Source: Hydnum rufescens UP504 (Eukaryota; Basidiomycota; Agaricomycetes; Cantharellales; Hydnaceae). From it: a stretch of 64,000 bases of DNA. Both the position numbers and the translations under genes were made by a program. Shown here piece after piece: positions 1-64,000 of this stretch. Under the pieces are notes generated by a model that had not been told where the DNA came from, searched no databases, and saw nothing but the letters and a program-made list of their open reading frames with translations. The stretch spans positions 88,139 to 152,138 of the forward strand of contig MU129066.1 of the NCBI GenBank assembly GCA_014904985.1, in the 5' to 3' direction. How positions within the stretch are numbered: position 1 is the first letter of the stretch; the number at the start of each line of letters is the position of its first letter.

Positions 1-549
1 TATAATTAACTTAGAGGGAAAGGTTCAGAGAGCAATGGAAGGAATACAGGAGACTAGAGAAGTGGATAGGACTATATTTACTCTGGGCATAATTGAATAT
101 TTTCAGCTTGGGGTGCACTGTTGCGGGATTTACTGAGGCTTGATCAGCTTTCACAACTAGTTCTAAATGTCAGATAATCCTGGACCCTCAGAGACATCAC
201 TAAATGACAAGAAAAGGATAAGAGGAGAGGTATGAGTATATTCACCTCAGAAATACCAAGAAAGTCAAGAATATCTTCAGTCTGAGGCAGCCAGGGGCCA
301 AGGGCTGGGCTCCAAAAGGGGAAAACCCACTGCCACTCAGGTGCAGTCAATTCATATTCATAGTCACAGACATGGACAAGGACAAGTGCGGGGCCGCGGC
401 CAAGGCAGACAACCCAGACTTGGCATGCCACCCAGAAATGCGGATAGCCTATCCTTGGGCAGTGAAATCCCAATTGACCCCATACTTCTCTCCAATAATG
501 ATACTATATCGGTCAGTATTCAGTCGTCACTAAGGAACTCCCCGCTTAA
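1..549. other. no confident gene; possible R/G-rich upstream exon
   Basis: No complete gene is visible. On the + strand, 341-480 reads as a short Gly/Arg/Gln-rich stretch (GQGQVRGRGQGRQPR) in a different frame from the gene that follows at 550. It could be an upstream exon of that gene, because an R/G-rich N-terminus in front of an acidic body is common in fungal proteins, but no splice sites were established. The open frame on the opposite strand has no recognisable motif and is probably a shadow. Confidence 0.3.
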
Positions 550-2673
550 TTATTATATGAACAGCTTCATGATGGCGGTGTCATGGATTTCAGTTCCCTA
601 CATGCCTCTATGGGTACCGATACTCCCATTGAATATGAGATTTTCAATGGTGGGGATCCTCATAGTACTGAATGGCATGCATTGTGCATTCAACATCTTC
701 ATATTCTTGTTCAGCACCTCCCAGATGTTGGCACTATTGCATCACAGGGCGACTACCTTGGGAGCTACATTCCTCAGTCTTATGAAGAGTGGTGACAAGT
801 CTTCGGCATTGACAATTTTGGCGATTTTCTCATAGACGACCTTAAATTTGGCCCAGTGTTTAAAGACTTCGCCAAGCAAGCCTTTGGGGATCGATACGAA
901 GCTGAAGTGGCACTTGCCATGTTCTCTATGGGCAATTTCGAGAGTGTTTGGCAAGTTGCATGCTCGGTATCAATTGCGAACGCTCAACAGATGGATGGAT
1001 TGGTGTTCTGGGCTTCTGGCGGTGTGGTAGCCATGATTCCCAAGATGTTCCAATCCACTTTTACTCACTGTCCCACAGACCATGAGTCTGGACTTATTGA
1101 TAAGTGGCTAGTTGATGTCTTGAACATGGCTAAGCAAATGTATGAATGACACGACACTGCCATAAGTGCACCCAATCCGTTTCGAGTGAAAGAAAATCTG
1201 ACACAGGATCCAATGCCTTACTAGATTCCCCTTTTATCAGCACTGTCTTTGGCATCTACTGTTCATCCAACATCTCCCACATCTGCTGTTCACTCTACCT
1301 TTGCAGGCCATTCCACCCCCACCATTCATTCAGTATCTACACTTCCTTCAAAGTCTGCAATTTGTTCGACATCCACAATTTGTTCGATGTCCGCAATTTG
1401 TTCGACATCCACAATTTGTTTGATGCCTGCAATTCCTTTGATGTCCACACATCCTTTGACACTCACAATTCCTTTGATGTCTATGATCCCTTCAATGTCT
1501 ATGATTCCTTCAGCATCTATGGTTCCTTCAGCATCTACGGTTCCTTCAGCATCTATGGTTCCTTCAGCATCTGCGATCTCGTCGGCATCCATGATCTCTT
1601 TGGCATCCACGGTCCCTTTGACATCTGGAGTCCCTTCGACATCCGCCAATGCCCCCTTCAAGTCTAGAACTGCAATGGGTGCCAACTTCATCACTAGGTT
1701 TGCACAGGCAGCTCTAGATCAAGATGTCAATTGGAGTCAAGATGTTGATAGTGGATTGGAGTTTGTTACCCCATCTGACTCAGAAGACTCTAACAATGAG
1801 CACTTTGATGATGTCTTCAGCAAAGAAGACGAGAATGGGAATGTTTGATCAGCATGCACCCAAACCGCAGGGAAGCAATGCCAGAAGCCAAGGACCAAGT
1901 CAAACCATCCTCACATTCCCAACATCGAAGCAGAACTTGCCAATCTTGAGGCCCAGGAAGGCATCTGGGATGATCAGCTACATGACAATAACAATTCAAC
2001 TGCCGATATCCTCCCTAACATCTCGACTCTCAAAGATGGTCCATTGTCACTGGACCAATGGAAGATGTGTGAACTGATTTGGGGCCAATTCATGAAGGCT
2101 GTGGATTTTCTGGCGCAAAAATGGCAAGTCAAGCCCAGTAGGATTCTTGCCAAGGCAGGCCATGTGGTGTCAGTCCCACCCTCTTGAACTGAAAATCTAT
2201 GGAATGCATTCTTGAGTTCTGAAAAGGATAATTGGCCTACAGATGGTACAAATCTCCTATTCATGCTAAGTAGTGGCTAATATATGAGTTTGACAGAGCT
2301 GTTGAAAGCTTGGAATGCATGAATGAAAGTTAAATATGCAACACTATTTGAAGGTCTAAACAAGAATGAGGCTGCAGCCAAAAAAGACAGTCTCCTAAAA
2401 GGTCTACAGGAGAAGAGAGGTATTCGAGACTTTGAACAAGCAGAAGAAGGCCGGCAGGGGGCGATAATGGCTCGAAATGCAAATTCGATAAAAAAACAGG
2501 CATGTAGACCTGTCATAGATGCCTTAACTGTATGGGCTCCATCACTGATACAGTATGTAGGCCTTACATTTGGACACATTCTCGAACATTGCAATGATTA
2601 CATTTCTTATCAATTGAGACTTTCAAGATGGATATGCCACCGCACAGAACTGCACGATTACCGGATCGCCTGA
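550..2673 (+). pseudogene. decayed gene of unknown function, one reading frame with seven stops
   Basis: I do not recognise the protein. One frame can be followed across the whole interval, interrupted by TGA at 793, 1,147, 1,846, 2,185 and 2,320, TAG at 1,222 and TAA at 2,278. Each could come from CGA, CAG or CAA by a single C-to-T change. Visible parts in order are an N-terminal part with aromatic and acidic residues (about 550-1,145), a Ser/Pro/Thr/Ile-rich repeat segment (1,250-1,650), an acidic patch (SDSEDSNNEHFDDVF), and a helical Lys/Glu/Ala-rich part (2,323-2,600). Coding-like sequence continues in shifted frames to about 3,500. There is no intron inside the frame. It resembles lineage-specific basidiomycete genes that travel with transposons, but that is inference. 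It is surely not functional as it stands. Confidence 0.6.
1360..1610 (+). repeat. 18-bp coding minisatellite inside the decayed gene
   Basis: About a dozen imperfect 18-bp units (for example CCTTCAGCATCTATGGTT, and earlier TTCGACATCCACAATTTG) follow each other. Because 18 is a multiple of three, all frames on both strands stay open, which creates false long reading frames here. In the gene frame the unit reads as six-residue blocks such as S-A-S-M-V-P. Confidence 0.85.
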
Positions 2674-3251
2674 GATTACGCAAGCACTTGACCCATTCAA
2701 GGCTAATATTCTTAAGACACTCCACAATGCCGTATGAACTGCAAAGTATGTCCTGTTCTCTTTAGTTGACTGGTTATGGTGCAAATTGAGGTCAATCCAG
2801 TACTCTGAAAACAATGAACTCTGGGGAAATTGAACCCGAGCAACTAGTCAAAGAGAAGAAACACAAGGCATTGATGAACTGAGACACTGCTTGTGCTGCT
2901 CTGTCAGCATTTATGAAACCAATTCTAGGTATTTAATGATTCCTTTTTGTTGCGAGTCACAATGATTATAGCAATTTCTTCAGAACCCCATGGCATCAGC
3001 ATCCTGAATTCCCAGGATGGCGCCAAATGGGCATTTCCTATGAAGCAGCTAGGTCTTAAACTTTGCGTGAAGGAGCTGACCTTGGTGGGCTGGCCTGATG
3101 ACCTGTGAGTTCCAACTCCAAATCAATCTGAGTACTCGAAGGACGAGTTGGTGCCATTCATCAATAATTGCACATTCAGCTCGACATGCCACCTCCACAT
3201 TCGCAAATGGAATTCCAGCGAGTGTTTTGTATCTACCTCTGATCCATTGAT
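2674..3251 (+). pseudogene. frame-shifted continuation of the decayed gene
   Basis: Coding-like fragments continue in other frames. One at about 2,650-2,830 contains ALDPFKANILKTLHNAV and SLVDWLWCKLRSIQY. Another at about 2,970-3,110 contains GISILNSQDGAKWAFP and LTLVGWPDDL. They are separated by stops and frameshifts. The order and amino-acid style fit the gene before and after them, so I read this as the middle to C-terminal part of the same decayed gene. Confidence 0.45.
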
Positions 3252-3691
3252 TTGTCTGAAATAAGATTGCTAGTGGCTAAGGATCCTGATGATGTTGACC
3301 AATACCCACTCATCAAGAACAATAAAGGAGAGACTCTTCTGCGCGTCTGCAATATTCAACCATGGCTCCCCAAGAAATCTGGCACACATAAACGAGACAA
3401 GAAGGCGAAAACAAAGCTTCATTCTGATTCTGACTCGAATCCCTCTCGCAGTAATTCACCCTCAATGTCGCATTCACAGAGGCAACAGCAAGCATGACGA
3501 TCCCAGTCCCACTCCTGTTCACACCAGCAGAACAATACTTTGTCCATTGGCGCTCTCGTTCACGCTCTCACTCTCGCACCTGCTCTGATTCCTGCTCTGA
3601 TTCCCACTCTCGCACCCAATATCGTTCTTGTTCTCAACCTACTCTTCAACCTCAGTCTCAACCTCAAAGTGATCCAGGGCAACAGCCATGA
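3252..3691 (+). pseudogene. C-terminal fragment of the decayed gene with Ser/Arg-rich tail
   Basis: A short open stretch (3,252-3,497) reads DPDDVDQYPLI, then GETLLRVCNIQPWLPK, then a basic tail rich in Lys and Ser. A second frame (3,494-3,691) gives an Arg-Ser dipeptide stretch (RSRSRSHSRTCSDS) and then Gln/Pro. RS-rich and PQ-rich tails are low-complexity, so little function can be read from them. It is probably the 3' end of the gene starting at about 550, with a frameshift at about 3,490. Confidence 0.45.
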
Positions 3692-3709
3692 CCACAACCA
3701 AGAGGTGCC

Positions 3710-4141
3710 ATGGCGGCACACAATGTCCGATCTGTAGCCTCTACCACCACGTCTTCCACCCGATCTGCCAAGCCATTATCTTCTCACACTCTGTATTCGA
3801 AATCAAGAAATCCAGTTGGAGCAGGGAATTCATGTAGTGCAACCAAGCCGCTCCCTGCCTCAGTGCCGAATAGGACACGAGTTACCTCATCTTCAGGTGC
3901 AGGTAGTGGTACTGGGAACTCTGGTGCACTTGATTCAAAACTGTCGGTCTCGACAACAATGGCATGTTCGTCTCTAATTGAAAAATCCACTTCGAGCCAC
4001 CTGCACAATATACAAGATTCTACTTATGGTTTACCCTCGATCTCAGAGGGTAGCGAGCCTGATTTTAGAGACCCTGATGTTGGGGATAATCACCTGCCGC
4101 CTGAGCCTCTTCATCGTGAAGATCTATGCTATGGCCAGTGA
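3710..4141 (+). CDS. short Ser/Thr-rich reading frame, unknown
   Basis: This 143-residue frame is Ser/Thr-rich over its first 90 residues and acidic near its end (SISEGSEPDFRDPDVGDNHL). I recognise no domain. It follows the decayed gene closely on the same strand and may be another piece of it, or of the low-complexity reading frame that begins at 4,344. A real independent gene is possible but not supported by any motif. Confidence 0.3.
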   Translation: MAAHNVRSVASTTTSSTRSAKPLSSHTLYSKSRNPVGAGNSCSATKPLPASVPNRTRVTSSSGAGSGTGNSGALDSKLSVSTTMACSSLIEKSTSSHLHNIQDSTYGLPSISEGSEPDFRDPDVGDNHLPPEPLHREDLCYGQ

Positions 4142-4343
4142 AACCCGCCTCAACCTAAGTATTGATCAAGTCACTGCCTCTCACGTATCGTATTTGTACT
4201 TATAGAGATTTCCATCCTGCTCTAGCTCTACCACAATTGATGACTCCAATAACTCATCAAACGAAGAATGGATTGATGATCAAGGTTCGCCATCTTTCAA
4301 AGATGCTGCTCAAGGGGACTACTCTGAGGGAAATTATTATCCA

Positions 4344-4925
4344 ATGGAGTTTGAAAACAAAACCTTGTCATCTCCCAATAATACTGATGATGGCAATTCA
4401 CAATACTATGAGGATGAAGCAAGTGTCTCTCACGACTGGGCCTCTGGACATACATCTCTCCATGAGTCCCACAAACCTCCTCCTCATGAGTCTCGCGAAC
4501 TTCCTCCTTGCGAGTCTCATGAACTTCCTCCTTGCGAGTCTCGTGAACTTCCTCCTCATGAGTCTCGCAAACCTCCTCGCAAGTCTTGTGAACCTCCTCA
4601 CAAGTCTCGTGAATCTCCTAGCAAACTTCATTGTGGGTCCCATGAATCTTGTGGAGTTCGTTGTGAGTCTCGCGAACCTCCTCGTGAAGTTCATCGTGAC
4701 TCTCATGAACCTCTTTGGGAGCCTTGTGAACCTCCTCATCAGTCTCATGAACCTCCTCATGAAGCTCATCCCAAGTCTCGCCAGCCTCCTTGTGAATTTC
4801 ATCATGAGTCTCCTTATGAACTTCATTGTGACTCTCGCCAACCTCATGAACTTCCCCATGAGTCTCAATCTCATGAACCTCGTCGTGAGTCTCACAAACC
4901 TCGTGAACTTCATTGCAAGTTGTGA
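4344..4925 (+). repeat. 24/21-bp coding minisatellite (E-S-R-E-L-P-P units)
   Basis: After a short acidic lead the sequence is a minisatellite. The first units are 24 bp (His/Cys-Glu-Ser-Arg-Glu-Leu-Pro-Pro) and then the period drops to 21 bp (Glu-Ser-Arg-Lys-Pro-Pro). About 20 units reach 4,925. Because the period is divisible by three, three overlapping frames on both strands are open, so open frames of other composition here are shadows. The + frame starting at 4,344 could be a low-complexity protein, but nothing supports a function. Confidence 0.75.
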
Positions 4926-5164
4926 AGCTTGTGCACTTCATTGTGAGTCTCATGAAGTCTGTCACCCGCAGCACTACCTGCCTTCTGAATATTCCTTGCT
5001 TCAGCCCTTTCAAGAATTTTCTCCTTCCAAATGTGCCTAGTTTTAGTTTTCTTAATTAGTTGATGGAAACTTAATCTCAATGGATTGATTGTATTTCCTT
5101 TGCCCTCCCACCTTTTCCATAAGCACTTAAACTGTACATACTTTATCTACTTACATGCTGATGC

Positions 5165-5283
5165 TCAACTGAGTCAAGTCAAGTTGAGTCAAGTCAAGTT
5201 GAGTCAAGTCAAGTCGAGTTGAGTCAAGTTGAGTCAAGCCGAGTTGAGTTGAGTCAAGTCGAGTCGAATCAAGTCAAGTTGCA
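5165..5283. repeat. pentanucleotide repeat array
   Basis: About 23 imperfect 5-bp units alternate between GAGTC, AAGTC and GAGTT. It lies in a non-coding gap (5,041-5,600) between the low-complexity frame and the KDZ-1 block. No gene is visible in that gap. Confidence 0.9.
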
Positions 5284-5339
5284 GAGTCACCAACTACAAC
5301 AGATGAGAGAGATTTTCATGACTTCGAGTTGCAGACACT

Positions 5340-5460
5340 AGGCAGACCAACCCCTATCTGAGGATCCCATGGCCTAATTCAGGTGTCCCACAGCCTAACC
5401 CTGGGTGTCCCAAGGCCAACTTTGGGTGTCCCCAGACCAAGAATTCCAGAGTTTGAGCTG
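5340..5460 (+). repeat. dispersed repeat A, copy 1
   Basis: This segment is built from short units such as GGGTGTCCCCAGACCAA and CCTAA-containing variants. It is clearly related, in the same orientation, to 14,477-14,605. Both begin with AGGCAGACC and a GAGGATCCCA box, and both end with GTGTCCCCAGACCAAGAA. The two copies flank the minus-strand block that holds KDZ-1, the coiled-coil gene and the GRF gene. Confidence 0.8.
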
Positions 5461-5601
5461 AGTCGTGGAAACACTAGTTTGTCAGTGCCATATTCCATCT
5501 GACCTCGAACTTGGAGAGCTATCTAAACCCGACTTTGTTCCAATACAATGGAATGTGACATTGATTTTATTATCTGTCAAATCCAGACACAATGCAAGAC
5601 T

Positions 5602-7903
5602 CTATTCGGATTCATAGGTATTTACAGAGTCATCAGAGCAGATGTCACATTGACTGCATTCTTTGTCATCATCTATTTTCCTGAGCACCTTGGAGGTGAC
5701 TGCTAGAATTTCACATTGTTTGATGCAATCTTCACTGTCTGAATCAAGCTCATGTGTCAAACCTTCGGGAAAGGGTGTAGACAGAGTGTGGACACATGTG
5801 ACATCTGCATGTACACTCTTCGAGGCAAAAGGCATGATAGATCATAGGTTGGAAGGGTAGGGTAGTCAAGAGAGAGAATGATCCCACAATTCTCCGAGGT
5901 TGTTGAGATCTGTGAATTTGTGTAGAAGGTGAAAGTGAAGGGCAGAATCAGTTCCTGCAAGTGATTATAAGAATTCAAGTCAACATGTGTCATTGGAGTG
6001 CATACCGGCCTCATGGATCACTGTCTGAATAGCATTGTGTTCCTCTGCATACCAGACATGCATGTTTGCCACCTCACACTTGATGATGTTGAGTTCAGCG
6101 TGGCAACCCTTCCAGTCTAGATATGCGATAATTGCCACCTGCATGTTTTCATCTGCCAACCATCGTGGTGGCACACAATTGTCACCTAGTCCAGCCTCAA
6201 GGATATGCAAACCCTTCCAGATAGCACCATCAACGTCAAGAGAGAACAATCCCTTTTGGTCGAGCTTTTCTGGATGGATCGCGCCTCGAGGGGCATCATC
6301 CCAAGCATCTAGCATATGTTCGATTTCTTTATTGAGTTGGTCAAGGCAGCGTACGATGGCAGGTTGTCACTTCTTGTCCGCTTTTGCCTCATGAATTCGG
6401 GCTTTGTGATCTATTGGCGGTTCTTGGTATCAGATCAAGTTGATGGGCCTGAACCATCGTACACACCGAGGATATGGCTGTGGTAATCTTCAATGCATTG
6501 AGTAATCATAAATTTATGACTGATTAAAGCAGCCACGAGGTGCTGGTAGTGAGCACGAGCACAAACGAGTGCATTGTACCATTGCGAAGACTTGATCTTT
6601 TTGAGATCGCCTCATGTCATCTTACCATGAAGTAACAAATTGTATTCTTTTTTCGCAAGCTGTGATTCAACCTGTTCTAATGACGATCGCAGTTGATCTA
6701 AGTGATCAAGTAATTCGATGCAGTCAGGGGATGAGGGATCATGCAGAAGTATAGACACTTGTTGACTCAAAGTAAGCATAATCTGTCATCGGAGAGTGGT
6801 ACAAGTCCATAGGAGGTTGAGTATAGATTTGATTGTCTTCATCCCTGCATCCTTTTTGGGGACTAAGTTGCCTGATGTCAGTAAATTTATCTGGAGAAAC
6901 AGATTTAACACATGAGGTGGCTCAGCCTGCTGTGTGGACAACTGCTTGGCCCATGCAGTTTGGATCTTGTCGATTGGAATCCCTAGTCTGTCCAGAGCAC
7001 CCTCCGCTTCATCTAATTTAGCAACCACATCGTCAAAGTGCCATTTCTGACAGCTTGCAAGCTTGCGCAGGTTTTGTCCATTGATATATGCTTGTTTGGT
7101 ATTTATCACAAACAATCGGCGATAGAACTGTATGGTCATAGAAGACTTAGTATTCAGTATTGTAAAGGAGTGGGAGACTTACACCTGAAATACGACACAT
7201 TGGAATGACACCATTTAGTAAATTCCACTCTCTCTCGCATCCTTCACCATCAGTGTGACCGAACTCGGGATTTTTGTATGGGTGGTATGACAATTGGCAC
7301 AGCCATTGATGACCATACAAGTGAAAAATGGGTGTGGCAAATTTGAGATGCAGCAGACAATGGGGCAACAGTTGCCACTGAGGGCTGATAGTCAATACAA
7401 TGGTATAGGTTGATCAGAACGAATCCCATGTACCCATTCCATTTCTCAATGCAAAGCGCATATTACATCATAAAAAAAACCAACAGTAAATGACTCAGGT
7501 AGCTCCCTAAGAAGCCATTGCATCATAGCAAGCATAAAATATTGTTTTTCACCATTTGGACCCATGTTGATGAACCAAAGGACGCAGTTGTGTTGGCAAA
7601 CCAAGACAATAAGGCCCTTGTCTGAGAATTCTTTCATTATTTTGATGTGATAATCTTTAGCTGCAAGGTATGAATCCTTGCAGCAATCAATGACATCATT
7701 AATGACCGCCATTCCCCTTTCTTGAACATCGGTAGAGCGATTTGGATTTGTAGACTTTCCCGCTGCCTTGGTCTCTGTGTAATATTTGCTCATAGCTGAT
7801 GTCTCGCTCGTTGAGAGAAATAGATTGCGTGGTGTCCTGAAGGCATAATCTTGCATTCCATGCCTATTGTGTTGCCATTGTTGAGTGGCGCAACCATCAC
7901 CGG
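5602..7903 (-). pseudogene. KDZ-1 transposase, catalytic and C-terminal part (broken)
   Basis: This is the second half of a KDZ-family transposase, a DDE/RNase H-fold DNA transposase common in basidiomycetes. Reading down from 7,900, I see a cysteine/histidine segment (GLIVLVCQHNC), the second catalytic region (FYDVICALH), then FATPIFHLYGHQWLCQL with the Glu-bearing motif TDGEGCEREW (7,147-7,395). An intron (7,128-7,182) follows, then YRRLFVINT and a helical part (6,786-7,127). Near the C-terminus is PPRWLADE (about 6,130-6,160). A second intron is likely at about 5,960-6,010 (GTATGC...TTGCAG). Several frameshifts and stops show that it is dead. The 5' half lies at 9,640-11,820, separated by an inserted repeat at 7,904-9,574. 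Confidence 0.85.
7128..7182 (-). other. 55-bp intron in KDZ-1
   Basis: On the minus strand the donor is GTAAGT right after I-S-G and the acceptor ACAG precedes F-Y-R-R-L. KDZ-2 has a 61-bp intron at the same place in the protein (48,742-48,802), which supports both calls. Confidence 0.8.
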
Positions 7904-8106
7904 TATAGAAGAAGGGTTGGGAGCTCTGATGACTGTCAAATCAAAATCTGGTTCAGCCAGTGTGTAGATGGGAGACTGTATTTCTGTTGTTATTCATTGG
8001 GCTGGTTTGCTTCAATGGTTGATCACACTCTGCAAGACATGTATGGTGTTCAGTGGAGAATAGGAAAGGATATGGACTAGCTGTAGTCAATGATATATCA
8101 TTTGGG

Positions 8107-8225
8107 ATGCTTATAGAAAGGCTTATATGTCTGTGATGCTTGTAGGAAGGCTTATGCATCGTAGGGGATGCTTGTAGAAAGGCTTATATGTCTGGGATGC
8201 TTGTGGAAAGGCTTATACATTGTTC
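8107..8225. repeat. short tandem repeat inside copy A
   Basis: Four or five units of about 30 bp, each containing GATGCTTGTAGAAAGGCTTA, follow each other. Copy B carries a longer version at about 24,747-24,892, so the array length differs between copies. Confidence 0.8.
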
Positions 8226-8948
8226 GTGTTGTGTTGGTCTGTTTACTGATATTTGTGTATACTTGTTTACGTTCTCCTGGTCAAAATGCGGATATCTGTG
8301 GGTTATAGACTGGTCAGTGCTTGGTTAGTCTTTGTTAGTATGTTTCTTTCTTCTTTCTTCAAAACCTGATATGTATTTCATTATGCTTACTTTTCCTTGG
8401 ATGTCCAGCAACTCTAACCTTAGGTCCTGCAACTATCCTTGGCTTTAGTGATTCGCATAGAGGGCTACCAGTGGCTTTGTCTCAACAACCTTGAAGATGA
8501 CTTAGCTCCAGATGGCTTATAGATAGACTGTTCTTTAGAGGCAAGCAGAAAAGTTGACAGTGGTTGACAGTGATGATTTCCAGAGAGGAGATGATTGTCT
8601 GGGGATGCAGGAAATCTACCTGCTTTTATACCTTTCTGAAGGTGGCTGTGTTTAAGAAATATGACTCCCCCATGGGTGAGTCATATGTGAGTCATAGGTG
8701 AGAACAAAAGAAAAATAACATGATGATGTAATAATGCAGTCATAGCTGAGTCATTCATAAGAGAACAAAAGGAATCATGAGGGTGATGTCATAGTGATGT
8801 CATTCATGAAGAGAACAAAAGAAATCATGAGGGGGGGTGATGTCACCAATTTGCTGAGCATGTGGAATGCTTGGAGCATGTGGTCACTGACCATGTGGAG
8901 CATTCTGGAGGTGAAATGAAAGGATATCTCCGGGTTTTGGAGATTAAT

Positions 8949-9030
8949 TTGAGCATAGTCCAGTGGTTAAGGTGTTTTGTTGTTGGTTGATAATGGGGAC
9001 AAGTGCATGGGATGGGATTCGATGCAGAAA
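8949..9030 (+). other. tRNA-like stretch (possible SINE head) in copy A
   Basis: The sequence GCATAGTCCAGTGGTTAAGG resembles a tRNA D-arm with a pol III A box, and GGGATTCGATGC, about 55 bp downstream, resembles a B box. The spacing is about 14 bases longer than in a standard tRNA, so it is not a functional tRNA gene as it stands. Copy B has the same stretch at about 25,618-25,700. A tRNA-derived SINE origin is an inference. Confidence 0.4.
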
Positions 9031-9057
9031 CAGTAGTTTGCATCCGTAATAGACGCT

Positions 9058-9445
9058 CTTGGTATCATTAGATGCGGAGTTTTAACAGCTTTCTGGGCGC
9101 GGTTGTTCCGAGCAGATCCGGTGTAAACTGACAGAGAAATTCGTTTTTACTGATGGGTGTTGATTCTAATAGTAATATCATTCTGTAGAGTTCAGTTTTG
9201 ATCTGTTCCTCACACGCTCGGTACCGTTGGATACGGATTTTTATATCTTTCTAGGCACGGTTGTTCCGAGAGGATTGAATGCGAACTGATGGAGAAATTC
9301 GTTTTTACTGGAAATCCCGGATTTTGGTAGTAAAATTGGCCTGGAGAGTGCAGTTTTGGTCCGTTTGACTTGTGTTTGGTACCGTTCGAAAGGTGTGAAT
9401 CGTAGCTTTCTAAGCGTTATATGGGCGCACTTCTCCGATCAAAAC
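9058..9445 (+). repeat. three diverged GGTACCGTT-type units in copy A
   Basis: Units of about 145-150 bp begin near 9,058, 9,218 and 9,365. Each has GGTACCGTT or a variant, then TTTCTNGGCGCGGTTGTT, then GATGGAGAAATTCG. The same units occur in copy B and again at about 38,275-38,535, outside the 1.67-kb repeat. Confidence 0.75.
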
Positions 9446-9574
9446 TGACTGAGTTATAGAATGAATTTGATTTCTGTGCATAGCTGTAATTAATTTCGTA
9501 ATTGGTCATGTGATCGTCCAAAGGCTGGGAGTGGTGTGATTCCGTGTTTTCTGATACTGGATGTTTTTATCTTC

Positions 9575-11820
9575 CACACCAGCAACAAATACACTGGGTC
9601 TGAGGAAACAAAGGTCCAGATCTCGTCATGGGAATTTATCGAGAATGAACAAGTACGTACTGGCCATCCTTAGGATACTGTGTCCCCCCAAAACATGCTG
9701 GGCAGCAATATTGAAGGTAAATGCTGGGTCGAGTGTCGTTGGTCATTGGTTTGTGGTTTTCTGGATCCATGTGATATGATCGCATGAAAGGATTGGCAGC
9801 TAGATCTTCTAATGTAGGCATTGAATATGGGGGTAAGGGTGATAGAGGGGGGCTGATAGATGCGAGGATAGAGAGGGCCAGATGACAAGGCACAGATGTG
9901 ACGGACAAGATGAGGGACAAGATGATGAGGGAGCAGATGGGAAGGGCACAATCCAGATCCCAAAGAACCAGATGCCAAGGGGCTCGACAAGGGTCTGACG
10001 ATGAGGGGCAGACGACGAGGGCCAGATGATGAGGCTGGATGATGAGGGGCTGGACTATGACGGGGCTGGATGCATGCAGGGCGGTGTGAGGATGATGAGG
10101 GCTGATGATTTGAGGGGCTGGATGACTGATGGGCTGGATGATGACGGGCTGGATGATGATGGGGCTGGACTGCATGAGGCTGGATCGATGAGGGCTGGAC
10201 TGATGACGGGGCTGGATGATGAGGCTCGGATGATGAGGGGCTGGATTTGAGGGGCTGTGATGGGGTGATATGAGGGGCTGGACTGATGAGGGGCTGGATG
10301 ATGAGGGGCTGGATGATGAGGGGCTGGATGATGAGGGGACTGATGATGAGCTGGATGATGAGGGGCTGGATGATGAGGGGCTGGATGATGAGGCGAGACT
10401 GGATGATGAGGGGCGGATGATGACAAGAGGGAGAGGACTCACAAACCATGCTGTCCAGGGGCTGACTCAGGGGTGCACTCGCCTGTTTGCTCTTTTTCAC
10501 TAAGACAATGGCATTGTTCACAACTTCCTCCATAGAACTAAGTAAGATGTTGTAATATTGAAGTGCTTTTCCAAAGTGCCATTGTAGCATATCCTACAAA
10601 GGAGATATTAAGATAGAGTAAAGGTAGCTGGGTGATCTGTACCTCTCCATCTAGAACATGCCCTCATTTGCGCAAAAAATATCTGCAGTGCGCTTGTCCA
10701 CCTGTGGATGTTAGGCTGCTCGACTCTGAAGAGGGTTGATGTGAAGTCAAGGAGGTCGAGATCAATGGCTAACGTCAGATGAACTGGTGCTGATGGGAAA
10801 AGACCAAGTTCGAGGAGAAGCATCACAGCAGGACGGCAGCTGCAGACGTTTAGAGTAATCTCATTAATACCTGTATAGGAAGGAAGATGAGATAACGTTC
10901 ATGCCACTGGAATGATCAGCTGCATGCACTTTGAGTTCAAATACACATCACATGGAGTGTTCTTGGAGAACACCCTGCATTGCCATTGCATGGTGGTAAA
11001 CCAGCATTGAAAGACAATCCACTATCCCAGTTTGTTCCAGCAACCTGTCTGGAAAAGGGGACAATAAGGTGGGGAATGAGCTCATTCCATTGCTGTGCCA
11101 ATGCTCCATGAGATACTGAGCCATGTGACTTGGGCTGCTTTGCAGGTGTAGGGGCTTCGCTAACGAATAGATCATTCAACCCATCACTCTCCAATGTCGC
11201 AATAGGGTTCCAGCTGCGATTATCATCCTGCAACGATGTAGAATCAGGACAAGTGGAGACTCCGTTATCGCGATTTTCAGAAAGAACATCAGGGGCCAGG
11301 CCCACTGATGAGGTGACCTGGAGAGACAAATGTGAACATGGGGAGTGTGCTTAGAACCAATCATCCTATACAACCATGTCTCGCCTGAGTTGGCATCCTG
11401 ATGTAGTCCGTGTTTTTCATGTAACCTGGGTTTCTTGGGCAATATAGGAGGTACACAAATGTCATGAGCCGGAATCATATTGGGTGGGATTGCAGGGCTG
11501 GATGATGGTGCTGTCATACCAATGGATGAGAAAAATGACATTCCCATACCGACTTCTTCAAGGTCAGCTTGACAATCGATACTGCTGGAACGATGTGGAC
11601 GTTTGCAACTTGGGCGTGGGTTTGGATGGGGAGAGGAGTTCGGTAGAGAGGCAGGTGGCAATAAATCAGATGTATTGCTGAAAAAGTTTGGGATAATGAG
11701 TGGTTCAGATACAGCGCCAGGGTTTTTGGCTTTCTTCCGCAATTGTCGTGGCTGCCGTGGTTTCTGCGGTTTCGTTGCTGTCAGGGGAGCTGAGGAATTT
11801 GTGAATGAAGGATTTTGAGA
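9575..11820 (-). pseudogene. KDZ-1 transposase, N-terminal part (broken)
   Basis: Read on the minus strand from about 11,800, it starts with a basic, Pro-rich lead (KPRQPRQLRKKAKNPG). Then come a stretch resembling the KDZ N-terminal region (QQWNELIPHLIVPF, about 11,080), the segment LFPSAPVHLTLAIDLDLLDF (about 10,740-10,800), and an exon at 10,440-10,590 containing MLQWHFGKALQYYNILLSS. A long low-complexity repeat follows, then CCPACFGG near 9,690, the conserved CPACFGG motif ahead of the first catalytic Asp. These motifs and their order match KDZ transposases. Introns between the pieces are likely; frameshifts are present. Confidence 0.75.
10018..10435. repeat. 15-bp minisatellite expanded inside KDZ-1
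   Basis: About 25 imperfect copies of GAGGGGCTGGATGAT (+ strand) lie where the KDZ-1 coding region passes from its N-terminal part to the CPACFGG motif. On the minus strand the unit reads I-I-Q-P-L, H-H-P-A-P or S-S-S-P-S, depending on frame. All frames are open, so it gives several spurious long reading frames. Confidence 0.9.
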
Positions 11821-12385
11821 CTACCTGGTGACATGCCTTGGGGATTGTTATGTGAACACAATGAAACTGCGGCTGCCTGGACCACACCCCCATGGGAAGT
11901 GACATGTGGGTTTGAGGAGCGCCAGAAGGTGGTAGCATTGATGAATTTAAGCTTGAGGGGTGTGAGACATGGAGGATATGATTTCCATCCCATTGACCTT
12001 GTACAAGTGATGTTGGTGGTGGATGCTGAACTGCAGGCTCCCATTCAAGAGAGTTTGAGTTTCCTATCTGTTGCCAGTGGCCTAGGCTGCATTGGGATTG
12101 GCTTTTCATTGATAGATTGTGTAGGAGTTCTTATGCTCACATGAATTGACAAGCCTGCTCCAACCATAAGGGCCCTTCAACCCCACCAGATTTCTCGCTG
12201 ATGGGGACTGGTAGGGAGGCAGTTGAAATGACTGACAGTATCACTCATTCTGGAACGTCACACATAACTAGACTAATGAATGGAGTGACAAGCATAAGGC
12301 ATAAGAGGATTTTAGACAAAGCAGAAGTGGTGCAAGTACATTGACGTTCCACAGATTTTGCCATCATTAGCAAATACAGCAAATC

Positions 12386-12929
12386 TCACTCAACAGCATT
12401 GTCTGTAAGAAGGCTATAGAGAGTACCTATATCAGCCCACATCTCAGACATATCTGTGTGAAGACCGGAAACTTCGTTTCGAAACATGGCTATCTCCAGG
12501 TGAATGGCAGCCAGCTCAGCTCTTATGTGCTCAAGCTTCAAAATTATCTATTGTAAGAGAGATGGTGAGAAATAGTCTAGATGTGTAGAATGATGATTTG
12601 AACCTCAGATGTTTCTGGTATACCCTTTCTGGATTTGGTTGCAACAGGGTGGGAGGGAGACATCGAATCAAATTCAAACCTCACCGCGGGCTTGGATGGC
12701 GATGAAGATTTGGAGGATGATCGTGTGTTTTTCATTTGCTGGGCTGTCCGCTTTGAGGGGGAATCTGTATGAGCAGATCCTATTAGTTTTTGACTATGAA
12801 CAAAGTAATGATACTGTCCCACATACTGGAGGGTGAAGGTCCTGAGTGTTTGGAGTGTTTGGAGTGTTCAGAATGTGGCAAATGTCCTGAAGATTGCAAA
12901 TGCGACGTTTGTCAGGGCGACACTGCCAT
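12386..12929 (-). pseudogene. small coiled-coil protein gene, one TGA
   Basis: Three exons can be read on the minus strand. Exon 1 starts at ATG 12,929 and is Ser/His-rich (SGHLPHSEHSKHSKHSGPS), with a TGA at 12,912-12,914 where CGA would give Arg. An intron (donor GTATGT, acceptor CTAATAG) ends near 12,783. Exon 2 is basic and Ser/Pro-rich (RSSSKSSSPSKPAVRFEF). A second intron lies at about 12,545-12,605, with a weaker donor. Exon 3 is a clear coiled coil (LKLEHIRAELAAIHLEIAMF) ending at the stop at 12,386. Function is unknown. It sits just upstream of KDZ-1 on the same strand, next to a GRF zinc-finger gene. Confidence 0.6.
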
Positions 12930-12973
12930 CAAAGCCACAAACAGAAAGAGGAAAGAGATTAATTAACCACATG

Positions 12974-13054
12974 CTATCGCAGTGGGAATCCTGAGTATAC
13001 ACCACACAACAAGGGACACACAAGTCACACACCTATCGCAGTGGGAATCCTGAG
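12974..13054. repeat. 22-bp direct duplication ahead of a TATA box
   Basis: The 22-bp sequence starting CTATCGCAGTGGGAATCC occurs at 12,974-12,995 and again at 13,033-13,054, 59 bp apart. It may be a small tandem duplication or a doubled regulatory site. Confidence 0.7.
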
Positions 13055-13089
13055 AGATCGAAACTGGTGATCCCCCAACTGCAAAGGGC

Positions 13090-13097
13090 TATAAATA
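13090..13097 (+). promoter_or_regulatory. TATA-like box
   Basis: TATAAATA lies 74 bp upstream of an ATG at 13,171, and a pyrimidine-rich, CTTCC-repeating leader (13,120-13,165) sits between them. That is a normal layout for a fungal pol II promoter. The downstream frame is short, so the assignment is tentative. Confidence 0.4.
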
Positions 13098-13170
13098 CTA
13101 TTTCCTGCACACAGCCTCCAATCTTCCAGAGCCTTCCGCCATCTTCCATAACCTTCCGGATCCTCCTAGA

Positions 13171-13374
13171 ATGCCGGCTCCACAGCCCATCAGTCAGCCT
13201 CCACAGCCACCATCACTAAGCCTCACTAAGCTGACACAGCCGTGTTACGAATCCTGTGCGCACCTCCACATGGCTATGCCCCAACTTCCATATGTATCCC
13301 CCTTAGCATATGTACTTCCAAGGAAGTGTATGCCTGGGTACTCCAAAGGTGTCCAAAGTGTCAAAGGACCATAA
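13171..13374 (+). CDS. short Pro/Gln-rich reading frame, unknown
   Basis: This 67-residue frame starts MPAPQPISQPPQPP and follows a TATA-like box and a CT-rich leader. No domain is recognised. It overlaps, on the other strand, a frame with one strong hydrophobic segment (GVIVILAIIGISLIIIALVL, 13,545-13,640), so at most one of the two is likely to be real. Either could be the remnant of a small element-borne gene. Confidence 0.3.
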   Translation: MPAPQPISQPPQPPSLSLTKLTQPCYESCAHLHMAMPQLPYVSPLAYVLPRKCMPGYSKGVQSVKGP

Positions 13375-13499
13375 TGATGTGGATGGAGTACGGATTGGGA
13401 CAGGTGATGTGGATTCAGGGACTGGGGTAGAGGAGGAGGAGGGGGAGTCTGGATTGGCAACTCCATGGACTCACGTGGGGAGCGAGGGAATGACAGGTG

Positions 13500-14187
13500 C
13501 TGACAAGGGCGCCAATGCTGCCACTGGTTGACTACCCAGCCCATAGCCCGCTGGCCGAGGCCTGATAGAACAAGGGCAATAATAATAAGAGAAATGCCAA
13601 TAATGGCAAGGATGACAATAACCCCCATAGTGAATGGAGGGAGAGAGGAGACAAGAGCATTTGAGGAAGTAGGTGCCATATGATAGGGTCGATGAAGAAT
13701 GATACTCTGATGGGTAAGTCCTTAGGCAGAAGCAAATGTCAATTTGATCCTGACAACGTTTCCTGCTCAAAGTCGGACCCGTTACCCTCCACACCATCGT
13801 TGTTTGGCTCGGCTTCATCATCCTCAGCATCGGGGGTTGCTCAGCCTAGTAAATAAAAGACATGAGTCCACTGCAAAGGCACCCGGGGGCTGCCAAAGGA
13901 GGACACACCCAAACTGAGAAGGGAAAAAATCAGACTTGCGATGAATGAAGGAGAGCATGCATTCACCTTACAAAGAAAGCCACACTTGGAGCCACTACCG
14001 CATGCATAGAAATGTTTGTCTTGGTTAGGGCCTTCAGTGATCATGCAGATCCTTGCTATAACATCATAATTAGTTCAGTTTAGGAGAATAAACAGGGAAG
14101 GAGATGATACTTACTGAAAACAGAGCATTTGCACAGCAGCTTGTTGTTCCTGAACTCGACATTGCACTTGATTACCCACCTTCCCAT
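13500..14187 (-). CDS. GRF-type zinc-finger protein, possible C-terminal membrane segment
   Basis: Two exons joined by a 59-bp intron (14,056-14,114, donor GTAAGT, acceptor TATAG) encode NNKLLCKCS then RICMITEGPNQDKHFYACGS and KCGFL. The C-x-C, GPN-x-D/G, F-Y-x-C and C-G-F pattern is that of a GRF zinc finger, a nucleic-acid-binding fold seen in topoisomerase and APE2-type proteins. Exon 2 ends at 13,972 with donor GTAAGG. After another intron an acidic piece (DAEDDEAEPNNDGVEG) can be read at about 13,750-13,835. A frame with one hydrophobic segment follows at 13,545-13,640 and may be the C-terminal exon. The true start is uncertain. The gene is on the same strand as, and upstream of, the coiled-coil gene and KDZ-1. 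Confidence 0.6.
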
Positions 14188-14476
14188 GATTAGTTGGAGG
14201 TGAAGGTGAGAATTGGGGCATTGTATTTGCATCCATACAAGCCTGCAGGTAGAATATCTCAATGGGTACAACTGGAGGATGCAGAGCAATGAGAACTTAT
14301 GCGGAGTTAGATATTTGTTAGCCTGAAATGACAATGGACACCTCATTCTCTGAATCAGTGTAGGATCCACAAAGTTAGGTCCTGGGACATGGGGGAAGCA
14401 TAAGTGAGGGATTGGTAGCCCCAAGGAAGGGGATGGACGACCAAGTGAGGCTGCGGCCAAATTTGATTCTGCAGCC

Positions 14477-14605
14477 AGGCAGACCCACCTGTTCTGAGGA
14501 TCCCACGGCCTAATTCCGGGGTCCCATGACCTAATCCAAGTGTTCCAAGGCCTAACTTGGGTGTCCCCAGGCCAAATTTGGGTGTCCCCAGACCAAGAAC
14601 CCTGG
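14477..14605 (+). repeat. dispersed repeat A, copy 2
   Basis: This is the second copy of the repeat at 5,340-5,460, in the same orientation, with the GAGGATCCCA box and two to three GGGTGTCCCCAG units. With copy 1 it brackets the KDZ-1/GRF block. Confidence 0.8.
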
Positions 14606-14639
14606 AGCTTCTCAGGGCTACCACCCCCAAACCCCCGGG

Positions 14640-16008
14640 TTTTCTGGAGGGGACCCAGGGCTGAAAAATCAGCCCTGGGGAGCCCTATTTTTCAAGCAAA
14701 TAGATAGGTGAGTATTCCAAGTGTACCATCATAAGTTGTACCTCTGTAGGTAGGATGTGCCTATAGGGTATTACATAGCTAACTAGGTACTTAAAGGTGT
14801 TTGCCTAAGGTGAATTTAGGCATGTCTAATAAGATATTTTCTGGAGCCTTAGAGGTGTCTATCATCCTTACTGTGTGTCTACTGGTGTCTAAATCAACAT
14901 TTTGAGCCCAAGACCTCTGGTGGCAGTACTAATAGGTGTCTAATGTTGTCTAGATCCAATAATAATCCAATAATAATGGTGCTATTGTGGATGCATGTCT
15001 ACTAGTGTCTAAATTAGAACAAAGTGTAGAAGTACAAGCATATCTGGGTCAAAGAAACACTTTTTAGGCTATTTCAGCTCTAAGTCTTACCAGGCAGCCA
15101 CACTAGTAAAGCTGGGTGACCTAGACATGTAATTAGGTAACCTGGTAAGGCTCGCCTCAAGACTTAAGAGTCCTTTTGATCCATAAATGGTAGTCAATAT
15201 TGAGGGGAACATTAAGGGCCATAGCAACACCATTAGGAGATGCTGTGCTCTTCTAGAACATGGAATCCACCCTTCTAGAACCATTGCTGTGCTACACCCT
15301 TCTAGAATGTGTGAGTCATAAGATATTTTTAGAGTAGAACAATAAGTTCACTTAGGAACAATAGGCATATGAGTCATATATGAGTCATAGATGAGTCATA
15401 GGTTATTTTTAGGATAGAACAAAAGGTTCATTTCCCATCCTTCTATAACTAGACAGGGGAATGCTTTGTAATAGGGGCTCTCTGAAAGGCATAAAAGGAG
15501 GGGGAATCTTAGGTAGAAAGACAAGAAAAAGAGGGGATTCCCCAATATTCACTCTATTCTTCACACATTCAGATCACCTTAGCCACACTAGACTAAGTTC
15601 TACAGTAGAAAAGGAGAAATCTGACTTCACAAGTATTGGAAGACCAAGCCCTCAATAGCTTAAGCCTAGCATAAATAAGTCTAGCACAGCTTATCAAGAG
15701 GAAGATCTTCAGTACACTTGGAGAGGATTTAAGGCCCTTAGTAACCTGTAACAAGTCTTACCTAAGTTCTTGATCGACTTCACACCCTTCTCATGCTTTA
15801 GCCCTATCCATCAACCTTTCAACCTTTCACCTCTTTCATCCAAACACTCCACACACACTCTCTACCCCTATATCCAGTCCTTGATTCTTACGCCTATCTC
15901 AGTAATAAGAACCAGTTCCTTGTTGTTTACTAAAGACTAAGTCAAGACTCTGTCATTCGACTTGCTCTTGTTTTCTTCTGAACATTGGCAGAAAACTCCT
16001 AACAAAAC
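14640..16008 (+). mobile_element. candidate 5' LTR and leader of Gypsy-1
   Basis: This stretch has no gene and lies just upstream of a primer-binding-like site at 16,009. It holds a perfect hairpin at 14,651-14,673 (CAGGGCTGA/TCAGCCCTG), repeated GTGTCTA motifs, GAGTCATA repeats (15,367-15,405) and a TATA-like CATAAAAGG near 15,490. No matching 3' copy was found after the pol gene, so the LTR boundaries cannot be set. A 30-bp stretch at 15,028-15,057 is identical to coding sequence at 21,782-21,811. Confidence 0.4.
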
Positions 16009-16025
16009 TGGTGGTCCTTACAGGG
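16009..16025 (+). other. candidate primer-binding site of Gypsy-1
   Basis: TGGTGGTCCTTACAGGG starts with TGG, as expected for a site pairing with the 3' CCA of a tRNA. Gypsy-2 carries the identical 17-mer (63,468-63,484, minus strand) at the corresponding place before its gag. Conservation in two otherwise diverged leaders supports a functional role. The primer tRNA was not identified. Confidence 0.6.
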
Positions 16026-16212
16026 AAGTGGTTTTACCATTCTGACATAGGATTCTAGTCAAACTGGATACTCTAATCAACAATAACTCTACCAACTTCA
16101 ATTTCAATCTACTTACAAAATGTGACCCAACACACCCACAAATTACTCTTCAGACTCAGAGTCTGAGAATCCCAACACAACCAACATATGTTTTCAACCC
16201 ATTCCTCAAGGT

Positions 16213-17136
16213 ATGAGAACAGGTAACATTTTTCAATCTAGCTCAGTCATGCAACCTGGAAATAATAACCTAGAAGGTCATGAAATGATTTCTGAAAGGT
16301 TAGTTGTGCACTCTTCAATGCCTATGCCTTCATCCAGAGATGCTCCCAAGTTCACAGGAAGAAACCTAAGGGAATTCCTAGTGGACTATGAGATGGGCAC
16401 TGGGGAGGCAGGATGGGATGAATCCCAGAAGTGCAAGCAGCTACCTCTGTACTGTAAAAAGGCAGTCAGGGATCTAATCAGCACCTTTGAGGAAGTGACT
16501 TCTGGTCATGGATGGGATGCCTTAAAGAAAAGGTTATCTGATCTCTACCAACCTGATTACCACAAACCTCATTACACCAGAAGGGACATTGAGAGATTTA
16601 TCAAGAAGAAGTGGATAATCTCCAAGCATTCCCACTTTGCACAATACTATTGTGACTTCATGACTAAGGTCCAATATGTTAGGCCCAAACCTTTAAATTC
16701 TGAAGATAAGAATTTATTCTTTTGGGAGGGTTTGCCTAGGTCCCTCCAAAAAGATATATATGAAGATCTGAAGATTTCAAACCCTAACTTGGACCAGTCT
16801 GTAGCTCAAGATGTTGACATTATCAAAAAGATTGCTCTGTCTATCTTGGATAAGGATTCAGTTTACTCTCGGATTACCTATACCAGATCTCGAACATCTG
16901 ACTTTGAGTCTGATGATTCAGAAGATGATGAAAGGGAAACCCGAAAGCCAGCTAAATCTAAGAAGACAAAGAAATCTTCCAAAGACCTATACAGTGATCT
17001 TAAAGATAGTGATAGTGAAGACACTGAATCAGGCAATGACTCAGACAGTGAAAGCTCTTCTGAAGATGACCCTAGCAGCTCTGAAGATGAGAGGCAAAGG
17101 CATTGTTCTTCAAGGAAAGAGCGATCTTCTGTCTGA
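16213..17136 (+). CDS. gag: Gypsy-1 gag, N-terminal and central part
   Basis: This is a 307-residue open frame. Residues 35-230 resemble the helical capsid-like gag region of fungal Gypsy elements (FTGRNLREFLVDYE, YTRRDIERFI, FFWEGLPRSLQ). The last 80 residues are Ser/Asp/Glu-rich (SDSEDTESGNDSDSESSSED). The frame ends at a TGA (after RKERSSV) followed by more open sequence, so the stop is likely a mutated CGA. A frameshift lies between about 17,150 and 17,211, after which gag continues in the next frame with its zinc knuckle. Upstream in-frame codons suggest the real start may lie before 16,213. Confidence 0.85.
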   Translation: MRTGNIFQSSSVMQPGNNNLEGHEMISERLVVHSSMPMPSSRDAPKFTGRNLREFLVDYEMGTGEAGWDESQKCKQLPLYCKKAVRDLISTFEEVTSGHGWDALKKRLSDLYQPDYHKPHYTRRDIERFIKKKWIISKHSHFAQYYCDFMTKVQYVRPKPLNSEDKNLFFWEGLPRSLQKDIYEDLKISNPNLDQSVAQDVDIIKKIALSILDKDSVYSRITYTRSRTSDFESDDSEDDERETRKPAKSKKTKKSSKDLYSDLKDSDSEDTESGNDSDSESSSEDDPSSSEDERQRHCSSRKERSSV

Positions 17137-17210
17137 AAACCTGATAAGATCAAACATCACTATTCAGAAAAGACATCATCAGGTGAAATGTCATTGGAAA
17201 ACAGAAGTCA

Positions 17211-18524
17211 AGTGACCCTTGAGTAGAACAACTCACAGAAGATGTTAGGTGACTGACTCTTCAGCTTGAGACACATGACAAATCCCTAGGGTCTGCTCAA
17301 AAATTTGGCAAAAATGCGGCAGACACCAGGGGATCTGATGACAAAGTAGACCAACTGGCAGAAGAAGTAAGGTGATTGTCAAGGCGAATCTCTGAAAAAT
17401 CAATTGGAGAAGAAAGACCTGGCAGACTAGGGGGTAAGTGCAAATTATTTGATCCTGGAACCAAACCTAGATCAGATAATACCCCTAAGTTCTGCTGGTT
17501 CTGTAGACAGATGGGCACCCATGTACCTGGTATCAGGAACTGTCCAGAATGTCACCAATTGTTGAGAGAAGGCCTACTAATTGACAATGGGTATAGGATC
17601 TTGATGGCAAATGGTGACCAACTTCCCAGTTTCCAGGATCTTGGCAATGAAACTGTGGAGCAATATATCCATAAAATGCATCATAAAAAGGATACACCAC
17701 CCCATCAAAGTCATACCTCCTCTGCAACACTGGTAGCACCCTGGAGTCAGGCTCCAGATACAGATCATCATATAAACAACAGCAATTGGTTTTCCATGGA
17801 TGCTGAGCGAACTGAGAAGAAGAATGTCTGATATGACCCTATAGCAAGACCTGATCCTCATGTAACTTGGGCACCTTCTCAAGGGAAACCATATGTTGAT
17901 GTACCTCCTAGACCACGGCCTAACCCTCCTAAGGTTTTAGCACCTACACCTGCCCCAAACAGAAAAGATGAGACTGAAACAACAAAGGCCAAACCATTCA
18001 CACCTTCAAATCCTCCTACTATCCTGAAGCAAATGGCTGAGCCTAGGCCTCCCTTAGCTCATAAAAAGGGCATGAATAATCTACCAGATGAAGACATTGA
18101 AATGGTGGATGATTCAGGTGACAAAGGAAAGAACCAGGAGAAAGTCTACATACCCAGAAACCCTCCAAAGATGCAGTTCACAACTGATTTAAGGCAAAAA
18201 GTCAACATATGCCAAGTTATGGATCAGTTGTATGAACAAGAAGTTAAGCTACCTTTAGGAGTCATCCTAGGAATATCTGGGGAAGTGTCCAAAGAGTTTA
18301 ACAGTGCAACTCGAACACACAAAGACTATGTAGGTAAAGCTAATAGAGCCCAAGTGGTACAAACATATGAGGAAACAGATGAAAGTGATTACCACTTGGA
18401 CCTAGATGAAACTGACCCAGAAGAATGGCCAGACTCTAGCTATGGGTTCATGTCTCAAACTGTGGATGTTGGAGATGTGAAACATAACCTGGAGCCTGCT
18501 CTTCTTGCAATGGGTACAGGTTGA
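17211..18524 (+). pseudogene. gag: Gypsy-1 gag C-terminus with zinc knuckle, and spacer to protease
   Basis: One frame can be followed through TGA codons at 17,220, about 17,371, 17,829 and 18,522. It holds a C-x2-C-x5-H-x6-C zinc knuckle (FCWFCRQMGTHVPGIRNC), expected to bind the element RNA, then a Pro/Lys-rich spacer (18,030-18,160) and an acidic stretch (EETDESDYHLDLDETDPE). Gypsy-2 has the same knuckle. The TGA codons sit where Arg is expected. Confidence 0.85.
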
Positions 18525-18908
18525 CTAATAGTCAAGGTTGGAGCAGCCAAGCAAGTCTCAGCAATGATAGACACTGGATCTGAAATCTGTTTAATTTCCA
18601 GGCACATACAGGAAGCACTAGGCTTGCCCTTAGATCCTGCAGGAGCAGCCTGGGGAACTAAAGGAATAAATGGAGTCACTGAAACCCTGCATGGATGCTG
18701 CAGAAAGGTTCCTATTGAGATAGGTGGTCTTAGGTTTGACCATGCCTTCTTTATCAAGAAAGCTGGTTTAGGCAATGACTATGACCTACTCATGGGACAA
18801 CCTTGGCTGAAGGCTGTGGGAGCAGAGATTCTATTTGATGGAAGTGAGGATTCAGGACCTATGAAAATTCAATTTTTGAGAATGGGAACAAACTTGGAAA
18901 CTCAGTAA
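18525..18908 (+). CDS. Gypsy-1 aspartic protease
   Basis: The retropepsin active-site motif AMIDTGSEICLIS lies at residues 8-20 of this stretch (18,564-18,602), with the catalytic Asp intact. The second conserved element, DLLMGQPWL, lies at about 18,784-18,810. The protease would cleave the Gag-Pol polyprotein. It is in frame with the gag C-terminus, so gag and protease were one reading frame before decay. The active-site Asp is lost in the Gypsy-2 copy. Confidence 0.9.
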   Translation, partial: LIVKVGAAKQVSAMIDTGSEICLISRHIQEALGLPLDPAGAAWGTKGINGVTETLHGCCRKVPIEIGGLRFDHAFFIKKAGLGNDYDLLMGQPWLKAVGAEILFDGSEDSGPMKIQFLRMGTNLETQ

Positions 18909-20049
18909 TTGTCAATCTCCTTGTGGACCAAAGAATGTGAAGCCACAAAGCTCATCCAATCTGCAGAACTCATCAACAACTCACCTGATCGGGAGCACCT
19001 GAACCTCCTATCATTCCTAATTTCCCTAATCCACTACTTAACAACCCTGTTATTCCTTCCACCAATCACAATCCCACCTCTACTTGCTTGGTAGTCCAAA
19101 CACCAAACAATCAGCGACCATCTCATAATCCACATGCCATAGACAATCCACCTATCAACCAAGCTAGAAATGAGATTTTAGCTGCCAACACATCCTACCA
19201 TAATCACTCCTCTTGGCTTTGGTCCTACCAAGAACCAACACCAGAAGACATTGGCCAGGAGACAATCAGCATTAAAAGGAATAAAGGAAATAGGGTTAGC
19301 TCCATCCAAGTTGAGATCCCAGTAAGTGTGAACCACTCAGGAAAAGACCCACCTCGTGATCTCACACTTCCATGTGATCAAGATGAGACAGATGATGAGA
19401 CAGCTTACCTGGAAGTTGATGACCAGCTTCTATCTGAATACAGACAGTATGGTGCTCGACCTTCAAAAAATGCAGAAAACAATGAAGAACCTACCATCCC
19501 ATCCCTTGGATGAAAGCTCTCTGAAGCTCTCTGACTTCCAGAGACATGTTCAAGAGATCCAGACCTGGAGCACAATCCTTATCTCCTAGGAGTATCTATG
19601 CAAGAAGGAGGAATGCCTGCAGAATATCTGAATGCAGTCTGGCAGACCTCTGTGGCCTACAGAACACAGAATCTGGAGGACAATCTTGCACGTGTCTTAG
19701 CAAAAGCCAGAAACAAAGAAAGCAAAAAGTACACTGGACCTACAACATACGAACACCAACTGGCATGCACTATAGGATATTTTGTTAGATCTTCTGGAAA
19801 AGGGAAGTATAAACCAGTTGCCAAGAAGAAGCTGCCTATACCTATGAGTGTACCAGACCGAACCCCTGAAATTGCTACATATAAGCCCATCATGACATCC
19901 ACATTTAAAGCCCTTACCTACAAGGCCTCCTCCAATGAGCAAATTCCACTACACAGACTGACTCACCCCTGAGAGAATGGAGGTAATCATGAAGAACATA
20001 CCCCAGGATTTCCTTCAACCTCAGGAACTTGACTTGATGGTCTACATCC
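18909..20049 (+). pseudogene. Gypsy-1 linker between protease and reverse transcriptase
   Basis: Frames at 19,088-19,513 and 19,598-19,972 encode a linker. One part, YLNAVWQTSVAYRTQNLE, corresponds to LQNAWRSSASFAEKNLE in Gypsy-2 (59,466-59,858). No enzyme domain is recognised. Stops and at least two frameshifts separate the pieces. Confidence 0.75.
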
Positions 20050-20919
20050 TTGGACAAAATGAAAAAGCTATTTCCTTCACAGACAATGAATGTGGTCAAT
20101 TCTAAAAGCGATTATTTTCCATATTACATAATGGAGACAGTGCCACACATACCTTGGCACTTACCTCCAATCCCCATTCCCAAAGCTGTCAAACCAGACC
20201 TAATTGAAATGCTCAAATCCCAAGTAAAGGCTGGCACCCTTGAACCCTCTTGATCCTCCTATCACTCTCAAGTATTTGTAGTTGCCAAACCTAAAGGTGG
20301 TTGGTGAGTTGTCCATGATCTTCAGCCCCTCAATGCAGTCTCAATCCAAGATTCAATGTTACCACCAAATGTTCATGAGTTTGCTGAATCATTTGTGGGA
20401 TATTCAGTCTATGGTGTAATTGATCTCTTCTCAGGCTACCACCAAAGAGCCTTACACTGGGATTCAAGACCTTTGACTGCATGTCAGACTGAAACTGGAA
20501 ACATGCAACTCACATCACTTCCTATGGGCTATACCAACTCAATGCAAGAGTACCAACAAACAACTGTCCATACAGCATCCCACATGATCCCAGATTGTGC
20601 TGGTGTTTTTGTGGATGACATTGGACTAAAAGGACCAAAAATGCGGTACAATGACAAGCCAATACCGAAAACCCTGTAATATGACAATTCATCTGGGAGT
20701 ATGCCCACACCTTGAATGAAATGCTTGCAACATTCATAGAGGTAGGATGTACTGCAGCTGGAAAGAAACTCGTCTTAGCCACTCCAATGGTACACATAGT
20801 GGGAAACGTCTGCTCACTAGAAGGCTGAAGACCTCATCATGAAATTGTAACTAAGGTTTTAAACTGGCCTAGACCCCAAAGCCTTACTGATGTCTGAGCC
20901 TTTCTTGGGACAGCTGGTG
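20050..20919 (+). pseudogene. Gypsy-1 reverse transcriptase
   Basis: The RT domain reads FPYYIMETVPHIPW, SSYHSQVFVVAKPKGGW, VVHDLQPLNAVSI, VIDLFSGYHQRAL and, at the polymerase active site, FVDDIGLKGPKMRY (20,609-20,650). The F-x-D-D box is intact. TGA codons at about 20,252 and 20,307 interrupt the frame, and a frameshift follows the active-site region. It would copy element RNA into DNA. The sequence belongs to the fungal Gypsy group whose active-site loop is followed by G-P-x-x-R-Y. Confidence 0.9.
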
Positions 20920-21497
20920 TGGCTAGGAACTGGGTCTGGCAGTTTGCTAAAATTGCAAAACCATTGACAAGGCTTACAAAGATACCAGCAAGTGAATTTC
21001 AGTGGACTGAAGAAGCAGAGGAAGCTATGGGAATCCTTAAACAAGCCATTACTATCATACCTGCTTTAAAGACACTGGATATAACATTAGCTAAGGTACC
21101 TTGGCAGGAAGAACATGACTCTGACCTAGGACTGGTCACAATTGCTGTTGATAGTTCACAGACAGCAGTTGGATATGTCATGTACCAAACCCTTGAAGAT
21201 GGAAGACATCCACTGTTATATGGATCCATAACCTGGAATGATGTTGAAAGCTGCTATTCCCAGCCAAAAATTGAATTGTATGGCCTATTTCGAGCATTAA
21301 AAGCACTCAGATATGACCTATGGGGAATTCACTTCAGAGTAGAGGTGGATGCTAAGTTTCTGAAAGAAATGATCAATACTCCAAGCCTACCCAATGCTGC
21401 TATGACTAGATGGGTCTCCTACATACAGCTGTTTGATTTTGAACTTCATCATGTCCCTGCTGAATGCCATGCTGGACCTGATGGTCTATCTCGGTGA
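20919..21497 (+). CDS. Gypsy-1 RT connection and RNase H
   Basis: The first 60 residues are the RT connection (FAKIAKPLTRLTK, FQWTEEAEEAM). RNase H follows: AVDSSQTAVGYVMYQ carries the first Asp, CYSQPKIELYGLFRAL the Glu, and FRVEVDAKFLKEM the next Asp. It would remove RNA from the RNA/DNA hybrid. The frame ends at a TGA after GPDGLSR and then continues. Confidence 0.9.
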   Translation: MARNWVWQFAKIAKPLTRLTKIPASEFQWTEEAEEAMGILKQAITIIPALKTLDITLAKVPWQEEHDSDLGLVTIAVDSSQTAVGYVMYQTLEDGRHPLLYGSITWNDVESCYSQPKIELYGLFRALKALRYDLWGIHFRVEVDAKFLKEMINTPSLPNAAMTRWVSYIQLFDFELHHVPAECHAGPDGLSR

Positions 21498-22763
21498 AGA
21501 CATACATCTGAAGATTCTTCAAATAGTGAGGATGAACTAGAAGCAGATGAGAGCAGTCAATTCATATCAGGAATGAACCCCAAGGAGCTTGAGGAGTACA
21601 CACCCTTCCAACTTTCCACCAAAGATAACAAATTCCTCTCTACAACCCAACTCCAACTTGAACCTGATGAAATACCCAATGCAATCCATCACCTCAAAAC
21701 CTCAAGAGAATTCTATTCCCATGATGATGCCAATGACACCCTCTGGATCACAGCCGCATTTTCAGAAAATCAAGTGACCCAAGAAGTACAAGCATATCTG
21801 GGTCAAAGAAATGAAAATGAAAATGCAAATTCAGACTCAGATTCTGAGGACATCCTGGATCATCAACACAAGCAAAAAGACAAGGATAGTGACACCTATT
21901 GGGACCAGATTGAACAGTACCTTAACACTCTAAAGGTCCCAAAAGGAATCACTAACTGAAAGTCATTTATCCAAACAACATGCCAATACTTCCTATATGA
22001 TGACTGAATCTGGAGATGTCACCATGGCCTACCCCAACTTGTTATACGGGATCCTGAGAGACGAATAGAGCTCATGAAGGAAGCCCATGATAACTCAGGC
22101 CATAGAGGGTGAGATCCTACCTACAAGAAACTTGTTGATTCTTACTTCTGGCCTAATATGATGATAGATGTGGCTACCTATTGCAGAACATGCAGGGAGT
22201 GCCAGCTAAGATCATCATACAGGCCAAAAGTACAGTTGAGACCCACACATGTGCCCACAATCCTGCAGAAGTTCAATATAGATGTAGTAGACATGAGTCT
22301 GCCATCTAATGGCTTCAAATACATTGTAGATGCATGTGATGACTTAACTGGATGGATTGAAGCACAGATGCTCAAGAAAAAAGGGCAGACCTAGTAGCTG
22401 AATTTGTTCTACCAAGACATCATATGTTGCTTTGGATGCATACCACAAATAACCTCAGATAATGGAGGTGAATTTGAAGGTGCATTTGAGATTCTAATGA
22501 AAAAGTATGGAATACCCTTGGTAAAGGCCTCACCCTATCACCCCCAAGGTAATGGAATGATAGAACATGGCCATTGCACTTGGATTAATTCCATCTGGAG
22601 ACTTTGTGAATGTAAGAAACATCATTGGAGTCAGTACTTCTATGCTGCTTTGTGGGCTGACAGAGTCACCACAAAGAGAACAACAGGTTCTCTCCCTATT
22701 TCTTATTGTATGGCAAAGCTCCTTTGTTCCCTTTTCATATCTCAGACAAATCATGGCAAATGA
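21498..22763 (+). pseudogene. Gypsy-1 integrase
   Basis: After an acidic spacer (NSDSDSEDILDHQ) come the HHCC-type zinc region (AHDNSGHRG ... YCRTCRECQL, 22,084-22,209) and the DDE core: NIDVVDMSLPSNGFKYIVDA, ITSDNGGEFEG and YHPQGNGMIEHGH. The D, D and E residues are all present. Stops at about 21,958 and 22,005, a TGA in the zinc region and a frameshift at about 22,380 break the frame. It would insert the cDNA into the genome. Confidence 0.9.
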
Positions 22764-23395
22764 TTGACTGGCATAAGGTCAAAACAACAACAGACTTATT
22801 AGCCATGAGGACTAAACAGTTTGTGGCCTTGAACAGAGACAGACAGCTTGCTGCAAAATCCAATGAAGAATCCAGAGTTAGAGCAGCTCAGGACTTTGCA
22901 AGAAGACATGCAAAAACTCTTACCACAGACCCATATTCACCTGGTACTCTAGTGCTAGTCTACCAAGCAAAATTTGATGTCAATAATAAATTTGCTGGTA
23001 ACAAGTATAGAGACAGGTGGGCTGGACCATTCAGAGTAAGAAAATGCTCATCTTCAGGTGCCTATAAACTTGAGGAACTGGATGGGACACCTATGAAGGG
23101 ATCTATTGCTGCTAATAGAGTCAAGGTATTCTTCAGAAGGACTGGGGAACCTAACCTTCTCCAAGCCCAGGATCTATCAGACAGTGACTCAGACTCAGAG
23201 GAATTAGAAATTGACCCCTTAATTGATAAGACCATACCTTCTGGATCCACAGCATATTTCTGTAACCCCAACCTCCTAACCTCATACAGGAGACCACCTC
23301 CTGATTGGCAATCAGTGTGGGACTGTTGGCAGGAGTGGAAACGAGCCCTAGGTAATGGTAACAATCAGAACATGGAAGATCCAATCCACAATTAG
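22706..23395 (+). CDS. Gypsy-1 integrase C-terminal domain and tail
   Basis: This 229-residue open frame, shifted relative to the integrase core, begins with the end of the core (YGKAPLFPFHISDKSW). Then come a helical part with SRVRAAQDFARRHAKTL and a small beta-barrel region (GTLVLVYQAKF, RWAGPFRVRKCSSSGAYKL), which is the usual Gypsy integrase C-terminal fold. An acidic patch (DLSDSDSDSEELE) and a tail with PPPDWQSVWDCWQEWKRAL finish it. No chromodomain was recognised. Confidence 0.85.
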   Translation: MYGKAPLFPFHISDKSWQMIDWHKVKTTTDLLAMRTKQFVALNRDRQLAAKSNEESRVRAAQDFARRHAKTLTTDPYSPGTLVLVYQAKFDVNNKFAGNKYRDRWAGPFRVRKCSSSGAYKLEELDGTPMKGSIAANRVKVFFRRTGEPNLLQAQDLSDSDSDSEELEIDPLIDKTIPSGSTAYFCNPNLLTSYRRPPPDWQSVWDCWQEWKRALGNGNNQNMEDPIHN

Positions 23396-24299
23396 AGTGA
23401 CTCACATTTCTACAAAATGGCTGAGGCCAATTTCAAAAGTCTGTGCCACATTACACCCAATATTGGCACATATGGCCCAGCAATCAACCCAAAGTCCATC
23501 AGAACTCAAACTGGGATTAAATTCATACCAATGAATTTCCACACCTCCTTTATTCAAGGATGTGCGACTTCAAGTGTTATGAGTTTTCTATCCAGAGCAT
23601 CTATGTAACCCTAAGTCACCAATCCCTATTCCCAAATCCTCCAAAAGACAGATCCCCCTACTCCATTTAAAGATTACCAGGAACTCGATTAACTGACAAT
23701 GGATACTAGGACCCACCAAACATCAATCCCCATGATTCCTGAGTGAATCTAAATCCAATACCACAGAGACTGAAAGTATGCCCAATGACCAAAGGATTAC
23801 TACACCAAGAAAAATAAATCAATACTGACACTGAAAAACAAATGAAAACATTACCATTGAGCCTGATACATCACCTGCACTTGGCCAAACTACCTTAGTC
23901 TCATGTTACAATGACCGCAACTCACTGGTTGTTTCATCTGACTAGATCACTCACCAACTGTGCTGAGGCATCACCATATGAACACCGAAAGAGTCACTAA
24001 CGCTATAATGACTTGATTGTAACACAAATCATGCTGCCACCTGTAGAAAGGCATGTTGGAATCCCAGGTGCCATTCATACCACCAAGGTGCTGGCAAAAG
24101 CATCTTTGTTGCAATTCAAAACCCAGAAAAACTACACCTACTGTTGTCTTAAGCCCACCCTACCTACACTTCTCTGCATTGGGGGCCATACATTCAATCT
24201 CTCCCTTTGATAGGTGATCTTTGCCGATTTGGGATTGCAACAAAAGATGGCTCGATAGTCATGATGTGCAGTACCAAATGAAATCTCAATCTGAGGGAT
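23396..24299. other. no gene seen downstream of Gypsy-1
   Basis: No long reading frame, LTR or repeat was recognised. A 3' LTR of Gypsy-1 would be expected here, but nothing resembling the 14,640-16,008 leader was found, so the element is probably truncated or its two ends have diverged. Confidence 0.5.
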
Positions 24300-24536
24300 G
24301 CCATGCTGCACTGAAGTCCATGCCCCATAGCTTGTGCAGGTTGTTGTCCTTTGTTCAAGTGCATTCGCCCTTGCACATTCAGATTAGCACAACAGGATGG
24401 TTGTCCCAGTACACAGGAAGCACCTCGATGTATTCGGATATAGTAGCTGAATATGGAGAAATGCATGTACTATGTTCTGCTTTGATAAGTATGGTGAAAA
24501 CTCCACCAGTTGACTTGATACCAGTGGAGAGAGCAG
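24300..24536. repeat. dispersed repeat C, copy 1
   Basis: It is related to 27,090-27,335 in the same orientation. Shared landmarks are GTTGTCCTTTGTTCAAGTG, CAGATTAGCACA, TTGTCCCAGTACACAG and CCACCAGTTGACT followed by ATACCAGTGGAG. The 1.67-kb repeat copy B is inserted at its right end. No protein is recognised on either strand. Confidence 0.75.
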
Positions 24537-24544
24537 CACAATGG

Positions 24545-26245
24545 TATAGAAGAAGGGTTGGGAGCTCCAATGACTGTCAAATAAAAATCTGGTTCAGCCA
24601 GTGTGTAGATGGGAGACTGTATTTCTGTTGTTATTCATTGGGTTGGTTTGCTTCAATGGTTGATCACACTCTGCAAGATGTGTATGGTGTTCAGTGGAGA
24701 ATATAATGGGATATGGACTAGCTGTAGTCAATGATATATTGTTTGGGATGCTTGTAGAAAGGCTTATACATAGGGGATGCTTGTAGAAAGGCTTATATGT
24801 AGGGGATGCTTGTAGAAAGGCTTATACATTGTGTGGGGTGCTTATAGAAAGGCTTATATGTCTGGGATGCTTGTGGAAAGGCTTATATGTCGTTTGTGTT
24901 GTGTTGGTCTGTTTACTGATATTTGTGTATTCTTTTTTACATTCTCCTGGTCAAAATGTGGATATCTGTGGGTTATAGACTGGTCAGTGCTTGGTTAGTC
25001 TTGTTAGTATGTTTCTTTCTTCTTTCTTCAAAACCTGATATGTATTTCGTTATGCTTACTTTTCCTTGGATGTCCAGCAACTCTAACCTTAGGTCCTGCA
25101 ACTATCCTTGGCTTTAGTGATTCGCATAGAGGGCTACCAGTGGCTTTGTCTCAACAACCTTGAAGATGACTTAGCTCCAGATGGCTTATAGATAGACTGT
25201 TCTTTAGAGGCAAGCAGAAAAGTTGACAGTGGTTGACAGTGATGATTTCCAGAGAGGAGATGATGGGGGGATACAGGAAATCTACCAGCTTTTATACCTT
25301 TCTGAAGGTGGCTGTGTTTAAGAAATATGACTCCCTCATGGGTGAGTCATATGTGAGTCATAGGTGAGAACAAAAGAAAAATAACAAGATGATGTCATAA
25401 TGCGGTCATAGCTGAGTCATGCATAAGGAGAACAAAAGGAATCATGAGGGGTGATGTCATAGTGATGTCATTCATAAAGAGAACAAAAGGAATCATGAGG
25501 GGGGGTGATGTCACCAATTTGTTGAGCATGTGGAATGCTTGGAGCATGTGGTCACTGACCATGTGGAGCATTCTGGAGGCGAAATGAAAGGATATCTCTG
25601 GGTTTTGGAGATTAATTTGGGCATAGTCCAATGGTTAAGGTGTTTTGTTGTGGGTTGATAATGGGGACAAGTGCATGGGATGGGATTCGATGCAGAAACA
25701 GCAGTTTGCATCCGTAGTAGACGTTCTTGGTATCATTAGATGCATATTTTTAACAGCTTTCTGGGCGCGGTGGTTCCGAGCAGATCCAGTGTAAACTGAC
25801 AGGGAAATTTGTTTTTTACTGATGGGTGTTGATTCTGATAGTAATATTGTTCTGTAGAGTTCATTTTTGATTTGTTCTTTGTGCACTCAGTACCATTGGA
25901 TGCGGATTTTTTATATATTTCTAGGAGCGGTTGTTCTGAGAGGATTGAATGCGAACTGATGGAGAAATTCATTTTTTACTGGAAATCCTGGATTTTGATA
26001 GTAAAATTGGCCTGGGGAGTGCAGTTTTGGTCCGTTTGACTTGTGTTTGGTACCGTTAGAAAGGTGTAAATCGTAGCTTTCTAAGAGTTATATGGGAGTA
26101 CCTCTCTGATTAAAACTGATGGAGTTATAGAATGAATTCGATTTCTGCACATAGCTGTAATTAATTTCATAATTGGTCATGTGATCATCCAATGGCTGGA
26201 AGTGGTGTGATTCCGCATTTTCTGATACTGGATGTTTTTATCTTC
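24545..26245. mobile_element. 1.67-kb dispersed repeat, copy B, with exact 8-bp target duplication
   Basis: This is the second copy (1,701 bp) of the repeat at 7,904-9,574. It is flanked by an exact 8-bp direct duplication, CACAATGG, at 24,537-24,544 and 26,246-26,253. That supports the ends TATAG...TCTTC and a transposition event. It lacks convincing terminal inverted repeats and has no visible transposase. The internal 30-bp repeat array (24,747-24,892) is longer than in copy A. It also carries the tRNA-like stretch and the GGTACCGTT units. Confidence 0.85.
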
Positions 26246-26253
26246 CACAATGG

Positions 26254-27089
26254 ACTTCTTGCGCCTCTCCAAATCTATTGCTGAGTGTGATGGCGACTTG
26301 AGCAGCAGCATTAGTAGGTGGCCACCTCACCCAAGTTGATAGACTTGTCAGGTCCCAAACAGTGCCAGCAAGTCAGACAAGGGTCTGATAATATGAAGAA
26401 TCTGAGTTGACTCACCAACTGAAATGGTCTCCTGCAGATAGGACTCTGTCATTTGCTTGCATGTGTTCCAAAGGGTTCATGGTACCCTTAAGCATCAAAG
26501 TCAATGCCTGACAGCTTGAATTCACAATGCAGATTGTGGTCCTTAGTTCATACTGGTCCACCTTTGCATACTCAGATCAGCGCATACACCAGTAGTCCAG
26601 ATAAGTAGTCAGAGCATGTCATTAACATGCAAAAATCACACATACTATATTCGATTTTGAGGAATCCTCTCCCTATGCCCCAGTCCCAACGACGCAAGAA
26701 TCATGCAGAAGTCCTCTACAGTGACTGCACACTATAGTCTGTGCTCATAACCCAGCAATCCATCAGCCATGTCCCCAAATCTCCTCAACTGACTTGCTTT
26801 GTGATGCCCATGGTTCCAATCAGCTACAGTCAGACTACAGGGATACAGAAAACAATATTGATGATGCCACTTCACAGCTGAGGGCTGCTAACACTCAGGT
26901 TCTTGTCAAATCCAGGTTCATTCTAACAATGACCTTTACCATCACCATACATGTCACTATAGTTCTCACCCAGGCCACATATATTGTGCCTGTGTAGCAA
27001 ATTCACTGCAAGTTCGGCTGGTCAGTATATAAATCAGGATTGATAGACATACCAAACATACATGTCATAGACATCTTGTGTCTTGTGCA
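26254..27089. other. no gene seen
   Basis: Only short reading frames without recognisable motifs are present. No tandem or inverted repeat stands out by eye. Confidence 0.5.
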
Positions 27090-27335
27090 GCAGGATATTG
27101 TTCCAGCTTAAGAGCATGGGTTGTTGTCCTTCATTCAAGTGAATTCGTCCTTGCATGTTCAGATTAGCACACCAGGACCGTTGTCCCAGTACACAGAAAA
27201 TGCTTCAAGGTGCTTCAATAATTAACCACTGGACAGTAGCTGAATAATGAAAAATATACATACTGTGTTCCGCTTCAATAAGTATGGTGAAGATTCCACC
27301 AGTTGACTCAATACCAGTGGAGGAGGCATTGACGG
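27090..27335. repeat. dispersed repeat C, copy 2
   Basis: It is related to 24,300-24,536 in the same orientation, but with more changes and a small insertion near 27,215-27,235. No protein is recognised. Confidence 0.7.
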
Positions 27336-30055
27336 TGGGAGCAATTGAAGACCCAGAGTTAGTTTCTGAGGTGACTCTGCCCCATTTGTCATGGGTGGAC
27401 ATTCATGCCCCCTTACCCTTTTGAAAGGATGAGGTGGGAGAGCTTTTGAAAGATTCATTAGACAAACCAATAGCACCAAGGGACTGTCAATGATCATTTA
27501 CTGTTCGATGCATAGAGCGTCTTCCTGATGAATCCATGGTGAAAGACCTGGAAAGATTGTTAGTGGCTAGATTGTATTTGTTGTGAAACTATAAGAGAAT
27601 GATGATCACCAGGGCCACAATCACTCGAGACATGACTGCAGTCCACTTACCAGCCTCAAAAACTGAACTGGTATCCATCTCGGCGACCTATAACCCGCAA
27701 CATGAACATCCAAAATATGTTCTAGGGAGACAAAAATCTACACACCTCAAGATTGAAACTAATGAAAGTAACTAACCGCTCAAGGTGAAAGGCTTTGTGG
27801 ACCTGGTGATAAAGAGTAACTGTTGACAGTAAATGTCAAAGTCTGCATGTACATTGACCACAAGATGATCCTCACCATCACCCTCACCTTTGCTTTCTTC
27901 ATGTCTGAACTGTGAGGAGGAGAATGTGCACCCTAGGATGAGGAGTGGGAGTGGTGAGCATGCTGAGCATGAAAAACCTGAATGATCGCATCAAGGTGTT
28001 ACTTCCCACATTGGGCTCACTCAGCTTTCGCTTCCTCTGTCTTCTTCAGGAACTGAATAAAACTCATATAAGTCCTATGATCCTATGACTCTTCTTGATG
28101 AATGAAGCCACACACCTTGACAGCATCCTTCCATGAAACCAAGATGGCTTTCAGCATTGCTTTAACCACTGTCAGCATATGCTTTTCTTTGGCTATCCTT
28201 TGTTTGTCATCAGCACGAGCAGCCTTCTCCCAATGGGTGGTGATGATATGCACCACATACCTCAATTCATCCTCAGCCTTCTGGCCTCTCAACTTGCTTT
28301 AGACATGGTGGTTACACTCTCCCATGGTGGTTCCAGGTTAGAAGGACCAGTCCCTTAACCCAATAGGGCAGAGAATTCATTGTCAATTCACCAGCTTGCC
28401 CTAGTCTCGATACATGGTGACTCACTGAATTTTGAGAATATGTATGGTCAAACCAGATACCAAAGTTGAGGCCAGCAAACCTACAGCTGACCCTTCCAAA
28501 GTGGCACATCCAACTTGTGCAAGTGTTACAAAGGTAACTAGACATGAAGATGGAGACAATGGAGTCCTATAGAGCAGTCCCCTGTTCGAAGCTGTCCCTG
28601 ATCTCCTTGTGTACATGTTGTAGTATCATGTGATCTATGAGCAGTCCAGTGTGTCATTTTGGGCAGAACATGCAGGATGAAGTAGCTTGATACCAACCTC
28701 CTTATTAAAGACTTTGATTGAATCTCTTGCATGAGAATTCCCTTCGCTTACCAATATAGTCAAGGAGAGCATCAGAGAATTGCTTGACAAGTAGCAACAA
28801 TCAAACAAATGGCACACTTATTATTCAACTTGTTAACCACACAGTGATTGCATCTAAGCTTGTTATCGCCATATTGGAGAGTATTAGCATCGCAATACAA
28901 ATCTGTGGACGCGAGCCTTTGGGTTACCAAAGATGATGAAGAGACCCTGGCAAGAGCACTGGGAATGAGACCAAGTGCCACTTCCTTTCATCTAGTCATC
29001 CGAGGCATCTAACAGAACCCTAGCAACAAGATCCAAAGCCCACCAAGTTTCAGTTTTGTTGTGAAGGGTAGCAGCAAGGTGCTGTTGCTTTCAAGCCATG
29101 CAAGATCCTGTGCCATTGTTTTCTGGAGCCAGTGCTCTTCTATTAGGTCCACACAGTTCACTTGGGCAGTACTGCGCTACCAAATGCAGTATGTGTGAGG
29201 ATGATCAATGTGGACAGAACATAAAAATGCACCATCTAGCAGATCCACCCATCTGAAAATAATGTGGAGGAAACCCAGCTGGGCTCTTCAAAATCAGCAA
29301 ACCTGAACTTGAACCACACTTGATTGAAAATTCAGCATAGAAGCAAGCAGTTGCAAATACATATATGACTCACATCTTGTAAAGAGGAAACTCTTGCACA
29401 AAGTGAGGCAAGCATCAAATTCATCTGACAAAAGCAATTGCTATTGGCAACAACCGAATGCTTTCTAGAACAACAAGCAAAAGATATCAGGGTTCCACCT
29501 TATCAAGACCAAAGAAGAAAACACCATGCTTACCAGGGGTTTTCCTCAGTAACCCTTCTGCAAACTGGTAAGCCCCCTTGGCAACATGAAAGGTGCAGGA
29601 CCAAGGAAATTCTGGCATCTCCACTGCCTACTGCCATGGGTCATCAAAATTTGTCAACATGAAAAGCTGTGACAGTGAAACTTGAGTGCGACTGTAGATT
29701 CCTGCAGGCAACTGGAAGACTCTGTGAGCTGGAAATTGCCAAGCTTTGCCAGAATGAATTGCCACACCATCACCTCATGGCATAGTCAATGTTCTGAGGG
29801 CACCCAATGAGCCCAGTGAGTTCAGCATACCTGACTTGACCAAAATCACACAAACTATACAAGACCTCCTAATCCCCAGAAACCATAGATGACTAAGGAA
29901 GCTCAGGTGACGATCCATCCTTTCTCCACAGTTTTCACCCCTGGAAACAGTCCGTGAGGGCAATACTGACCCAGTAGCTGACTTGGGTGCCTTTTTGGAA
30001 TGATGCTGTGTGGGATCCTTGGATCACCCTGGCTGACTTTAAAAGAGGAACCTGA
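27336..30055. other. degenerate sequence with small coding-like fragments
   Basis: No confident gene is visible. On the minus strand 28,083-28,292 is a helical, charged fragment (EDELRYVVHIITTHWEKAAR ... SWKDAVKVCG) that reads like real but decayed protein. At 28,790-28,900 (minus) there is a Cys-containing stretch (LRCNHCVVNKLNNKCAIC) that could be part of a small zinc-binding domain. The two may be pieces of one dead minus-strand gene, separated by stops and frameshifts. Function is unknown. Confidence 0.35.
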
Positions 30056-30172
30056 TGACACCTGTGGTCCGCCCTAAACCTCTCTTTCCTTCTTTCCTTC
30101 ACCTGTTATACACTCCATCCTCCATTTCTTCCTCTTTTTCCATCCATTCTTTCACCCTTCTTCATATCCACT
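30056..30172 (+). promoter_or_regulatory. pyrimidine-rich promoter-like stretch
   Basis: A long CT-rich tract (CTCTCTTTCCTTCTTTCC) and a TTATACA element precede an ATG at 30,173. CT-rich leaders just ahead of the start codon are typical of fungal promoters. The gene it would serve is cut off by FB-1 about 320 bp later. Confidence 0.4.
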
Positions 30173-30490
30173 ATGCCTGATGTGTCCTGCAACCATGAGT
30201 CGATAACCAGTTTATCACAAATGGACTGTGGAGACATGACAGATTTGGATTCTGGCAATTCATATTTTGCAAAAACTATGTCTCCCCTTCCTCCAGACAC
30301 CAATCCTCTCATATATACTGACAACCTGTTGAACAAAAACCAATTCCTGAAGCCTGAGTCCACACTTAGACTCTTGCTGTTTAACCATGGCAGCACTCTG
30401 GAATCCAAAACTGATGATCGGCAAACCATGCATCAAACCATTTCACCTCCACTACATCCTCCCTCTCCTGACCAAAAACATCCACTCCAA
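30173..30490 (+). pseudogene. 5' end of a gene of unknown function, cut by FB-1
   Basis: From the ATG at 30,173 about 106 residues can be read, with CGDMTDLDSGNSYFAKTMSP and a Pro/His-rich end. The frame then runs into the left terminus of foldback element FB-1 (CAGGCTGGTCAGTCA at 30,491). No continuation was recognised on the far side of FB-1. No domain is recognised. A pyrimidine-rich promoter-like stretch lies just upstream, so this was probably a transcribed gene before the insertion. Confidence 0.5.
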
Positions 30491-31977
30491 CAGGCTGGTC
30501 AGTCAAATTGGGGACCTAATTAGGTGCCATTTTCGGGGCAGAAAATGGTACCTAATAGGTCCCCAGACAGTATGGCCAAAATATGGCCATTCTGATTCAT
30601 TTCAGCTAATCCATGGCTGTGCTAGATTATTTATTTATTTACTATTATTTGTTCACTATTTATTATTATTATTATATACATATTATCCCCCCCCCCCTGG
30701 GGTTTGCCACTGCAGGGGGGGATGGTTCATGCAGGCCACACACCTGCATATACCCACCACACCCACCACAGCAGGTGGGGTTCATATGCCCCAGTTGGGG
30801 CCAGTTCCATTTGGCACTCCCTTGAGGGTGTGGGTTTTTGTTCATGGGGGCTCATTCATGGTTTTCGTTTGCAGTGCATCATTCAGTGGGTTTGTGGTTG
30901 GGGGTTTACACAGGTTCTGGTTCAGGATCTGGAGAAATTAAAAATGAAACATTAGTTTAACAGTAATGCAGCACAAAAAGAGCAGCTTATGCTGCTCTTT
31001 TTGTGCCACAAGAATAAAAAATAAAATGAAACAGAAACATACCTTGCAGTACCCCATGCCTGCTGCAGTGGGTGTGGGGTGCTGGGGCCCTGTACTCTGG
31101 CTCATATGGTGGGTTGTATGGGTCCTCCCTGCAGTTTTCATTTGTGGGGGGTTGTTTGTGGGTTTCATTCATGGGTTTCATTCATGGGTTTCATTTGCGG
31201 GTTTCATTTGCAGTGTGTCGTTCTGTGGGTTTGTGGTTGGGGGTTCATGTGGGTTCTGGCCAGGAGCTAGAGAAATAATAATAGGTTAGTTGAAAATGAA
31301 TGCAATGCAAAAAGAGCAGCATACACTACTCTTTTTGCACTACAAGAATAAGAAATACAAAAAATGGAACTTACTTTGTAGTACCCCACACCCACTGCAG
31401 CAGGTATGGGGGCTGTGTACTCCTGCTCATACATATGGTGGTTTGGACAGGTCCTCCCTGCAGTCATCATTTGTGGGGGGTTGTTCCCAGTTTTCATTCG
31501 TGGGGGGTTCATTCATGGGTTTTGCTCACAGCTGTCATTTGTGGTTTTCATTTGGCAGGTTTGTAGTCAGGGGGTTTGCACAGGATCAAGTCTAAAATCC
31601 AGAGAAATAGAAAATACATTAGTTAGAAATAAATGCATGCAAAAAATTAAAATAAAAAAAAACTTAGCTCATAGCACCCCACACCTGCTGCAGTGGGGGT
31701 GGGGTACACAGTCTTGCACAGGGCCTGTGCCCTCAGGCTCATATATAGTCTTGTGTGGCAGTTTGTGTGGGTACTCCCTGTGCCCCATCATTCAAGTGTC
31801 GACAGGGGGGGGGGGTTATGGGGGTTTTCACATCAGTATTCATTCACGCAGGAGGTGAGGACCTGTAATAGAAGCATATATGTTAGTTAAAAATTAAACA
31901 CTGCACAAAAAGAGCAGCTTTTGCTGCTCTTTTTGCGTGGGTGTATCTACTGGACTCACCTTATACAGGTACCACAC

Positions 31978-32198
31978 CTGCCATGGCGGATATGGTACCT
32001 GGGGTACTCATTTGGCATGGTTGTGTTACTGTTGGGCACATTACCATATGTCATGTCTTCATTTGGCATGTCCTCATTGGGCATGTTGCCATCTGTCACA
32101 TCATTTGGCATGTCTTCATTTGGCGCATTGCTGTTTGGGCCCTCATTTTGCAGGTTTTCATCATGCCTTGGATCCCAGGCCTCAATATAGAAAAATAC
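31978..32198 (-). CDS. FB-1 left-arm exon with open, repetitive coding frame
   Basis: On the minus strand an acceptor (branch CTAAC, then TATTGAG at about 32,186) opens a frame of about 73 residues. It is rich in Asn, Pro, Glu, Asp and Met, with repeats of M-P-N-E-D (NEDMPNDVTDGNMPNEDMP), and ends inside the palindrome before donor GTGAGT at about 31,967. No stop interrupts it. The FB-2 homologue at 51,590-52,020 is also largely open. A repetitive protein is therefore possible, though none of known function. Confidence 0.45.
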
Positions 32199-32388
32199 AA
32201 AATGTGTTAGTATAAAGATTCAAAAGAGTGCAAAAAGAGCAGCTTTTGCTGCTCTTTTTGTGCCATTGTATCTACTAGTAGAAAAACTCACTTTATGACC
32301 ACACACCTGTGGTGGCGGGTGTGTGGTCACATGCTTGCCTTTCCAGGCAGTTGTTTGTTGTGGTTTTGGAGATGAGAAGTAAGATGTG

Positions 32389-33041
32389 AAATTCAATGCC
32401 AGCAATTGCCAATACTCAAGAAGTGCCCAAGTGCTGATGCTTACAAGTACAATCCAGATTAATAGCAAGCATGTAGACATGGAATATAAAATATATAATA
32501 AATATTTGTTTAAAAATGTGAAGAAGAGGATGATAATGAGCCAGAGCTCAATAAGGGACAATATGCCTCATTGCAAAGTGGATTGGGTCACTTCCACACA
32601 TCAGAATTGGGCCAAATTTAAATATTGTGATGATATATACACACCCTATATGGGCAACTAATTATATTGGATGATTCTGGCATTTTTCAATTTTTCATGC
32701 CTTCAATTCCCTAAATAGGGAATTGAAGGCATGAAAAATTGAAAAATGCCAGAATTGTCCAATATAATTAGTTGCCCATATAGGGTGTATATATATCATC
32801 ACTATATTTAAATTTGGGCCAATTATGATGTGTGGAAGTGACCCAATCCACTTTGCAATGAGGCATATCATCCCTTATTGAGCTCTGGCTCATTATCATC
32901 CTCTTCTTCACATTTTTAAACAAATATTTATTATATATTTTATATTCCATGTCTACATGCTTGCTATTAATCTGGATTGTACTTGTAAGTGTCAGCACTT
33001 GGGCACTTCTTGAGTATCGGCAATTGCCGGCATTGAATTTT
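32389..33041. repeat. central palindrome of FB-1, two arms of about 325 bp
   Basis: The two halves meet near 32,715 at CCCTAAATAGGG and are inverted copies over the whole length with few differences. As a result the same 91-residue reading frame appears once on each strand (32,386-32,661 + and 32,768-33,091 -); it is a by-product of the symmetry. Since both outward arms start here, the palindrome could hold a pair of divergent promoters. That is inference. Confidence 0.95.
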
Positions 33042-34534
33042 GCAAGTATGCAGCCACACACCCAGCGACAGAAAGGCGAGCACATGACCATGACACAACA
33101 GCAACAGTAGCAGCAATAGAGGCAGCCTCAGCACATGACCATGACCACACACCCACTGATGCAGGTGTGTGGTCATAAGGTAAATTTTGTCTCAGTAGAT
33201 ACAATAGTGCAAAAAGAGTAGCACAAGCTACTCTTTTTGTGCCACTTTAAACTCTTATACTAACATAGCTTTTATTATTTTACATTATGGTCTAAGGCCT
33301 GAGACCAAAACCCACTGCACAATGAGGGCCTGAATGGCAAGAGTCAAACCAAAAGAAACAATGGACCACCCAATGGGTGGCCCCAGGAACCACACCCACT
33401 GTGGTGGTGTGTGGTACTATTTAAAGTGAGTTCCCCCCCCCCCAATAGATACCATGGCACAAAAGAGCAGCAAAAGCTGCTCTTTTTTGTGCAGGTTTTA
33501 AAAATTTTATTAACACTTTTATTTACTGCTTTAGGCCAAGCTGTCCCACCCACGAATGACACCCTGCATATGACCATGTGAATGGCCACATGTGAACAAG
33601 CAACAATGCCCACAGGAAGCCACAAAGAAGAGCAGGAAAACAGGGGCCACACACCCACTGCAGCAGGTGTGTGGCAATATAAGGTATGTAATTTTTTTTT
33701 AATAGCTCCAGTTGCACAAAAAGAGCAGCAGTCACTGCTCTTTTTGTGCAACCTTTGAATTTTAACTAATGTCTTAGTTTTCTCAGGCCAAGCTGTCCCA
33801 GCCCAATGTGCAAACCCATGCACTCAGGAGCCCAAACCCACCCACCCACCAGTATGCCAAAGAAACCCCCCCCCAAACAATGAGGCCTGATCAGTGAGGA
33901 CCCCAGCGGCAATGTGTGAACAGTGAACATGCCAAATGAAACCCAACCAAACAACCCAGCCAAATGACACCCAGCCAAACAAAACCATGCCAAACCGCAC
34001 AATGCCATACCCAATGAAATGACACCAAACAAAAATGTGAGAGGTGGCCATGCGCCACCTGAGTGACCATGCGAACCACACCCACTGCGGCAGGTGTGTT
34101 ATAATATTAGGTACATCTAATCCCACTGGTGCCAAAAGAGCAGCAGAAGCTGCTCTTTTGGCATCTCTGTTTTCTTTTTTTTTAACTAATGTATTATTAT
34201 TCATTGTTCTAGGTCCCTTCCATACATGAAATGACAATGCAACACACCAAGGAACACCCCCCAGATGAAACTCAGGACTGAGAATGCACAATGCAGGACC
34301 ACAGGGACCCCAGACAAACCACACCTGCTTTGGTGGATGTGATAATTCTAAGGTAAATACAACCACACAAAAGGAGCAGCATACGCTGCTCCTTTTGCAT
34401 GGCTTTGCTTGTTTTTTGTTTTTTTTTACTAATGTATTATTTATTATTCTAGGTTGTCATCTGGACTCACAACCCCCATGACCCCACCGAACAAATATGG
34501 GGGAATGGCAGCCCACCCACCTCAGACAGCTATA

Positions 34535-34700
34535 AGTCTGGTCCTTCTTAGGTAGCAAATCCCAGACATGTTTTGGTACCTAACTAGGTACTCGAGACTA
34601 TGGGGGCCCAAATGCACCCAATGATCATCCATGATGGGGGCCCAGTGGGGCCCAATGGGGCCCCAGAACTCTCACTTAAGATATTCTCTCTATTTAGTAT
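34535..34700 (-). other. KDZ-2-like element terminus and GGGCCC-rich subterminal region
   Basis: Read on the minus strand, a GGGGCCCC/GGGCCCC-rich stretch (34,605-34,680) is followed by ACCTAGTTAGGTACCA, a short loop, GCTACCTAAGAAGG and ACCAGAC. This is the layout of the KDZ-2 3' end (50,320-50,545). The gene ending at 34,845 on the minus strand lies about 310 bp inside this terminus; the KDZ-2 gene ends 331 bp inside its own. It probably marks the 3' end of a related element with a different gene. Confidence 0.5.
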
Positions 34701-34844
34701 AGGTACTGGGGGTTAACCAAATTAGCCAAAGTATGATGCAGAAATCAACAGTTTATTGCTAAGGAGGTACTGAGATCCTTAACCAAATTAACTAAAGCAT
34801 AGTAACTAATGTAGCCAAAATATAATCTGGAAATCAATGGCAGT

Positions 34845-36257
34845 TTATTGATATGGAGGCCAACTTGTAGAGTCACTCAATAAGTTGGTTGTTGCAAAGG
34901 ATGAGTGTGTGGAGAGATTGGCATCAAGAGAGGGATCAAATGGCATTTGACTTATCAAGCTCACTAAGGCATCAAGCTCAGCATCTGTGCCAAGATTGAA
35001 GTTTGGCTGAGTGAATGAACCTGGAAAAGGGGGGTCCCCCTCAATGTCTCCACCAGAGAGCAGTGGTACATTAGTCAGTTGAGCCACTGTACTGGGCGGA
35101 ATTGTAAAGTGGGGTTTGGGACATGGCTGTGAAGGTCCAGGAAGAGAGGTGTGCACTGGCTTGGAGGTATTGGACAATGTAGTTGAAGCATGATTGTACA
35201 GGCCATCAGGGCTGTCTGCCATATCATCTTCACTTGAAATAGTTGCTGCAGACTTTAGGGTCTTCTTTTGCTTTCCTTTATGCCCAACACCTGCAGCCCC
35301 CAGTAAACTTGCACCTCACAACTTCCTGTGCTTCCCTGTGTCATAAAGATCAGCATCCCCTTCACTATGCTTCACACCAAGCCCTGATGACCCCTCAGAT
35401 CCCTTCTTGGCCACAGAATCCCTCGCAGTCTGCAGAGATAGTATCACTGCACCCTCCCTATCTGTGATGAGTGCAATGTCATCTGCATCACTGTCTGGCC
35501 AGTTGTCTAGTTGAGAGACCCCTATCCTTTTATCAGGACTTGTCTCCTCAAGTGCAAAGTATAATGCTCTGAATTCATCAGTTGAGTGGCCATCAACATA
35601 GGAAGATCTGAAGTTGGGGAACTCGCAATCCAGGACAAAGTTTGTGATACTGAGTTTGTGCTGGATGAGAATCTTGGCCAGGTTAGTCCAAGGGAACACG
35701 GACATCTTGACAAAGGGCCTGAAAAGGCGAATTAAGTGATCCTTCACTGTGGTCCTGGTCTTATACACATTGCTGAGATCCTCATTCTGCTTTTTCAAAG
35801 TGTCCTCCTCCATAAATTCATGCAATTCCTGATATTGTGAGCACCACACAAGGATGAACTGATAGATATCAGCCAACTGCATTGGTATGTCAAACTTCAA
35901 GTGGTACCATGCTGCCATCTCTTCAGATCCAAGTTGACACTCATTCTGGGCATGTGCAGCAGGGGAGGCAGCATTCCCACTAACCATTATAATTAGCAAA
36001 TGGATATCCATAGTGGCAAGCCAGTGCATGTCATGCATCCACTTCTCCTTCTGGGAAGACATAATCTGCTCAATATCACCTCCAGATTGAGCTATCTGCT
36101 TGGCAGCTCCTGCCTTCACACCCTCATGTTCTGCAACCAGCCTTGCTGCTTCAACTGCCCACTCTTCAGTATCTTCACCTCTGAAGGATTGGATCAAGGC
36201 ATTGTATGCAGGTTTAACCATGTGTGCAGTATAGTCCAATGCAGTAACTAGAGTCAT
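34845..36257 (-). pseudogene. gene of unknown function, one TGA, with KDZ-like downstream end
   Basis: One minus-strand frame covers the interval, interrupted only by TGA at 35,316-35,318 (after KHRKL), where CGA would give Arg. The first 200 residues are helical (EHEGVKAGAAKQIAQSGGDI, MHWLATMDIHLLIIMVSGNA, FKTRTTVKDHLIRLFRPFVK region). Then come an acidic patch (DNWPDSDADDIALITDRE), a basic patch (GHKGKQKKTLKS) and a Ser/Pro/Leu tail. I recognise no domain. Upstream exons are likely, one at 37,048-37,638. The terminus at 34,535 suggests it is cargo, or the main gene, of a mobile element. Confidence 0.6.
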
Positions 36258-37047
36258 ATAGTGTTAGTACTTGGACCGAAGGGGACATGAATGGAGAACA
36301 AACACACCAGATGGATCTGTGTTAGGGTGGGACTGGCAGTACAAATATTGGAATGCATTGGGACTTGGATGGTGCTGCAGCCCCCAACAGCCCCAGATGT
36401 CCACAGATGTCCAATCCACAGTTACACTAGTGGTACCTGCAGGTTAAACCAAGTCAGGATTCTGATGGGGCAGAAAAAAAGATGTTGCATCTCATGGCAA
36501 GTCCCACTGAACTCAACACTGGGGTGGAAGTCCATTTAGGTCCATAATGCACACGGAAGTAGATTACTAGTTATAGTTTAAACTTGAGAGAACCTGGCCA
36601 TGGGTGAACTTGAGGAAAATAAGGGGGGACTTCCAGAAATGGAAATTTTTGACCTCTCGCACACAGGGGTGGTTCATATGGGGGATGAATGGAAAGTTGA
36701 TATAATGCTGGGGGGTACTGTAAAAGGTGACTTCCCAGATGTCCTGCATGGTTCATGTGGGAGCATTGGGTTGGGTGGATAGTTTGATCTCTTGATTTAC
36801 CCAGGTTTCGAACTGGGCAATGCCAAAAAGAACAGTAACTTATACTGTGTGACCCATTTTGCTGTGGCAGCAGACACAATAGCCAGTAATATTGGATGTA
36901 TATAATATCATCTTGATGCCAGGTGAGCCAAGTTCTCATCCTGATGTTGCTCTCAATGCCTGACCTTACTTGTACTAGTCAGACAGCTTAATGGAATGAC
37001 TGAACACATATAGAATCAATAAATTTGGACCAAACAATGAAGAAGTA
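36258..37047. other. no clear exon between two coding blocks
   Basis: The minus-strand frame at 36,571-36,939 looks like a shadow. The stretch probably holds introns and possibly short exons linking 37,048-37,638 to 34,845-36,257, but I could not place splice sites with confidence. Confidence 0.4.
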
Positions 37048-37638
37048 TCATACATCATTGAATTTTGGATACTGGGGACAATCTCTTGTCAAGTCCAGTT
37101 TGATATGCCAAGCAGAGGGATCTTTGGAGAAACCAAACATTTCATCTGCAACCAGATTGGTGGTGAGAGTGCTCCCAAAAGCTGCACTAGCCATCCAGCA
37201 TATGTGATGAATGACACTGTGAACTGGCCCTTCAGTAGGCCACATGGTGACAACAAAACCAGCACCAAAGGCACAATGTTTATGAGCACACATAAGGAGC
37301 TCCATGCAGTGAAGAGGAAGGTCAATGGAAGTTGGTGGTAATGAAGCAAGCTTTTGGATCAACCACTCTGTATCAAACTCAACACATTGAAGTTGATGCA
37401 ACCTGTTGAGCTTTGACACTGCAGGGCCAATTACAGGAGGGAAAGTGTCATAGCTGAGGAAGATATTGCCATAGGAAGCCCTGTCAGCATGTTCCTTCAA
37501 GTATCGGGGTGCCAGGTTCAAAAGGTCTTCAAGTTCCTTCCTAGTATGAGCATGAGCATAAGCTTGATCCACATATTCCAGATCCTTGTGACTTGTGAAC
37601 CGATCGGTGTAAGCAGGATTGTTATTGAACCAATCCAA
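37048..37638 (-). CDS. probable upstream exon of the unknown gene
   Basis: This 196-residue open frame has a natural protein composition, with YAHAHTRKELEDLLNLAPRY, RASYGNIFLSYDTFPPVIGP and SIDLPLHCMELLMCAHKHCA. No known domain is recognised. It lies upstream of, and on the same strand as, the frame at 34,845-36,257. The amino-acid style of both suggests one multi-exon gene. The start codon at 37,638 is only the first Met; the real start may be further upstream. Confidence 0.5.
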   Translation of the reverse strand: MDWFNNNPAYTDRFTSHKDLEYVDQAYAHAHTRKELEDLLNLAPRYLKEHADRASYGNIFLSYDTFPPVIGPAVSKLNRLHQLQCVEFDTEWLIQKLASLPPTSIDLPLHCMELLMCAHKHCAFGAGFVVTMWPTEGPVHSVIHHICWMASAAFGSTLTTNLVADEMFGFSKDPSAWHIKLDLTRDCPQYPKFNDV

Positions 37639-38269
37639 CTACTGTCCACGAGGTTGAGCCGGGGACAAAAGAGGGGACCACAGATCTAATCTGGTTGTTT
37701 AGGTTCGAGTGGAGGAAGGTCTTTTGGACAGGGGGAATTGCAGTGAGCCAACAAAGCCCAAGCAATTAAGTGAGAATGTGTATTTCAGTCAAATTACCAC
37801 ACCCTAAGAATCCCTTCTTGAGACCTTAGTCAAAGTGTAGTTGGAATTCGCTTTTTGTAGTGAGAAATCACCCAGGAACCAGCAGCTGTTCAAGGAGCTT
37901 CAAACTGGAGGGAGGGGGAGAACTAATGAATTTGTGTGCTAGCTGCACCTAATATACAATCCAGACTTCGACTCAATAGAAAGTGAAAAAGTCGGACTTA
38001 AGGGACACACAGAGAAAAAAAAATCAAGTTAAAATATTCAAAACTGATGGAGATATTCCAATTTCAAGATAAAAGGGGAGATTGACACATTACATGCTAT
38101 TCCTCCTTCAAACATGGACAAGTTCCCTTAAGGAAAAGTGGAATAGGTCTCCCTGAGGGTCTTCTCCATCGGACATAAGAGGGCTGGAAGTAATTCGCTA
38201 TTTTGAATGGTGGAGCAAGGGGGAGTCATGGGGAGGGGGTTGTCTTGTGAAAAATGGAGTTCACGTCCG

Positions 38270-38540
38270 CTCGTTTTTCCCTTGGTACCGTTCGATGCGC
38301 ATTTTTAACAGCTCTCAGGGTGTGGTACTTGCGAACAAATCAGATAAGAATTGGCTTCGAAAATCAAGAAATACTCCTTCAGAGTATGAATCATGGCAAG
38401 ATATTGTTACAGGGACCGCATTTTTGATCCGTTCATTTTGTGTTTGGTACCGTTCGATAGGTACGATTCGTATCTTTCTGGGCGCGGTCGTTTCGAGTCG
38501 ATCCGATCAAAAATGATGGAGAAATTCGAAAAATACTCCT
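38270..38540 (+). repeat. GGTACCGTTCGAT-type repeat units outside the 1.67-kb repeat
   Basis: Two units of about 150 bp begin with TTGGTACCGTTCGAT (38,283 and 38,446). Each is followed by TTTCTGGGCGCGGTCGTT or a variant, and by GAAATTCG/AAATACTCCTTCAGAG. They match the units in the 1.67-kb repeats at 9,058-9,445 and 25,740-26,110, so the unit is dispersed on its own. Confidence 0.75.
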
Positions 38541-38599
38541 TCAGAGCAGTGCAGCCCCTATCTGGATCATGTGACAAATCCGCGAGTCCAGAATTGGAA

Positions 38600-39069
38600 C
38601 TAGGCCTGGTCCGCGTCGTTACATAATCACAATTCATCGCCCTTAAGGCAATAGGATAGCTTGGAAGAGCAGGCAAGTCATCCAGTCTTGAGGAAAGATG
38701 GCAAGTTGAATTGCCTTGTCCAAGGAAAATGGACTTGAAGTAGGGCATAAACTGCCCCTTTTTGATGAGGACTGTTGAAGTCCGACGGATAGTCAATAAA
38801 TTGACTGGTGGACATGGTAAAGGAATGAGGCGATATTATGGGTTGGAAAGGGGTAGGAATCCAATTGATTTCTTGAATAAACAAATGGCGATAAAATTAA
38901 ATGAACGCGGTGTCATATAATTGATTCGTTCGTAGGGAAAATGGACCTCGGATGAGGATTCTATGGTGTAGGGATTTATCCCTCCAACATTGGATGGTGC
39001 ACTTGGTTCATCAATTGTGTTGACTCCAACCTCTGCGCCATGAGCCCTGCGCCACCCTTGTAAAACATC
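38600..39069. other. no gene seen
   Basis: This gap between the repeat units and the large minus-strand gene has no recognisable coding region, apart from a possible coding-like continuation of that gene at 38,930-39,069 (VGVNTIDEPSAPSNVGGINP) beyond its stop. Confidence 0.4.
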
Positions 39070-42000
39070 TCACAATTCATCATGTTTCTGCTGACTTTTT
39101 AACAGTAACTGGACATTTATTTTGGTTTTCCAGCATAGTCTTCTAGAGGCAATAACCTGTGGGTACAGATCTAGCCAAACCTCAGGCTCCTTGAAGCCAT
39201 CTGGAAGGGGACCAACATCAATGGCAAACCACTGGCCAAGTTTGACAGGCTCATGAGCTGCTCCAGTCATTTCAGCAATGGGACCAGAAACAACACTAGG
39301 ATGAGCAATGATCCTATGAGAACCACTAATGGGTTCACCAGGACCACTGGCAATCATTGTTCCAGAACCAGTTACATGACTTGGATTGCCATGAGAAACT
39401 GCTGAGTGAATCAAGATTATAAGAAATAAGGATAACTCTCTAGGGTGAGATGTTAACATACAATTAAAACCTCATCCCACAGCTTGTCTAGCACCAAGAG
39501 GGGAAGTGGGAATCATAGGATGTGTGCCCAATGCATGGCGCTGCTGTGAATTATCCCTCCAATCATCATGCACAGGTGCCCTTGGGTCATGTGCCAACCT
39601 TCTCCCTCCTGAAAACACTGGTCGCTCATCCCTCTGCATCGGATGTGCCCAATTGCATGCACAAGGATACGCATTGTCCCAATGAGGATGAGACCCAGGT
39701 GAACGGGAACAGGGATCATGGTCACATGGCCTATACTGGTCTTCATGCAGAACATGGTGAGACGCATTGAAGCCTGTACTAAGGTGGGAACAAGGGGGGG
39801 AGTGAGGAGGTGAATGCAAATGCAAATGATGAGAATGGTAATGAGAACGAGAATGAGAATGGGGATGGGGACAGGGATGGGGACCAGGACCAGGACCAGA
39901 ATGAGAGGGTGAATAAGATTGTGTAGAAGGATGTGAATAAGTCTCAGTCTGAAATTGGCCAATGTGGTTCACAGGCGAAGTCTGTTGCCCATCAAGAACA
40001 CTGGGGGAAACCTGTGGAGGCAAAGAATTTTGAATGGTAGGAACAGTGACAGATTTAGTCTGAGCTCCCCCCCCCCATGTCCTCTAGCTCCAAAAAGTAA
40101 GAATTGGGTGACAGAGAGACTATAAGGGAGGGGAAACAAAGGGGCTCTTTCTGAGCAATTGGAGCCAGTGTAGATGGGGGAAGTGCAGACTCACATAAAA
40201 AGGATTCTTGTGGACTGGACTCAGGAGTGGGCTGGTGAGGTGTGGGCTCAGGGGTGGGCTGGAAAGGTGTGGGCTTGGGGGAGGGCTCATGAGGTGCGGG
40301 CTTGTGAGTGGGCTTGTGAGGTGCGGGCTCAGGGGTGGGCTTGCAAGGTGTGGGCTTGGGGGTGGGCTCATGAGGTGTGGGCTCTGGAGTGGGCTTGTGA
40401 GGTGTGGGCTTGGGGGTGGGCTTGTGAGGCATGGGCTCGTGAGTGGGCTGGGAAGTGGGCTCTTGAGGCATGGGCTCAGGAGGAGTGGACTCCAGGGGTG
40501 TGAGTCCAGGTGAAGTGATGTGAGTCAGTAAGGTTGAAGCAGGCTGGGGGGGACAATGGGGGGAGGCAGTTGGGGGCTTCTGGTGGTGGAGGTTGAGAAC
40601 TTGAAGACAACCCTAACCCAGAGCCACTGGCAACCTCAGCGGCCTTGGCAGTTTTGTAGGCAGTGAAGTGTCTGTGATGTTTCGCTTCATTCCTTGCTGC
40701 ATTATCCCTGCCAGGAACTCTCCACTCTGCTATGATACATGCATCAAACTCACTTAACTTCTTCTTCTTCTTCCCAATGGCTCCATGCAGCCTATGTTTC
40801 ACCTCATCTAGAGCAAACATATTGCCATCCTTTTCTCGCTGCATTAAGTCGCAAGCATCTCTTGCAGCAACAGCCATCCACTCATCCACTGCAACTTTTG
40901 CTTGCCTTAGCTTGTTGAACCCAGCCTTGCGCCATGCCAGATAATCTTCATACAGCTCACCTCTGATTGACTGGACATAATCAGGTAGCCTTTCTTCTTC
41001 TTCTTCTTCCTCATCATCATCTTCTCCTCCATTCCAGAATGCATCCATTTGCTCTACAGTGGGTGGAGGCTCTGCAAACAACCTGGGCCACAAAGGGGGA
41101 TGCATATCCCCCCTGAATGTGTCTGGTGGTGGTGATGGTGAGGAGGTGACTGGAGAACCGAGAAGAGAATCCTGCAATGAGTGTGATGATGTGCGTGAAG
41201 GTGAGGGTGATGGCAGAGGTGAATGTGAACCCAGACGTGATGAATAAAGTGGAGGGGGAGTGAAGGGCCCAGCACCAAATATTTGATGAAGAGAAGTATA
41301 CATGTGAGAGGAAGGGGATGTTGGACCATTGGAGAAAAGCACATTGAAAACTGTATCTTCCATACTCATGCCAAGAGGTACCCCAGGATAGGAGGTTGGA
41401 GTGATAAACCAAGGAGAGGGGCAATCATGCTCTACGATGAGCTGCACGCAAAGATCATGATAGGCTATGTTGTTGCCTTTCTTCTCCAGAGTAGCCTGCA
41501 GCTCCTCTCGACTGAAGTGATCACCCAACTGTTGAGTGGCCTTGACATCCATTGGGCAATCTCCAAACCAAATGCCCCACAATGGTAATCCATGCGATAC
41601 GAAATTCATGAGCCAGGGCCCCATTGCTGAATGCAGATACATCATTCCAATGAGGTTGTCATTGACCCCAAAATGAGGATGAGGGTGGTGAGGCATGGAA
41701 CAAATATGATCAATACACATGTGCATAATCATATTGGCCAAAGCACCATATTTGTATGTGGCATGCAGAAAATTGTTGACTAATTGGCCCATAGCCTCGC
41801 AATTATTCATCATAGATGACAACAGATTGACAGTAAACAGGGAGTTGGCCAGGATTTGGGGCCCCACGAGGTGGACAATATTAGACATTTGTTTGTCAAG
41901 GTCCATCTTTTGGGCAACCAACCACCAGTTCTTGTACCAAGTATGCCTATCACTGATAAAACCCTCGAAATGTTGTTGACAGGAGTCGGTCAGTTGGACA

Positions 42001-42257
42001 CCATCAGAAACCTGCTCAACCTCCACATGAGCCATGACTGGATCATCAAGAGTATGTGAGATGTAGCCAAGGTACAGCATTTGTGACGAATACATGGTGG
42101 GAATCCATGTGTAATCTAATGGATAAAGGGCACCCACATCCCAGTTTGCAAACCATGAGCAAGAGATAGAAGACTGATCCTGGTCATAAATGATGGAGTC
42201 TGTGTTGGGAGGACACTGCTGTGTGTATTGGAAAGGACAACAACTATTTGAAAACAA
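39070..42257 (-). pseudogene. large unknown gene with homopolymer frameshifts
   Basis: The first 593 residues (42,257-40,476) are one open frame. It has a tryptophan/tyrosine-rich part (WFANWDVGALYPLDYTWIPT), a globular middle, a Ser/Pro region, a strong acidic run (GGEDDDEEEEEEERLPDYV) and a Lys/Ala-rich helical part. Coding then continues in the next frame through a Pro-Thr-Glu/Lys repeat (40,055-40,530), and in the third frame through a His/Ser/Pro-rich segment to a part with LGQWFAIDVGPLPDGFKEPE (39,070-39,459). The frame changes fall at a G run (40,546-40,552) and a run of ten C (40,067-40,076). They may be real decay or sequencing errors. An upstream exon at 42,332-42,688 is possible. 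No domain is recognised. Confidence 0.6.
40200..40480 (-). repeat. 30-bp coding minisatellite (Pro/Thr/Glu/Lys)
   Basis: About nine units of 30 bp (ten residues, P-T-P-E-P-T-P-H-K-type) lie inside the large minus-strand gene. On the + strand the repeat also gives open frames rich in Trp, Gly and Ala, which are shadows. Confidence 0.85.
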
Positions 42258-42331
42258 AACACTCCATTCAATCCATCAGATAATGGGGACTGGCTTGCTA
42301 TCATCATATGTCCTCTGATCTAGCATAAAAT

Positions 42332-42688
42332 CTAAAGCTTTTGGTCAGAAAACTCATCCCAACCCAATGATTTTCCATACAACTTACCATCTTGGCAATG
42401 ATGAGACCAAGTTTTGTAGTCATTAACAGTCATGTATGGGGCCCCCGAATGAATAGAATTGGCTGGAAGATCCTGAATCGATCCATCTGCATCTGCCAAT
42501 GTTACTGGTTGATGTTTCCAGGAGTTCTCACCTGCCACCATGCTAGAGGAAATGACATGCGAAGAACCTTGGCCATACTGAGAGCCTAGAGTTGACAGAT
42601 GCAGTGGATCGCTAGGGTAAATGCCCCTCGCCATGCTAATGACAGTGACAGACATACCATGCAGTGGCTGATTGTGCAAAGTTTCCAT
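42332..42688 (-). CDS. possible upstream exon of the large unknown gene
   Basis: A 118-residue open frame (start METLHNQPLHGMS) has ordinary protein composition and ends 75 bp before the 593-residue frame on the same strand. No splice junction could be fixed. It may be the N-terminal exon of that gene or a separate fragment. Confidence 0.4.
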   Translation of the reverse strand: METLHNQPLHGMSVTVISMARGIYPSDPLHLSTLGSQYGQGSSHVISSSMVAGENSWKHQPVTLADADGSIQDLPANSIHSGAPYMTVNDYKTWSHHCQDGKLYGKSLGWDEFSDQKL

Positions 42689-42939
42689 AGGCAGATAATT
42701 CCATGGAACTTTCCAGGGCAGCCTTGTTCAAAACTCTGACACTCACTCTTCACTGATGAGTCCATTGTGTCTGATAGTGTACTGTAGCTCTTGCCTACAG
42801 TGTGTCTCAGCCAAATACATCTGGAACTTTCATCTTCAAAATGCCTAGTACCTTGCAGCTGCAATACATCAACAATGTTCTTGTCTGTCACTGTCCATAC
42901 AACCCCTTACCTCATATGTTTCAACACCTTCTTCACATC

Positions 42940-43466
42940 TGTCTGAGTTTGCTAATCCCTGTCCTAGCCCACCATTTCCACTCATGCCAGGAGAGGTCAA
43001 TGGGAAGAGGCTTTTTCAAGTGTTCGAAGGAACCTTTTGGATGCAAGTTCTGGGGTGAGCGATCCCATGCAATCGTAGGCATGTAGTGACTAACATTCTA
43101 TTAGTGTGGTCGGGTGAGGATGATCCCAATCTTGTATGATCCAATCTGATCCCCAATGCGCCCCCATCCAATTTCATCCCCAATGTGTCCCCATCCAATT
43201 TCGTCCCCAATGCATCCCCATCCAATTTTGTCCCCAATGTGTCCCCATCCAATTCGACCTCCAATGCATCTCCATCCTATTCTCAACCTTCCAGCACCTC
43301 CAGTACAACCCTTGTCAACTTGCTTCAAAGTGAAATCAGGGGTTTGCATAACAAGCTTTGTCAGCTCTGCAATGAACTTGATGAATGGGATGGAGATTTG
43401 AGGCTGGCTAACAAGAGGCACCAAGACCTGGTTGCCAACTTGGAGAAATTGCTCGCTAGTTCTTGA
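42940..43466 (+). pseudogene. GRF zinc-finger plus coiled-coil protein, one TGA
   Basis: Exon 1 ends at 43,054 with RSMGRGFFKCS ... FGCKFW, the second half of a GRF zinc finger. A 50-bp intron follows (43,055-43,104, donor GTGAGC, branch CTAAC, acceptor TTAG). Exon 2 restores the typical F-W-V-W ending, then shows a TGA at 43,137 (CGA expected), a 27-bp coding repeat (S-P-S-N-F-V-P-N-A/V units, about 43,140-43,275) and a coiled coil (LVNLLQSEIRGLHNKLCQLC ... LANKRHQDLVANLEKLL). The start lies upstream and was not fixed. GRF fingers bind single-stranded nucleic acid. A GRF gene plus a coiled-coil gene also precedes KDZ-1, so these may be KDZ-element accessory genes. Confidence 0.65.
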
Positions 43467-43842
43467 TTTTTTTTGTCCAAATTGTACTAGTCTGCCAATC
43501 CTCTCAATTCATGTGCTCGCTGGAATGATTGCAATACTCATTGATTTAAGGTGACAAAGAGTAAATTTGGCAACACAAATAGAATAATTATACTGGCTGT
43601 GCAGTCTCCTCAGTGAGACTGATATAATATATGGTACCCTCACTGGTATTCCATCCATCACTGTTAATGCAGTCTGTGCTGTGTGTAGTAAAAAGGTTTA
43701 GGGGCCATAAGTACCCACACTCAAACAGTCAGCTGTCATAGAGTAATTAAAAGTACTATATATATCTATTTTCAGCAACAAAATTTTGGTACTGCAGAGC
43801 TCGCAAATGAAAATCCCACTAGTAAAAATGGGCTCACCACTA

Positions 43843-44123
43843 CATGTGACACATGCAGTGTGGTTGCACACCTGAATGCTATCACTCCTAAAATCAAATA
43901 ACTTCAAACTTTGCCCAGCCTGTTATGCCAATGGTCACTTTTCTTCCAAGATGTTTAGTGGGGACTTCATCCGGCTTGTATCTGCAAGCGAATTCAAGTA
44001 TGCAGATGGCATCCACACAGACAATTGGACCAATGCTGAGACCCTCCTTTTGCTCAAAGGTATTGAGATGTTTGAAAACAATTGGGGTACAGTTAGTGAG
44101 CACAACCCTAGTGACCACTGAAT
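43843..44123 (+). pseudogene. SWI3/RSC8-like fragment (zinc region and SANT domain)
   Basis: A cysteine pair region (TTCDTCSVVAHLN) is followed, after a one-frame shift near 43,890, by FKLCPACYANGHFSSKMFSG and then by DNWTNAETLLLLKGIEMFEN-NWGTVSEH. This order, a ZZ-like zinc region and then a SANT domain, is the centre of SWI3/SMARCC and RSC8-type chromatin-remodelling subunits. The SWIRM domain before it and the rest of the protein after it are missing, so it is a captured or leftover fragment and not a working gene. Confidence 0.75.
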
Positions 44124-44320
44124 ACATTCATGAATTCAAGCACTGGGATAGGAGAAGCCACTAATGTTAATGATGATTCATCTGAAAACAAGGATTAATT
44201 CTATATGGGATACAAGGGCCATGGTCATATAAGTATGAAGTACTATAATACTATTTTGGGGACCCCCATATTAAAAGTACCATAAACACTATTTTCAGCA
44301 ACAATTTTTCTTCTCAACCA

Positions 44321-44857
44321 TGACTTCTGATCATTCTACTACTACAAAGCACCGTGGTTGACCTCAGAAGTATGATACCTCAGAACTTCGAAGAGAGGCC
44401 TGAAATGCTCAGAGATGGGCTCAGTATGCACGAGTATGAAAAAAGTGAATTAGTATTAGGGTGTTATGGACAGCTAAACTAACTACATTCATGAATTAAA
44501 GCTCTGGGATAGGACAGCCCACCAATGCTAATAGCCATGACAAATATGGTACAAAAGAAGATGAAGTAAAGGGTGTCCATGAGGACTACAAGAGTAATGA
44601 TGACAGTGGTAAAGAGGATCACAAACAGGATGGCGAGGAGATGGGGGATGCAATTGATGAGGGTGAGGATGAAATTGGAATATCGCATCATGGGGTGAAG
44701 ATGCTCCAAACTGAAGAGGGTTTAATGTTGTGGAAGGCAGAGAGGGAAATCAAAGCATTGTGAGAGAAATGGACATCTGCATTGGAGCTGATAGACATGT
44801 TGGAGAAAGCAAATACTGATCTTAGGGAAGAGTTGCGGGAGTGGGGGGTGAGATAAA
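44321..44857 (+). pseudogene. small gene: R-G-R-P-type N-terminus and acidic coiled-coil C-terminus
   Basis: From ATG 44,321 the frame reads a basic stretch (with KYDTSELRREA and NAQRWAQYAR) with TGA codons after KHRG and after RREA. CGA would give Arg at both, making an R-G-R-P hook-like motif. An intron starting GTATGA (44,435) probably ends near 44,500. A second part (44,530-44,857) is acidic (DEVKGVHEDYKSNDDSGKED) and then coiled-coil (ALELIDMLEKANTDLREEL), with one TGA. About 60 bp around 44,477-44,530 resembles the end of the SWI3-like fragment (YIHE-KxWDR). Function is unknown. Confidence 0.45.
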
Positions 44858-44906
44858 TTATGTACTACATGGTCAATGTGTACCTCTGATTTAGGCCTAG
44901 TAAAAT

Positions 44907-45740
44907 TCAACAACCAAGCCAGAACCAGTGTTTGGCAAGGACGCACCTGCCCTGGACAATTTGTGCATGAGGAGTAAGGTGTAGACTCCCAGCATCCTGG
45001 GTATCAGCACTAAGTGTGGCTGAGCCAATGCTGGGTTCGGCTATGGGGGTGCAGACAAGCGGAAGAGTGCTTTCATCAGGCATGACAGTATCTTCGTCCG
45101 GATTGGTGGTACCCTTGGCCAGGTCATTTGCACCCACTTTCTGGAATTGTGGGTAGTGACATGGGCTGGTTTTGTGTTTGTTTGTCTCTGTGGCAGAGCC
45201 AGAGGAGGTGATAGAAGGTGTGGCAGTAGATGGCACAACAGTAGATGGCACAATGGTAGATGGCATGACAGTAGACAGCAAGATGGTAGACAGCATGATG
45301 GTAGATGGCATGATGGTAGGCAAGGAAGCAGTAGATGAGGCAGGGATGGTATACCACTGTTGGGGTGTCTCCTTGTACTGCAGAATGGAAGGAAGACAAA
45401 GAGGTGGGGACACAATGGGCTTCATTTTATTCAAAGTTGAGTGAAAGTGTTTGCGATAATTGCCTGGCAGGGTGGTAACAGGAGATGAGCCTCTGCAGAT
45501 TACAACTGATAACTTGCAGAAACCTATCCTTAGCAAGAGTCAGTGATTAGTGGACATACCTGTGGACTGAACCATGTACCTTCTGTTTTGGCATGCTGGT
45601 CAGTCTCAAAACTACAAGGGAGGTTCTGAATGATGTGGGTGCAGTTCTCTAGATCAACACTGTCGATCATGATATTGTTGATATTATAACATCCAATCAT
45701 CAGGGATGCATTGCAGAGAGTCTGCAGTAGGTAGAGCTGC
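44907..45740 (-). CDS. minus-strand gene of unknown function with 15-bp coding repeat
   Basis: An exon at about 45,561-45,740 reads CNASLMIGCYNINNIMIDSV and CTHIIQNLPCSFETDQHAK and ends at a donor-like GTATGT. A second exon (44,907-45,536) holds a 15-bp repeat (45,225-45,330; V/I-M-P-S-T units) and then a Thr/Asp-rich part (TTNPDEDTVMPDESTLPL). A further upstream exon may lie at 45,756-46,049. No domain is recognised. It runs opposite to KDZ-2 and the small genes around it. Confidence 0.4.
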
Positions 45741-46426
45741 GACTTTTGAGGGATCTCAAATCAAGCATGAATAAAGCCTGAGAACAAATAAACCTACCTG
45801 GGGATGCCACCAGATGCAATAAATGCGCATTTCAAGGCAACAACAGAAGGCAACGAGATGAGCTAACCCATACAGCCAGAGAAGACTGAGAGATTGGTTC
45901 CATAAGTGCACATGAAAGTTTTCAGAAATACTGGGTATTCCGTCAATGAAGACATATTGCTTCCTGGAGAAAAATGAGAATGAGAGGATGGGTGACTTGA
46001 TGAGAAGTACCTGGTCACATTGGAGGACATGATCAGCCAAGGCTAACACTTGGTGACCATGTCCCCACTATGAAAGATGCAACAAGGCATCTAAAAATAG
46101 AGGATATCAGTGAACAAGGTACTTAGAAGGCAAAGGTATGGAGGGCTACAAACTGGTAATTCCTGTAGGGAGTGTCAAATTTTTGACAGTGGGAATTTCT
46201 GAATGCCTCTCCACATCAGCAGAGACTTGCATTGCGGCTTTGCCTGCATTTGTGTGCCTTCTCAATGGACTTCTTTCTCAGCATCCACAAATTCACCTGC
46301 TGCAGAGACGTACATCTAGGTTTGTGATGATTTCAGACTGTTATTTTAACTACTCATCTCTCATCCCAAAGAAACAGGCACTGCCTACTGAGATCTGTTC
46401 ATTAAAATCTCTTTTCGTCCCATGGT

Positions 46427-46880
46427 GATGAAGGACATGCTTGGCAGCAAAGTCTGTGTTGTGTGCCTTCTAGACCTGTTCATCACACCCTCTTTTCAAC
46501 ACAAGGTGGTGGAGGACATGCTCCATGGCCAAGTCTGTGTTGTGTGCCTTCTAGACCTGTTTATCATGCCCTCTTTTCAATGCAAGGTGGTGAAGGACAT
46601 GCTCAATGGCCAAGTCTGTGTTGTGCACCTTCTAGACCTGTTCATCATGCCCTCTTTTCAACACACAGTGGTGAAGGATGTGCTCAATGGCCGAGTCTGT
46701 GTTGTGTGCCTTCTAGACCTGTTCATCACACCCTCTTTTTAATGCATGGTGGTGAAGGACATGCTCAATGGCTGAGTCTGTGTTGTGCACCTTCTAGACC
46801 TGTTCATCATGCCCTCTTTTCAATGCATGGTGGTGAAGGACGTGTCTAGCAGCCGAGTCTGTGTTGTACACCTTCCAGAC
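46427..46880. repeat. 81-bp minisatellite, about 5.5 units
   Basis: Five and a half units of 81 bp start near GGTGAAGGACATGCTCAATGG and contain TTCTAGACCTGTTCATCA. Because the period is divisible by three, two + strand frames remain open across it; these are not taken as genes. Confidence 0.9.
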
Positions 46881-48741
46881 ATGTTCCTTTGTCACTAAAC
46901 TCGGTACTCCTATAATCACCAAATCCCTTGCAGCACAATGAACACAACCATGAAGTGATTGATTCGCAAACAAAGCTCTACTTCATTTCCATCATCCTCA
47001 CAGCTCTCTGTCAATCCCTCTGTATCCATGGCACCGACTACTCATCCCAGGTGCCCTCGTTCCAAATTCCTGAATGCTAAAGTCGTGGGTGAAGCACCCA
47101 GTGGGGTGATCACCAGTCTCTCAAGCAGGAAGCAGTCCACTGCCAAACCATCTACTCAGTCAACATATATTGAATCATATCCTCTAAATCTTGACTTCAA
47201 GCCAGACATGGCCCCAGCCCCCATCCATCTTGAGCCAGACAAGCTCTCCCATCATGCATGACAGAAGCATGCACAGGCTCACCGGTGGGGTAACGATGTC
47301 CTCCCATCTCTCATTTGTCTGTTTATGAGTTTCCAAAGAGAGCAGAATGCTGGGGCCCGGGTTGATTTGACAACTGATTGCTGTCTGTGTCCAGAACATC
47401 ATTGCTTGCTGAAATTGGTTTGTGTCCATATGGAGTATCTGGAGGATATCAAGTTGGTTATTTGCTCTCATCGCCCTGTGGGAATCCAGCTTGTTTGTCA
47501 GGGGTTCTTCCCTTGCTCTCCATTAGCTCCAACTTTTGGCTGTGAGCTTGGATATGCTTGAGTTTGTGTGGGATCTGTTTGTAAATATGGCACCTAATGA
47601 ACGAGCATGGGCAGCAGCCCTTATGAAATATCTCAAGGCTTGCAGGCATGAATTTGCCACTGGGGATTCCCTTTGTCGATGATTTGCCAATGCTCTTGCT
47701 CATTACCAAGTTCTTGTTTGACTGGTGAAGGCAGAAATGACCAAAATTACCAACTTCTTCTGTGAATCATTGAACTCCACTGTTCCCATGGTCCCAGGGT
47801 GTTCCTCCCCTCTTGTGCCTCTGCTTGATGAAAGAACCCTGATCCTGGCTTGAGTATATGAAAATGCCCATAATTCCACTGGACCTACCAAAGTTGATGG
47901 TGCTCCAGAGTGTCCAAGCCCATATTTGCAATCTCGCTGTGCTCTTTGTTTTGGAGGGAGCCATGCAACCAATCTCCAAGCCAGTGTCATCATCTGCATA
48001 GATGCAAATTTTCAACTCAAACACAATCATGACAAGGACAGAAGGAAAGGTTTTGAGGGTCAGATGGGCAGCAGGGATCTGGAGATATACTCTCCAAGGA
48101 TGGTGGAGCTCCTGCAGGCAGAGCTTGATGCAATGGCTGCTAGGATCAATGAGATCCAACTGACAAGGAGGGCCACAGCTGGAGCCGGCAGGAAGCGGAA
48201 GGCCAATGAGCTGGTAGAGGATGACAGAGGTGAACCAGGTGATGATGATGCTGTTGAACCAGGAATGAATGTACCAAATTCTGTTCTTGATATCTGTGGT
48301 GACTCGTTCATTGTGGCAGATGGTGATTGCATTAAGGCCTCTACTCAATGCTTTGATGACACTGGGCTGATGGCTATGCTTTGTTGGCATGATATTCCAA
48401 TCTACATTGCCAATATGTGTACTGTGGGTGAGAAGCAGTTCTATGCCTTTGCCCTCATCTCTGCCCTCCTCAGGGATCTACCTAGTGATTGGACAGTTGG
48501 GCTGCTGTATGACATAGCCTGTCAAATCCATTGTAGTCTCCTCAAGTGGAACATCATGCCTGAATGGACAGGACACATTGAGTTCGGTGTATCAGTTTTC
48601 CATGCATACAGCCACCAATGGACTTGCCAGCTTTGGTACCACCCCAGGAAGTCAGAAAAATGGGGGCTGTCTGATGGTGAAGGTTGTGAGAGATTCTGGA
48701 GTGAGCTCAGGCGACTTATTCCTGGTCTGCAGGTCACTGGG

Positions 48742-48802
48742 GTATGTACATTCACTTGCTAAGCCAGTGTTAATAAGATATACTGATTATTGGTATTCTT
48801 AG
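48742..48802 (+). other. 61-bp intron in KDZ-2
   Basis: Donor GTATGT follows V-T-G and acceptor TTCTTAG precedes Y-H-R. The position matches the 55-bp intron of KDZ-1. Immediately after it a TGA (48,812) replaces the second Arg of the conserved Y-H-R-R-L motif. Confidence 0.85.
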
Positions 48803-49817
48803 TATCACAGATGACTGTTCATAATTGATCTCCAAGTGGAGCATATAGATGAGCTCAAACAGGAGGCCACAGGGAAGTGGCTTCATGATTGTGTGTTGCG
48901 CACCATGGGACATGAGGCCATGGCTGAGGAAAAACTTGGTGAAGACTCAATTGACTATCTCTTGGACCAGTTCAAGGAGCAGCACACTTTTCGGAGTGGG
49001 CCAGTCCCTTGGCAGTCAAAGACAAAGGGATTGCGTGCAATAGAACACATTCTGTCTATGTCCCAATCTGCAGACTCACTCAGGGTACATCTAAGGGAGC
49101 TTACTGATGAGCTTGCAGGCCTTGTGACAGATACTGGAATGGTTGCATTGGAGGATGAGCTGCAGTTGAAGATTACTGAGATAAGGGCTAGTGTGCAGTG
49201 TCTTGAGAGTAATATTGCAAAAAAGACAGAGGAGCTTCATCTTTCTGATCAAAAGTCCCACAAGGAGTTGGAGTGGTTAAAGACCAACAAGTGGATAAAC
49301 CTCCAACTGAATATCAGGGTTGTGAGAGACCAGCTCCTGATGAAGCTTAGAGCATGTAAATTTGAGCTTGCAGGGCTAGAGCATGCAGACACAAGTTGCC
49401 AGCTGGACCACAAGACTAAGGAGCATGTGGAAAAGGCAATGAAAGGTCATGTCTCTGGGATTCAAGCAACACTTAAATGCTATGAAGATATCCAAAAACA
49501 GATGATGAAGCTTAGAGGGAAAGGGAATGTTGCAAGGGATGCATATATCCCTCCAGAAATTTCATCATCAGTGTACAAGCTTGATGTAGATGAAGATATT
49601 TGGCAAGTGCCCCATCATGAGGATATGGCAAATTTTCCAGGTGGGAAGGTACCTGCATGGCTTGCAGACAAGGAAGTCTGTAGTGGCATCTGGCATGCTC
49701 AGGAGCTGGTGAACTGCTGTGAGGAGCTCAGATGCTGTAAGGCAGAACTCTCCAACCTAAGGTCTTGGTTTTCAATGCAATGTGTTGCTACCCAGTGCAC
49801 TGTTGATCTCTGCAATG

Positions 49818-49879
49818 GTGTGTGGTCCTTCTGACTTGACTAGATTATTGTAAACTAACAGCTGCTGGGATTTTAACAG
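49818..49879 (+). other. 62-bp intron in KDZ-2
   Basis: Donor GTGTGT follows L-C-N, and acceptor TTTTAACAG, with ACTAACAG upstream, precedes the frame leading to IELHWLHDLVDTW. KDZ-1 has a likely intron at the corresponding place (about 5,960-6,010). Confidence 0.75.
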
Positions 49880-50319
49880 ATGAAGATGTTAAATTTTTTG
49901 CCTTGATAGAGCTACACTGGTTGCATGACCTTGTTGATACCTGGCAACATCACACTACTGGGCTTGCTGGTAGTGATGGGCAGCTGGATTGGGGGAACAT
50001 TCCAGACTGGCCACCTCCTTTAAGGAGGGCATGGGTCTGCCGGCAAGGGAGAGTACAAGCAGAGAAGGATTTATCCCCTGGGGAAGGGGAAGAGGGGGAT
50101 CTGGGAGCAAGTTCTGATGATGATGATGAAAATGGCAAGTTAGAGGAGCAACCTGAGCTAGAAGATCTCACATTCTTAACCTCTCTTGATCTTGTTCTTG
50201 GACATGAGGATTAACCCTTTCATACTTGACATAATGTACCATTCACATTAGACACTAAAAATGAAGGTTTTGGCCAGTATACTGCAATATACTATGTTCA
50301 GAAAACAAAGTTTTGAAAG

Positions 50320-50545
50320 GTCATGTAGTGGGGCCCCATTTGGGCCCCAAGTGATGTGGAAAATATGAAAGAGCATCAAGGGCACATTTTGGGGCCACAA
50401 TGGGGCCCCACTTACTCTCATTTTCCAGTATTGAATACCAATTGGCACCCCCATGGCACCCCATTGTTGCTAGACCTAACTAGGTATCAAATATTGCCTG
50501 ATATATGATACCTATCATAGGTAGGAAATATGGTTGACCAGCCTG
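50320..50545 (+). other. KDZ-2 3' terminus with palindromic subterminal blocks
   Basis: GGGGCCCC-type palindromes (50,332-50,415) are followed by ACCTAACTAGGTATCA (about 50,472), a loop, TGATACCTATCATAGGT and finally TGACCAGCCTG (50,535-50,545). Read inward, the end is CAGGCTGGTCA, a 12-base spacer, then ACCTA-N-TAGGTAYCA ... TGRTACCTA-N-TAGGTCY. The left ends of FB-1 and FB-2 have the same plan and share the first 11 bases. No 5' partner terminus of KDZ-2 was found in the window. Confidence 0.65.
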
Positions 50546-50632
50546 GGCCCACCCACCAAACAGAACCCACAGACAGCAATGAGTTGAAACTGCAACCCAA
50601 GGCCCAGACGAACCCCACACCCACTTCGGCAG
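50546..50632. other. 87-bp spacer resembling an FB exon
   Basis: Between the KDZ-2 terminus and the FB-2 left terminus lie 87 bp that look like right-arm FB exon sequence (CCCACCAAACAGAACCCAC, GACAGC). They end in the first half of a CACACCC palindrome (CCACACCCACTTCGG) that is cut off by the FB-2 terminus. It suggests that FB-2, or its terminus, joined into an older FB-type sequence. Confidence 0.45.
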
Positions 50633-51529
50633 CAGGCTGGTCAGTCACATGGGGGACCTAATTTAGGTACCACTTTCAGGGCAGAAAATGGTACCTAATA
50701 GGTCCTCCAGACCTTATGGCCGAAATCAGGCTATTCCAATTCAGTTTTTGGGCCATCTATTGGCCAATCCATGGCTGTCCCAGATTATATATTTATTTAT
50801 TATTATTTGTTTGCTATTTATTATTATTATTATTGTTACTACTATTATTATATACATATTATGCTATATACATATTATCCCCCCCCCCTGGGGTCTGCCA
50901 CCACAGGGGGGGATGGTTTATGCAGGTCATGCACCTGCATATACCCACCATGCCCGCTGCAGTGGGTGGGGTTCATACACCCTGATTGGGGGCCAGTTCC
51001 ATTTGGGTGCTCCCTTGAGGGGGCCGGTTTTCATTTGTGGGGGCTCATTCATGGCGTGTTGTTCAGTGGGTTTGTATTTGAGGGTTTGTGCAGGTTCTGG
51101 GCTAGGATCTGAAGAAATAAATGAGAAATGTTAGTTAAACATTAATGCAGCGCAAAAAGAGCAGCTTATGCTGCTCTTTTTGTGCCACAAGAATAAGAAA
51201 TAAAATAAAAAATAAAATAAAACATACCTTCTAGTACCCCACACCCACTGCAGCAGTGTGGGGTACTGAGGCCATGGGCTCTGGCTTGTACATACAGCAG
51301 TTCGTATGGCAGTTCGTACAGGGGCTTGCACAGGGGCTTGCACAGGTGCCCTGTTGTTCAGGCACCCTGTCATTCAGGTGTCGATAAGGGGGTTATGGGG
51401 GGGGTTTGTGTCAGTATTCATTTGCAGGGGTTGTTGAGACCTACAGAATAAAAGTTGTAAATTAGTTGAGAATTAAAAACCATGCAAAAAGAGCAGTTTT
51501 CGCTGCTCTTTTTGCATGGCTGTAGCTAC

Positions 51530-52022
51530 TGGGCTGGGGACTTACCTTATATAGGACCACACACCCGCCATGGCGGGTGTGTGGCCTCATTTGGCATGGT
51601 GCCATATGTCGTGTTGTTGGCACAGTGCCATATGCCACATCATTGGTGCAGTGCTGTAGGTCATGTTGTTGGTTTGTTGGTGTGTGTTGCATCATTGGTG
51701 CACTGCCATAGGTCACGTTGTTTGGCGTGTGTTGCGTCATTGGCGCGCTGCCATAGGTTGCGTTGTTTGGCATGTGTTGCATCATTGGCATGCTGCTGTA
51801 GGTCACGTTGTTTGGCGTGTGTTGCATCATTGGTGCGCTGCCATAGGTCATGTCATTTGGCATGTGTTGCGTCATTGGCACACTGCCATAGGTCACATCG
51901 CTTGGTGTGTGTTGCATCGTTGGCATGCTGCCATAGGTCATGTTGTTTGGCGTGTCTTCACTTGGGGCATTGCCGTTTGGGCCCTTGTTTCACATGTTTT
52001 CGTTGTGCCTTGGACCCCAGGT
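51530..52022 (-). CDS. FB-2 left-arm exon with 45-bp (15-residue) coding repeats
   Basis: On the minus strand about eight units of 45 bp encode T-P-N-N-V-T-Y-G-S-A-P-M-M-Q-H with substitutions, in a frame open from 51,941 down to the donor GTAAGT at about 51,540. The exon ends in the palindrome (HTRHGGCVVLYK). Upstream of 51,941 the frame has one TGA. A multiple-of-three period alone keeps a frame open, so protein expression is possible but unproven. Confidence 0.45.
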
Positions 52023-52230
52023 CTCAATATAGAAGAATACAAGATATATTAGTAAAAAGATTCAAGGGAGTGCAAAAAGAGCAGCGAAAGCTGCTCTTTT
52101 TGTGCCATTGTATCTACTAGGGAGAACACTCACCTTGTGACCACACCCCTGCAGCAGCAGGTGTGTGGTCATGTGCTTGCCTTTCCAGGTGGTTGCTTGT
52201 TTTGGTTGCGGAGATATGAAGGAAGATGCG

Positions 52231-52880
52231 AACTCAATGCTGGCAATTGCCAGTATTTAAGAAGCGCCCAGTGCTGACACTACAAGCACAGTACACATTA
52301 ATAGTAAGCATGTAGATGTGAAATAAGTACTATATAATAAATATTTGTGCAAGAAAATTCTAAGAAGAAGAAGATAATGAGTCAGAGCTAAATAAGGCAT
52401 GATATGGCTAATTGCAAAGTGGATTGGGCCACTTCTATGCATCAGAATTGGCCAAAATTTGAATATATTAATGGTATATATTTACTCTACATGGGCAACA
52501 AGTTATATTGGATGTTCTAAGCATTTTTCAATTTTTCACACCTTCAATTCCCTAAATAGGGGATTGAAGGCATGAAAAATTGAAAAATGCCCAGAATGTC
52601 CAATATAACTCATCACCCATGTAGAGTAAATATATACCATCAATATATTCAAATTTTGGCCAATTCTGATGCATAGAAGTGGCCCAATCCACTTTGCAAT
52701 TAGCCATATCATGCCTTATTTAGCTCTGGCTCATTATCATCCTCTTCTTCACATTTGGAGACAAATATTTATTATATATTATATATTCTATGTCTACATG
52801 CTTGCTATTAATCTGGATTGTACTTGTAGCCTCAGCACTTGGGTGCTTCTTGAGTATCAGCAATTGCCAGCATTGAATTT
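52231..52880. repeat. central palindrome of FB-2
   Basis: Two inverted arms of about 325 bp meet near 52,555 (CCCTAAATAGG). The sequence is clearly related to the FB-1 centre, including the TATTTATTATATA and GAAGAAGA segments. The arms differ from each other by scattered changes. Confidence 0.95.
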
Positions 52881-55359
52881 CACAAGTACACAGCCACACC
52901 CAGCAACCACACGACCATGACACAACAGCAACAGCAGCAACAGCAGCACCAGCCCCAGCGCATGACCATGACCACACACCCGCTAATGCAGGTGTGTGGT
53001 CATAAGGTAAGTTTTGTCTCAGTACATACAATAGCACAAAAAGAGTAGCCCAAGCTACTCTTTTTGTGCCACTTTGAAGTCTTATACTAACATAGCTTTT
53101 ATAATTTTAGATTATGGTCCAAGGCCCAAGACCAAAACCCACTGCACGACAAGGGCCCGAACAGCAAGAGCCAGACCAAAAGAAATGACAGACCGTGGCC
53201 CCAGGAACCACACGCCCACTGCAGCAGGTGTGTGGTATGATTTAAAGTGAGTTCCCCCCCCCCAATAGATACCATGGCACAAAAGAGCAGTGAAAGCTGC
53301 TCTTTTTGTGCAGGTTTTAAAATTCTTACTAACACTTTCATTTACTCCTCTAGGCCAAGCTGTCCCACCCACGAATGACACCCCACATACAACCATGTGA
53401 ATGGCAACACATGAACAAACAAACAGCGACAACACCCACAGGAAGCCATGAAGAAGAGCAGGAAAACAGAGGCCACACACCTGCTGCAGCAGGTGTGTGG
53501 CAATATAAGATATGTAATTTTTTTTAATAGCTCCAGTCATGCAAAAAGAGCAGCAGTCACTGCTTTTTTTGCATGACTTTTGAATTTTAACTAAGTTCTT
53601 TCAGGCCAAGCTGTCCCAACCCAATGCGCAAACCCACACAGTCAGGGGCCCAAACCCACCCACCCACCAGTATGCCAAAGAACCCCCCCCCCCGAACAAC
53701 AAGGCCCAATTGGCCAGGACCCAGCAGCAACCCATGAACCATGAACATGCCAAATGAAACCCAACCAAACAGACCCAGCCAAACAAAACCACACCAAACC
53801 ACATGATGCCATACCCAATGAAACAATGCCAAACGAAAACACGGGAGGTGGCCATGCAAACCACACACCTGCTATGGCAGGTGTGTGGTAGTATTAGGTA
53901 CATCTCTAATCCCACCGGTGCCAAAAGAGCAGCAGAAGCTGCTCTTTTGGCACCTCTGTTTTCTTTTTTTTTACTAATGTATTATTATTCATTGTTCTCT
54001 ATGTGAAAACCCACCTGACGAGCACATGGACGAGCCCCCAGTACATGCAGTCACCCAAGCCCAGAGTGCCCGCCCCCTGAACACGATGATCGATGACATC
54101 ATGTACCACACCCGCTGCAGTGGGTGTGTGGTAATACCTTGTAAGTTTTCAATTATAGGATGTAGGAAAGCACCAAAAGAGCAGCAGAAGCTGCTCTTTT
54201 GGTGCTTCCTTTGTTTTTTTTTAAAAATTAACATGTTATTTACTGATTGATCCGCCTCCCAGTGCAAAAGCTACCCACAACCTGATCCAAGAGCCCAGTG
54301 CCTGAACACCCGCATGTACACAATGATGGATGAAATACAGTACCACACACCCGCTGCAGCAGGTGTGTGGTAATAGCTGGTGAGTTTCTAGTACAATGGC
54401 ACCCAAAGAGCAGCAGTAGCTGCTCTTTGGGTGCTGCCTCTGTTTTTTTTTTTTCAAACTAACGTTTTATTGATTATTCTAGGTCTCCCCTCGATGCACA
54501 AAACCCCACCCAACAAGAACACTGATGGAAAACCAATGTGTGCAGCCACCCACAACCCAATCCAAGAACACACAACCGCAAGCCAAAATGAGTACCACAC
54601 ACCCACTGAAGCAGGTGTGTGGTACTACAAGGTATTTTTATTGTATTTTCTATATCTACAGTGGTGCGGAAGGAGCAGCCCAAGCTGCTCCTTTGAAAAT
54701 TTTTTTTACAAATGTATGCTATTATTTTAGGATTCAAATTCAAGCCCCCGAGATGACAACCTGTGACCTGCGACTTGTCCAAATGACCCACCCAATGGTG
54801 AATCATCAAGCCCAGCCCCCTGTACCACACACCCACCCAAGCGGGTGTGTGGTGCTACTTAGTTTTTTTTTAATTTTTTTTAATTTTGAGCAATGGTACC
54901 ACACCCACCCAAGTGGGTGTGGTGCTGCTAAGTAGTCCATGTTTTTTCTTTTTGATTTGTATAGACAGTACCACACACCCACTAGGATGGGTGTGTGGTG
55001 CTACTTATTTTTGTTTTTCATTTTGAGGGATGCATATAGGCCCAAGGTGTATATTGAATTTTTAAATAAATAAATCAATAAATAAACAAGTCAATGACCT
55101 GGGGATGTATAATATAAATAATTATAAATGGAACTATCCCCAATATGCCCATATGGCCCACTGCAAGTCTGAGATTCTCTAAGTCCCAGATTTGGCCAAT
55201 TTTCGGCCAATTTTCAGCCATTTCAGCCAACTCTGGGCCAGAAGGTGTGGACTGTAAAATGGCCATTTCGGCCAGAATAGTGATGGGACCTACTTAGGTA
55301 CCATTATTTGCCCCAAAAGTGGTACCTAACTAGGTAGGCTTAGATGACTGACCAAGGTG

Positions 55360-55586
55360 GAATAGTGGTCAATTGACATGGAATGGAACCTACACCCTAC
55401 CTTTCAGGTTCAGGTTTAAACCTGGTTTCAGACTGGTTTTTGGATTCAGGGCAAGGGCAAAACCTGAACCTGACCTGAAGGAAATGAAATGAAACCTGAC
55501 CCCAATGGAACCTGACCTGGGTCAGGTTCAGGTTTAAACTCAGGTTCCACAGGTTTAAACCTGAACCACAGCATCCATAGCTGGTG
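55360..55586 (-). mobile_element. partial TIR element (TATGG-ended), second copy, in Gypsy-2 integrase
   Basis: On the minus strand it begins TATGGATGCTGTGGTTC, exactly where the Gypsy-2 integrase frame breaks after RVTVKQTT. It is nearly identical, inverted, to 61,274-61,490. It contains several copies of CAGGTTTAAACCTG and AACCTGACC. It stops where FB-2 begins, so its other end is missing; FB-2 or a rearrangement may have removed it. Confidence 0.75.
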
Positions 55587-57955
55587 GTCTGCTTGACTGT
55601 GACTCGATCTGCCCACATGCACACATGAAAATACCTAGACCAATGACTTGGATTTCCCTTGCACACAATGAATAAAGATCCTATCCATGTTCAGTGGTGG
55701 CATTTGATCATTCCATTGGCTTCAGGGTGGTAAGGCATGGCATGTGCTATAGGAATGTTGTACATGTCCACCATTGTTTGTACTATTCCTTTGAATTCTG
55801 TGCTGTTGTCCATAGTTAATTGTAATATGCACCTGAAGCGACACATAACTTCTTCAAACAAAAATCGGGCTATGTTCTTTGATGTAGCATTTCTCAGCAT
55901 CTGGGCTTCTAGCCACCCAGACAGATCATCCCGAAGATTGACAATATATTTGAATCCGTGAGATATTGGCATATGGACCATGTCCATACTATTAGTTATG
56001 GGGTACTTGCCGCAAAGTCAGAAAAAAAGCTCTTGCACAAGCTAGAGGGCTCAGATTGTGCTCAAACTTGGCAGAAAGATAGTAAATGATACTCTACACA
56101 GGGTCTAAAAATTAGGGAGGAATATATGCAGAATTGAGTGTGTTGGAAGGAATCTGCATCAAGCAGTCATTTCAGCAATGGCAAGTTCATGATATTGGGT
56201 AGTTGCCGCCATTCCTTCCCACCACTTGACACCAATAGAGCCCTGCTGTACCTTTATCTAGAGTATTTCTGAGCTTGGAGACATGAGCCAGAGGGGTGGT
56301 GGACCTAGATATATCACTATCTGGTCTATCATGTATTGTGCTTGTCCACACTCAATATAAAATCCCATTGAGCTCATATGGCTCCCAGCCATTGAGGTCT
56401 TGGCCCCAATTGAGGCCATTGATGAGGGAAGTGATAGGGGATTGATTATTTCTGGGATGGGATGGCAGGTGGCAGTAATTAGGCATGAGGTTGTTCTGGT
56501 GGCAAGCCCCTCACATGATCCTTCGGACATTTACAACCCCAATTCACCTCCAGTATAACTGGTATTTCATTTATGACTTGCTAGAAGGGTAGTCCATAGC
56601 TCAAAGACAATATTTTCCCAGTGAAGTGGCTTGTTGACTTGCTAAAGCACTTCAAGTGATTCAAAACCATTAAATTCTCATCATTTTCAAGAGTAATGTA
56701 CTGTAAAGAAGTGACAATTTCGTAATTTTTTGAGTTCTATTTGCACAGAGCCCTAGGTATATGCTGCCTGCACCTAAGTGCTGGATATGGGCCATGACAG
56801 ACGAGAATTGAAGGGGCTAGAGGGGTCATGCCAATTACCCAATCACAGCAACAAACCCCATAACTAATAGCATAGCTCTAATTCAGCTCCAAAGTCCCTG
56901 GAATTTCGTCAATGACTTGCTAGAGGAGTTCCCCATAGTTTAACAACAACATTTCCCTGATCCAAGGGCTCCTTGACTTGCTAAAGCAATTATAGTGGTT
57001 CAAAACCACCAAATTTTCATCCACTTCAAGGTTAATGTAATGGAAAGAAGCAACAATTCAATGATTTTTGGCACTCTTTTTGTGCAGAACCCTAGGTATA
57101 TACTGCTTGCTCCTGTGTACGAAATATGGGCTGCAATGGGGGAGAATTGAAGGGGCTAGAGGGGTTGCAGCAAGTACCTGATCACGGCAACGAACCCCAT
57201 AACTAATAGTATTAAATTTTTGAAGAATTGTGTGTATGTAAGTTGGACTCAAAGTAATCTTAGGATGACTAGCTGACCGCTGCTGGCATTCATGGCAAGT
57301 TCAGCAGAACCACGCCACTTGCATCCACATGTTCGGCCAATAAAATCTGTCAACTAATTTTTTAAATGTTCAGTCTCTTCCTTGGTGCCCCAAATTGTCA
57401 TGTGCAGCAGTGCACAATATAAGCCTCTCTCTCTCATCTCAGATCACTTTCTGCAGGAGTTTGTCTTTATTTCTTCACCACAATGTGTCTTCATACAAGA
57501 AATATCTTTGAGTCATCATGACGAATGCTTGCCTATTCTTTATGTGGGATGGAACTTGCAGTGTTTCCAAGTACATCTCAATTTCTTCCCAGTGAGTGGA
57601 CCCATCTTTATCTGGCTTTTTGTGTTTGTGAGGTGGGCTTACATTGTTTTCTTTCACTAGATCCTCCCATTCTTCACTTGATCTCGTCGTTGCACATATC
57701 AGTCCTATAAACCCTCCATCTATCGGTCTTTCACTCATCTTTCACATCATATATGTCAACTGTCGCTCTCCTAACTCAATCAAATCTTTGTACGCTTCGC
57801 TTTTTAATTGGGTTTTTGTACTTATACTAACATTCTTTAGCTGCCTTTGCTCTTCTTCCCATTCCACAAGGTATTGTGGTCCAGAAAGAAAATGACCCGA
57901 CTCTGCAACCTCAAGCTCTTCTTCTGTATTGTCCGTATCATTCCCATCCTTCGGC
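55587..57955 (-). pseudogene. Gypsy-2 integrase, split by an insertion, 3' truncated
   Basis: The zinc region reads NLGHQGRD ... CHECQQRS (57,270-57,400, with TGA codons). The core begins KFN at 57,212 and continues, beyond the inserted element, with MDMVHMPISHGFKYIV (55,987), LTMDNSTEFKG and YHPEANGMIKCHH. The first two catalytic Asp are present, but the Glu expected before Cys/Arg is Lys (MIK instead of MIE in Gypsy-1). That change fits a CpG-to-CpA transition (GAA to AAA after C). The frame ends in a second insertion at 55,586. Confidence 0.9.
55989..57209. mobile_element. TA-flanked TIR element (Tc1/mariner-like target) in the integrase
   Basis: The left end is CTATTAGTTATGGGGTAC and the right end, inverted, is CTATTAGTTATGGGGTTC. 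Each flank is a TA (55,987-55,988 and 57,210-57,211). Removing the 1,221-bp element and one TA restores the integrase reading K-F-N-M-D, matching Q-K-F-N-I-D in Gypsy-1. TA target duplication is the mark of Tc1/mariner-type elements. An internal copy of the right end at 56,851-56,872 and two similar blocks (56,520-56,872 and 56,873-57,209) show a tandem duplication. No transposase is recognised, so it is non-autonomous. Confidence 0.85.
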
Positions 57956-57957
57956 TG

Positions 57958-58749
57958 TCACAATAAACCATCCGGTCCCACATGTCTTGTGGCTGGCACA
58001 TGCATCAGTTCAAAATCAAACAATTGTATATATGAAATCCATCTTGACATCACCTGATTAGGTAGCCCTGGAATATTGATAGTCTGTTTCAAGAACTTTG
58101 CATCTACTTCTACCTTGAAGTGAATGCCCCATAAATCATTTCTCTGTGCCATTAGGGCTTTGTATAAACCTTTCAGCTCTAACTGAGGTTGTGAATACCT
58201 TGACTCTGCATCATTATTGGTGATTGAGCCAAACACAAGGGGAAATCTACCCTCTTCTAAAGTCTGGTATTCAATCCACCCCACTGCTATGACTGAACTG
58301 TCTACTGCAAGGGTAACCAAACCATAATCAGAGGTTCTTTCGCTCAGGGGCTTAACATTGGCAATTGAGATGTTCAATGACTTTCTGGTGGGTAAATCTG
58401 ATGCTAATTCTTTCAACCTTTGCATTGCTTGTGTGGCTTCTTCAGTCCATTCAAATTCCTTCATGGTCTTCTTTGTTAATTGTGTTAAAGGCTTGGCTAT
58501 CTCAGCATACTTCCAGATCCAATTTCTTGTGACTCCAACTGTTCCCAGAAAACCATGGACTTCCTTGACATTGGTCAATTCAATATCTTTGTAACTATTC
58601 CATGGTGAGGGCATCTTCCTTCCATTGAACATATGTTTCCTACTATATTGACCAATGGTGTTGCTAGGACCAGCTTGTTCCCTGAGGCTGTACATCCAGC
58701 TTCTGCGAAGGTTGCAAACAATCAATCCACTGCATGTGCAAATTCCCAA
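57958..58749 (-). CDS. Gypsy-2 RT connection and RNase H
   Basis: This is an open 263-residue frame. It has VKEVHGFLGTVGVTRNWIWK, FEWTEEATQAMQRLKEL, then RNase H with AVDSSVIAVGWIEYQ (Asp), RYSQPQLELKGLYKALM (Glu) and FKVEVDAKFLKQT (Asp). It is shifted by one frame from the RT upstream (near 58,620). It closely parallels 20,919-21,497 of Gypsy-1. Confidence 0.9.
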   Translation of the reverse strand: MGICTCSGLIVCNLRRSWMYSLREQAGPSNTIGQYSRKHMFNGRKMPSPWNSYKDIELTNVKEVHGFLGTVGVTRNWIWKYAEIAKPLTQLTKKTMKEFEWTEEATQAMQRLKELASDLPTRKSLNISIANVKPLSERTSDYGLVTLAVDSSVIAVGWIEYQTLEEGRFPLVFGSITNNDAESRYSQPQLELKGLYKALMAQRNDLWGIHFKVEVDAKFLKQTINIPGLPNQVMSRWISYIQLFDFELMHVPATRHVGPDGLL

Positions 58750-59464
58750 ATAAACTGTTGAATATTGAGGTTCTCTGGGATCGGCTTATCTTTGTATCTT
58801 GTCTTTGGTCCTTTTCCAGCTACATCATCAACAAATGCATCTGCTTCATGTGGAATCATTGGTTTGATCATGTGCCTCACTGTCCACATAAATTCTTGCA
58901 TGCTGTTGGTATATCCTTGAGGTAATGATGTTAACTTTACTGGTCCCAATGGTGAATCTGATGTCATCAATTCTTGTGATTCTTCTGCCACTCGTCATCC
59001 ATCATATCCAGCAAACAGGTCAGCAACAATATACACTGAATGTCCTACAAAGCTGTCTGCGAAATCATTGATGTTTGGGGGCAGACTTGAATCTCTAACT
59101 GACACTGCATTGAGGGGTTGAAGATCATGAACAATTCGAAAACCACCCTTTGGCTTGGCTACTGTGAACATCTGAGAATGATAAGAAGACCAGGATGTTT
59201 TGTACTTTCCTGCTGCCAACTGTTCTTTGATCATTTGTATCATTTGAGCTACAATCGCTTTAGGAGGTTTCATGGGGGGTAATTCCCATGGTATATGAGG
59301 AATGGTTTCCATGACATAATCTGGAAAATATTCAGGTTTGAAGATGCCTCTTTCAGATTCATCAAAAGCCAATCCTTTTTCTTGTCAAGCCACCACATGA
59401 AGAAGCAAATCAAGTTCTTGTTCTGTCAGAAAATCATTAGGTATGTTTGAAATGATCTTCTTGA
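58722..59464 (-). pseudogene. Gypsy-2 reverse transcriptase
   Basis: The RT reads FPDYVMETIPHIPWELPP, SSYHSQMFTVAKPKGGF, IVHDLQPLNAVSV, VADLFAGYDG and the active site FVDDVAGKGPKTRY. TGA codons at about 59,386 (before QEKG), 58,995 (after GYDG) and 58,722 interrupt it; Arg is expected at each. Apart from these stops the domain is well preserved. Confidence 0.9.
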
Positions 59465-59465
59465 T

Positions 59466-60227
59466 TCATTCAGGTGTCAATTTCTTGGTATATTGAAAGT
59501 TCTTTAATTGTGGAGGATGTGTGGGCAATGGGGAAACATTTAATGATGGTAAATCTTTATATGGTTCTTGTATGACTGATCTCTGAGTTACTCCAAGTGG
59601 AACAGGATTTTTCTTTTTATCCACTGTTTTGTACTTTGTTTTATGGTTGGTCTGTATAATATGGGCTAAATGTTGACTGGCTACTTGACTTATTTCTTGA
59701 GGTAAGTGGTTTCTTATAGTCTTCTGTATGTGAGCTTCAAGGTTTTTTTCTGCAAATGAAGCTGATGATCTCCATGCATTTTGTAAATTTCTTGCAGCAA
59801 TTCCATGCTTGTTCACCAATGCATCCATAACATACTTGTTTTCCTTCAATTCTTCCACCTTCCTCTTTACCTCTGGGAGTCATAAGGCTTCTGAAAGTTC
59901 TCTTCCAAATGTTGGGATTGAAGGAGCATCTCCTTTTAATGAACTATATGATGGGGTGGCTTTTGCTCTTTGATATTGATCTATCATCAGCTCTTCTTCT
60001 GTAGTGTTGGTAGGTTCTTGTTCTGTAGGTGATTTTGGTGGAATGACTGAAATGGAGTTGACTAGCTTTGTCTTTTCCCATGATTCATTCACTAGTGCTT
60101 GCATTAGTACTGATGATTGGTCCATATCCCCATTCTGGAAAGCCTGGATCGTCATTCCCCCTTTTCCTTCTTTTACTCCATATGATATTTGGGCACCCAT
60201 ATCCATAAGCCAAGGTTGACCTAACAA
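59466..60227 (-). pseudogene. Gypsy-2 protease C-terminus and linker to RT
   Basis: It starts with LLGQPWLMDMGAQISYG, the second half of the protease. A linker follows, with LQNAWRSSASFAEKNLEAHI and a basic Pro-rich stretch (KTVDKKKNPVPLG). A TGA at 59,880 (after SEAL) and another at 59,466 (after LTPE) sit where Arg is expected. The frame is the same as that of the neighbours. Confidence 0.85.
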
Positions 60228-61267
60228 GACATCATGGTCCGCAAATTTCCCATTTTTAACAAAGAAATGATGATCAAAATGTATTCCACCTATTTCTACT
60301 TGGACATCTCAACAACATCCTAGTAGAGGTTCAGGTCCACTATTGATTCCTTGAAGTGACCAACATTCTCCATCACAATCCATTGGGATGTTCAGTTTCT
60401 CCATGGCATCACTTGAGATTAGATTCAATTCGGATCCTGAGTTGATCATTAGAGACACATCTTCTCTTCCCATCACCTTGCCATTAACCTTCCCTGTGGC
60501 CACTGCAAACATCCTCCTTGGTTTTGCATGAATCAGATGAGCCCTATACAACCATTCCCAAGGTTCTTTTGCATCTCCTTCAAACTCCGATCCTTCTTCT
60601 GATGATTCATCTGATGATTCACTAATTTCTCCTTCTTCGTATGCTGCAGAGTTCACAGTAAGAGGGTCCCTATACTTGTTTGTTGGTTCCCTTTTTAACT
60701 TTAGCCCAGCAGCAAACAACTTAGCAGGCCCAGGTGCTATTCCAAGAAAGTCCCCTAAAGATATTTCTATTTTTTGATTTAATACCTTTTTTACTACTTC
60801 CTTGTCTTCACATGCATCCTGAAACTCAGTTGTAAACTTGAATGCTGGTCCACTCTTAGGCAAATATTTCTCTGGAGAGTCCACTTCCATTTCTATGTCT
60901 TCCTGTTGAATGTTGTTTTTGAACTTGACATTCTTTATCTTTTCTTCTGCTGGAAGCTGTTCTTTTGGGAGTGGTTCCTTGGGTTTATGATTTCTTTGTA
61001 ATATCACCACCTGGGGATGTTTCTCCTCAGGTTTCTGAGTATCAGCTGATGGAGTCTTTGTCCTTGCATCAAGAAACGGAGTTGAAATAACTGGGGGTGG
61101 TGGAAAATGCAGAACATAGGCTGGTTTTGGCTCTTTTTCTGGTCCCTTTTTAGCCTCCTGTGGCTGTGTTTTCTCAATTTTATGTTCATCATCTACTTCC
61201 ATTTCCACAACTGGTTGCTGGGATGGACTGGGGCAAGTTTCTGGTACAGGACATGCTACATTTCTTG
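60228..61267 (-). pseudogene. Gypsy-2 spacer and protease with mutated active site
   Basis: A Lys/Glu/Pro-rich spacer (61,208-60,900) leads to a conserved block (LNQKIEISLGDFLGIAPGPA), an acidic patch (ISESSDESSEEGSEFEGD) and the protease. The active-site motif reads MINSGSELNLIS where Gypsy-1 has MIDTGSE, so the catalytic Asp is Asn. GAC to AAC after C is a CpG-type transition. A TGA at 60,309 (after LLGCC) interrupts the domain. Confidence 0.9.
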
Positions 61268-61275
61268 GTGGTATC

Positions 61276-61950
61276 TATGGATGCTGCGGTTCAGGTTTAA
61301 ACCTGTGGAACCTGAGTTTAAACCTGAACCTGACCCAGGTCAGGTTCCATTGGGGTCAGGTTTCATTTCATTTTCTTCAGGTCAGGTTCAGGTTTTGCCC
61401 TTGCCCTGAATCCAAAAACTGGTCTGAAACCAGGTTTAAACCTGAACCTGAAAGGTAGGGTGTAGGTTCCATTCCATGTAAATTGACCACTATTCTGGCA
61501 CCAAATCTGGCAATTTACAGATGTGACTATAGTTCTGGAGTCAGAAGTCACATGACTTGGCCATCAAATGAGGTAATTGGTGCAGGTCACAAGTCACATG
61601 ACAGAATGTAGTGACTAAATACCATCTCCAGAAGATGTGTGAGCAGTAAATTGAAGTGAAAGGGGGCTAGGAAGGAGATGTGGATCTAAAGCAGGATGTA
61701 AAGGGAGTGGCAGAGGCAGAGACTTGAGCACAGGGTGTAGATATTCTGTAGTACCCCCTGAAAATGTTGGCTTCCCTCATACCTCAGGTTTCAGGTTTAA
61801 ACCAGGTTTAAACCTGAACCTGACCTGAATGAGACCAAACCTCAGGTCAGGTTCAGGTTTTGCCCTCATGGGTGATTTTGGAACCTGGTCAGGTTTAGGT
61901 TTTGCCCAAATTGGGCAAAACCTGACCAAAACCTGACCGTGGCAACCATA
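61276..61950. mobile_element. 675-bp TIR element with 8-bp target duplication, inside Gypsy-2
   Basis: The ends are TATGGATGCTGCGG and, inverted, TATGGTTGCCACGG. The flanking 8-bp duplication GTGGTATC lies at 61,268-61,275 and 61,951-61,958. Removing element and one duplicate (683 bp) restores the gag-to-protease frame (V-K-I-P-P-R-N-V). An 8-bp duplication with short TIRs suggests a hAT-like or other 8-bp-target superfamily; the family is not certain. Inside are many copies of AACCTGACC and CAGGTTTAAACCTG. No coding region is present. Confidence 0.85.
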
Positions 61951-61958
61951 GTGGTATC

Positions 61959-63406
61959 TTGACAGTAACTTGATGCTTAGGCAGACGAGAAACCTTGTTG
62001 TGGGGCCTCTCACCCATGGGAGTATATCTGACTTCAGGCTTGTCAGACTTTGCAACTGGATTGGCTCTTGGTTCTTCCATTACTGTGTACAATTGTCCTT
62101 GAAAAAGTGGTTGTCCTTATTCATCCACCACACTGCAAGCACTAACAGTTCAAGCATTTGGAGGGGTAAGACTCTGCAGCTCATTTATTATTGCTTGCTT
62201 AATTCCTCCTTGTCCAGGAATTCCTCTTGGTAAATGTGTTCCATCACTCTTGACCAATATTCCATCCATGGCATACTTGATCATCCCCTGACAAATCATT
62301 GCCTGCACATCTGGGCAATTCTTCATTCCTACTGCATGAACTCCGGTTTTGTCACAAAACCAACAAATGACCACACTCCTTGATCCTTCCAAAGATCTGT
62401 CAGGATAATGATTCAAATTCCTTGGGATATTATTGGGATAAGTAGCAGGACTATCAATACCCTGGTTTTCGATTCTTGTCTGGTGATCAGGTGCAGGTAA
62501 ATTGCTGTTTGGATAAGATCATGTGAGGTGTATTCTCATTTTGTTAAATGATTTTTCCAATTCACCTACTTGATCTGAAACTGTCTTCAGGGCTGGAGTA
62601 GAGGCTGATTTATGTGGGGCTGATCCTCTCTTTGGGGGCATTTCCATCCGCATTTTTACACTATCACTATCACTGCTTGACCCTTCTTCCTCTGATTCAT
62701 CATCGCTGGAATCTACAGCTGAAGAATCTGAAGAATCTGAGTCTGATTTTGAATGTTTGTAATAGTTTTTCTTGAATCTGACCTTGCCCTTGTAGTAAGT
62801 CTTTCCCTCATGCTTGTGCAGGTCCTGAATGTTGTAATACATGTCATCCTTAAGGCAGGACTTTATGCATTTATAAGCTGAAAAATGGCTGAGGGGTTTA
62901 GAGTTGTCGAAACTTGGGAGCACTCGAAGGTAGGGTAATATGACTTGTTGCACTTCTCAGGGTATTCCTTGCCAGAATAAATCATTTTCATCCCTTTCCA
63001 CAATCATTCCTTTTGCTTGTAAGTGATGAGCTTGAGTCACAAACTTTCGATAGTATGTGTCAAGATCTGCTTCACTCTTAATTGAACAAGGCTTGAAACA
63101 ATAGTGAGCTAAACGTTCCCTGGTGTACCTCTTCTTGTTATCAGTTTGTCCATAGAAATCCCTAAGCCTGTCTGCAAGTTCTTTAAAGGAATTTCCTTTT
63201 GCTTCAGGAAGATTCTTTAACAACTCTGCAACTTTCCTTCCACAATATCGTACCAAATGCTTACACTTCTCCTCATCTGTATATAATGCTTCTTTGCAGC
63301 ATGCTTCATAATCAATAAGAAACTTGTCCAGTCACTTTCCTTTGAAATATGGGGCATCCTTGGCAGAGGGCCTTGGCATTAATCGAGGGGTTTGAGGTGT
63401 TGTCAT
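61959..63406 (-). pseudogene. gag: Gypsy-2 gag
   Basis: The start is ATG 63,406 (MTTPQTPRLMPRPSA). The capsid-like helical part follows (LDKFLIDYEACCKEALY, YTRERLAHYCFKPCSIKSEA, DENDLFWQGIP), then a basic then Ser/Asp-rich region (HSKSDSDSSDSSAVDSSDDE), and a C-x2-C-x5-H-x6-C zinc knuckle (ICWFCDKTGVHAVGMKNC). TGA codons occur after YFKGK, WQGIP, RIHLT and PPNA, and a TAA near 62,110. The frame is otherwise continuous to the 675-bp insertion. Confidence 0.9.
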
Positions 63407-63467
63407 ACTGAATTAATTGATTTAGACTTGATTTGAATGCACAAAATTGATCAAAATTGAAAATTCC

Positions 63468-63484
63468 CCCTGTAAGGACCACCA
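63468..63484 (-). other. candidate primer-binding site of Gypsy-2
   Basis: The minus strand reads TGGTGGTCCTTACAGGG, identical to the site in front of Gypsy-1 gag (16,009-16,025), 62 bp upstream of the gag ATG. Confidence 0.6.
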
Positions 63485-64000
63485 ATTATAGAAGAGACCT
63501 AATGGCTTTATTTGTTTTGATCAGTTGAAATGTTATAAGGTGTTTGTTTAGAATGCATTGGATGAGGACAGATCAGTTTTGATGGGTTATGTGCCACTCA
63601 ACTGTTGTTTTGTACTAGTTTCATTGTTGGTTTGACCTTAGGACTCAAACACAAGACTCCTAGATAGATGCTCAGCACAAGATTTGAACACAGGACCTTC
63701 AGATACTCCAAAACATGGATAGCAAGACACCAAGATTCAAACACAAGACCTTAAGACACTTTCAAGACACTTCAAGACACAACTGCAAGACTGCAAGACT
63801 TGAGTTTCAAACACACAACTTCAAGAATGGATGTCTAGCAACTCCTACTCTGAGGGTTCTACAACTATCCACTACTCTTCACATGACTAAGCAAGACTGA
63901 CACACTCTGATTCTCTTATTCCCTTTTATACTCTTCTCCTTGTTCAAGATACTATTATTCTCTCTACTAATGGGTACTTGGATACTAGGGTACAATGATC
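63485..64000 (-). mobile_element. Gypsy-2 5' LTR, cut by the window end
   Basis: By position, upstream of the primer-binding site, this must be the 3' part of the 5' LTR. It contains AAGAC-rich short repeats (63,650-63,810). A stretch near 63,827-63,875 (GGATGTCTAGCAACTC, CTACAACTATCC) resembles 8,400-8,450 in the 1.67-kb repeat. The outer end lies beyond 64,000. Confidence 0.6.

Follow-up and report, generated by a model that had tools for sequence, protein, structure and literature searches.

Large MITE-like non-autonomous DNA transposons are non-coding, reach high copy number and are mobilised in trans. Kyakuja transposons are described with 5′-CA...TG-3′ ends and 7 bp target duplications and are reported without TIRs; duplications of 8 bp are given for Zisupton and Dileera (Kojima 2025, PMC12730594). 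Fungal introner-like elements and sister stwintrons are presented as introns in repeated copies that contain inverted repeats or fold stably (PMC8469720). A literature search found no element with the layout of FB-1 and FB-2, which lie in a window of 64,000 nucleotides from Hydnum rufescens UP504 (contig MU129066.1, forward-strand positions 88,139 to 152,138). Both are probably large non-autonomous transposons, moved by KDZ transposases, that would make two divergent, spliced and structured noncoding RNAs; transcription, splicing and KDZ mobilisation are what we infer from the DNA. The features of the window are as follows.

30491..34521: FB-1 main part, from its left end (terminus CAGGCTGGTCAGTC at 30491) to the interruption by the KDZ element
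30491..30504, + strand: FB-1 left terminus CAGGCTGGTCAGTC, from the exact end-sequence count in the genome
30510..30564: FB-1 subterminal palindrome GGGGACCTAATTAGG...GGTACCTAATAGGTCCCC, read from the sequence; its core is the inverted repeat 30519-30556
31267..31374, − strand: FB-1 left-arm intron example, GTAAGT...TCTCTAG
32389..33040: FB-1 central palindrome, proposed two-way promoter; 325 nt arms (32389-32713 and 32716-33040, 96% complementary) with a 2 nt spacer
33647..33674, + strand: FB-1 right-arm exon hairpin example CCACACACCCACTGCAGCAGGTGTGTGG, from the cassette parser
33684..33786, + strand: FB-1 right-arm intron example, GTATGT...TTCTCAG, with a hairpin at 33711-33752
34522..50546: KDZ element in an FB-1 exon, ~16 kb; empty site in copy L023
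47854..48762, + strand: ORF of 302 aa with a KDZ transposase domain (PF18758, E = 1.7e-47)
50547..50632: FB-1 resumed on the right side of the KDZ element; ends where FB-2 is inserted
50633..55359: FB-2, complete, 4727 bp, from CAGGCTGGTCAGTC at 50633 to GACTGACCAAGGTG ending at 55359
51109..52168, − strand: FB-2 left arm with three recognised cassettes (exon hairpins start at 52168, 51584 and 51263; an intron follows each); end of the last intron read from the sequence
52332..52779: FB-2 central palindrome, proposed two-way promoter; arms 52332-52554 and 52557-52779, 87% complementary; three outward CCAAT motifs per side
52972..54730, + strand: FB-2 right arm with seven recognised cassettes (exon hairpins start at 52972, 53208, 53473, 53861, 54104, 54343 and 54595); end of the last intron read from the sequence
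53007..53110, + strand: FB-2 intron example, GTAAGT...TTTTAG, with a hairpin at 53034-53069
54824..54999, + strand: FB-2 right arm, final part, with three more exon-type hairpins (54824, 54898, 54970) that lack an intron hairpin
55288..55359: FB-2 right subterminal palindrome (inverted repeat 55288-55335) and terminus GACTGACCAAGGTG (55346-55359, from the exact end-sequence count)

A first-pass annotation had placed FB-1 and FB-2 here, and 30491 and 55359 proved to be their exact outer ends. As a correction, the window contains no FB-1 right end: the KDZ element of 16 kb cuts FB-1 after 34521, and the remainder picks up again at 50547-50632. This resumed segment matches L023 5706-5785 at 91% identity, immediately after the L023 part that matches 34300-34521; L023 is an uninterrupted FB-1 homologue and marks the KDZ insertion point. 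The right end of the KDZ element reads CAGGCTGGTCAACC in reverse complement, and GCCCACCCACC flanks the element at 34511-34521 and 50547-50557; its right limit is more certain than its left. The best named homologues of the KDZ ORF are from H. rufescens UP504.

FB-1 and FB-2 belong to one abundant DNA-transposon family in this 63 Mb genome, with termini CAGGCTGGTCAGTC (left) and GACTGACCAAGGTG (right). Left-end sequence AGGCTGGTCAGTCA had 321 exact matches genome-wide and right-end sequence CACCTTGGTCAGTCATC had 318, with none for either control; a whole-genome search for the cassette pattern gave 2,020 exact matches. All 14 end pairs examined had CAGGC...AGGTG termini and thus 5′-CA...TG-3′ ends. 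Exact target duplications were found in seven pairs (7 bp in four, 8 bp in three) and an 8 bp duplication with one mismatch in another; six, including FB-2, had none and are possibly nested or mispaired. The mobility of the family, its ends and the target duplications at half of the pairs can be taken as shown. Left CAGGCTGGTCAGTCA and right CACCTTGGTCAGTCA have inverted TGGTCAGTCA in common; the terminal inverted similarity consists of a short end plus a subterminal repeat. Elements are 4.5-6.9 kb long and range from young, CpG-rich copies to decayed ones; FB-2 is 93% identical to copies L028 and L029. The central palindromes reported earlier are real. The foldback class assigned with them was rejected: the long palindrome is central rather than terminal, and the ends are short and KDZ-like, with exact 7-8 bp duplications in half of the pairs.

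Two other left ends, linked to a KDZ domain by nearness (distances of 1.8 and 2.7 kb), begin with the same 15 bases as the FB family, CAGGCTGGTCAGTCA, followed by subterminal palindromes of their own. Because of these shared bases, KDZ transposases are likely to mobilise the FB family. For the KDZ element in the window, the shared stretch is 11 nt. Because the ends share inverted TGGTCAGTCA, any assignment of the family to a KDZ subgroup is tentative. The elements do not appear to encode a KDZ transposase themselves, 16 of 18 arms having no ORF beyond that expected from composition. None of the seven judgeable KDZ domains among those listed on contigs C1-C6 lies within 10 kb of an exact cassette; one KDZ domain on contig C124, however, has a cassette at a distance of 1.9 kb, so a coding element that carries cassettes is conceivable.

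The cassettes point outward from the central palindrome in 11 of 11 copies. Each consists of a U-poor exon with a terminal hairpin, a donor, an intron hairpin, a branch site (CTAAY) and an acceptor (YAG), all on one strand and in the order of a spliceosomal U2 intron. The exon palindrome, earlier given as CACACCC...GGGTGTG, is corrected to CCACACACC...GGTGTGTGG; its hairpin has 12 core pairs and some outer pairs and ends ~10 nt before the donor (7-13 nt in 156 of 163 cassettes, mode 9). This distance centres the 28 nt hairpin near -23. The intron hairpin (12-18 pairs) lies between donor and branch site. Element introns have a median length of 105 nt; host introns, with lengths estimated manually where adjacent domain matches overlap, are 40-65 nt (median 56, n=11), and a twelfth gap, in which the matches skip one profile position, is about 110. 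The parser, which demands both hairpins, recognised 10 cassettes in FB-2 and 7 in FB-1; with the degraded ones also visible, the earlier count of nine to ten per element was fair.

The donor consensus is AAG|GTRAGT. Among 126 non-redundant cassettes, CTAAY followed the intron hairpin in 110 (1 antisense, 21.5 in shuffles) and donor GTRNGW was present in 83 (19 antisense, 17.5 in shuffles); the unselected bases before those 83 donors were A, A and G in 64, 75 and 67. Donor, branch and acceptor were all present under strict patterns in 70 of the 126. A whole-genome search on hairpins only, with the first 55 of the 2,020 matches taken in contig order, gave 54 distinct cassettes; 47 had GTRNGT 7-11 nt after the hairpin on the sense strand and none on the antisense strand. 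The U fraction was 0.11 before the exon hairpin and 0.44 after the intron hairpin. These signals bear out the tandem exon-intron-like cassettes in divergent arms that had been described, and the three introns named as examples run GT...AG at 53007-53110, 33684-33786 and, on the minus strand, 31267-31374. Splicing of the cassettes is predicted from these signals. With a 381-nt joined-exon query, no copy crossed a junction by >11 nt among the 40 of 530 candidates scored. The lineage of FB-2, L028 and L029 has lost the acceptor of the fourth right-arm cassette, yet it multiplied.

Covariation is seen in both hairpins and extends beyond CpG sites. With CpG-prone pairs excluded, double-change cells numbered 50 in the intron hairpin, 15 in the exon hairpin core and 60 in the four outer exon pairs; in 500 shuffles the corresponding means were 10.7, 1.5 and 27.7, and the maxima 21, 6 and 42. 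With these pairs kept, the counts for the two hairpins were 112 and 107, of which 62 and 32 were CpG-prone. The covarying hairpins are a supported part of the earlier interpretation. In six copies, conservation was 0.90 for the acceptor, 0.86 for the branch site, and 0.85 and 0.91 for the exon and intron hairpins, against 0.72 for the rest of the intron and 0.76 for linkers; the proposed refutation test thus had a mixed outcome, with acceptor, branch site and hairpins better conserved but the donor hexamer (0.78) barely above linkers. Sequence outside the cassettes (ends and centre) scored 0.83, similar to the exon hairpins. Intron hairpins were slightly more stable in sense than in antisense (63 vs 52, p = 0.011), and their stems had more G.U than A.C mismatches (299 vs 159). 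Exon stems leaned the opposite way (126 A.C vs 86 G.U), against the prediction for RNA pairing, and exon hairpins were not more stable in sense (56 vs 66, p = 0.11). UNCG loops showed a weak strand bias in the independent sample of 54 cassettes (9 vs 5). The A.C excess sits at two CpG pairs (105 vs 56); CpG decay does not explain it, since the two kinds of change are nearly balanced in linkers (66 G>A vs 61 C>T, L029 vs FB-2).

Covarying, stable hairpins of two kinds in every recognised cassette, together with RNAi domain matches in the host, would also suit arms that are transcribed to yield small RNAs, splicing being secondary; the hairpins might then be a decoy, or precursors that serve either the element or a host response to it. 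We consider this unlikely: the stems are short (12-18 bp), small-RNA production has no need of the narrow distance between exon hairpin and donor, and the six Rfam matches at 30-56 kb were weak, none reaching its gathering score. It is decidedly doubtful that the cassettes are introners, with the hairpin intron as the mobile unit and the element as a nursery for gene introns. Fungal introner-like elements and sister stwintrons are likewise repeated and structured as described in PMC8469720, but here the exon hairpin is conserved along with the intron, and the mobile unit has its own termini and target duplications.

The palindromes might instead act as DNA, either as sites for transposase or host factors or as extruded hairpins of a foldback-like element, with the splice signals a by-product. 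Palindromes are frequent, PMC3573991 describes tandem repeats at the ends of transposons as possible secondary sites for transposase, and exon stems show no excess of G.U over A.C. Loops flip among copies (GAAA in L028, TTTC in L029), so DNA-level hairpin events do occur. We nevertheless regard this explanation as very improbable, since splice motifs are strand-specific (donor 47 vs 0 of 54, branch 110 vs 1 of 126), as are U-poor exons and U-rich introns, and the stems covary instead of holding one binding sequence.

The element interior apparently has no recognised protein, and the intron-rich gene pair proposed earlier finds no support as a protein-coding one. Of the 18 arms in nine copies, two carry ORFs that exceed the 95% level of shuffles of the same composition; the longest ORF in L067 was 172 aa. 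FB-1 and FB-2 overlap 12 ORFs of >=130 aa in the window, and the 10 of them that were scanned had no Pfam match. A homologue search with one spliced translation found none. Left-arm exon 2 contains a 45-bp (15-codon) minisatellite that encodes a short PNDATYG-like repeat. Descent of the arms from protein-coding genes that were split into many short exons and then decayed is scarcely credible: the recurrence of this translation in three left arms (L028, L029, L063) and the two arms above shuffle level speak for it, but there is no consistent phase in the exon lengths, inspection of seven left arms by eye revealed no continuous frame common to them, neither the scan of 10 ORFs nor the search with one spliced translation gave a match, and hairpins are conserved while linkers drift.

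The reading we prefer is that of non-autonomous transposons with spliced noncoding RNAs. KDZ transposases of the same genome would move FB-1 and FB-2 in trans, and the central palindrome would act as a two-way promoter driving two divergent noncoding RNAs, each cut into short exons by a series of ~105-nt introns. The intron hairpin may fold an over-long intron to about host length and so allow efficient splicing. The exon-junction complex is placed at -20 to -24 (PMC4509934); an exon hairpin centred near -23 would occupy this site and keep the complex off untranslated RNA. With both hairpins, the RNA might escape intron-coupled RNAi and decay, so that the element stays transcribed and accessible to transposase. 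Hiding of the element by splicing is possible because the host genome has RNAi and exon-junction-complex domain matches (Mago nashi, Piwi, RdRP). A more tentative reading is an RNA-centred selfish device whose sole product would be divergent, multiply spliced hairpin RNAs that defeat intron-coupled surveillance (nuclear RNAi, NMD), with exon hairpins occupying the junction-complex site and intron hairpins tuning splicing; surveillance might be defeated for the element itself and possibly in trans for KDZ transposons. If true, this would be a new transposon strategy resting on splicing architecture, not protein.

The layout hints at a parasite whose core would be a folded and spliced RNA, not a protein. 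If splicing is confirmed, about two thousand natural hairpin-intron cassettes in one genome form a ready comparative experiment on how splicing, loading of the junction complex, nuclear RNAi and decay respond to structure near splice sites, and the age range of the copies lets such claims be checked against age. It would also mean that a transposon can retain by selection a complex spliced noncoding interior without a protein, raising the question of how the RNA benefits a parasite.

The FB family resembles large MITE-like elements in being non-coding, of high copy number and presumably mobilised in trans; it differs in its far greater length and its conserved, elaborate noncoding interior. 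It resembles Kyakuja, as described in PMC12730594, in its 5′-CA...TG-3′ ends and target duplications (7-8 bp; 7 in Kyakuja). Unlike Kyakuja, its ends carry inverted TGGTCAGTCA, it has no transposase or other recognised gene, and its interior is built from cassettes that pair a hairpin exon with a hairpin intron, arranged along two divergent arms. Like the Foldback/Galileo-type elements described in PMC3573991, it is large and has inverted arms with internal repeats; however, its long palindrome is central, its termini are short and its repeats bear strand-specific splice signals. As with the introner-like elements and internally symmetrical (stw)introns of PMC8469720, a fungus here harbours families of canonical U2-type introns that carry inverted repeats or fold stably. 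Those introns reside in host genes, and stwintrons are described there without target duplications, whereas FB introns are arrayed within a transposon alongside conserved exon hairpins.

The FB family is mobile. FB-1 and FB-2, its two copies in the window, lie among other repeated elements as follows (window coordinates):

7902-9578 and 24543-26249: the two copies of a 1.7 kb direct repeat (92% identity), with DUF4100 and RNase-H-type reverse-transcriptase domains between them
30491-34521 and 50547-50632: FB-1, in two parts
34522-50546: KDZ element of 16 kb
50633-55359: FB-2, 4727 bp
55360-61495: stretch with inverted 220-bp repeats, 98% identical, at both ends; abuts the right end of FB-2 directly; RNase-H and DUF4100 domains on the minus strand

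The 7902-26249 pair probably delimits an LTR retrotransposon of ~18 kb with long LTRs. Further copies of the 220-bp repeat were seen in three loci with other FB elements (L021, L023 and L034).

FB-1 and FB-2 aligned with 83% identity across 2.1 kb. With the uninterrupted homologue L023 as reference, FB-1 is split by the KDZ element, picks up again at 50547 and is cut a second time, by FB-2, at 50633. Comparison of fetched copies placed the element start at CAGGCTGGTCAGTC and the element end at GACTGACCAAGGTG. Exact searches of the genome (63.2 Mb in 539 contigs) gave 321 copies of AGGCTGGTCAGTCA, a left-end count that takes in other families with similar beginnings, and 318 copies of CACCTTGGTCAGTCATC; the reversed control gave 0 in both cases. 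Exact target duplications of 7-8 bp flanked 7 of 14 end pairs examined (GATGTTC, TTTCAGAA, AAGCTCC, GACAGCT, AGATGATG, AGTTTAC and AGGTCATC). One more pair had a duplication with one mismatch, and the remaining 6, FB-2 included, had none. Nine two-ended copies of 4.5-4.8 kb showed pairwise identity of 68-96%; copy L067 is 6.9 kb long and has a perfect 7-bp duplication.

The interior of these elements is an array of cassettes. The criterion for calling a cassette was a pair of properly spaced hairpins, and splice signals played no role in selection. Every cassette therefore has both hairpins by definition, and the counts cover only exons and introns that carry one. The window and 20 loci yielded 190 parsed cassettes; a slightly different exon pattern and six more copies gave 240, of which 126 were non-redundant. 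The order on the sense strand is a U-poor exon (U fraction 0.11 over the 60 nt preceding the exon hairpin), the exon hairpin (CCACACACC...GGTGTGTGG), a spacer of 7-13 nt in 156 of 163 cases (mode 9), a donor with consensus AAG/GTRAGT, the intron hairpin (AAAGAGCAGC-N4-GCTGCTCTTT, outer pairs variable), a U-rich stretch (U fraction 0.44), CTAAY and YAG. Median intron length is 105 nt. The branch motif CTAAY was present in sense in 110 of 126 cassettes; the antisense count was 1 and the shuffled count 21.5. A YAG came after it in 104 of 126, and all three strict splice signals occurred jointly in 70 of 126. An independent sample was drawn from a whole-genome pattern search on hairpins only (2,020 matches; first 55 examined, 54 distinct): GTRNGT lay 7-11 nt past the hairpin in 47 of the 54 distinct cassettes in sense and in 0 in antisense. 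All minus-strand cassettes were to the left of all plus-strand cassettes in 11 of 11 copies tested. These findings demonstrate a splice grammar that is repeated and directional, and bear out the divergent cassette arrays with recurring splice signals described in the first-pass annotation.

In the 30-56 kb interval, Rfam models gave six matches with E ≤0.5, none reaching the gathering score, and the exact intron hairpin had 0 matches in viral contigs. Of 530 candidate spliced retrocopies, 40 were scored and none proved to be one; in a few, the alignment passed a junction by ≤11 nt, which was taken as chance. Several exon hairpins in the right arms of L062 and L063 have an identical AGTA loop and linkers that resemble one another, a pattern that would fit re-amplification of cassettes inside the arm.

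Both hairpin types covary across cassettes. Intron pair 8 was A-T in 102 cassettes, G-C in 21 and another combination in 3 (n=126); exon pair 13 was A-T in 84 and G-C in 13 (n=112); exon pair 14 was A-T in 30, T-A in 16, G-C in 16 and unpaired A.A in 32. Over all pairs, double-change cells numbered 112 in the intron hairpin and 107 in the exon hairpin, where shuffling gave a mean of 56 for either. CpG-prone pairs account for 62 and 32 of the observed cells, respectively, and were discounted because decay of both partners can look like compensation. In the other pairs, 50 double-change cells remained in the intron hairpin (shuffled mean 10.7, max 21 of 500 shuffles), 15 in the exon core (mean 1.5, max 6) and 60 in the four outer exon pairs (mean 27.7, max 42); because shuffling leaves relatedness in place, these figures are supportive and are not probabilities. 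Conservation was measured across six copies (30 ordered pairs), only in stretches with ≥55% local identity. It was 0.91 for the intron hairpin, 0.85 for the exon hairpin, 0.86 for the branch motif, 0.72 for the rest of the intron and 0.83 outside cassettes. The expectation that splice motifs stand out from the rest of the unit held for the acceptor (0.90, against 0.76 for linkers) and the branch motif, and only slightly for the donor hexamer (0.78).

A reading in which the hairpins matter as RNA only fits the stems unevenly. In the redundant set, intron stems had 299 G.U vs 159 A.C and exon stems 86 G.U vs 126 A.C; the exon excess of A.C is partly adverse to this reading. At the two exon CpG pairs, A.C exceeded G.U by 105 to 56 (61 to 32 non-redundant), and linker CpG decay was about equal in both directions, which leaves this excess unexplained. 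Non-redundant G.U and A.C counts were 11 and 12 in the other exon core pairs, 44 and 20 in intron pairs 1-13, and 67 and 63 in intron pairs 14-16. Sense folding of exon hairpins was no more stable than antisense folding, and hairpin loops flip orientation between copies; both count against the RNA-only reading. A strong claim on UNCG loops was dropped: the sense bias of 45 vs 5 in the redundant set shrank to 14 vs 4 non-redundant and to 9 vs 5 in the independent sample.

The first-pass annotation had also offered an intron-rich gene pair. In 2 of 18 predicted spliced arms, some of which retain introns, ORFs rose above the 95% level set by composition shuffles. Of 12 window ORFs of ≥130 aa overlapping FB-1 or FB-2, 10 were scanned and had no Pfam match. 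Seven left arms read by eye had no continuous common frame, with a PNDATYG-like repeat recurring among them, and a query with the translation of one spliced left arm found no homologous protein. The gene pair was therefore rejected as protein-coding. Its label of foldback element was likewise given up: the long palindrome is central and not terminal, and a pure foldback reading was rejected because the splice signals are strand-specific and the stems covary instead of preserving a single binding sequence.

An ungapped script measured central palindrome arms of 52-285 nt in 8 of 10 copies and detected no long one in the other two (L061 and L065); the FB-1 arm is 325 nt. Complementarity was 87-99% in three measured palindromes. 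Outward CCAAT motifs numbered 2-3 per side in 6 of 10 copies (three in five of these, two in L067) and one in 2 of 10, the two sides of a palindrome not being independent. This arrangement suggests that the palindrome may be a duplicated promoter. AATAAA at arm ends did not distinguish the sense strand in every copy and is not claimed as a signal.

The KDZ (Kyakuja, Zisupton, Dileera) transposase domain had at least 154 matches in the genome (150 of 584 candidates scored) and 0 in 14 control genomes. The best named relatives of the window KDZ transposase are from Hydnum rufescens UP504, aligning to 64% of the query at 85% identity. Two KDZ domains, picked by eye among the matches listed, lie <3 kb from a listed left end. 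Both ends start with CAGGCTGGTCAGTCA, followed by differing sequence with the same type of subterminal palindrome, and we infer that end and domain form one element. The window KDZ element terminates in the reverse complement of CAGGCTGGTCAACC. According to Kojima (2025, PMC12730594), Kyakuja lacks TIRs, has 5′-CA..TG-3′ ends and makes 7 bp duplications, and Zisupton and Dileera make 8 bp duplications. FB termini fit this description apart from a short inverted TGGTCAGTCA, and the FB elements yielded no transposase; on these grounds they are putatively non-autonomous KDZ elements.

Eight of the KDZ domains listed are on contigs C1-C6, and seven of them could be compared with the cassettes listed, which end on C6; 0 of these 7 had an exact cassette less than 10 kb away. 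On contig C124 one cassette is 1.9 kb from a KDZ domain. Cassettes also occur near ends resembling the KDZ-near ones (CTTTTCCACATCATATTAGATAT...) in L040 (4800-5633) and L035 (4159-8612), so more than one KDZ-type family may carry them. KDZ-region pieces 81-93% identical (L023 6225-7437 and window 37608-38989) lie within the right part of another FB-type element, where they are either a nested insertion or a fragment of a gene common to both. At window 46382-46886, an 81-bp tandem repeat (x6.2) is mostly in open frame ~1 kb before the KDZ-domain ORF. Most interrupted KDZ domains among those listed genome-wide have TGA stops and not TAA or TAG, the outcome that CpG decay of CGA codons would produce.

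The central palindrome would drive two divergent RNAs, both spliced. Host introns appear to be 40-65 nt long by 11 hand estimates from gaps between adjacent protein matches (a twelfth, less certain, is ~110). Element introns are ~2-fold longer, and since the intron hairpin (~36-40 nt) covers most of the difference, they would approach host length once it folds. The centre of the exon hairpin is near position -23, and the exon junction complex is placed at -20 to -24 (PMC4509934); a stable stem there may exclude the complex from RNA never properly translated. In Cryptococcus, a spliceosome-coupled RNAi complex draws on transposon RNAs that splice poorly (PMC5851062). The host has domain matches to Piwi, RdRP and Mago nashi, so that efficiently spliced, unmarked RNA might, speculatively, keep the element active.

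Kinds already known include non-autonomous DNA transposons, foldback elements and introner-like introns. The literature searched contained no transposon with a conserved interior of divergent hairpin-exon/hairpin-intron arrays, and we know of none. The carrier of the FB arrays is a known kind of element.
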